Positions 1-40,595 of a stretch of DNA of 40,595 nt are shown piece by piece. Below the pieces are notes generated by a model. The model made no database searches. It had not been told where the DNA came from and was given only the letters and a program-made list of their open reading frames with translations. Both the position numbers and the translations under genes were made by a program. How positions within the stretch are numbered: position 1 is the stretch's first letter; the number at the start of each line of letters is the position of its first letter. The DNA comes from Neocallimastix lanati (nom. inval.). Taxonomy: Eukaryota; Neocallimastigomycota; Neocallimastigomycetes; Neocallimastigales; Neocallimastigaceae. The DNA lies in contig JACVTC010000348.1 of assembly GCA_016946835.1 (NCBI GenBank), forward strand, positions 1 through 40,595, read 5' to 3'.

Positions 1-478
1 AAATAAAAAGAATAAAATAATGAAAATTATTTCGATCATAAAATTTAAAATTTAATCTATTTAGTTCTATTTTATAGAACTTTACATAAAAAATATAAAA
101 CAATACATTAATAATAAAATACATGATTAATACAATACAGAATACATGATAGAATACAGAATACATGATAAAATACAGAATAGTGTTTTAGTTTATGATT
201 TAATAAGTGAGAGAAAACTAAAACTAATAAATTTAATAATTAAGTGAATAATTAAATAAATTTAATATTATTTTAAATGTATAAAAATTATTTAATTAAA
301 TAAATTTTTAATATTAAACTAAATAAAATTTTAATATATAATTAAATAAATTATTAATTATAATTAATTGTATAAATGAAATATGAGTTAAATAAAAGTT
401 ATATTAATTATAACCTAACTAAGAAAATATAATTATTTTGTTAAAAATAATTATAGATGTAAAATAAAATACTTATCA
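1..478 (-). repeat. Partial LTR, relative of the S2 LTR, cut by the window edge
   Basis: Read on the minus strand this stretch follows the first part (U3) of the S2 LTR. It shows the same order of blocks: an ATCTATAATTATTT-like start, ATTATATTTTCTTAGTTA, a cluster of TGTATTCTGTAT repeats, and ATGATCGAAAT near the window edge. It is clearly diverged from S2, so it is an older copy. The 5' boundary is placed at the TG complementary to 477-478, but the first bases align poorly and the true edge could lie anywhere in about 455-478. The rest of the LTR lies outside the window, so it cannot be said whether it is solo or belongs to a full element. Confidence 0.65.
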
Positions 479-1436
479 AGTCTAGGTTTGTGGCTATTCT
501 AAACTAACTTTACTACACTAATAACACTATATCTTAAACCTCTATTATTTAATTAATTATTTTCTTTTTTAATTTCTTTTATTTATTTATTTTATTTATT
601 AACTAATTTTCAACAACCACTTAACTGGGTAACGCAGGGTCCTTTCCGGAGTTCCCACTAGCAGTTAAGGTTTTACAAACTATAATATAATTGTTTTATA
701 AGAAAGTAACTATTCTAATAATAGTTACGAAACTAATAATAAAATTTAAATTTTCCTATTCTATACGATTTTCCAACTATCGTTCAATAGTTGAAAAATT
801 AACTCTTTTTATACTTTTTCAAAATAAAATTTTAAATCAAAATAAATTTTAATAAATTATATAAACATATTATTTTATATTATCAATTACATTATATAAT
901 AAATTACATGAAATGTTATGAATTATTTTAATATAAATCCTATTTAAAACTATCTAATTTTTCTAAAATTTTCTATGAAGAAAATTTAGAGTTTAATTCA
1001 TTAATTATATGATTAAATATATTCTATCCATATATTTAATTTAAATTTTGCCAAGTTGTGAAAACCAATTTACTAAACCACAACTTGCTATTTTTATTTT
1101 TAGAATTTCCATAATTTAAAAGACAAGTAAATAAAACGGCAAGTTTTTTGTAAACAAACGGAAAAGGCAATATTCCTTTAATTATTTTAATTTAACTAAT
1201 TAATGACTAATTATTTTTTAATTTATGAAGTTTCGTGATTCAACTGAGTAATTGTTACGTAAATTCTCCAAATAATTTAGTCATACATTTTTGAGAAAAT
1301 TATTTAAATTAATAATTTGGAATACATTTAAATTTATATTAAAAATTTGGAAAACATTTTTATCCACAATAATTTACATTACATTACATTTAAATACGTA
1401 TTCAAATTATTAAATATTTTACAATAGATTCTTACA
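479..1436 (-). repeat. Old S-class-like LTR plus leader remnant
   Basis: The minus strand begins at 1436 with TGTAAGAATCTAT, the same start as the S2 LTR. A TATA-like box is complementary to 806-813. It is followed by an inverted repeat at 774-793, the position where S1, S2 and the solo LTR at 24375 carry a hairpin beside the transcription start. The downstream part (about 606-669) is GC-richer and can fold, like the leaders of the intact elements. The left boundary is not resolved, because no copy of the expected duplication catca is visible to the left. It may be the 5' LTR and leader of a minus-strand element that continues leftwards and is interrupted by the LTR at 1-478. No ORF is present. 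Confidence 0.5.
620..669 (-). other. Foldable leader segment
   Basis: An 8-bp inverted repeat (CTTAACTG at 620-627 and CAGTTAAG at 662-669) encloses a GC-rich interior in otherwise AT-only DNA. It resembles in style and position the structured leaders upstream of gag in S1 and S2. Function is not known. Confidence 0.4.
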
Positions 1437-1442
1437 CATCAC

Positions 1443-2266
1443 TGGTACAGTATTGAAGATTATTAAAAAAAAATATATTCTAATAATTAAAAATCTAATT
1501 TTTCACTAACAAAATAAATATTATTATAACTATTCTAATATAAATAACTTAAATAAATATTTTAATAAAATTTATCTCTAAATTAAAACTGAATTACCAA
1601 ACAAACTAAATATTTAAACTAACCAAAATTATTTTTATCCTTAACTATAATAAAACACAAAAACAAGACTAATCAATTTAACTAGAGAACAATTTAATTT
1701 TATTTAATTATTTATTTAATTATTTATTTATACTAATACTAAATATTTACTATTTCGTTCTCGAAAAATTAAAAGAAAAATATAAAAATAAAGTTGAAAG
1801 AAGAGGAAGAACTAAAGTATTGTTTTACTTTGTTCTTTTTATATCTTTAAAACATTTATTTGATTGGAGTAAAAATAAAAATATAAAATATAATGAAATA
1901 TAATAACAAAAAATATAATAATTTTATAATAATAAAATATAATAAAATATAATTTTAATATAATATTTAATATAAGATAATAATAAAAATATAATAAAGT
2001 ATAATAAAATTTTTTATAATAAAAATATAAAATAATAATAAATATAATTTTAATTATTTATAATAAAATATCTAATTGTTTACTATTACAATATTAAATA
2101 AATACAATTAATACATTATTTTAAATAATTTAGTTATTTATACATATTTAATTTCCTTATTATATATTTTAATACTTTAATATTTTATTCTTATTCATTT
2201 ATTAATTAATCTTATTAGTTTATTTAATTTTTTATTTATTTTTTATTTATTATTTGTATCGTAACA
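1443..2266 (-). repeat. G1 3' LTR
   Basis: The 824-bp copy is repeated almost exactly at 8500-9326. In the sense orientation it starts TGTTACGATAC and ends CTGTACCA. Substitutions noticed against the other copy are all transitions, including one at a CpG. Confidence 0.95.
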
Positions 2267-2281
2267 TGATGCCACCCTAAG
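2267..2281 (-). promoter_or_regulatory. G1 polypurine tract
   Basis: In the sense orientation CTTAGGGTGGCATCA abuts the TG of the 3' LTR. G2 and G3 have the same arrangement with a shared GGCATC(A/T) end. This is the expected plus-strand DNA priming site. Confidence 0.7.
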
Positions 2282-2282
2282 A

Positions 2283-5200
2283 TCAGACTTCGTCCCTTGA
2301 AGTCTCAATTTCACATAATCTATACGGAACGATATTCTTTAAATGCACATTTCTTTCGGCTATTTCATTAGTAGCTGGATCACAAAGCGTTACTGTGTTA
2401 AATTGTTTTTTAACTATTTTCATTGGTCCTAAGAAATAAGGATCAAGTTTTCTTCTGTTTATATATTTAACTAATACTAAGTCACCAGGTTTATATTCTG
2501 CTTTAAGTCTTTTAACTTGTTTTCTTCTATCTTCCCATATTTTATTGGCAGTTTGAATATTGCTTATGGCTTCTATTTATCCATTTATAATGAGTAGTAA
2601 ACCTTCTAATTAAAAATTCATCTTCGCTTTCATAATTTTCCTTTTGTCTAAGTCAACATTAATTCAAATGGTTTGAAGGTCACGACGACCATACAACAAT
2701 TCAAAACTTGAAAATTTTGTTGTGTTTCATTTTTACAAGTACGTAAAGCCCATAACGCACTTGGTAATATTTCATCCCATATAGAAGTGTTTTTGTTGCA
2801 TAATAATCTTAAGTATTTTCCAATTTCTTTATTGCGGTTTTCAACTTCACCATTTGACTCAGGATGATAAGTAGCAACAAATTGAACGAAAACGCCATAT
2901 AAATCAAGAAATGCTTTTGTTTTATCGGAGCAGAATTGTGGACCATTATCAGTTACGATTACTTCAGGTATTCCAAATCGAGCAAAAATATCAGATAAAA
3001 ATTCAATTACATCATCGGATTCAATATTTTGTTTTGGTTTTTGCTTCAACCCATTTTGTTAGATAATCAACTAAGACTAATATATATTTATTTCCTTTCT
3101 TGGTTGTTGGGAGTGGGCCTATAATATCTAAACCAACTCTTGAAAACGGTTAATCCTGGTTTAGTAGCAATGTCTTCTGTTTGATAGTTAAATGACTGGG
3201 TCTAAATAATTGGCATCTTTCACAGGTTTTTACAATATACTTAACATCAAGAATCATATTAGTCCAATAATAGTCACGTTTAAGTCTATTATAGGTTTTA
3301 AATACACCTTCGTGACCAATTTTATGCGCTTTTAATATTAAATCAACTTTTTCGTCTTGATTATTAATAACTTTTCTCAGTTTACCATTATCCTTAAAAT
3401 ATTCTTCATTATTAATTACTATGAATTTGTCTTTATAACAAGAAAGTAAATTATTTGAATTATTTTCACCTATTTCACTTGTTATGGTACTTATAATTTT
3501 ATTATACTCAGTATGTAGTCTGGATAAAGCATCTGCTATAACATTCTTTTTTCCTGGTTCATATAATACTTTAACTTTTAACATCGAAAGAAGTAAAACC
3601 CAACGTGTTTGCCTAGAATTATTGGTTTCTTTGTTTTTGAATAATCCTACTAATGGCTTGTGGTCTGTGTAAAGAAGTGTTTCATACTTATTTCCAGCAA
3701 TATAAGACTTAAATTTTGTAACACAGTAAGTCGCGGCTGTACCCTCAAGATCTGTTATTGCATAATTCTTCTCCGCCGGCTTTAAAGAGCGACTTACAAA
3801 ATGAATAGGTTTTTCAATGTTGTTTTCATCTTTTTGAAGGAGAACTCCTCCAATACCATCATAAGAAGGGTCAGTACGGATAATAAATTGTTTATCAAAA
3901 TTAGGCATAGTTAAAATAGGAGCAGAAGCTAACATAATTTTTAATTCATTGAAACTATCATCTTGTTCTTTATCCCATATAAATTTAACACCTTTCTTAC
4001 ATAATTTGAACAATGGTTTAGCAATATTAGCAAAGTTGAATATAAACTTTCGATAATAGCCGACTGCACCAAGAAAGGACTGTAATTGAATGATATTTCT
4101 TGGTGGAATCCATTCTAAAATAACTTGAATTTTTTCTTGTATAGGGGAAATTCCATTAATTGATAAAGTATGACCTAATAAATTGACTTTTTCTTTGAAG
4201 AAGTTGCATTTTTCTAAATTAATTTTTAAGTTATTTTCTTTAATGATGTTGAATACTTTATTGAGATCCTCTATATGTTGTTCAATAGAAGGAGAGAATA
4301 CAACTAAATCATCAACGTAGACAAACATACAAATTCCAATAAGTGGTAGAAATATCCTATTCATTTCCCTTTGGAAGGTTCCGGGAGCATTACATAATCC
4401 AAAAGGCATTACTCGAAACTGGTAATTGCCATACATAGCGGTGAAACTTGTTTTAGGTATATCGTCTTTATACATTGGAATCTGATGAAAACCAGAAAAT
4501 AAATCGATTGTAGTGAACACTTTAACCTCAGTTCCAATTGAAAATAATATTTCATCGATTAAAGGTAATGCATAGGCATCTTTTATTGTGACGGTGTTTA
4601 ATTTCCTAAAGTCCACACACAATCTCCATTTTTTATTCTTTTTTAGTACTAATATAACTGGAGAGGACCAGGGAGAATTGGAAGGTTCAATTAACTTGTT
4701 ATTTATAAGTTTTTCTAATTCAACCTTAAGTGCTTTAGCTTGAACCCTAGAAAGCCTATAACATCGTTGTTTTATTGGTTTGGCATTATCTACTAAATGA
4801 ATTCTGTGTGGTAATAATTTTGTCGGTTGAAGTTCTTCAATTTTTGTTGCAAAAATAGTGGAAAATTCTTTTAATAATTTTCTAACCTTCTTTTTATTTT
4901 TATTGGGAATTTCAATTATAATGTTTTGTAGTAAAGTCGCCTTTTTATTTTCATCTTCATCAATTTTATTATTAACTTTGCTATCATTATTATTATTTAT
5001 AGTATTTAATTCTTCATTATGGTTTTCCAACAATTTATTATTATTTTCATCTTTATTTTCATTAATAAAGCAGTATAAATAAGAATTGTTATTAATATCA
5101 GAATTAGATTTATCATCTGTATTTATTGATTCATCTTCTTCATCATCGTTAATAATATCTTCATTATTTTCTTTTCCAAGTTTGTTAAACATTTCCATGA

Positions 5201-6277
5201 ATTATTTTCTTTCATAAGACATAAAGAATTATTTATTGGGTTTATAAATAAATTATTATCTTTAAGTGTTCCATAACCAATTAAAATATCAAATAAATTA
5301 TGTTTACTATCAATAACTCTAAAAATATCGTGTAAATTTAACTTTCCAATATTAACATTTAATAAATATATCTCTGTATACACATTTTCTTTTGATAAGA
5401 CTTGTACAATATTATTTTTTACATATCCCACTGGTTTAATATTTCCTAGCTTGTTTAAGAATTGTTTGGTAACTATATTTATACTAGCACCTGTATCTAG
5501 AAAAGCGATTCCTTTTACTTTATTAATTCGACATTCTGTTGTTGCTACATCATCTCTAGCCACTACTGATAAGATGATTTCTTCTGGAGTTTTCTTATTT
5601 ATTGCAGGGCTTTTCAGCCTCAATGCTTTTATAAATTCCGCTCGTAATTTTGGACTAATATCTAATAATTGTGAAAATGTAATATTTGCAAATTTATTAT
5701 TGTGATCATTTGTTATATCATATTTTGGTTGTCCATCCATTATCATAATGTGTTTTTCTATTTTATCCGTATTATTATTTTTTGTTTTTCTTTCTTCTAA
5801 TTGTGTACTTGGTAATTTATTTTGTTTATTAATATTAGTTTCTTGAATAATATTTTCCGATTCTTCAATGATTTCTTTTTCTTTTTGTTTTTTAGCATTT
5901 TGTTTCGCTTTGTTGATAGATGGTTGTGCTAAAACTGAAACGTCAATTTCATTAAGTCTTTCAGTTTCAGTTGAATGTGTTGTAATAGGTAATATTGAAA
6001 TATCATTCTCAGTTTGAATTTTATTGCTATTGCTTTTATGGACATCAAAACTAGCATTCGTATTATTGTTTTCAATTGTTTGTAATTCATCATTTTCTAA
6101 TTCCATTTTTTCAACTTCATTATTATGATTATTCTTTGTATTAATAGTTTTATTTGTTTTTGTTTTAGTCTTACTATAAGGCTTTTCTTTATTTGTTTTC
6201 TTATTATTTCTTACGGCAACAGCAACAACTTCATTTTTGGTTTGATTGTTGGAAGTTTTCCTTCTTCCATTTAAAAG
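2283..6277 (-). pseudogene. pol: G1 pol, frameshifted
   Basis: Pol is read in the -1 frame relative to gag, entering at the slippery site at 6277-6283. Order: a basic Asn-rich linker; aspartic protease with an intact D-T-G (FLDTGASINIV); reverse transcriptase with VDD catalytic motif; RNase H; integrase with HHCC (AHKIGHEG...CERCQ) and a DDE core (TDNGPQF, YHPESNGEVEN); and a C-terminal GPY/F-like domain ending near 2283. The reading frame is broken near 5190-5215, 3120-3165, 3045 and 2700-2720, mostly at A or T runs. A shift or stop also follows the DDE domain, before the C-terminal part. Homology to G2 and G3 Pol resumes in another frame after each break. The sites could be true decay or homopolymer sequencing errors; the short damaged stretch at 2570-2650 favours at least some real decay. 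Confidence 0.9.
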
Positions 6278-6283
6278 TTTAAA
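6250..6283 (-). promoter_or_regulatory. G1 gag-pol -1 frameshift signal
   Basis: The heptamer T-TTA-AAC (complement of 6277-6283) is in the correct phase at the end of gag. After an 8-nt spacer follows a stem TGGAAG/CTTCCA (6264-6269 with 6250-6255). The -1 frame is open from here straight into Pol. A second, pseudoknot-forming pairing like that of G2 and G3 is not obvious. Confidence 0.8.
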
Positions 6284-7233
6284 GATTCATTATTATTCTT
6301 TTCTTCCATTTCTGCAAGTTGTTTGAAAGAGTAAAGACAATGATTGTAATAATGACCCTTTTGACCACATCTATAGCATGTTTTTTGATTATTATAAGTT
6401 GATTTCGTTTCATTAATATTATTATTATTAGAAAAGTTTGATTCTTTTCTTGTAATTGGATTATTGTTTGTATAATTATTGGCTTTATCATTATTAAAAT
6501 GAATTCTATTATAATTATTTTGAAAATCCGCATTTCCTTTGTAATATCTTTGATTAAAATTATTTTTCTTGATGTAACTTTGTCTTCCGTTAAAAGTGCA
6601 ATTATAATTTATTGTTTTGGCTTGTCTGTAAGGATTAACTGTATAATTATTATTGTTGTAATAAAATGGATGATTATTATATAATGTTGTCATTATAACT
6701 TCATTATTGTTATTTCTTCTTTCTTCAGCTCTTTCGGCAAGTTCAGCTTCTTCAAATGCATCTTCTAAATCCAAACATCTTTGTGTAATTACTTGTGATC
6801 TTGCATAGGGTCTATAAATAATTGATTCTTCATAATCTTCTACTGTAATAAATGTTTGGTAAAATTTTGGGAGATTATTATACATTTTTTTATATCTCCA
6901 ATTGAAATTTCTTATGCTTTCTCCTTTCTGAATTCTTAACTTTTGAAGCCGTTTGCATTTTTCTTGTGGTGTTATGTCTAAAGCCTTCTCAATTGCGTCC
7001 TTAATTTCTTGAATTGTTGGATAATTTTGAACACCATCTTCAATTGTATATAAGTCTTGTATTATTCCCCTTAATTTTCCTTCAACGCACTCCATTGCCC
7101 AGGAGTGTATACTCATTGGATTGGTAATATTGGCTAGAGACATGATTCTTGTGAATTCGTCACACCAAGAATCAATATCTCTATCGTATTCATTAAGACG
7201 GGGAAGCAAACTTTCTAGTTCTAATATTTTCAT
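6271..7233 (-). CDS. gag: G1 Gag
   Basis: This 320-residue capsid/nucleocapsid protein forms the virus-like particle that packages element RNA. The middle matches the retrotransposon capsid fold region (ITPQEKCKRLQKLRIQKGESI...FNWRYKKMY), parallel to the LRALRIKRNERIKDFN segment of G2 and G3. It is followed by an Asn-rich tract and one CCHC zinc knuckle (CYRCGQKGHYYNHC) about 30 residues from the C-terminus. It lacks the long acidic insertion of G2 and G3 Gag. The start is the first ATG of the open frame. The stop TAA at 6271-6273 lies four bases downstream of the slippery heptamer, so most ribosomes should end here and a minority continue into Pol. Confidence 0.93.
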   Translation of the reverse strand: MKILELESLLPRLNEYDRDIDSWCDEFTRIMSLANITNPMSIHSWAMECVEGKLRGIIQDLYTIEDGVQNYPTIQEIKDAIEKALDITPQEKCKRLQKLRIQKGESIRNFNWRYKKMYNNLPKFYQTFITVEDYEESIIYRPYARSQVITQRCLDLEDAFEEAELAERAEERRNNNNEVIMTTLYNNHPFYYNNNNYTVNPYRQAKTINYNCTFNGRQSYIKKNNFNQRYYKGNADFQNNYNRIHFNNDKANNYTNNNPITRKESNFSNNNNINETKSTYNNQKTCYRCGQKGHYYNHCLYSFKQLAEMEEKNNNESLNF

Positions 7234-7397
7234 TTTAATACAATTGAATATTGATGGATGGATTGATAAGTGAATGAGTTTTTGTTGTTTTTGTTAATTA
7301 TAAAATTATTCTTTATTTCCTATAAATATTTTTTATTATTTTTTGCTTGAACTTATTGAATTGACTTTTTAATGGATGACTAATTAGAAGTATTGAT

Positions 7398-7428
<31 letters not shown>

Positions 7429-8364
7429 GAATAATATAAAGTGAAAATTTCTTAATTATAAATTTAAATTTAGAATGATGATTATTTTTAAATTAAACTG
7501 ATACTGAATTGAAATTGAATAAATTGAAATTAAAAATGTGTGAATGAAAATTTTTATTTATTTATTGAATTGATTAATTATTTTGATGTATTGAAAATAA
7601 AACTTTATTTTTATATTCTTATAAAGATTTGTAAGGTGGACCTTACACCTTCGGTGATATAAGTTCATTATTGTTCCAGTGCTCGATCTTGTCCAAAAAC
7701 CCTGACAACACTCGGATAGTTGATAAACTACGGAAAGTGCCGTGGGGAGTATAATTATTACTTTGGGACGTATTCACGCACTCACGAGATCGATTAAAAA
7801 CCTTAATTAGTAAAAATTGGAATCACCCTAATTCTTTACTAATTAATTTTCAACCGGTTTACACACTGTATATAAATCTTTATAATTTTTGGTTTTAATT
7901 TCTCTTTTGAATGAAAATAATAAATATACTTTTTTATCAGTATTTAATAATCTTATTTTTTATACTATATACTATTTATTTTAAATTTAATTATAAAATT
8001 TAAACTTTCCAATATCAAAATTAACAAAAATTTTACTTTAATTATTTAATTCCCTATTTACCTACTAACTATTTTCAATAATTTATTACTAATATTTTTT
8101 TTTTTTTTTTTTATTACCAATAATTTTATTAATAAAATTTCCAAATTAAATTTATAATCCAAAATTTTATTTTTATATATATATATTTTTTATTATTATT
8201 ACCAATAATTTTATAATAAAATTTCCAACTTTAATTTATAATCCAAATATTTTTTTTTTTTTTTTTTTTTTTTCAATTTTCTAATTATTCTATTGGCTAA
8301 ATTTCAAAATTTTTTTTTTTTTTTTTTTTTTTCAATTTTCTAATTATTCTATTGGCTAAATTTC

Positions 8365-8408
<44 letters not shown>

Positions 8409-8474
8409 CTACAACTTTATTATTTATCTAATATTTTTAATTATTATTTTCATATTATTTTTTTTTATCTTCAG
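7234..8474 (-). other. G1 5' leader
   Basis: About 1.25 kb separates the PBS from gag, without a meaningful ORF. Next to the PBS the sense strand holds long A tracts (8369-8409, 8311-8332, 8250-8272, 8092-8112) alternating with near-identical AT-rich units, for example 8273-8310 and 8333-8368. Another A tract of about 30 nt lies at 7400-7429, nearer gag. Between these sits a GC-richer structured segment (about 7640-7870). It has a long hairpin around 7800-7850, an outer stem pairing 7787-7793 with 7683-7689, and a conserved hairpin 7642-7663 with TCACCGAAGG in its loop, all in the sense orientation. The segment also occurs in G3 and S2. Role unknown; packaging, dimerisation or internal initiation are possibilities. 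Confidence 0.75.
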
Positions 8475-8492
8475 GTCCTGCATAGCTCGCCA
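8475..8492 (-). promoter_or_regulatory. G1 primer binding site
   Basis: In the sense orientation the site starts TGGCGAGCTATGCAGGAC, seven bases after the 5' LTR. Its complement ends in CCA preceded by plausible tRNA acceptor and T-stem sequence, so a tRNA 3' end probably primes minus-strand DNA. The isoacceptor is not identified. Confidence 0.75.
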
Positions 8493-8499
8493 AGATTTA

Positions 8500-9326
8500 T
8501 GGTACAGTATTGAAGATTATTAAAAAAAAATAATATATTCTAATAATTAAAAATCTAATTTTTCACTAACAAAATAAATATTATTATAACTATTCTAATA
8601 TAAATAACTTAAATAAATATTTTAATAAAATTTATCTCTAAATTAAAACTAAATTACCAAACAAACTAAATATTTAAACTAACCAAAATTATTTTTATCC
8701 TTAACTATAATAAAACACAAAAACAAGACTAATCAATTTAACTAGAGAACAATTTAATTTTATTTAATTATTTATTTAATTATTTATTTATACTAATACT
8801 AAATATTTACTATTTCATTCTCGAAAAATTAAAAGAAAAATATAAAAATAAAGTTGAAAGAAGAGGAAGAACTAAAGTATTGTTTTACTTTGTTCTTTTT
8901 ATATCTTTAAAACATTTATTTGATTGGAGTAAAAATAAAAATATAAAATATAATGAAATATAATAACAAAAAATATAATAATTTTATAATAATAAAATAT
9001 AATAAAATATAATTTTAATATAATATTTAATATAAGATAATAATAAAAATATAATAAAGTATAATAAAATTTTTTATAATAAAAATATAAAATAATAATA
9101 AATATAATTTTAATTATTTATAATAAAATATCTAATTGCTTACTATTACAATATTAAATAAATACAATTAATACATTATTTTAAATAATTTAGTTATTTA
9201 TACATATTTAATTTCCTTATTATATATTTTAATACTTTAATATTTTATTCTTATTCATTTATTAATTAATCTTATTAGTTTATTTAATTTTTTATTTATT
9301 TTTTATTTATTATTTGTATCGTAATA
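8500..9326 (-). repeat. G1 5' LTR
   Basis: The 827-bp partner of 1443-2266 carries the element promoter. A TATA-like box TATAAAAA (complement of 8896-8903) is the best candidate. The terminal TG is TA here. Confidence 0.95.
8896..8903 (-). promoter_or_regulatory. Candidate TATA box of G1
   Basis: TATAAAAAG lies inside the 5' LTR in sense orientation. Calling a TATA box in such AT-rich DNA is weak on its own; its central position in the LTR supports it. Confidence 0.4.
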
Positions 9327-9331
9327 TCACA

Positions 9332-10354
9332 TGGTAAAGAATGAATTAATAACCTTTATTTTATTATTAATAATTCTTTACTAAATTGTACTTTCCTATA
9401 TTCTTCATAACCTAAACCTCATTGTAAATTTAATTTATTTTGATATAAATTAATTTACACTTGTAAATAATGTAAATAAATTTTAATTAATTACTTTATT
9501 GTTATATTATTAAATATATGTATATATTAAAATACAATTGTAAATATTAAAATTATACTTTAAGATACTAAATTATTAAAACTATTAATTAAATATTATT
9601 ATAAAAATTATTATAAATTATTAAAATTATTAATTAAATATTATTCTAAAAATTATTATAAATTATTAATATTATAAAATTATTAAAATTATTAAATATT
9701 ATTATAAAAATTTATTTATTATAACTATTAAATATTATTATAAAATTATTAAGATTATTAATTAAATTTATTATTAAAAATTATTATTAAAAATTTTTAC
9801 TTATTATAAAAATTATTATTTAAATATTATCAAATTTATTAATTAAATATTATAAAAATTTTATTTTATTTTGAAAATAATTACAAGTATTATTTAAAAT
9901 AATTAAAGATTATTAAATTTATTATATTAATCTTTAAAAACAATTTATTTAACTTAAAAATATCAAAGAAAATAGTAAAAACTATTTTCTATATATTTAT
10001 TTTATAATTATTTTTAATTAAATTATATTTGAATATTATATTATTATATTTATAAAAATTAAAACAAAAATGAATTATTGATATAAAATTAATTCAATAA
10101 TTCTATAAAATTACTTAAATTATAAACAACTAATTATACTTTAAATTCATAAAAAAATATAAATATTGTAACAATTTCTTAAAAATTAAATGTGTGTACT
10201 TTAAATAAAAAAAAAAACTTTTATATTAATAAAAAAAAAATAAATAATTTTTAATAAAGAATTATTTTTTTTTTTTATTTAAAATCAAAGCAGGGTAATA
10301 CCCGTCCCCCCCTGCTTGATTTTAAATATCTAAGTGTCAACCCCGAGTCTACCA
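9332..10354 (+). repeat. G2 5' LTR
   Basis: This 1023-bp LTR starts TGGTAAAG and ends GTCTACCA. Almost all of it is A/T except for a GC-rich hairpin close to its 3' end. Confidence 0.95.
10281..10323 (+). other. Stem-loop near the 3' end of the G2 LTR
   Basis: AAAATCAA-A-GCAGGG (10281-10295) pairs with CCCTGCTTGATTTT (10310-10323), giving 14 bp with one bulged A. The same hairpin is at 17306-17348 in the 3' LTR. It sits just before the PBS, where R-U5 structures and 3'-end processing signals of LTR elements are found. Confidence 0.6.
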
Positions 10355-10358
10355 AAAT

Positions 10359-10375
10359 TGGTGGAGATATCGGGG
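10359..10375 (+). promoter_or_regulatory. G2 primer binding site
   Basis: TGGTGGAGATATCGGGG lies four bases after the 5' LTR and complements a tRNA 3' end whose acceptor strand would read TATCTCC with discriminator A. The identical sequence serves G3. Isoacceptor not identified. Confidence 0.78.
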
Positions 10376-10835
10376 AAGAAGAAGAAGAAGAAGTAGAAGA
10401 AGAAGAAGAAGAAGAAGAAGAAGAAGAAGAAGACCAAGAAGTAGACCAAGTGGAAGAAGACCAAGAAAAAGAAGACCAAGAAGTAGACCAAGTGGAAGAA
10501 GACCAAGAAAAAGAAGACCAAGAAGAAAACCAAGTGGAAGAAGACCAAGAAAAAGAAGACCAAGAAGAAAACCAAGAAGAAGACCAAGAAGAAGACCAAG
10601 AAGAAGACCAAGAAGAAGACCAAGAAGAAGACCAAGAAGAAGACCAAGAAGAAAACCAAGAAGAAGACCAAGAAGAAGACCAAGAAGAAGACCAAGAAGA
10701 AGACCAAGAAGAAGACCAAGAAGAAAACCAAGAAGAAAACCAAGAAGAAGACCAAGAAGAAGACCAAGAAGAAGACCAAGAAGAAGAGACCAAGAAGGAG
10801 AAGACCAAGAAGGAGAAGACCAAGAAGGAAATTGG
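10376..10835 (+). repeat. Purine-rich tandem repeat in the G2 leader
   Basis: About 460 bp built from GAA, GAC and CAA triplets, mostly as a 12-bp unit (CAAGAAGAAGAC), follows the PBS directly. In one frame it would read Gln-Glu-Glu-Asp repeats, but that frame has no ATG and no relation to gag, so coding is not supported. G1, S1 and S2 have poly(A) tracts in the corresponding place. Confidence 0.9.
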
Positions 10836-10925
10836 AACTACTAGGACTTATTTTTTTTTTTGGAATTATGAGAATAATTTTTTTTTTTTAAATTAAATTT
10901 AATAGAATTAAATTAAATTAAATTA

Positions 10926-10964
<39 letters not shown>

Positions 10965-11330
10965 TATTAATTTTTGTGTTTTTAAATATTTTTAATTGCT
11001 ATATTAATAAATTTTTTTTTGTAAATAATTGTATATATTTTTTTTATTTAAGTAAAGATAAACGAAAGGGGTTATTAGCTTGAAAGAATAGTGAACACTC
11101 CAACTAGTTTATTAATTTATATTTATTCTAGTGTCCAGGAGGGGGAGTACGGGTGTATATAGCAAAATTAAATATACACTAGCCGGAAACGTCTCACTAG
11201 AGATATAAATTACTTAAATATATAATTTTAATTGTAAATAAATAAATAAATAAATAAAAATATAGCAATTAAATAATTAATAAAACAATTTTTTTTTATT
11301 TTTTTTTTAAAAGTGTGTTTTTTTTTTAAA
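10836..11330 (+). other. G2 leader, distal part
   Basis: A/T-rich sequence includes an A tract at 10933-10960, then a GC-richer segment (about 11050-11210) with inverted repeats. One is GTGTATAT/ATATACAC around 11154-11190; another pairs ACACT...CTAG with CTAGTGT across 11090-11135. It occupies the place of the structured leader in G1, G3, S1 and S2 but has no clear sequence match to them. Confidence 0.6.
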
Positions 11331-11560
11331 ATGAGTACAATTAATTTTAAAGATTTAAAAAAGGAACTTAAGGATATTGAAAAAATATCCAAAGAAAATT
11401 TAGATGTTAAAACTTGGAAGTCTGATTTAGAGCTTTGGATAAAGCTTGAACATGTTGAAGACTCCAAGATTATATTTTATGCCTGTGTTTTAACCTCAAT
11501 TGGTGAAACCAGGAAAGTCATCCAAGAATTAATGGATGATAATAATAAAGATGATGATAG

Positions 11561-11603
<43 letters not shown>

Positions 11604-12287
11604 AATTATAAGGATATTAATGATGAAGATGAGGATGATGATAATGAAGATGATAAAGAAATTGATAAAAAGAATAAGGCTTATCCTTCCCTTAATAGAA
11701 TTGTAAAAGCTATAGAAGAATTTTATGGCATTAGGGAGGATCAAAATAATTTATTAAGAGAGCTACGTGCTCTAAGAATTAAGAGAAATGAAAGAATCAA
11801 AGATTTTAATATTAAGTATAAAACTTTATATTTAAAACTAAATAAAAAGAAAAGAAGTCAGATAAGTGTTTTAGATTACACAGACTCCATTGAAAACAAT
11901 GTTGAAGCCTGGAAACGTCTAACTTTATTTGATAACATTTCTCTGTCAAAAGCCTTTAAAATTGCTGAAAAAGCAGATAGGTTAAATTATATGGGTAGTA
12001 ATCAAAGAAGACATCCTTCTACCCCTTCACCTTCTGCAAATATATCTTCTTTTAATAATAGAGTTAATTTTCATTCTCCTATTAAAAATAAATTAGAACA
12101 AAAAGTTAATATTAAACCTAAAGAAGATAATGACATAGAGGAATTAACAAGAAAAATGAGAAGTTTAACAATAAAGGCTTGTTATTTCTGTAAAGAACCA
12201 GGTCATTATCAAAACAATTGCCCAAAGTTGAGAGCAATTGTTGAGAAAAATAGGAAGGAAATTAGAAACAATAAACGTTTAAATTGA
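11331..12287 (+). CDS. gag: G2 Gag
   Basis: This Gag protein of about 318 residues forms the particle shell. The ATG at 11331 is chosen because the product (MSTINFKDLKKELKDI) aligns with the G3 Gag start; the open frame runs upstream only through a T tract without ATG. Domains: an N-terminal helical region; an acidic stretch with a run of about 15 Asp encoded by a GAT microsatellite (about 11553-11604); capsid-like segment LRALRIKRNERIKDFN; and one CCHC knuckle (CYFCKEPGHYQNNC) near the C-terminus. The end R-L-N-stop overlaps the slippery heptamer 12278-12284, from which Pol is read in the -1 frame. Confidence 0.93.
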
Positions 12288-12330
12288 GTAATGGGATAAG
12301 AAGCTCTCCCATACTTAATAAAGCAGCTTC
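12278..12330 (+). promoter_or_regulatory. G2 gag-pol -1 frameshift signal with pseudoknot
   Basis: The heptamer T-TTA-AAT (12278-12284) directly precedes the gag TGA. After a 6-nt spacer, ATGGGA (12291-12296) pairs with TCCCAT (12307-12312). The loop GAAGCT (12300-12305) pairs with AGCTTC (12325-12330). This is an H-type pseudoknot, the classic stimulator of -1 slippage. G3 has the same design with changed bases. Confidence 0.85.
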
Positions 12331-15300
12331 ACTTAAATATCAAAAAGAAATTAAAAATTCTCGTCTTTCTAATATTGAAGAAACTCCTGCTAATAAAAGG
12401 GTGGTTAATAAAAAGAAAGTTGATTATTTAGTAGGAGCATCTAAACGTAAAATTTATGATGTTAATAATGATGAAGGTAGTGCGGAGAAAAGGATTCATA
12501 AGTCGTTGAAGGAGAATCCTAATCCTATAATAACTCCTGTATTACGGAAACAGAAAGAACGAGAAATAAAAGAAAATAATATAAGTAATAAAATTGTTAA
12601 ACAAATTAAATCATCTATTCTAGCTCAACCACGAATTGAAAAAGAAAAAGAGATTGAAAGACAAATTCGTGATAATGAAAGAGCTAGTAATAGTAATACT
12701 AATTATAGTAATAATCATAGTAATGATAATAGTAATGATAATATTAATAATAATTCATTAGTGAATGATGAAGTTATTGTAAATAATGTAAATAATGATA
12801 AAAGAAAGAATAAAAATTTAATGAAAGAAAATAATGATAATAATAAAAGTATTGTGAAGGAGAATAATAAAGTAATTGATTTAACTAGGGTGTTAAATAG
12901 TAAAGATAAAGATACTCAAAAAGAAACTAAAAGTTCTAGGGTATATAGGAAAATTAAGATGCAATAGGGGGAAGAAGAATATGATATTCTTAAAGATTTA
13001 AATTCTGCCCATTGCAATATTACTTTTGGACAGTTATTGGATGCTGCTCCAAAATTAAGATATAAGGTGTCACAGGGTATTAAATTGGATAGGGACCAAT
13101 CTAATATCTCTGGGGTGTTGGATAATGTGTCAGCCACGACTGTGGTCGTTAATAACATAGACCACACTTATAAAAGTAAAGGTAACGAACCATGTGAAGA
13201 GGATATTGCCATGGTTGATGTTACAGTTGAAGGTGTTTCGGGGAAGGCTTTAATTGATTCATGTAGTAATTTAAGTATAATTACTCAACAATTTTTAGAT
13301 AAGCTTCCGTCCGAATATGAACCTATTGATATTAGTCGTGGCAGAATTAGGTTGGCAACTAAGAATGATGATTACTCGGAAGGTTATATCATTCGGGTGC
13401 CAGTAAAGATTAATAATCTTGTATTAATGGTTAATTGTAGAATAGTAGAAAAGGAGGATCCTTTTTACGATATTCTAATTAACTTAAAAACCCAAATTGA
13501 TTATAATTTGTTTATCCACCCCATTTTATATAGTTTGTGTCAAATTACTCCTGAGGGAGTAATTGACGTTATTGCACCTATTAATAATGATTATGAAGAT
13601 GAAGAAAAGTTGTTGTGCATGATTAAGGCTTTGGATGAGGATTCCAAAAAGAATGATTTAAAGAAAATTGAAGGATTATCCCCAAAGCAATATATTCATC
13701 ATGAAATTTTCCTAAATACTTTAAACGAAAAATATAAAGATGAAATAATTAAAATTCTGGAGGAGAACTTAGAAATAGTTGCTACTTCTTCAGAAGAATT
13801 AACACCTTCTGATCTTCCTCCACATAAGATTAATTTAATTCCTGGTGCGAAACCAGTTAAGCAAAGGTGCTATAGATTAGTTAAATTTAAGTCGGATATA
13901 CTTAAGGAGGAATTAATTAAATTAATTAATAAGAAATTAATTGAACCTTCTTGTTCCGAATGGTCATCGCCAATAGTGTTAGTACCGAAGAAGAACGGTA
14001 AATGGCGATTATGTATTGATTATCGTAAGGTTAATGATTTAACAGTTAAAGATTCTTATTCATTACCTTACATTGATGAGATATTTGATAGTTTAGATGG
14101 GGCACAGATTTTTACAACAATGGATCTTTACTCTGGTTATCATCAAATTTTGATGGATGAGGAAAGCGTAGAAATTACCACCTTCACCACAAAATTTGGT
14201 AACTACCAATTCAAGGTTATGCCTTTTGGTTTAACCGGAGCCCCAGCTACATTTCAAAGGGAAATGAATAGGATTCTTTTCCCATTTATAGGAAAGTTTG
14301 TTTTTAACTTTATAGATGATATTTTAATATACTCTAAGAGTATAGAAGAACATATAAGCCACATTAGGCAAGTGTTGGAAGTATTTCGCCAACACAAATT
14401 GAAAATTAACATTGAAAAATGTGCCTTTATGCAGACTGAAGTAGAAGTCTTAGGTCATAAGGCATCAGTGAAAGGTTTAAGTCCCCAGGATAGCAAAATT
14501 AAGGCTATCAAGGAGTGGGTAGCACCTGTTGATGTTCATGAATTACGATCTTTTCTTGGAGCAGTAGGATATTATAGAAACTTTATTGATAAATATGCCC
14601 AAATCTCTGCTCCTTTATGTAAATTATTAAGAAAGAATGTTAAATATAAATGGAATAATGAACATCAACAAAGTTTTGATCTGTTAAAAGAAAAATTAAT
14701 AAATGCTCCAATTTTAAAATATCCAAGTTTTAATCAAAGGTTTATAATTAGAACGGATGCTTCCTATGAAGGTATTGGAGGAGTATTACTCCAAGAAGAT
14801 TTAGAAACCAAAAAGGAACATCCAGTTCATTATATAAGTAGAAGTTTAAGTAAAGCCGAGAAAAATTATGGCATTACTGACTTGGAAGGAGCTGCATTAA
14901 TTTATTGTATTACTAAGTTGAAATCTTATATATTAGGAAATCCTAATAAAACAGTAGTAATAACAGATCATAAACCTTTAATCAGTTTCTTTAAAAATAA
15001 GGAACCTAATAATGCTAGGCAAGCAAGGTGGTGCTTAACTGTTAGTACCCTTGGTGTTGAAATTCAATATCAAATGGGTAAGAAAAATGTGTTAGCCGAT
15101 GCATTATCTAGGATGAAGAAAAGAGATGATTCTGTGGTATTGGCAACTAAGTTAACTTCAAAGGAAGAAGAAGAGTTGCTTTCTAAAACTATTAAAGACT
15201 TTATAAATGAAAAATTTGTTACGATAGATGGTGAAGATTACTTTGTTGATGGTAATGACTATCGTAAATTAATTACTGATCAAACGGAAAGAGTAAAACT

Positions 15301-16333
15301 TATTTTAGAAGCCCATAAGATAGGTCATGAGGGATATTATAAGACTTATCAAAGGCTTCGTAAAAGTTTTTATTGGAATAATATGGTGATGGATATTAAA
15401 AGAGTGGTGCAAAGTTGTGACAAGTGTCAGTTGAATAGGTCACAACCATATCCAGAACCTACAGAAAATATTCCAACTAAAGTAGAAGGTCCTTTTATAC
15501 ATTTGGGTTTAGATATTATTGGACCTTTGATTAAAACGAAGAATAATAATCAATATATTATGGTTGTGGTGGATTACTTCACCAAATGGGTTGAAGCAGA
15601 ACCCACGGAAAATATAACATCACAGGATGTGATTAAGTTCTTAATTAATGTGTTTGCTCGTCATGGTGTTCCACAGGTAATAACAACTGACAATGGTGTT
15701 CAGTTCACCTCGGACATGACGAAAATATTTTTAGATCTCTATGATGTATATGTGAAGTTTATTTCCACATATCATCCAGAAAGTAATGGACTTACGGAAA
15801 ACCGTAATAAAGAGATCGGAAAGTTATTGAGGTTGTTGGGTTCTAAGAATAAGGATTGGGATGAAGTTTTACCATCCGCCTTATGGGCTCTTAGAACTAC
15901 CAAAAATAAGGTAACAAAACATTCAAGTTTTGAGTTGGTTTATGGTAGGGAAGATCAGCAGCCTTTTGATATTGCTGCTAGACCTACCAAGGATATTAAT
16001 AAGTCATCGGATGAAGTGTTGTTAGAAAAATTTATAAATCATTACCGATGGACTTTAGAAGCAGCCGAAAATGTTAAAAATGCAAATAAGTATTGGGCTG
16101 CTAGAAGAGAGGAAAAGAATAGTTTGAATGAAGGAAAAAGAATTAGGGAAGGTGATTTAGTTCTAGTTAGAAATTTTTCAAGAACTAAACTAGAACCTTA
16201 TTTTGTTGGTCCTCTTAAAGTTATAAAAAAACAATTTAATACGGTTACCTTGGCTGATCCAAATTCCGGAATTCAAATGAATAGGAATGTTCATTTGAAG
16301 AATATAGTCAAGTATAACTCAGCTTCGATGTAG
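12284..16333 (+). CDS. pol: G2 Pol polyprotein, one in-frame TAG
   Basis: About 1350 codons lie in the -1 frame from the slippery site. Order: basic Asn/Lys/Ser-rich linker of about 230 residues with motifs KSLKENPNP and ILAQPRIEKEKE; TAG at 12965-12967; aspartic protease with D-S-C instead of D-S/T-G (13256-13264); reverse transcriptase with F-I-D-D (catalytic Asp codons 14315-14320); RNase H (RTDASYEGIGG); integrase with HHCC (AHKIGHEG...CDKCQ), DDE core (GLDIIGP, TDNGVQF, YHPESNGLTEN); and a GPY/F-type C-terminus (YFVGPLKVIKKQF). Apart from the TAG the frame is uninterrupted to 16333. The stop separates the linker from all enzymes, so without readthrough no enzyme is made. A CAG-to-TAG mutation is the simpler explanation; programmed readthrough is the alternative. 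Confidence 0.92.
12965..12967 (+). other. In-frame TAG inside G2 pol
   Basis: CAA-TAG-GGG interrupts an otherwise continuous Pol frame between the linker and the protease. G3 reads through the equivalent place with sense codons (IKMMNNKEPYN), which argues that the stop is private to this copy. Confidence 0.9.
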
Positions 16334-16343
16334 CTTGAGTTTT

Positions 16344-16356
16344 AGAGGGGGCATCA
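16344..16356 (+). promoter_or_regulatory. G2 polypurine tract
   Basis: AGAGGGGGCATCA is directly followed by the TG of the 3' LTR. It shares the GGCATCA end with G1. Confidence 0.75.
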
Positions 16357-17379
16357 TGGTAAAGAATGAATTAATAACCTTTATTTTATTATTAATAATT
16401 CTTTACTAAATTGTACTTTCCTATATTCTTGATAACCTAAACTTAATAATAAAATTTAATTTATTTTGATATAAATTAATTTACACTTGTAAATAATGTA
16501 AATAAATTTTAATTAATTACTTTATTGTTATATTATTAAATATATGTATATATTAAAATACAATTGTAAATATTAAAATTATACTTTTAAGATACTAAAT
16601 TATTAAAACTATTAATTAAATATTATTATAAAAATTATTATAAATTATTAAAATTATTAATTAAATATTATTCTAAAAATTATTATAAATTATTAATATT
16701 ATAAAATTATTAAAATTATTAAATATTATTATAAAAATTTATTTATTATAACTATTAAATATTATTATAAAATTATTAAGATTATTAATTAAATTTATTA
16801 TTAAAAATTATTATTAAAAATTTTTACTTATTATAAAAATTATTATTTAAATATTATCAAATTTATTAATTAAATATTATAAAAATTTTATTTTATTTTG
16901 AAAATAATTACAAGTATTATTTAAAATAATTAAAGATTATTAAATTTATTATATTAATCTTTAAAAACAATTTATTTAACTTAAAAATATCAAAGAAAAT
17001 AGTAAAAACTATTTTCTATATATTTATTTTATAATTATTTTTAATTAAATTATATTTGAATATTATATTATTATATTTATAAAAATTAAAACAAAAATGA
17101 ATTATTGATATAAAATTAATTCAATAATTCTATAAAATTACTTAAATTATAAACAACTAATTATACTTTAAATTCATAAAAAAATATAAATATTGTAACT
17201 ATTTCTTAAAAATTAAATGTGTGTACTTTAAATATAAAAAAAACTTTTATATTAATAAAAAAAAATAAATAATTTTTAATAAAGAATTATTTTTTTTTTT
17301 TATTTAAAATCAAAGCAGGGTAATACCCGTCCCCCCCTGCTTGATTTTAAATATCTAAGTGTCAACCCCGAGTCTACCA
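16357..17379 (+). repeat. G2 3' LTR
   Basis: This is the 1023-bp partner of 9332-10354. Its last four bases, acca, were used as target by the next insertion. Confidence 0.95.
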
Positions 17380-17909
17380 TGATACGTTATTTTATTAATC
17401 TTTATTATTAATATTTTAGTATCAATATTTTTGTGAGTTTGCAAGATAGTATAAAATAAAATAGTATATTCTAATATAGAAATATATAATTACTACACAC
17501 TTTATTTTAAAACAGAATTTTAAGAATTATTTTTGTCGTTTTATTTTATTTTATTTAATTTATTATGTCGTAATACAATTTTATAATAAAGTATTATAAA
17601 AAAATCTTATTAACTATTTATTTCTAACTTATTACTATATTATATTTTATAAATAAATATATTCCCCGAATATATTTATCTTAACTAATGTATATCTATT
17701 TTCTCCAAAAAAAAACCACCCTTTAAAAAATTTATAATAATTTTTCTTTTTATACTTTTAATTTACTATAATTTAAATCCTATTGGCTGTTAATTAATTA
17801 AATAAATTTAAATAATTTTATATTATTATTTATTATTGTGATATAATTAATTATTATATTTTATTACAATTTTATTGACAATTTTCATTTTTATTTAAAT
17901 ACTGTAGCA
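17380..17909 (+). repeat. Solo LTR, G1-related
   Basis: A 530-bp segment runs TGATACGTT...ACTGTAGCA, bounded by a 4-bp duplication acca (17376-17379 and 17910-17913). The end ATACTGTAGCA parallels the sense end ATACTGTACCA of the G1 LTR, giving class and orientation. No internal region remains, as expected after LTR-LTR recombination. It is inserted exactly at the end of the G2 3' LTR. Confidence 0.75.
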
Positions 17910-17915
17910 ACCACA

Positions 17916-18706
17916 TGTAATAATTTCTATAAATTATAGAAATTATTATTTATAATTAATATTAACTAAACTATTAAGATTAAATAAAAAAGTAAAATAA
18001 AAATTAAAATAAAAATAAGAATTTAATACTTATCTTTAAAATTAGAGTTTATTATAAGAAAATATAATAGACCTTAAATGAATGAGAAATAAAATATGTT
18101 TTTATCAAAAGAACTTTATTAATCTATTTTATTATTAAATATTTTATTATTTTTTTTTTGACAAATTTTAAAATAACTATTTTATATTAATTGAAATATT
18201 AATGTCTTTTATTGTTATTATATTTTTCTTAAAATAATAACTCTTGATTTTCTAAAGACGAAAATCAACAGCTATTTATATTTTTACAAAAATAAATGTA
18301 TTTTTCTAATCTTAACAATGATTCTTTCCAGAAAAAGATTAGAAGAAAAAACTGGAAAGATTTTTGATCAATAATCTATACTTATTGATCATCGTGTTAT
18401 TAAATAAAACCAATTATAATTAATCGGAAAAACTTTAATAACCGATTTTAATAACTAAAAGAATTAAAAAGAAAAAGGATAAAAAAGAGAAGGATAAAAT
18501 AATGCAGAAATTTTATTAAATACATTTTTTCTATGAAATAATACAGAAGTTATATTAAATACATTTTTTCATATAACAATTAATACATTAATTGGTATAA
18601 TTGTTTTTAAATGAAATAAATTTTTTTAAAGAATAATAATTATGAAATAATTATTAATTAATAAGAAATAGAAATAAATTATAAAAATTTATATCAATTT
18701 CTTACA
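17916..18706 (-). repeat. S1 3' LTR
   Basis: The 791-bp LTR starts in sense orientation TGTAAGAAATTG and ends GAAATTATTACA. No difference from 23578-24368 was found by reading. Confidence 0.96.
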
Positions 18707-18718
18707 TTGCACCTCCTT
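18707..18718 (-). promoter_or_regulatory. S1 polypurine tract
   Basis: In sense orientation AAGGAGGTGCAA overlaps the gag-pol stop codon and abuts the 3' LTR. Confidence 0.7.
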
Positions 18719-21700
18719 ATGATGCATCCACTAGTTCCGGATTTCTTTTTGTATAAGGCTCCAACTGGGAAACATGAAATACCGGATGTAAATGTAGATT
18801 TTCTGGCAAATCTAACCGGTAATTCATTCTCTCCCTCACTTCCAAAACTCTAAACGGCCCAAGATATTGTGAAGAAAGTTTTTTGGATGGCTCATTTGTA
18901 AAATAATATCTTTTTAGCCATACAAAATCATTTACTTTGAATGAAGGTCCTGTAGCTTTCTTCGAATCTCCAAACTTCTTAAAATTTTCTTTAGCTTTTT
19001 GTAAGTGTCTCTTCAATGCTTCGAAATGTGAGGACCAATCCCTGGTTAAAGCGGAAGCATTATCCTTTAGAAGAACAGGAGGCGACTCTATAGTACAGGA
19101 AGGATTAAAGCCATAATTAGCAAAGAATGGTGATTTACCTATGGACTTATGCAGGGAGTTGTTATAGGCCATTTCACATAAAGGAACATAATAACACCAT
19201 TCATTTTGGGACGTTGAACAATAACATCGGAGATACTGCTCAATTACTGAATTTGCACGCTCAATTTGTCCATTGGATTGTTGATGGTGAGCTGTGGCAA
19301 GTCTTGGATTAGCGTTAATAGCAGAGCACAACGAAGTCCAAAATTCTGATGAAAATTGAGAACCATGGTCCGAAACAATTATTTTAGGGAATCCATGGTA
19401 GCGAAAAACATTGAATAGAAGCATTTTGGCCGTCAGATCAGCGGAGGGAACATCAGAACAAGGGACAAGGTGAATCATTTTGGTCAGATGGTCAGCTACA
19501 ACCATTAAACATGTACAATCTTGCGAACTGGGAAGTGAAGTGATAAAGTCAACGCCAATTATTTCCCAAGGTCTACTGGGAACCGGTAAAGGTTGTATTT
19601 TACCATATGGCTTGTGTCTTCGGAGCTTATTTCTTCCACAAACATCGCATGAGGATATGTAATTCTTGATGTCTTTTTTCATATTTGGCCACCAATAATT
19701 TCTTCTTAATTTTTCAAAAGTTTTATCTACTCCTTGGTGACCATTAGTTGGACCATCATGATACATTTTCAATACCTTGGCCTTGAGTGAAGAAGGGACA
19801 ATTATTCGGTTCTGAAAATGCAGAACCCCTTCGACGATGGTAAAAAGCGAACTTTTTACTTCATTTGACCTTGTTTTAATTTTATTGAGTGTATCCTTAC
19901 AGTATGTGTCAGACTTCTGAGCTTCAATTAAGGCTTTTAAGTTGTCAGAAGGTGCACAACAAAATATCTCTTCATCTAACAGAGGATAACCTTCATTGGT
20001 CGAATCCTTGTTGACGTAATCAGGGCGTCTTGATAAAGAGTCAGGTTTACCACTCTTAATACCGGAGCGAAATGAAATCCTATAAGTGAACTTTGAGAGA
20101 AAGAGACTCCATCTAATTTGTCTTTGGTTTAATTTTTGAGGTTGCTTAAAATATAACAGATTTCTGTGATCTGTGACTACTTGTACTGGAAATTTAGCAC
20201 CTTCTAGGTGATGGCGCCAGGTTTCAAAAGCTACGATTATTGCAAGTAATTCCTTGTCATAAATAGTATAATTGATTTCAGCAGAAGACAAGGACCTAGA
20301 GTAGAAAGCAACCGGATGGAGTTTATTGTCTTTGTTACTAATTTGGGATAAAACACAACCAACAGCGAAATTGCTAGCGTCCGTTTCTACAAAGAATTCT
20401 TTCTCTGGATCTGGATAAACTAGGATTTCTTCCGTCGTAAAAGCTTCTTTGAGTTTGTTGAAAGCATTGTCTGCCCTAACATCCCAAATGAAGGGAGAGT
20501 TCTTCTTCAAAAGCCGACGGAGAGGTTCAATGATCTCGGCAAAATTATTTATGAACTTCCTATAGAAGTTACAAAGTCCTAGAAACCCTTGGAGTTCTTT
20601 AATATTTTTTGGGATAGGCCAGTCGATAACAGCTTTAACCTTATTCCTGTCCATTGAAAGACCATTTACAGACACCACAAACCCTAAAAAAATAGTTTCT
20701 TTAACATGAAAATCACATTTTTCCAATTTCACGTAAAGACCATTTTTAATTAGAAGCGACAATATTTTACGAACATGTTGAATATGTTCGTCTAAACTTT
20801 TTGAATAAATTATTATATCATCCAAGTATACTTGAACAAATATGCCAATTGCATCAGATAAAACATCCTGGATGAATCTTTGAAACACCGAGGGGGCATT
20901 TCTTAGGCCAAAGGGCATTACTAGATATTCAAATTGGCCTAAAGGTGTTCTAAAAGCAGTTAAATATTCATGACCTTCTTTAACGCGGACAAGGTTATAT
21001 GCAGATCGAAGGTCCAAACGAGTGAATATTACTGCCCCCTTAAACGATTCAATCAAGTCAACCAATCTTGGGATAGGGTAGCTATTCCTAATTGTAATAG
21101 AATTTAATTTCCTATAATCAACGCAGAGTCGTAAGCTTCCATCTTGTTTTTTTACAAACAGGACAGGGGCACCAGCAGGTGATTTTGACTTCCTTATAAA
21201 CCCCTTATCTAAATTTTCTTTTAAATAGTTTTTAAGAGCTTCCATTTCGACAATCGTAAGAGAGTACACAGGTCCATAATATAATTGACCACCAGGGACT
21301 AGGTCAATTGATATATCATATTCACGATGTGGAGGCAATTTGTCTGCCTCTTTCTTTTCAAATACAATTTTCAAATCTTGATAGTATATGTTGATAATTT
21401 CATCTTTATCAGTTTCATTTACTAAAGCGGCGCAAATATCTATATCAAAAAGTTCGTCACCAGATATTGAGTATGTTTCTGTTTTATCTTTTGATACATT
21501 GTTGTTTTCGTTGTTTGGCAAAATTGCAGCAGTAACATCTTTAGAGTGAAAAATGAATTTATTCCCTTTTGCTGAAGGGCAGTGATTTCCGCAGTGGTTC
21601 TCTAAAAAGTAAATCTTATTATTTTTGAAATCTACGTATGGCATATGAATACTCAACCAATCTCTTCCAAGGATGGCTGATATTCCCTGAAGTTGTAAGG

Positions 21701-22712
21701 TAGCTACGTAGAATTCATAGCTTTCCTTGTGGTCCATGAAGGCAAGGCCTAATTTCTTCGTTACTTGTCTTATATTCATACTTTTGTTGTTCGGTAACTG
21801 AATGTTCAATGGTGAAGACAAAGTAGATAATTGAATTCTGTTGGCGTTTACAAAGTCTCTACAGATGTAACTTCTTGCAGAACCAGAATCAATAAGGACG
21901 TTTATTTTCATTTTCTTTCCATTATTATTTAATATAAATGTAGTGGTCATTGAATTTGAGGTGTTTGGTGTATAGTTAGCCGAAAGGATGCTTTCTTTGT
22001 TTTGATTTTTTCTGAATTTCTTGTGTACTTTGTTGTTCTTGAATTCCTGTTTTGGATGCTCATCTCTTTTTCTTTTTTGCGACTTGTTGGTTGACTTATT
22101 TGTTTTGGCTAGGTTGTTAATGAAACATTTTTTATCGATGCTGATGATTGAATTTGTTGCTTCAAAAAGGGTCTTTGGTCTTTCGATTTTATCGAACTCC
22201 AGACGAACCTCCTCAAGAAGGCCTCTCCGGATAAGGTCAATAAAAACATCGTCGTTCCAACCAATTCTTGACGCTAATCTTCTGAATTCAATAGTAAAGA
22301 AAGCTGCCTTTCCGAGGTGAAGCTGTTTAAGGTTCAAAAGTTCTTCAATTAAAACAAACCTTTGTTCCTTTGTATCTCCAAAATTTTCTAACAATAACCT
22401 CTTAAATTCCTCATAGGTGAGAGAATTAAGTGTTCCATCAGCCTTGAGAGATAATCCCCATTTTTTAGCTGGTCCATAAAGTTTGCTGATAACGAAAGCG
22501 TTTCTAAAGTTGTCATTTGGGAACGAATTGGCATGTTCATCAAAGAACAGTTCACACTGTTCCGTTAGTTCGTTTAGATTAAGCTTTGTGTTGTCTTCAT
22601 TGCGGGCCAACACACCGTTAGGTGAAAAAAATGTGGGAATAAATTCGGTAATTGCAGAAATTAATTTTGACGCTTCAGCTTCCTTAGTAGCTTCCATACT
22701 GATTGAGTTCAT
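18717..22712 (-). CDS. gag-pol: S1 Gag-Pol single polyprotein
   Basis: This 1331-residue protein is encoded in one frame. Gag-like region: about 1-245, ending in a Lys/Arg-rich tail, with no CCHC knuckle. Protease: D275-S-G (VLIDSGSARSYIC). Reverse transcriptase: about 460-690 with YLDD near 629-632. RNase H: about 770-895 (VETDASNFAVG, YDKELLAI, VTDHRNL). Integrase: about 980-1200 with zinc ligands H985, H992, C1022, C1025 and DDE residues D1055, D1115, E1151 (35 residues between the last two). C-terminal SH3-like segment: YLGPFRVLEV...LHLHPVFHVSQL. The protein stops 15 residues after that motif, where chromoviruses normally continue into a chromodomain. Expected to be cleaved by its own protease; how Gag excess is achieved from one ORF is not visible. 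The start is the first ATG, matching S2. Confidence 0.96.
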   Translation of the reverse strand: MNSISMEATKEAEASKLISAITEFIPTFFSPNGVLARNEDNTKLNLNELTEQCELFFDEHANSFPNDNFRNAFVISKLYGPAKKWGLSLKADGTLNSLTYEEFKRLLLENFGDTKEQRFVLIEELLNLKQLHLGKAAFFTIEFRRLASRIGWNDDVFIDLIRRGLLEEVRLEFDKIERPKTLFEATNSIISIDKKCFINNLAKTNKSTNKSQKRKRDEHPKQEFKNNKVHKKFRKNQNKESILSANYTPNTSNSMTTTFILNNNGKKMKINVLIDSGSARSYICRDFVNANRIQLSTLSSPLNIQLPNNKSMNIRQVTKKLGLAFMDHKESYEFYVATLQLQGISAILGRDWLSIHMPYVDFKNNKIYFLENHCGNHCPSAKGNKFIFHSKDVTAAILPNNENNNVSKDKTETYSISGDELFDIDICAALVNETDKDEIINIYYQDLKIVFEKKEADKLPPHREYDISIDLVPGGQLYYGPVYSLTIVEMEALKNYLKENLDKGFIRKSKSPAGAPVLFVKKQDGSLRLCVDYRKLNSITIRNSYPIPRLVDLIESFKGAVIFTRLDLRSAYNLVRVKEGHEYLTAFRTPLGQFEYLVMPFGLRNAPSVFQRFIQDVLSDAIGIFVQVYLDDIIIYSKSLDEHIQHVRKILSLLIKNGLYVKLEKCDFHVKETIFLGFVVSVNGLSMDRNKVKAVIDWPIPKNIKELQGFLGLCNFYRKFINNFAEIIEPLRRLLKKNSPFIWDVRADNAFNKLKEAFTTEEILVYPDPEKEFFVETDASNFAVGCVLSQISNKDNKLHPVAFYSRSLSSAEINYTIYDKELLAIIVAFETWRHHLEGAKFPVQVVTDHRNLLYFKQPQKLNQRQIRWSLFLSKFTYRISFRSGIKSGKPDSLSRRPDYVNKDSTNEGYPLLDEEIFCCAPSDNLKALIEAQKSDTYCKDTLNKIKTRSNEVKSSLFTIVEGVLHFQNRIIVPSSLKAKVLKMYHDGPTNGHQGVDKTFEKLRRNYWWPNMKKDIKNYISSCDVCGRNKLRRHKPYGKIQPLPVPSRPWEIIGVDFITSLPSSQDCTCLMVVADHLTKMIHLVPCSDVPSADLTAKMLLFNVFRYHGFPKIIVSDHGSQFSSEFWTSLCSAINANPRLATAHHQQSNGQIERANSVIEQYLRCYCSTSQNEWCYYVPLCEMAYNNSLHKSIGKSPFFANYGFNPSCTIESPPVLLKDNASALTRDWSSHFEALKRHLQKAKENFKKFGDSKKATGPSFKVNDFVWLKRYYFTNEPSKKLSSQYLGPFRVLEVRERMNYRLDLPENLHLHPVFHVSQLEPYTKRNPELVDAS

Positions 22713-22739
22713 TAAAATACTAAATAGACTTTTTTAATA

Positions 22740-22808
22740 TAGATCTTTAAAATATCTTTAATATATCTTTAAAATATCTTTAAAATATCTTTAATATATC
22801 TTTAATAT
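22740..22808 (-). repeat. Short tandem repeat just upstream of S1 gag-pol
   Basis: About six imperfect copies of a unit near 11-13 bp (ATCTTTAAAAT / ATCTTTAATAT) lie within 100 bp of the start codon. Simple A/T-rich repeat; no function seen. Confidence 0.8.
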
Positions 22809-22859
22809 ATGTATATAATTGTAAAATATAAATTATTTATATTAATAATAGAAATTTAT

Positions 22860-23160
22860 AACTTCGGAGTCTAGAAGAACACTTCCAATATTTTAACAAA
22901 AATGAGCATTTCCGACCAATTTTCCAGAAGCCCCTGAGTTTGAGTGATAGTATGCGCTATACGACCAGCTTACCTATTAATGGTGTCTTGTTGCCGCGCG
23001 CACCACGATTGCAATCTGTTTACCATTAAAACAGACCAGTTCAGAGCCTCCCGCACAGCTTGTCGTGAAGGGTAAACTTAATCCGGAAATCACTCAGTTA
23101 CAAGACTCAGGCTACTCCTGCTTCTAAAGTTCGTACTAATTCTCATTATATTGTTTATTT
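22860..23160 (-). other. S1 structured leader, cloverleaf-like module
   Basis: In the sense orientation an outer pairing CCTGAGT/ACTCAGG (near 23106-23112 and 22934-22940) encloses a module (22968-23087) also present in G3 at 31476-31584. Its closing stem is GTTTACC/GGTAAGC (23071-23077 with 22968-22974). Inside are a GC-rich hairpin, a constant AGGCTCTGAACTG, a 7-bp hairpin TCTGTTT/AAACAGA (23029-23035 with 23015-23021), and a constant AATCGTGG...GACACCATTA. The G3 copy keeps the constant parts and changes the stem bases while preserving pairing. No ORF. Function unknown. Confidence 0.75.
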
Positions 23161-23353
23161 TTGGAAATAACTTCTAGAATCCTTTATTATAAATTAATAT
23201 TATTAAATATAAAAAATTTAATTGTTAGTATAATTTATAGTATATAATTTACGTATTTATTATTATTGTTATTGTTATAATTATTTTATTTAATAATATA
23301 ATTTTACTATCTATTAATATATACAATTTAATTTATATAATTATAATTTACTA

Positions 23354-23359
<6 letters not shown>

Positions 23360-23397
<38 letters not shown>

Positions 23398-23428
23398 TAT
23401 ATTATTTATTTATCTGATTGGAAAAAAT

Positions 23429-23468
<40 letters not shown>

Positions 23469-23522
23469 CTCTAATATTATCTATTTATTTATTTGATCGG
23501 ATAAAATAATTTTTTTTTTTTA
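23360..23522 (-). repeat. Poly(A) tracts (sense) in the S1 leader
   Basis: Two A runs of more than 30 nt in the sense strand (about 23361-23395 and 23431-23468), plus a shorter one (about 23510-23521), alternate with a related AT-rich unit containing GATTGGA or GATCGGA. Equivalent tracts occur in the leaders of G1 and S2. Confidence 0.85.
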
Positions 23523-23565
23523 CTTTTGTACTACAATATCATAATACAATTAACTAATTATCTAG

Positions 23566-23577
23566 AAGAGTTATTAT
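23566..23577 (-). promoter_or_regulatory. S1 self-priming PBS
   Basis: In sense orientation ATAATAACTCTT follows the 5' LTR without a gap. It is the exact 12-nt reverse complement of AAGAGTTATTAT inside the same LTR (complement of 23896-23907). There is no TGG tRNA-type start. This matches Tf1, where the 5' end of the mRNA folds back to prime. Confidence 0.82.
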
Positions 23578-24368
23578 TGTAATAATTTCTATAAATTATA
23601 GAAATTATTATTTATAATTAATATTAACTAAACTATTAAGATTAAATAAAAAAGTAAAATAAAAATTAAAATAAAAATAAGAATTTAATACTTATCTTTA
23701 AAATTAGAGTTTATTATAAGAAAATATAATAGACCTTAAATGAATGAGAAATAAAATATGTTTTTATCAAAAGAACTTTATTAATCTATTTTATTATTAA
23801 ATATTTTATTATTTTTTTTTTGACAAATTTTAAAATAACTATTTTATATTAATTGAAATATTAATGTCTTTTATTGTTATTATATTTTTCTTAAAATAAT
23901 AACTCTTGATTTTCTAAAGACGAAAATCAACAGCTATTTATATTTTTACAAAAATAAATGTATTTTTCTAATCTTAACAATGATTCTTTCCAGAAAAAGA
24001 TTAGAAGAAAAAACTGGAAAGATTTTTGATCAATAATCTATACTTATTGATCATCGTGTTATTAAATAAAACCAATTATAATTAATCGGAAAAACTTTAA
24101 TAACCGATTTTAATAACTAAAAGAATTAAAAAGAAAAAGGATAAAAAAGAGAAGGATAAAATAATGCAGAAATTTTATTAAATACATTTTTTCTATGAAA
24201 TAATACAGAAGTTATATTAAATACATTTTTTCATATAACAATTAATACATTAATTGGTATAATTGTTTTTAAATGAAATAAATTTTTTTAAAGAATAATA
24301 ATTATGAAATAATTATTAATTAATAAGAAATAGAAATAAATTATAAAAATTTATATCAATTTCTTACA
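23578..24368 (-). repeat. S1 5' LTR
   Basis: This is the 791-bp partner of 17916-18706 and contains the S1 promoter. Confidence 0.96.
23896..23942 (-). promoter_or_regulatory. S1 core promoter and predicted transcript start
   Basis: TATAAATA (complement of 23935-23942) is followed by a hairpin TTGATTTTC/GAAAATCAA and then the self-primer AAGAGTTATTAT starting 35 nt after the TATA box. S2 has exactly the same spacing. If priming works as in Tf1, transcription should start at or just before this primer. Confidence 0.7.
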
Positions 24369-24374
24369 CCACAC

Positions 24375-25113
24375 TGTAAGTGTTGACTAATTAATTAGTC
24401 ACACTTAACCAAATATAATATAAATATTATATTTATTTTTATTATTAATTAAGATTTAAATAATTTTTCAATAAAATAACACTTAATATTATTTAATATA
24501 CTATAATTTTAATAATTGTTATTAAATAATAAAATAAAAATAATTATTAATTAATAAAATTAATTTTTTAACTAATTAATAATTAATTATTATGAAATAT
24601 AAACAATATCTTTAATTAATAACCAATTTCTATTTAATATAAATAATTAATCATTTGATTTATCATTAACAATAATACGTGATTAATTATATTAAAACAT
24701 TTAATATTAATATAATTAATATTAAATTAATATAAAATTAGTTAATAATTATAAACTTAAAACATCATAATAAATAATTTCATAAAATATTGGTTAATTG
24801 CCAATATTAAATAATATTAAATAATATTAAATAATATTAAATAATATTAAATAATATTAAATTATATTAAATAATAAATAATTAATTTATTTTATCTTTC
24901 AGGTTTTTTCTCATAATCTTTTTCCTGAAAGAATAACTTTTAAGATTATGAACAAAAAAAATTATAAATAACCTTGATTTTTTCTATAAAATAAAAATCA
25001 AGAGTTATTATTTAGAAAATAATATATAATAAAATTTCTTAATAAACTCGAAATATTTTTTATCAATTATTGTTATTTTAATAAAAGTTAAGTATTAATT
25101 TTGTGTTATTACA
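24375..25113 (+). repeat. Solo LTR of the S class
   Basis: This 739-bp LTR runs TGTAAGTG...TTATTACA with a perfect 5-bp duplication cacac (24370-24374 and 25114-25118). It contains TATAAATA (24963-24970), a CTTGATTTTT/AAAAATCAAG hairpin and the primer motif AAGAGTTATTAT (25000-25011), so it is an S1/S2-class LTR in plus orientation. An internal tandem repeat of about 11 bp lies near 24805-24870. Confidence 0.85.
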
Positions 25114-25118
25114 CACAC

Positions 25119-25447
25119 TGTTAAGGTTTTAGAGAATTAAATAAAAATAAAGTAAGAAACACAAATTTTATTTTTTTATTTATTATTTTTATTTATAAAT
25201 TTATTTTATTTTATTTTATTTTATTTTATTTTATTTTATTTGATGATATTTAAAAATTAGTAGCAAAATTTACAACTATTTATACTTTTTTTTTCAAGGC
25301 ATAAAAGTTGTTCTTGCCACTAAATTACATTTTATTATTATTTTTCTTTTTATATATAAAAACTATTAAATTTAAATTGATTTTTATAATCAATTATATA
25401 AAATTTAATTATAACAATATAAATAAAATACATTTATAATATTAATA

Positions 25448-25491
<44 letters not shown>

Positions 25492-25978
25492 CTATCTAAA
25501 ATATTACTAATAAGAATTTATTTAATTGGCTAAAATTTTTATTACAATCTGTTAAAATATTCAAATAAAAATAAAAATACTATTCTAATATAAAGGTTTT
25601 TAATAAAATAAAATATTTTTCAATATAAAATAAAACATTTCGATATAAAATTTTATAATAAAAGTTAAAATATAATATATAAATTTTTAATTATCAATAT
25701 ATAAAAATATTATTAATACAAATTTTCATTATTAATATAAAAATAAAAAAATAAGATTTATTATTAATATTGTTAATATAAGTTTTAAATATATAAAAAT
25801 ATTACTATTAATATAAGATTTAATATAAAAATTATAAAGTTTAATATAATTTTTGATCTAATTTTTAATCTTTGAATTTAAAAATTTATTAAAGTACAAA
25901 AATAATAATGTACACATAATGTATTAGAAATAAATCGTAGATTTAATTAAGAATGCATTATTTAGTACATTCTTATCA
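25119..25978 (-). repeat. G3 3' LTR
   Basis: This 860-bp LTR starts TGATAAGAATG in sense orientation and ends CCTTAACA. It contains a TTTTA microsatellite (about 25200-25240) and a long A tract in the sense strand (about 25450-25486). Confidence 0.95.
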
Positions 25979-25990
25979 AGATGCCCCGAC
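25979..25990 (-). promoter_or_regulatory. G3 polypurine tract
   Basis: In sense orientation GTCGGGGCATCT abuts the 3' LTR. It is related to the tracts of G1 and G2. Confidence 0.7.
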
Positions 25991-25996
25991 GAAGAC

Positions 25997-28900
25997 TCAA
26001 GCTTCTCTGTAAGCGGAGTTAAACTTTACTAAATTTTTAAAATGAACATTCCTATCGAGTTGTTTCCCAGTTTTCTGATCGATTAAGGTTGCCGTGTTGA
26101 ATTGAATTTTTAAAATTTTAAATGGTCCATTGTAATATGGTTCTAGCTTAGTGCGGCTAAAGTTTCTAACAAGAACAAGATCACCAGCTTTTAATTCTTT
26201 TCCTTTTTTCATACTTATTTGTTCTTCTCGTCTTGTTGCCCAATACTTGTTAGCATTCTTCACATTTTCGCATGCTTCTCTAGTCCATTGATAATGACGA
26301 ACAAATTTTTCCATTAAAATTTCATCATACGATTTACCTGCATTTTCAATTGTTCTTATGGCTATATCATAAGGCTGTTGGTCTTCTCTTCCATATACTA
26401 ATTCAAAACTAGAATGTCCGGTAGCTGTGTTTTTGGTAGTTCGAAGTGCCCATAAAGCAGAAGGTAAAACTTCATCCCAATCTTGATTTTTCCTTCCTAA
26501 TAAACGAAGTAATTTTCCAATTTCTTTATTTCGGTTTTCAGTGAGACCATTGGATTCAGGGTGATAGGTAGCTATGAATTTTACATAAACATCATAAAGA
26601 TCAAGAAAGATTTTAGTCATATCAGAAGTGAATTGGACTCCATTATCTGTAGTAATAACTTGAGGCACACCATGTCTTGCAAAAACGTTTATTAAAAATT
26701 TAATTATATCAGAGGAAGTTATGTTTTCAGTGGGTTCGGCTTCAACCCATTTGGTAAAGTAATCAACAGTTACTATAATATATTGATTATTATTTCTTGT
26801 TTTTGGTAACGGTCCTATAATATCTAATCCTAAATGCACAAAGGGACCCTCCACTTTAGTTGGATGGTTTTCGGTTGGTTCTGGATATGGTTGAGGACGA
26901 TTTAACTGGCATTTTTCACAATTACTAACAATTCTTTTGATATCTTTAATCATATGATTCCAATAAAAGTTTTTCTTAAGTCTTTGATATGTTTTGTAAT
27001 ATCCTTCGTGGCCAATATTATAAGCTTCTAAAATTAATTTAAACCTTTCATTTTCGTCCGTTATTAATTTTCTATAATTTCCATTGTCGATAAAATAATC
27101 TTCACCATCAATAACAGTAAACTTTTCATTAATAAATTCCTTTATAACTTTAGATAATAATTCTTCATTATTTCCATTAGTAATTTTTGTTAATAATATC
27201 TTTCTCTCTTCCTTACTTTTCATTCTTGAAAGAGCATCAGCTAACACATTCTTTTTGCCTGATTCATATTTTATATTAATTCCGAGCATACTAGCGGTTA
27301 GACACCATCTTGTTTGCCTTGCATTCAAAGGTTCTTTATTCTTAAATAAACCAACTAATGGTTTATGATCTGTGTAAATAGTTGTAGGTAATGGATTTCC
27401 TTCAATATAAGATTTAAATTTAGTCATACAGTAAAACAAAGCGGTTCCTTCTAAATCGGTAATACCATAATTCTTTTCAGCTTTCTTTAAACTTCTACTT
27501 ATAAAGTGTATTGGATGCTCCTTACCGGTTTCTTCTTCTTTTTGTAAAAGAACTCCACCAATTCCATTATACGAAGCATCAGTTCTAATGATAAAAGGTT
27601 TGTCAAATGACGGAAATTTTAGAATAGGTGCATTGATTAATTTTTCTTTTAGGAGTTCAAAGCTTTCTTGTTGTTCTTTATTCCATTCATATTTGGTATT
27701 CTTTTTCAATAATTTACATAAAGGTGAGGTAATTTGAGCATATTTAGGAATAAAATCACGATAATATCCCACTGCTCCTAAAAATGATCTTAATTCATGA
27801 AGTGATGAAGGGGCTTCCCACTTCTTAATAGCTGTTATCTTACTTTCCATGGGACTTAATCCTTTAGTAGTAAGTTTGTGACCTAATACATCAACTTCAG
27901 TTTGAAGAAAATGGCACTTTTCAATATTAATTTTTAACTTGTTTTCTTTAAATACTTCTAATACTTGTTTAATATGAATTAAATGTTCTTCGATACTTTT
28001 TGAATAGATCAAAACATCATCAATAAATACATAAACAAATTCACCAATAAAAGGGAATAAAATTTTATTCATTTCTCTTTGGAAGGTTGAGGGAGCTCCA
28101 GTAAGTCCAAAAGGCATAACCTTAAATTGATAATTTCCAAACTTAGTAGTGAAAGTGGTTACTTCAACGCTTTCTTCATCCATTAAGATTTGGTGAAAAC
28201 CAGAAAATAAATCAAGAGTTGTAAATATTTTAGCTCCTCCGAGACTATCAAAAATTTCATCTATATATGGAACTGAATAAGAATCTTTTTCTGTCATATC
28301 ATTGACTTTTCGGTAGTCAATGCACAAGCGCCACTTTCCATTGTGTTTTAGAATGAGTACTACTGGAGATGACCATTCTGAACAGGATGGTTCTATCAAT
28401 CCTTTCTTAATAAGCTTTGTAAGTTCTTCTTTTAAGATATCTGATTTTAATTTAGTTAACCTATAACTTCTTAATTTTACTGGCTTTGCATTTGCTTTCA
28501 AACGGATCTTATGTGGTGAAAGTTTAGAAGGAGTTAGTTCTTCTGTTGAAGTGGCAACTATGTCAATCATTTCTTTGAGAATTTTAATAATTTGTTCTTT
28601 ATAATCTTTATTTAAGGTACTTAAAAATTCATCACTCTCAATAAATTCCATTGGAGTTAATTCCTTTATAATTTCCTTTTCATTATTCGTTTCTTCAACT
28701 TTTCTAATAGTGCAGATTATACTTTCTTCATCATAATATTGATTATTTATTTTAGCTATTTCTTCGTATTCACTTTCTGACAAAAGTTTACATAGACTGT
28801 TTAAGGTTGGATGAATAAATAAACAATGATCGATTTGAGTTTTAAAGTTTATTAACATATCATAAAATGAGTCTTCTTTCTCAATAATTCTAAAGTCCGC

Positions 28901-30001
28901 ATTAAATTCATAATTATTAATTTTTACTGGTAATCGAACAATAATTCCTTCCGAGTATTCTTCATCTTGTGTTGCTAGTTGGATTCTTCCACGACTTTTT
29001 CCAACTGTTTCATATTCACCAGGTAATTTATCAAAATACTGCTTAGTAACGATGCTTAGGTTACTACAAGAATCAATTAAAAGTTTTCCTAGTACTCCGT
29101 CAACACTTGCATCAACCATTGCTAAGTCTTCTTCGGCTACTTCATTACTTTTACTTATGTAGCTATGGTCATAGTTATTTACTAATAAAGTTCGTGCTAT
29201 TACATTGTCTACAGTTCCAATTATTTTAGACTTTTCTAACTTTAAACCTTGAGTTAATTGTGAACGAATTTTCGGACATGCATTCAAGAGTTGACCTATC
29301 GTAATACTGGATTTAAGATTATTTAAATCATCCATAATATTGTAAGGTTCTTTATTATTCATCATTTTGATATTCCTTTTTACTAATTGAGTATTTCCAT
29401 TATTAGTTTCCTTAGTTTTTGTTGAAATTAATTTTTCCAAAGTATTAGTTTTATTTTGTTGATTATCTTTATTCATTTCTAGATCTTCTATTTCATTATC
29501 GATTACAAGTATATCTTCAGATTCAACTTTTTCCTTTCCTTTTGATGAATAATTGTTGTTTTCTTCTTTACTTTCTCTTACTCTTGTCATATTTCTTAAT
29601 TCCTTTTCTTTTTGTTTTTCTTTGTTAATATTTGGTTGAGTTAAAATTGAAGGAAGTATTTGATTTTTATAAACTTTATTTGGTTTATTATGCAGCTCAT
29701 TTTCTTTCTTCTTTCTTAAAGCAGGAGTTGCAAAAGGACGTGGATTATCTTTTAAACTTTTATGTACTTTCTTGGAATTATTTTCTTCTTTTTCGCTGTT
29801 ATTATCATTCATTTTTCTTTTTACAGCATTTATAATGATATCATCCTCACTTTCAGTTGTGTCACTAAAATCAGATTCTTCAGATTCTTCGTTAAAGGAA
29901 TTATTATCAATTGGAGTATTCTTAGTAAAAGTATTATTTTGTAAATTATTTAATGAAGCTATTGTTTTGTCATTGGGAGTGCTTCTGCTCCCATTTAGAA
30001 G
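25997..30001 (-). CDS. pol: G3 Pol polyprotein
   Basis: About 1334 codons lie in the -1 frame from the slippery site at 30001-30007; an internal ATG exists at 29812 but homology to G2 continues upstream of it. Order: basic linker with KSLKDNPRP and ILTQPNINKEKQ; protease with D-S-C (29066-29074) as in G2; reverse transcriptase with F-I-D-D (catalytic codons complement 28016-28021); RNase H (RTDASYNGIGG, YTDHKPL); integrase with HHCC (AYNIGHEG...CEKCQ) and DDE core (GLDIIGP, TDNGVQF, YHPESNGLTEN); and C-terminal GPF segment (YYNGPFKILKIQF). No break was seen. Closest relative in the window is G2, with most integrase residues identical, while G1 is more distant. Confidence 0.95.
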   Translation of the reverse strand, partial: LLNGSRSTPNDKTIASLNNLQNNTFTKNTPIDNNSFNEESEESDFSDTTESEDDIIINAVKRKMNDNNSEKEENNSKKVHKSLKDNPRPFATPALRKKKENELHNKPNKVYKNQILPSILTQPNINKEKQKEKELRNMTRVRESKEENNNYSSKGKEKVESEDILVIDNEIEDLEMNKDNQQNKTNTLEKLISTKTKETNNGNTQLVKRNIKMMNNKEPYNIMDDLNNLKSSITIGQLLNACPKIRSQLTQGLKLEKSKIIGTVDNVIARTLLVNNYDHSYISKSNEVAEEDLAMVDASVDGVLGKLLIDSCSNLSIVTKQYFDKLPGEYETVGKSRGRIQLATQDEEYSEGIIVRLPVKINNYEFNADFRIIEKEDSFYDMLINFKTQIDHCLFIHPTLNSLCKLLSESEYEEIAKINNQYYDEESIICTIRKVEETNNEKEIIKELTPMEFIESDEFLSTLNKDYKEQIIKILKEMIDIVATSTEELTPSKLSPHKIRLKANAKPVKLRSYRLTKLKSDILKEELTKLIKKGLIEPSCSEWSSPVVLILKHNGKWRLCIDYRKVNDMTEKDSYSVPYIDEIFDSLGGAKIFTTLDLFSGFHQILMDEESVEVTTFTTKFGNYQFKVMPFGLTGAPSTFQREMNKILFPFIGEFVYVFIDDVLIYSKSIEEHLIHIKQVLEVFKENKLKINIEKCHFLQTEVDVLGHKLTTKGLSPMESKITAIKKWEAPSSLHELRSFLGAVGYYRDFIPKYAQITSPLCKLLKKNTKYEWNKEQQESFELLKEKLINAPILKFPSFDKPFIIRTDASYNGIGGVLLQKEEETGKEHPIHFISRSLKKAEKNYGITDLEGTALFYCMTKFKSYIEGNPLPTTIYTDHKPLVGLFKNKEPLNARQTRWCLTASMLGINIKYESGKKNVLADALSRMKSKEERKILLTKITNGNNEELLSKVIKEFINEKFTVIDGEDYFIDNGNYRKLITDENERFKLILEAYNIGHEGYYKTYQRLKKNFYWNHMIKDIKRIVSNCEKCQLNRPQPYPEPTENHPTKVEGPFVHLGLDIIGPLPKTRNNNQYIIVTVDYFTKWVEAEPTENITSSDIIKFLINVFARHGVPQVITTDNGVQFTSDMTKIFLDLYDVYVKFIATYHPESNGLTENRNKEIGKLLRLLGRKNQDWDEVLPSALWALRTTKNTATGHSSFELVYGREDQQPYDIAIRTIENAGKSYDEILMEKFVRHYQWTREACENVKNANKYWATRREEQISMKKGKELKAGDLVLVRNFSRTKLEPYYNGPFKILKIQFNTATLIDQKTGKQLDRNVHFKNLVKFNSAYREA

Positions 30002-30007
30002 TTTAAA
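29955..30007 (-). promoter_or_regulatory. G3 gag-pol -1 frameshift signal with pseudoknot
   Basis: The heptamer T-TTA-AAC (complement of 30001-30007) is followed by the gag TAA and then a stem TGGGAG/CTCCCA (complement of 29988-29993 and 29974-29979). Loop bases GAAGC (complement of 29981-29985) pair with GCTTC (complement of 29955-29959). Same H-type pseudoknot plan as in G2. Confidence 0.85.
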
Positions 30008-30906
30008 GACTTTTTGGAATATATTTCTTTTTTATTTTTTTCCATAATCTTATTTAATTGAGGGCAATAGTATGAGTAATGACCTTCTTCCTTACAGAAG
30101 AAGCAAGTTTTAACGGATAAATTTCTCATTTTCTGGGTTGATTCTTCTATAATATCTTGAGGTTTCGGTTTATTATTTGTTTGATTTGTTTGGAAAGTTT
30201 CGTTTCTTCTTTTAGGATAAAGTCTTGAAGTAGTACTGTTTTGATTATTTTGATTATGTTGGGAATTATTAACATTATAGGTATTAATATTATTGTTCCT
30301 TACAGAAAGTCTATCTACTTTCTCGGCAATTTTGAAAGCTTTATCCATACTTATATCATCTTTAAGGGATAATTTCTTCCAGGCTTCATAATTATTTTGA
30401 ATAGAATCAATATAATCTAGTACACCAATGCGCTTTCTTCTCTTTTTATCAAGTTTAGTGTACAAAGTTCTATATCTTACATTAAAGTCTTTAATCTTTT
30501 CGTTTCTTTTAATTCGCATTGCACGAAGTTCTTTAAGAAGTAAATTTTGGTCTTCTTTAATACCGTAAAAATTTTCAAGACTTGAAATAATTTTTTCAAG
30601 GGAAGGAAATTTAATATCATCATCAACATTTTCTTCTTCATCATCATCTTCTTCTTCATCTGATGAATCATCACTTTCATCATCACTATCTTCTCCCAAA
30701 TCTTCAATAACGCGTTGTACTTCACCAGAGCTGGTAAGTAAACAAGCATTAAATATTGTTTCTGGATCTGTAATACCTTGTATCTTGATCCAAAGTTTTA
30801 ATTCAGTAGCCCAGGACTTAATATCTAAATTGTCCTTGCTAAGTTTCACAATATCTCTTAATTCTTTTTTCAATTCTTTAAAGCTCAAAGTTGTTTCCTT
30901 GGACAT
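29995..30906 (-). CDS. gag: G3 Gag
   Basis: This Gag is about 303 residues long. The ATG at 30904-30906 gives MSKETTLSFKELKKEL, aligned with the G2 start; a further ATG 22 codons upstream is open but adds an unrelated hydrophobic stretch. Features: N-terminal helical region, acidic Ser/Asp/Glu insertion (EDSDDESDDSSDEEEDDD), capsid-like LRAMRIKRNEKIKDFN, Asn/Gln-rich spacer, and one CCHC knuckle (CFFCKEEGHYSYYC). The end S-L-N-F-stop contains the slippery heptamer that feeds Pol synthesis. Confidence 0.93.
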   Translation of the reverse strand: MSKETTLSFKELKKELRDIVKLSKDNLDIKSWATELKLWIKIQGITDPETIFNACLLTSSGEVQRVIEDLGEDSDDESDDSSDEEEDDDEEENVDDDIKFPSLEKIISSLENFYGIKEDQNLLLKELRAMRIKRNEKIKDFNVRYRTLYTKLDKKRRKRIGVLDYIDSIQNNYEAWKKLSLKDDISMDKAFKIAEKVDRLSVRNNNINTYNVNNSQHNQNNQNSTTSRLYPKRRNETFQTNQTNNKPKPQDIIEESTQKMRNLSVKTCFFCKEEGHYSYYCPQLNKIMEKNKKEIYSKKSLNF

Positions 30907-31075
30907 TTTGTTTAAATATTTCTTGTTGTATATTAATGAGGTGATTAAATAAGAATAAATTTGGAAATACAACTTTAAAAATATAATTTAATAGGTAATT
31001 TAATATCGAATCAATTTTTAAAACAATATATTTTAGTAACTTTTGAAAATAATAATTTTATTTGCTTTCTTTAGT
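30907..31075 (-). other. G3 leader, gag-proximal A/T stretch
   Basis: Only A/T-rich sequence without repeats or pairing of note; it separates gag from the hairpin array. Confidence 0.6.
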
Positions 31076-31081
31076 AGATAT

Positions 31082-31270
31082 AAGCTCGAAATCCTTATCG
31101 ACAACTTAGTAGAAATTATAAAGCACGAGGTTCTTTTCGACTACTTTATTAAGAATAATTTTTAAGTTCGAAATCTTTATCGACAACTCAATAGAATAAT
31201 TTTAAGTTCGAAATCTTTATCGACAACTCAATAGAATATTTTTCAAGCTCGAAACCTTTATCGACCACTT
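31082..31270 (-). repeat. Array of five small hairpins in the G3 leader
   Basis: Five copies of a roughly 26-nt unit (plus-strand consensus AAGTTCGA...TCGACAACTT) begin at 31082, 31121, 31164, 31204 and 31245, spaced about 40 nt apart by A/T linkers. In each unit the ends pair, AAG and CGA with TCG and CTT. Copy 2 has changed several bases but keeps CGA/TCG and AAG/CTT. This points to a repeated RNA hairpin rather than a simple DNA repeat. Confidence 0.75.
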
Positions 31271-31475
31271 GAATTTTGTAATTTAGTATATTTGTAGTAA
31301 TAAATTTAGAAGCAAAGTTTTATTTATTATTTTCACCTTTCAAAAATTTTTCTTTTTAAACGATAAATATTGTATTGTTATAGCTAATAAAATTATTAAT
31401 TAATTATAATTATTAAATACAAAAAAATAATCTTTATTGTCGTACAATCTGATAGTACACACTGTCTGACGTGCA

Positions 31476-31584
31476 GCTTACCTAATGGTGTCATGCCACG
31501 CGTGTGCCACGATTACTATATTCAATATAAAATATAGCAGTTCAGAGCCTACTAGCCCAATTACTATGTAGGATAAACTTAATC
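31476..31584 (-). other. G3 leader, cloverleaf-like module shared with S1
   Basis: In sense orientation GTTTATC (complement of 31572-31578) pairs with GGTAAGC (complement of 31476-31482) and closes three hairpins: CCTAC/GTAGG, CTATATT/AATATAG (31531-31537 with 31516-31522) and a GC-rich arm. Constant linkers AGGCTCTGAACTG and AATCGTGG match S1. An additional stem GTAC/GTAC lies next to it (about 31442-31458). Confidence 0.75.
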
Positions 31585-31851
31585 CGATAATCTATGTACG
31601 GAATAAAAAAAATTTTAAAAGTATTCAATAATATTTTTATTAACTAATAAAAATTAACTAAAAACACAATATTTTCAAGTAAATTAAGATTCTTTTACAG
31701 GAATTATTAAACAAATAAAGTATCAGTAATAAAAAAAAAATAAAAAAAATTTAAATGGCGAAGTTAGCCAAAGTCTGATACTTTATATAATAAAGTGCCT
31801 TATAACTAGCACAAAGAAAAGTAAAAAAAAAATATATATAAAAAAAACAAT

Positions 31852-32090
31852 CTTACGCCTTCGGTGACGTAAGCTCCTTATTCGCCAGTGCTTGGAAAGT
31901 ACCCGCACCTTCGTGTGTTGAAACGTTGAAGGCTGAACTATTATTACCGGGTCGGTAACCAAATACCTTCGTCTACTTTCCAATTAATCTCCAAATTAAC
32001 TACTATTCAATAACCTACTATGAATAGAGTTAATTTGTTGCTATCTGAGAATACACTGTGTATGAGCTCTATCCGCTCCTTGTTATAATT
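31852..32090 (-). other. G3 leader, module shared with G1 and S2
   Basis: In sense orientation there is a 9-bp hairpin AAATTAACT/AGTTAATTT. It is followed by a 10-bp stem TTGGAAAGTA/TACTTTCCAA (complement of 31974-31983 and 31892-31901) enclosing GC-rich arms, then the constant AGCACTGG, GCGAATAAGGA, and a hairpin CTTACG/CGTAAG with TCACCGAAGG in the loop (31852-31873). G1 and S2 keep the constants with different stem bases. Confidence 0.75.
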
Positions 32091-32272
32091 TTACAAAATT
32101 TGTTTTTTTTTTTTTGAATCTTAATTTTACTTATTTAAAAAAAATTTTTTTATATATATATCAAACAAGCGCCATAGGTTAATCAAAGGATTAACGACTT
32201 ACTTGTTTATCAATATAAAATAAAAAAAAATTAAAAAAAATCTATGTTATTTACTATTATTTCTATTTAATT

Positions 32273-32289
32273 CCCCGATATCTCCACCA
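32273..32289 (-). promoter_or_regulatory. G3 primer binding site
   Basis: In sense orientation TGGTGGAGATATCGGGG, identical to the G2 site and six bases from the 5' LTR. Same tRNA primer inferred. Confidence 0.78.
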
Positions 32290-32295
32290 TATAAA

Positions 32296-32617
32296 TGTTA
32301 AGGTTTTAGAGAATTAAATAAAAATAAAGTAAGAAACACAAATTTTATTTTTTTATTTATTATTTTTATTTATAAATTTATTTTATTTTATTTTATTTTA
32401 TTTTATTTTATTTGATGATATTTAAAAATTAGTAGCAAAATTTACAACTATTTATACTTTTTTTTCAAGGCATAAAAGTTGTTCTTGCCACTAAATTACA
32501 TTTTATTATTATTTTTCTTTTTATATATAAAACTATTAAATTTAAATTGATTTTTATAATCAATTATATAAAATTTAATTATAACAATATAAATAAAATA
32601 CATTTATAATATTAATA

Positions 32618-32665
<48 letters not shown>

Positions 32666-33152
32666 CTATCTAAAATATTACTAATAAGAATTTATTTAAT
32701 TGGCTAAAATTTTTATTACAATCTGTTAAAATATTCAAATAAAAATAAAAATACTATTCTAATATAAAGGTTTTTAATAAAATAAAATATTTTTCAATAT
32801 AAAATAAAACATTTCGATATAAAATTTTATAATAAAAGTTAAAATATAATATATAAATTTTTAATTATCAATATATAAAAATATTATTAATACAAATTTT
32901 CATTATTAATATAAAAATAAAAAAATAAGATTTATTATTAATATTGTTAATATAAGTTTTAAATATATAAAAATATTACTATTAATATAAGATTTAATAT
33001 AAAAATTATAAAGTTTAATATAATTTTTGATCTAATTTTTAATCTTTGAATTTAAAAATTTATTAAAGTACAAAAATAATAATGTACACATAATGTATTA
33101 GAAATAAATCGTAGATTTAATTAAGAATGCATTATTTAGTACATTCTTATCA
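32296..33152 (-). repeat. G3 5' LTR
   Basis: This is the 857-bp partner of 25119-25978. Its final CA on the plus strand (33151-33152) forms part of the S2 target duplication. Confidence 0.95.
32449..32456 (-). promoter_or_regulatory. Candidate TATA box of G3
   Basis: TATAAATAG in sense orientation inside the 5' LTR is preceded by an A tract and a locally less A/T-rich segment. Confidence 0.5.
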
Positions 33153-33155
33153 ATT

Positions 33156-34032
33156 TGTAAGAATCTATAATTATTTGTTAGCAAATAATTATATTTTCTT
33201 AGTTAAGTTATTATAACTATAACTTTATTTAATTACATATAATATTTATTAAATTTATTTAATTTAATTTTAAATATTCATTAATTTAACAAAATTTATT
33301 TAATTAATTTTAAATAATATATTTACAATATGCTAAATTCTCTACTGTATTTAATGTATTTTGTATTGTATTTTATTCTGTATTTTATAATGTATTCTGT
33401 ATTTTATAATGTATTCTGTATTTTATTAACTATTTAATTTTATATTTTTAATATAAGGATAAATTATATGATCGAAATATCTTTTATTATTTTATTCTTT
33501 TATTTTCGATCATTAGATTGGAAAATCGGTTAATTAAGATTTTTTCCAATTACTTTTTAGAAGTAATCGGTTTTACTTAATTAATGCGATGATCGATATG
33601 GATAGAATATCGATCGAAAACTTATCTAGGTTTTTCTATCTAATCTTTTCCTAGATAAGAGATTTGTTAAGATTAGAAAACCCTTTCTTATTTAACCTTA
33701 TTTTCATAAAAAAATATAAATAAGGCTCTTGAGTTCTCTTTGAGAAATCAAGAGTTATTATTATAAAAAACATAGTTATAATAGTAACATTTTTATATTT
33801 TTAACTTTAATAAATTAATAAAAATATCTTATTCAAAAACATATTTTTAAGATCAATTTATACAAACAATTCTTCTCTTACATTTTGTGTTATTATTATA
33901 ATTAATTTTATAATAAACTCTACATTAAAGGTAAAAAAATTTATTTTATTTTATTTTCTCAACTTAATGAATTAGTCGTTAAGTTGTAGTTAATAATTCT
34001 ATTTTGAGTTAGTTCTTAATAGAATTATTACA
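33156..34032 (+). repeat. S2 5' LTR
   Basis: The 877-bp LTR runs TGTAAGAATC...GAATTATTACA. It has internal 17-bp-spaced TGTATTCTGTATTTTATAA repeats (about 33368-33425). Confidence 0.96.
33715..33761 (+). promoter_or_regulatory. S2 core promoter and predicted transcript start
   Basis: TATAAATA (33715-33722) is followed by hairpin CTCTTGA/TCAAGAG and the primer AAGAGTTATTAT (33750-33761), 35 nt after the TATA start. S1 and the solo LTR at 24375 share this layout. Confidence 0.7.
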
Positions 34033-34044
34033 ATAATAACTCTT
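34033..34044 (+). promoter_or_regulatory. S2 self-priming PBS
   Basis: ATAATAACTCTT lies immediately after the 5' LTR and is an exact 12-nt complement of 33750-33761. Confidence 0.82.
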
Positions 34045-34179
34045 CTTAGATTAGCTTAGGGTTAGATAAAATGTGAAAAATTTTTAGAATAGTGTAACAT
34101 TGAAAATTTTATTAGTGAATTAGTCTATTGAAATTATATATATTAGAATACAATAATAATATATAGCTAGAGTGGCACG

Positions 34180-34181
<2 letters not shown>

Positions 34182-34233
<52 letters not shown>

Positions 34234-34562
34234 TTTATTAGCAATTTTGATTGAAAAAAAAAAAAAAAAAAATTTTTTTTTTATTAGCAATTTTGATTGA
34301 AAAAAAAAAAAAAATTATATTAAAAAAAAAAAAAATTTATATTAAAAAAAAAAAAAAAAAATTTTTTTTAATAGTTAATAATAGAATAATAAATTAATAT
34401 TATAGAATAGTTTTAGATTATAATAATTTAATTAAAATAATTTTAGAATAAATATAATAATATATAATAGATTAGAATTATTTTAATAATTTAGAATTAA
34501 TAGTATAGAATAATAAATAATTTTAGATAATATAATTAAGAATAGAAAGAATAATTTAAAAT

Positions 34563-34600
<38 letters not shown>
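34182..34600 (+). repeat. Poly(A) tracts in the S2 leader
   Basis: A runs at about 34182-34229, 34254-34271, 34300-34312, 34345-34360 and 34567-34600, with a twice-repeated unit TTATTAGCAATTTTGATTG between the first ones. Length uncertainty from sequencing is likely here. Confidence 0.85.
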
Positions 34601-34603
<3 letters not shown>

Positions 34604-34674
34604 ATAATAATAATAAATAAATAAAGAAATAAATAAAAACATTAAAAAATAAATTAAAAATAACAAACTGAGAA

Positions 34675-34905
34675 GGTAATAATACCTTCATATATAGAGT
34701 TAGCCATCTAATTGGGGATGGTGAGTACATTTTTAGGTAGTAATAAAGGAAAGGTCTCCTTTTCCTATACCGTAGCGGTTTGTACTGTACGGAAATGCAG
34801 TATTTCACGTGAAAGTATAGGTTATCCGAATGTAGCTCTAGCGAATAAGGAACTCTTGGTCACCGAAGGCCTCGAGGTTCTTCAATATTATGTATTGAAG
34901 TAAAA
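34675..34905 (+). other. S2 leader, module shared with G1 and G3
   Basis: CCTATAC (34764-34770) pairs with GTATAGG (34815-34821). Downstream come GCGAATAAGGAACT (34841-34854) and GTCACCGAAGGC (34859-34870), both matching the G3 leader. The hairpin around TCACCGAAGG is less perfect than in G1 and G3. Small ORFs on both strands are incidental. Confidence 0.7.
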
Positions 34906-35210
34906 TTATATAGTTTTAATTTTAATAATGGGTTTTAACAGTTTGTTTATCCCAAACAAAATTGGTTATAGCAGTTATGTTTTTTTATGCTTGATTATAT
35001 AAAACTGCTATGGAAAACATAAAATATTTTTTTATGTTTTAATGGATCACTTTTGCCGGTTTTTGAATGTTGTAAGGCATAAGAAAGTGATATTGAATTT
35101 TAATTAAAATAATACTAAATATTGTATTTATGCAGAAGTTTATAATAAAGGATAAGTTTATAATAATATTTTGTTAATCATTTTAATTTAATTTCCAAGT
35201 ACGTAGTTGA

Positions 35211-35284
35211 CCGTTACTGGTAGGCTGTAACATTAGACCTACACCTCAGCCCTTTGGTTGATAAACCAAATGACGGTAACACGG
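35211..35284 (+). other. S2 leader, predicted three-way junction
   Basis: CCGTTAC (35211-35217) pairs with GTAAC-a-CGG (35276-35284). It encloses GTAGG/CCTAC (35220-35224 with 35238-35242) and TTTGGTT/AACCAAA (35253-35259 with 35264-35270). It lies 130 nt upstream of the gag-pol ATG. Confidence 0.6.
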
Positions 35285-35417
35285 GAAGGAAGAAATTAAA
35301 GTGTATTCTATAAAATATTTATTAATCAAAATCCTTATTATAATTCTTAATTTTGTGTAATAAAAATGTCCATTTTGTTAACTCTATCCTATTTTTATCT
35401 ATACTAAAGGCATAAAA

Positions 35418-38400
35418 ATGGATTTCAATAGTAATAAACAAGCAATTTCCTCAAGTGAAGTTAATAATTCCTATCTCCATGATGAAAATGCATCCAAACT
35501 TATTACTGCAATTGCTGACTTCATTCCTGCTTTCTTTTCTCCTAATGGTGTCCTCCAAAAGGAAAATGAAAGCAATAAACTAAATATATTAGAAATTTTA
35601 ATTCAAAGTGAAGATTTCTTTAAGGAGCATCCAAATTCTTTTCAAAAGGATGAACTAAAAAGTTCTTTTGTTATTAATAAACTTACTGGTACCGCCAGAA
35701 AATGGGGTCTTTCTCTTTTAACTGATGGTACTCTAAAGAACCTTGAATTTAGTAAGTTTAAGAAGCTCTTACTGGATAACTTTGATATTGGGAATGAAAG
35801 GAAGCAAAAATATGTCATCATGGAAAAGTTGTGGAAATTGAAACAACTTCAATTAGGAAATGTTGCTGAATATACTATTGAATTTCGGAGATTGGCTGGA
35901 CGTTTAGGATGGCCCGACGAAGTTTTAATCGATATAATCGGTAAGGGTCTACTTGACAAAGTCCGCGAAGAGTTTGATAAACTCGAAAAGCCATCTACTC
36001 TTTTTGAAGCTACCAACATTATTATTGGAATTGATAAGAAGTGTTTTTTGGAAAGTCGTCTACGCCACAATCAAAAAAATAAATTTAATGGAAAAATGTC
36101 GTTTCATAGGAAGAGAAACGATTTATTAAAATCAGAAAAGAATTCTAAACATTCTCATTTCAGAAAAAATAAGTCAAAAAACGACATACTTTCAGCAAAT
36201 TACACCCCGAATATTAAAACAACAATCACAACTACCTTCTACCTTGATATTAATGGAAGAAATATTAAGGCAAATCTATTAATTGATTCGGGTTCTGCCA
36301 GAAGTTTTATTTGTAAAAACTTCGCAAATTCTAATAAATTACCTGTGTTAGGACTCAATTCCCAAATCAACATCCAACTTCCTAATGGGAAAAGTATGAA
36401 TATCAGGCAAACTACTAAGCCCCTTAAATTAAAATTTATGGATCATAAGGAAACTTTTGAATTCTGCATTGCTAATCTATCTCTTCAGGGCATTAATGGT
36501 ATTCTTGGAAGGGATTGGTTATCCGTTCACAATCCTTTCATCGATTATAAAAATAATAGAATCTACTTCCTTGGTAGATACTGTGGCTCACATTGCCCAT
36601 CCTCCAAAAGTAATAAGTTTTTTTATCAAAATAAAAATATTACTGCTTCAATGTTGGAAAATTCAGAAGAAGATTCAGTATTACCAAATTCGGCTTTTGA
36701 TACAGATATCTCAGATTCTGATTTATGTGCCGCAATGATTGATTCAGAAGAAGTAAACACTGACGTTCAGGGAAAAGAAGAGATTATTAATAAATACTAT
36801 TCGGATCTTAAAATAGTATTTGAAAAGAAACAAGCTGAGAACTTACCACCCCATCGTGACTATGATATTGCTATTGAGCTTATTCCTGGTGGACAACTTT
36901 ATTTTGGTCCAATATACTCTCTTACTGTACAAGAACTGAAAGCTTTAAAGGATTATATTAAGGAAAACTTAAAAAAGAAATTCATTAGGAAGTCAAAATC
37001 ACCAGCAGGTGCTCCTATATTATTTGTAATGAAACGCGATGGTACCCTTAGACTCTGTGTAGATTATCGCCGATTAAATGCTATCACAATCCGTAATAGC
37101 TACCCAATTCCAAGAATAAATGACTTGATTGAATCCTTTCAAGGAGCTAAGATATTTACTCGTCTTGACCTTAGATCCGCTTATAACCTAATCAGAGTTA
37201 AAGAAGGTCACGAATATCTTACTGCTTTTAGAACCCCTTTAGGACATTTCGAATATCTCGTTATGCCTTTTGGACTTCGAAATGCTCCCTCGGTTTTTCA
37301 ACGTTTTGTACAAGATATCTTCAGTGATATCATTGGTTCTTTCGTGCAAGTCTATCTGGACGACATCATTATTTACTCTAACAACGAAGAAGAACATATT
37401 AAACATGTTAGGATCGTTCTTCAACTTCTCATCAACAATGGATTATATGCTAAATTAGAGAAATGTGACTTCCATGTTACTAAAACCACTTTCTTAGGCT
37501 TCACTGTTTCTGTAGATGGTCTCACTATGGATAAGGATAAGGTAAAATCTGTTCTGAATTGGCCTATTCCGAAGAATCAAAAGGAATTACAAAGTTTTCT
37601 AGGCTTATGTAATTTCTATAGAAAGTTTATCAATAATTTTGCCAAAAATATGGAACCTCTTCGTCGACTTTTAAGGAAATATACTACATTTAATTGGGAT
37701 GAATCAGCAAATGAAGCTTTTAATAAATTGAAAGAATCTTTTAAAGCTGATGAAGTGCTCATTTTTCATAATCCAGAGAAAGAATTCATCGTTGAAACAG
37801 ATGCTAGCGACTTTGCTGTCGGATGCATACTTTCTCAGGTTAGTGACACTGATAACTTATTGCATCCCGTAGCCTTCCATTCTAGATCCCTCAATAAAGC
37901 AGAAGTCAATTATACTATATATGATAAAGAACTTCTTGCTATAATTACTGCGTTTGAAACTTGGAGGCATCATTTAGAAGGCGCAAATTTCCTGTTCAAG
38001 TAATAACAGACCACAAGAACTTATTGTATTTAAGAAACCCCAACATTTAAATCAAAGACAAATTCGTTGGAGTCTCTTTTATCAAAGTTTGACTATAGGA
38101 TTGCATTCAGATCAGGCGTTAAAAGTGGCAAACCAGATGCTCTTTCAAGACGCCCAGATTTTAAATCTGACTCTTCATCTGAATCACAACCTGTAATTAA
38201 CAATAATGCTTTCTGTTGTGCTATAAATGACAATATTAGTAGTCTTATTGAAGCACAGAAAGCTGATAATTATTGTAAAAATATCCTCTTAAAAATAAGG
38301 GATAAGTCAAACAACATCAAAAGTTCTTTATTTTCCTTCGTCGATGGCGTACTCCACTTTCAAAAGCGTATTATTATCCCTTCCAGTCTCAGGGCTAGAC

Positions 38401-39459
38401 TTTTAAAGTCTTTCCATGATGCACCCACTAGTGGCCATCAGGGGGTAGATAGGACCTTTGAAAAACTCAGAAGGAACTACTGGTGGCCTAATATGAAAAA
38501 AGATATTTCAAATTATGTGGCTTCTTGTGATGTTTGTTGTAGAAATAAAATCCGTCGTCATAAACCTTATGGTAAACTAATACCACTTCCTACTCCTACA
38601 AAACCCTGGGAAGTTATTGGCGTCGATTTTATTGTTTCATTGCCTTCTTCACAAGATTGCACTTGTATCATGGTTGTTTCTGATCATTTAACCAAAATGA
38701 TTCATTTAGTACCCTGCTCCGATGTTCCCTCTGCCGACTTAACTGCTAAGCTCTTACTTTTCCAAGTCTTTAAGTATCATGGTTTTCCTAAAGTGATTGT
38801 GTCTGATCATGGTTCCCAATTCTCTTCTCAATTTTGGACTTCGTTGTGCGATGCTATTCGTGCTAAACCAAGACTTGCTACTGCTCACCACCAACAATCA
38901 AATGGTCAGGTTGAACGGGCTAATGCTGTAATAGAACAATATCTTCGCTGCTATTGTTCTTCTGCTCAAAACGAATGGTGTTTCTACCTCCCTTTATGTG
39001 AAATGTCCTACAACAACTCCATTCACAAATCAATAGCTCAAACTCCTTTTCATGCTAACTATGGATTTGACCCAAATTGTGTTATTGATTCACCACCGAT
39101 TCTGCTAAAAGATAGTGCTTCTGTTCTTACTAGGGATTGGTCTTCACATTTCAATGCCCTTCGTCAACATCTAGTTAAAGCCAAAGAAGATTTTAAGAAA
39201 ATATGCTGACAATAAAAAATCTGTAGGACCTGACTTTAAGGTAAATGATTTGGTTATGCTTAGAAGATACTACTTTACGAATGAACCCTCTAGAAAATTA
39301 TCCACTCAATATCTTGGACCTTTTAAAATCATCGAGAAAAGGGAAAGAATGAATTACCGTTTGGAACTTCCAGAGAACTTACATCTCCATCCGGTATTTC
39401 ATATCTCACAATTGGAACCATATACTAAAAGAAATGAAGACTTAATGGAAACATCATAA
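35418..39459 (+). pseudogene. gag-pol: S2 Gag-Pol, four single-base frameshifts
   Basis: Homologous to S1 Gag-Pol along the full length. The first frame (35418-38003) covers Gag, protease (LLIDSGSARSFIC), reverse transcriptase (YLDD) and the start of RNase H. The second (38067-39209) covers the end of RNase H and integrase (HHCC with SGHQGVD...CDVC; SDHGSQF; HHQQSNGQVERAN). The third (39250-39459) covers the C-terminal LGPFKIIEK and HPVFHISQL. Relative to S1 one base is missing near 37991, 38031 and 38077, and one is extra near 39198-39201, each in or beside a short homopolymer. The three deletions within about 90 bp restore the original frame. No chromodomain. Given nearly identical LTRs, sequencing error is a serious alternative to real decay. 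Confidence 0.92.
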
Positions 39460-39461
39460 TT

Positions 39462-39472
39462 AAACAGAGCAA
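39462..39472 (+). promoter_or_regulatory. S2 polypurine tract
   Basis: AAACAGAGCAA lies between the gag-pol stop and the 3' LTR. Confidence 0.6.
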
Positions 39473-40348
39473 TGTAAGAATCTATAATTATTTGTTAGCA
39501 AATAATTATATTTCTTAGTTAAGTTATTATAACTATAACTTTATTTAATTACATATAATATTTATTAAATTTATTTAATTTAATTTTAAATATTCATTAA
39601 TTTAACAAAATTTATTTAATTAATTTTAAATAATATATTTACAATATGCTAAATTCTCTACTGTATTTAATGTATTTTGTATTGTATTTTATTCTGTATT
39701 TTATAATGTATTCTGTATTTTATAATGTATTCTGTATTTTATTAACTATTTAATTTTATATTTTTAATATAAGGATAAATTATATGATCGAAATATCTTT
39801 TATTATTTTATTCTTTTATTTTCGATCATTAGATTGGAAAATCGGTTAATTAAGATTTTTTCCAATTACTTTTTAGAAGTAATCGGTTTTACTTAATTAA
39901 TGCGATGATCGATATGGATAGAATATCGATCGAAAACTTATCTAGGTTTTTCTATCTAATCTTTTCCTAGATAAGAGATTTGTTAAGATTAGAAAACCCT
40001 TTCTTATTTAACCTTATTTTCATAAAAAAATATAAATAAGGCTCTTGAGTTCTCTTTGAGAAATCAAGAGTTATTATTATAAAAAACATAGTTATAATAG
40101 TAACATTTTTATATTTTTAACTTTAATAAATTAATAAAAATATCTTATTCAAAAACATATTTTTAAGATCAATTTATACAAACAATTCTTCTCTTACATT
40201 TTGTGTTATTATTATAATTAATTTTATAATAAACTCTACATTAAAGGTAAAAAAATTTATTTTATTTTATTTTCTCAACTTAATGAATTAGTCGTTAAGT
40301 TGTAGTTAATAATTCTATTTTGAGTTAGTTCTTAATAGAATTATTACA
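39473..40348 (+). repeat. S2 3' LTR
   Basis: This is the 876-bp partner of 33156-34032, with TATAAATA at about 40031. Confidence 0.96.
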
Positions 40349-40364
40349 CAATTTATTTAAAAAT
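40344..40364 (+). other. Integration hotspot upstream of the tRNA-like gene
   Basis: Target duplications of all the insertions map, after removal of later ones, to between 21 and 12 bp before the first tRNA base. Only the S2 copy caatt (40349-40353) is still physically next to the gene. This is about where Pol III transcription would start. Confidence 0.75.
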
Positions 40365-40436
40365 GCCATGTTGGTCCAGTCGGTTAGGACGATACAGGTC
40401 ACTGTAGAGGGCGGGGTTCGAATCCTCGGCATGGCA
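40365..40436 (+). tRNA. tRNA or tRNA-like gene, isotype unresolved
   Basis: Acceptor arm GCCATGT/GCATGGC (7 bp with a terminal G-T), D arm GTCC/GGAC, and T arm CGGGG/CCTCG with loop TTCGAAT all fit a tRNA. Box A (TGGTCCAGTCGG) and box B (GGTTCGAATCC) of the internal Pol III promoter are textbook. CCA follows the discriminator A in the DNA. The anticodon arm is abnormal: the possible stems TACA/TGTA or TACAG/CTGTA leave a loop of six or four bases instead of seven, containing GTC but lacking the usual T33. It resembles Glu/Asp tRNAs in the D and variable regions. It may be a degenerate tRNA, an odd functional one, or affected by a missing base. Confidence 0.75.
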
Positions 40437-40467
40437 CCAAATAATCGGATGAGGTTTCTAAAAAATA

Positions 40468-40471
40468 TTTT
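40468..40471 (+). terminator. Candidate Pol III terminator
   Basis: The first TTTT after the tRNA-like gene is 32 nt past its end. Confidence 0.5.
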
Positions 40472-40595
40472 ATATTATTTTTATTTTATTTTATTTTTAT
40501 TAAGAAAAATACTTAATTGGTTATTTTTAATTCATTAAAATTTCTTTATTTTATTATAAAATTTTTATATAAATAGGAGTAGATTTTCCTCTAAA
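40472..40595. other. No feature seen
   Basis: A/T-rich sequence to the window edge; no ORF, repeat or LTR end recognised. Confidence 0.6.

Follow-up and report, generated by a model that had tools for sequence, protein, structure and literature searches.

Repeated insertion of Ty3/gypsy elements just upstream of a tRNA-derived SINE in Neocallimastix lanati

Introduction

Ty3-like targeting of Pol III genes has been described from yeasts and social amoebae (PMC5006619, PMC8632968, PMC4600332, PMC5911963). In the accounts cited, Ty3 of Saccharomyces cerevisiae makes a 5-bp duplication and inserts some 15 bp before the 5' end of the mature tRNA (PMC5006619, PMC8632968), its integrase contacting TFIIIB via a chromodomain (PMC8632968). 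Two other Ty3/gypsy elements are described in similar terms: DGLT-A of Dictyostelium lies 13-33 bp upstream of tRNA genes in either orientation (PMC5911963), and Tj1 of Schizosaccharomyces japonicus, with a 5-bp duplication, lies upstream of Pol III genes (PMC4600332).

Here we examine a locus in the anaerobic gut fungus Neocallimastix lanati (assembly GCA_016946835.1, contig JACVTC010000348.1, positions 1 to 40,595); this stretch of 40,595 nucleotides is called the window below. The original prediction saw here a narrow hotspot upstream of a tRNA gene, hit by retrotransposons of two classes in a fully determined order and comparable to the Ty3 target. The hotspot, its reuse and the analogy with Ty3 are supported; the tRNA gene as target, the two classes and the full order are not. 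Like Ty3, the elements are Ty3/gypsy, with short duplications and a like spacing, and the polyprotein of one of them, S1, has Ty3 as its best PDB match. Unlike the Ty3 described in those accounts, several families of two sub-types are involved here, the targets include a SINE, and S1 apparently lacks the Ty3 chromodomain. DGLT-A differs in its host group, and the targets named for it are tRNA genes, with no SINE among those given (PMC5911963); the Pol III inserts reported for Tj1 are all in one orientation (PMC4600332), whereas both occur here (G2 and S2 plus; G1, S1 and G3 minus).

The target

What had been read as a tRNA gene proved to be the head of a 442-bp tRNA-derived SINE. Its first 96 bp lie in the window (40365..40460, plus strand); the rest is on contig C106, which holds the SINE whole (C and L are our labels for contigs and loci). 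The tRNA-like head (40365-40439, plus strand) matches RF00005 and bears A- and B-box motifs, judged by the consensus of these boxes. Its RF00005 score is 38 bits, against 69.8 bits for the best tRNAs in the genome; ARAGORN assigns it an anticodon of 2 nt, and the canonical anticodon loop of a functional tRNA gene is not present. RNA families other than tRNA gave no match at the target; the silence of the whole-window scan counts for little, as that scan missed even the tRNA-like head.

The SINE is preceded by the left copy of a 14-bp target duplication, ATTTATTTAAAAAT (40351..40364, plus strand), whose right copy follows the T tail on C106. Such heads number 237 (control, 0). A target duplication of at least 9 bp was found in 18 of 19 SINE copies, compared with 7 of 342 mismatched pairs; this test drew on 21 loci, with the duplicates L001, L002, L075 and L076 set aside and L092 and L097 skipped for want of a recognised 3' end. 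Scattered copies flanked by target duplications, and a head that resembles a tRNA and bears both boxes, are features expected of a tRNA-derived SINE.

The stack of insertions

When the elements were removed one by one, seven insertions within the window fell at -21..-12, counted from the first base of the SINE, and the duplication matched exactly in six of the seven. Leftmost in the window, and additional to these seven, is an old S2-like solo LTR on the minus strand, whose left piece occupies 1..457 and whose right end occupies 1424..1436; its outer end is on contig C758 (L096). Aligned in reverse orientation with the S2 LTR, it shows 80% identity over 297-458, and 91% for the part on C758. 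The sequence CATCA follows its right end (1437-1441) and also precedes its outer end on C758; with a copy on both sides, we read it as the duplication of the old LTR, at -20..-16. This agrees with the predicted place of about -20 and completes the eight insertions that had been proposed. Nested in the old LTR is another, X (458..1423), with the duplication ATAGA (453-457 and 1424-1428) at -33..-29; its borders were picked jointly with that duplication. Neither X nor Y, another LTR end that lies outside the window at about -19, was among the elements originally listed.

G1 (1443..9326, minus strand; LTRs 1443-2266 and 8500-9326) has the duplication TCAC at -18..-15, and its right LTR ends in TA through substitution. 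G2 (9332..17379, plus strand; LTRs 9332-10354 and 16357-17379) has CACA at -17..-14. The right copy of this duplication is split by later insertions and becomes exact only once the later elements are removed, just as had been claimed. Solo LTR A (17380..17909; ACCA, -21..-18) sits at the extreme end of the G2 LTR. It is followed by S1 (17916..24368, minus strand; CCACA, -20..-16), with identical LTRs at 17916-18706 and 23578-24368, and by solo LTR B (24375..25113; CACAC, -19..-15), assigned to the plus strand by the shared AAGAGTTATTAT motif. The borders of A and B were set at TG and CA ends, and it is on these borders that the duplications of B, of A and hence of G2 match. G3 (25119..33152, minus strand; LTRs 25119-25978 and 32296-33152), with its junction at -15|-14, is the exception: stepwise removal revealed no target duplication for it. 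S2 (33156..40348, plus strand; LTRs 33156-34032 and 39473-40348) has CAATT at -16..-12, across the G3 LTR end. LTRs running TG...CA with a short duplication are found in G1, G2, S1 and S2, and G3 has the ends without the duplication. Repeated insertion at one spot is confirmed.

Insertion order and age

The overlapping duplications fix only that G2 preceded A, S1, B and G3, and that G3 preceded S2; the order of the eight insertions is therefore determined in part. Age had been proposed to fall towards the target. Substitutions between paired LTRs agree with this (G1, 4/824; G2, 7/1021; S1, 0/791; G3, 0/853; S2, 0/876), but indels (1, 4, 0, 4 and 1, respectively) fail to separate G3 from G2.

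Contig C758, which was absent from the matches scored for B and G3, was considered as an allele without the later insertions and was dropped. It keeps in step with the window, reaching into S1, for as much of it as was read (to 731200 of 732543), and so stops before the later elements would start. No true empty allele was found. C106, for its part, begins inside G3.

Element proteins

All five coding elements (G1, G2, S1, G3 and S2) carry Ty3/gypsy domains; the supposed two classes are instead two sub-types of one. The order reverse transcriptase, RNase H, integrase is found in a single ORF each in G2, S1 and G3 and in two successive ORFs in S2, and can be traced in G1 only up to the integrase zinc-binding domain. 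The S1 integrase aligns only to Ty3 residue 1447 of 1547, with 8 residues of S1 left beyond that point; G2 has a tail beyond its integrase match. No Chromo domain was detected in the 12 ORFs scanned. The place of the chromodomain in the Ty3 polyprotein was derived from the published integrase numbering and from the start of the integrase. Since its alignment stops where it does and the scan found no Chromo domain, S1 probably lacks a chromodomain of the Ty3 type.

S1 also carries a Tf2-1-like SH3 domain, a likeness to Tf1/Tf2 of fission yeast. Reverse transcription of Tf1 is self-primed, and the promoters targeted by Tf1/Tf2 are Pol II promoters. As a second likeness, a 12-nt site after the 5' LTR of S1 and of S2 is complementary to the element's own LTR. 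Tf1/Tf2 are described as occupying promoter regions (PMC4600332) and not tRNA genes, in contrast to the elements here, which lie upstream of the SINE and of tRNA genes.

Genome-wide spacing of LTR ends

Is this spacing peculiar to one locus? We fetched 87 tRNA and SINE entries, five of them the window/C106 locus. For each LTR family, the best 40 candidates were scored. An LTR end counted only where a match reached to within 12 bp of it with a length of 100 bp or more and a score of 110 bits or more, a rule by which older or broken LTRs are missed. The 87 entries yielded 17 gene-LTR-end pairs in which the end faces the gene from no more than 400 bp upstream. Sixteen lie at -14..-19; in the remaining pair, at -107, the LTR end also sits at -19 of a neighbouring tRNA. 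These 16 amount to 11 or 12 independent loci, as L024 and L025 may be duplicates, and comprise LTR ends of several families at tRNA genes for Arg, Asn, Thr, Val, Gly and Trp, as well as at other SINE copies. Six more LTR ends do not face the gene (+211..+597): five face a neighbouring tRNA at -15..-18, and the sixth, at L012 (+597), stands apart from this pattern.

Among 30 tRNA loci picked regardless of LTRs (L009-L038), six have a facing end (L009, L020, L024, L025, L029 and L034), as do two (L086 and L090) of the 19 SINE loci L077-L095, none of them at the window locus; LTR ends of the tested families at -14..-19 were absent from 24 and 17 of these loci, respectively. Integration does take place some 15 bp before Pol III genes, and a minority of the sampled genes and copies show the junction. 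Among the best 40 scored S2 LTR places, only C277 and C106 continue into the window SINE.

By coordinates only, 446 LTR ends of six families were compared with 152 listed Pol III genes, leaving out C277, the S2 family and 32 of 63 tRNA places (all on C555). Three ends face a gene within 3 kb, at -15, -17 and -107. The pattern TTATTACA-N(58..88)-B box had 39 matches genome-wide, against 1 in the control. Its gaps peak at one distance: 25 are of 64-70 and 13 of exactly 66, where a uniform distribution would give 8.8 and 1.3. Four of the 39 are listed LTRs (S1 at C555:176799, B at C67 and C334, S2 at C262). The original prediction had staked its claim on LTR ends being enriched near Pol III genes; the comparison was run here in partial form, and the spacing and the junction peak leave that claim standing.

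Discussion

Integration of the Ty3 kind, aimed at the Pol III initiation complex and with a mobile SINE among its targets, is in our judgement very probably what built this stack. The same position is used repeatedly, by several families and at several target genes, and the insertion position itself is well supported. Both the duplications and the genome-wide spacing support a narrow, reused hotspot at the presumed initiation complex. The tRNA-derived SINE would have inserted first, with its 14-bp duplication. Through the A and B boxes within it, the SINE would presumably attract first TFIIIC and then TFIIIB to the adjacent upstream DNA, where integration complexes of several Ty3/gypsy families may dock and cut the flank about 12-20 bp before the first base of the SINE. 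Because each insertion would leave the stretch next to the SINE unchanged, the site would be restored and could be hit again; the stack would grow with each newcomer landing at or near a junction made by its predecessors. Genuine tRNA genes in other parts of the genome would undergo the same process. That Pol III occupies the SINE, that TFIIIB serves as the tether and that the pattern reflects target choice over selection are what we infer. Against this reading stand the apparent lack of a chromodomain in S1, the G3 insertion with its missing duplication, and the minority of sampled genes and copies at which a direct junction is seen.

Could the elements instead favour LTR ends already in place, or some short AT-rich sequence, with the SINE incidental? 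At 29 of 41 outer flanks of G1 LTRs another repeat ends at a distance of 3-9 bp, whereas five shifted offsets gave 2-6 of 41, a finding that we also count in favour of repeated, targeted insertion. This sample covers 26 loci, with both LTRs of some elements and nearly the same flanks at L045 and L047; L039-L042 (the window locus and the C758 copy) and, by similarity to the element interior, inner flanks were excluded. Most G1 loci also lack a nearby tRNA: ARAGORN found one in 3 of 30 G1 LTR loci (flank up to 1.5 kb; four are the window locus), in 2 of them at the expected place. Yet the distance to tRNA and SINE starts is constant at unrelated genes and flanks, which requires a reference point in the gene, and the SINEs of L086 and L090, whose flanks differ, both have a G3 end at -17. 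We regard a preference for LTR ends as improbable.

Slightly less probable still is random insertion with survival only at harmless places. The surroundings of tRNA genes are indeed regarded as safe in compact genomes (PMC5006619), but selection is an unlikely source of a window only about 10 bp wide, and the three ends described above are the only ones facing any of the 152 genes within 3 kb, that at -107 being explained by the neighbouring tRNA. Least probable of all is an assembly artefact that joined unrelated copies. The contig is short and consists mostly of repeats, and it departs from C106 over its final 135 bp; against this, C758 agrees with it over three stretches totalling 4.2 kb (0 substitutions, 7 gaps), C106 agrees over 11.4 kb (3 substitutions, 15 small gaps), and the duplications match across all junctions except that of G3.

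The literature searched, as far as the accounts consulted go, holds no report of LTR elements aimed at SINEs or of such targeting in anaerobic fungi, which is not proof of absence. Targeting of the Pol III initiation complex in an anaerobic gut fungus, whose genome is large, AT-rich and repeat-rich, would extend the Ty3-like mode to another fungal phylum. If S1 truly lacks a chromodomain, its integrase must gauge the spacing with some other part. The stack preserves a naturally formed history of successive hits on a single site, and a SINE as target links two classes of mobile DNA. We lean towards viewing the SINE as a self-spreading landing pad: by moving its Pol III promoter, it would create new safe sites, shared with tRNA genes by at least two Ty3/gypsy sub-types, so that one parasite may seed others and LTR stacks would arise genome-wide.

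Identity of the target

Does the series of LTR insertions in the window abut a tRNA gene, as the original prediction held? ARAGORN reads a two-nucleotide anticodon in the target, and its Rfam score (38 bits) falls well below that of the genome's best tRNAs (69.8 bits). The target is instead the tRNA-like head of a SINE; positions below are relative to its first base (40365). A search with the stretch 40350–40460 gave 40 scored matches of 341 candidates, spread across many contigs, and in the 19 copies that we measured the sequence continues to an end ahead of a T-rich tail. The body is 442 bp long in 18 of these 19 (L090 is 20 bp shorter) and is 99.1–100% identical to the body on contig C106, the reference itself being counted in. 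Flanking duplications of at least 9 bp were present in 18/19 copies vs. 7/342 mismatched left–right pairs. The head, allowing one mismatch, occurs 237 times genome-wide (control pattern: 0). The tail is T-rich, not A-rich (L070, L077–L095), and all 18 copies whose duplication is clear start exactly at the tRNA-like first base.

The SINE is cut after 96 bp in the window but is whole on C106, which differs from window positions 29062–40460 by 3 substitutions and 15 small gaps. The right SINE duplication on C106, ATTTATTTAAAAAT, equals the 14 bp adjoining the SINE in the window; this agreement bears out the proximal part of the predicted ancestral site, the comparison stopping short of the distal CATCAC. 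Exactly at the cut, the last 135 bp of the window (40461–40595) depart from C106: they represent either a further insertion or a faulty contig end.

Insertions and target duplications

The genome searched comprised 199.0 Mb in 762 contigs, with contig C277 taken whole as the window. Five elements within it have paired LTRs (G1, G2, S1, G3 and S2), and between them lie the single LTRs A and B. The ends of the five were defined by comparing the paired LTRs and by TG...CA termini, those of A and B by TG...CA alone. Stepwise removal of the elements reproduced every predicted duplication and position and restored the split CACA of G2. Six duplications match exactly over 27 positions (the nested LTR X excluded). 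At about 1/3 per position from base composition, the joint chance of these matches is ~10^-13, a figure that ignores the moving of the A and B borders to their TG and CA ends (rougher borders gave mismatches at B, A and G2). G3 (25119–33152) is the sole element without a target duplication; possible causes are a deletion or a recombination event involving two copies.

The eighth predicted insertion, an old S2-like LTR ending at 1436, was completed with DNA from contig C758: CATCA stands before its outer end and again after its inner end. Two further LTRs were absent from the prediction. X (458–1423) lies inside the old LTR with the duplication ATAGA, its ends having been picked jointly with that duplication; Y lies past the window edge with its end at about −19, an end seen again adjoining a G1 copy (L060). 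Irregular tandem repeats with units of 9–15 bp occupy 10319–10843, from the end of the G2 5' LTR onward.

Over three compared stretches (4.2 kb), C758 shows 0 substitutions and 7 gaps relative to the left part of the window, and it tracks S1 as far as it was read (to 731200 of 732543 bases). Judging by these matches, C758, C277 and C106 thus seem to be adjacent, overlapping contigs, C758 probably being the same locus as the window, not an allele. No empty allele was found.

Order and age of the insertions

Overlaps fix part of the predicted order. A, S1 and B each have a duplication that contains the terminal bases of the G2 LTR, the right-hand CACA of G2 is interrupted by G3, and the S2 duplication takes in the final two bases of the G3 LTR. 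These overlaps with older LTR ends place G2 before A, S1, B and G3, and S2 after G3. The remainder of the order is not fixed: exchanging G1 with G2, or any of A, S1, B and G3 with one another, would leave an identical picture. The predicted increase in age with distance from the target fits the substitutions between paired LTRs (4/824 in G1, 7/1021 in G2, none in S1, G3 or S2), but the indels (1 in G1, 4 in G2, 0 in S1, 4 in G3, 1 in S2) fail to set G3 apart from G2.

Two sub-types of element

Pfam identified domains for reverse transcriptase, RNase H and integrase, arranged as in Ty3/gypsy elements; in G1 the scanned frames extend only to the integrase zinc-binding domain. The G2 integrase has a relative named Neocallimastix lanati (identity 100%, query coverage 48%). 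For S1, Ty3 was the best PDB match (E 1.1e-145), with an alignment reaching residue 1447 of 1547; since only 8 residues follow the end of this alignment, S1 seems to lack the Ty3 chromodomain. Directly after their 5' LTRs, S1 and S2 each carry a 12-nt motif complementary to the element's own LTR, a motif also present in B, whereas in G1, G2 and G3 the LTR is followed within a few bases by a TGG-type stretch. Two sub-types of element therefore share a common target. Duplications are 5 bp long in S1, S2 and B and 4 bp in G1 and G2.

LTR ends at other tRNA genes and SINEs

The prediction implied that LTR ends would gather upstream of Pol III genes elsewhere. We searched fetched loci with a library of the window's eight LTR sequences, considering ends that face a gene from at most 400 bp upstream. 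Indeed, 16 of the 17 gene/LTR-end pairs lay at −14 to −19; the seventeenth, at −107, involves an LTR end that sits at −19 of an intervening tRNA. Five pairs belong to the window/C106 locus, and 11 or 12 of the loci are independent. The genes include tRNA-Asn, Thr, Val, Arg, Gly and Trp as well as SINEs; the LTRs include G1, G2, G3, S2 and B, with one S2 case, at tRNA-Thr, being 80% identical. For LTR A, no such junction was seen outside the window locus. By coordinates only, 446 ends from six families compared with 152 listed Pol III genes yielded three facing ends within 3 kb: two at SINEs (−17 and −15) and the one at −107. On contig C555, about 170–400 kb holds 34 of 63 scored tRNA matches, all on one strand; the six tRNA loci fetched there are all tRNA-Arg(TCT).

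Direct junctions occur in a minority of sampled loci (2/19 SINE, 6/30 tRNA). ARAGORN found a tRNA in 3 of 30 G1 LTR loci, at the expected place in 2, and among 40 scored places for the S2 LTR, continuation into this SINE was confined to C277 and C106. Beyond the window locus, 26 G1 LTR loci, some of them the two LTRs of one element, offered 41 readable outer flanks, 29 of which adjoin the terminus of another repeat within 3–9 bp; offsets shifted by 20 to 100 bp gave 4, 4, 6, 3 and 2 of 41. Stacks of repeats like these would be the expected trace of repeated hits at one spot. Three of the remaining 12 flanks reach Pol III genes: tRNA-Gly (L056), tRNA-Trp (L067) and a tRNA-like stretch (L044). 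The last, identified by reading the sequence to the right of the LTR, has A- and B-box-like motifs and starts very roughly 16–20 bp from it; neither ARAGORN nor Rfam reported it, and it is perhaps another SINE family.

Genome-wide junction pattern

The whole genome was searched for the 8-base LTR end TTATTACA placed 58–88 bp before a B box. This pattern had 39 matches (control: 1), of which 25 had gaps of 64–70 (8.8 expected if uniform) and 13 a gap of exactly 66 (1.3 expected); without the window locus, the counts were 23/37 and 11/37. A gap of 66 puts the LTR end 16 bp upstream from the SINE, whose B-box offset is 50, and 13–17 bp upstream from usual tRNAs (offsets 49–53 in all measured but one). 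Four of the 39 coincide with listed LTRs (one S1, two B, one S2). Single 8-mer matches may be due to chance; the peak is not. On contigs up to C168, a range over which the SINE list is complete or almost complete, SINEs account for 3 of the 19 matches: C17, C34 and, at the window locus, C106. Their share is close to that of SINE heads in the B-box matches as a whole (237/2010; B-box control 147).

Relation to known systems

Systems of this kind are already known from yeasts and Dictyostelium (PMC5911963, PMC5006619, PMC4600332). In Ty3, cleavage at −6 and −2 relative to the transcription start produces 5 bp, and the integrase contacts TFIIIB through a chromodomain (PMC8632968), a domain that S1 seemingly lacks. 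Neither LTR elements aimed at SINEs nor Pol III-upstream targeting in anaerobic fungi was seen reported in the literature searched, which included few subscription papers. In N. lanati, LTR elements of several families have inserted repeatedly, and with precise placement, upstream of tRNA-type promoters, a SINE being among the targets; we infer that TFIIIB is the tether and that Pol III occupies the SINE.
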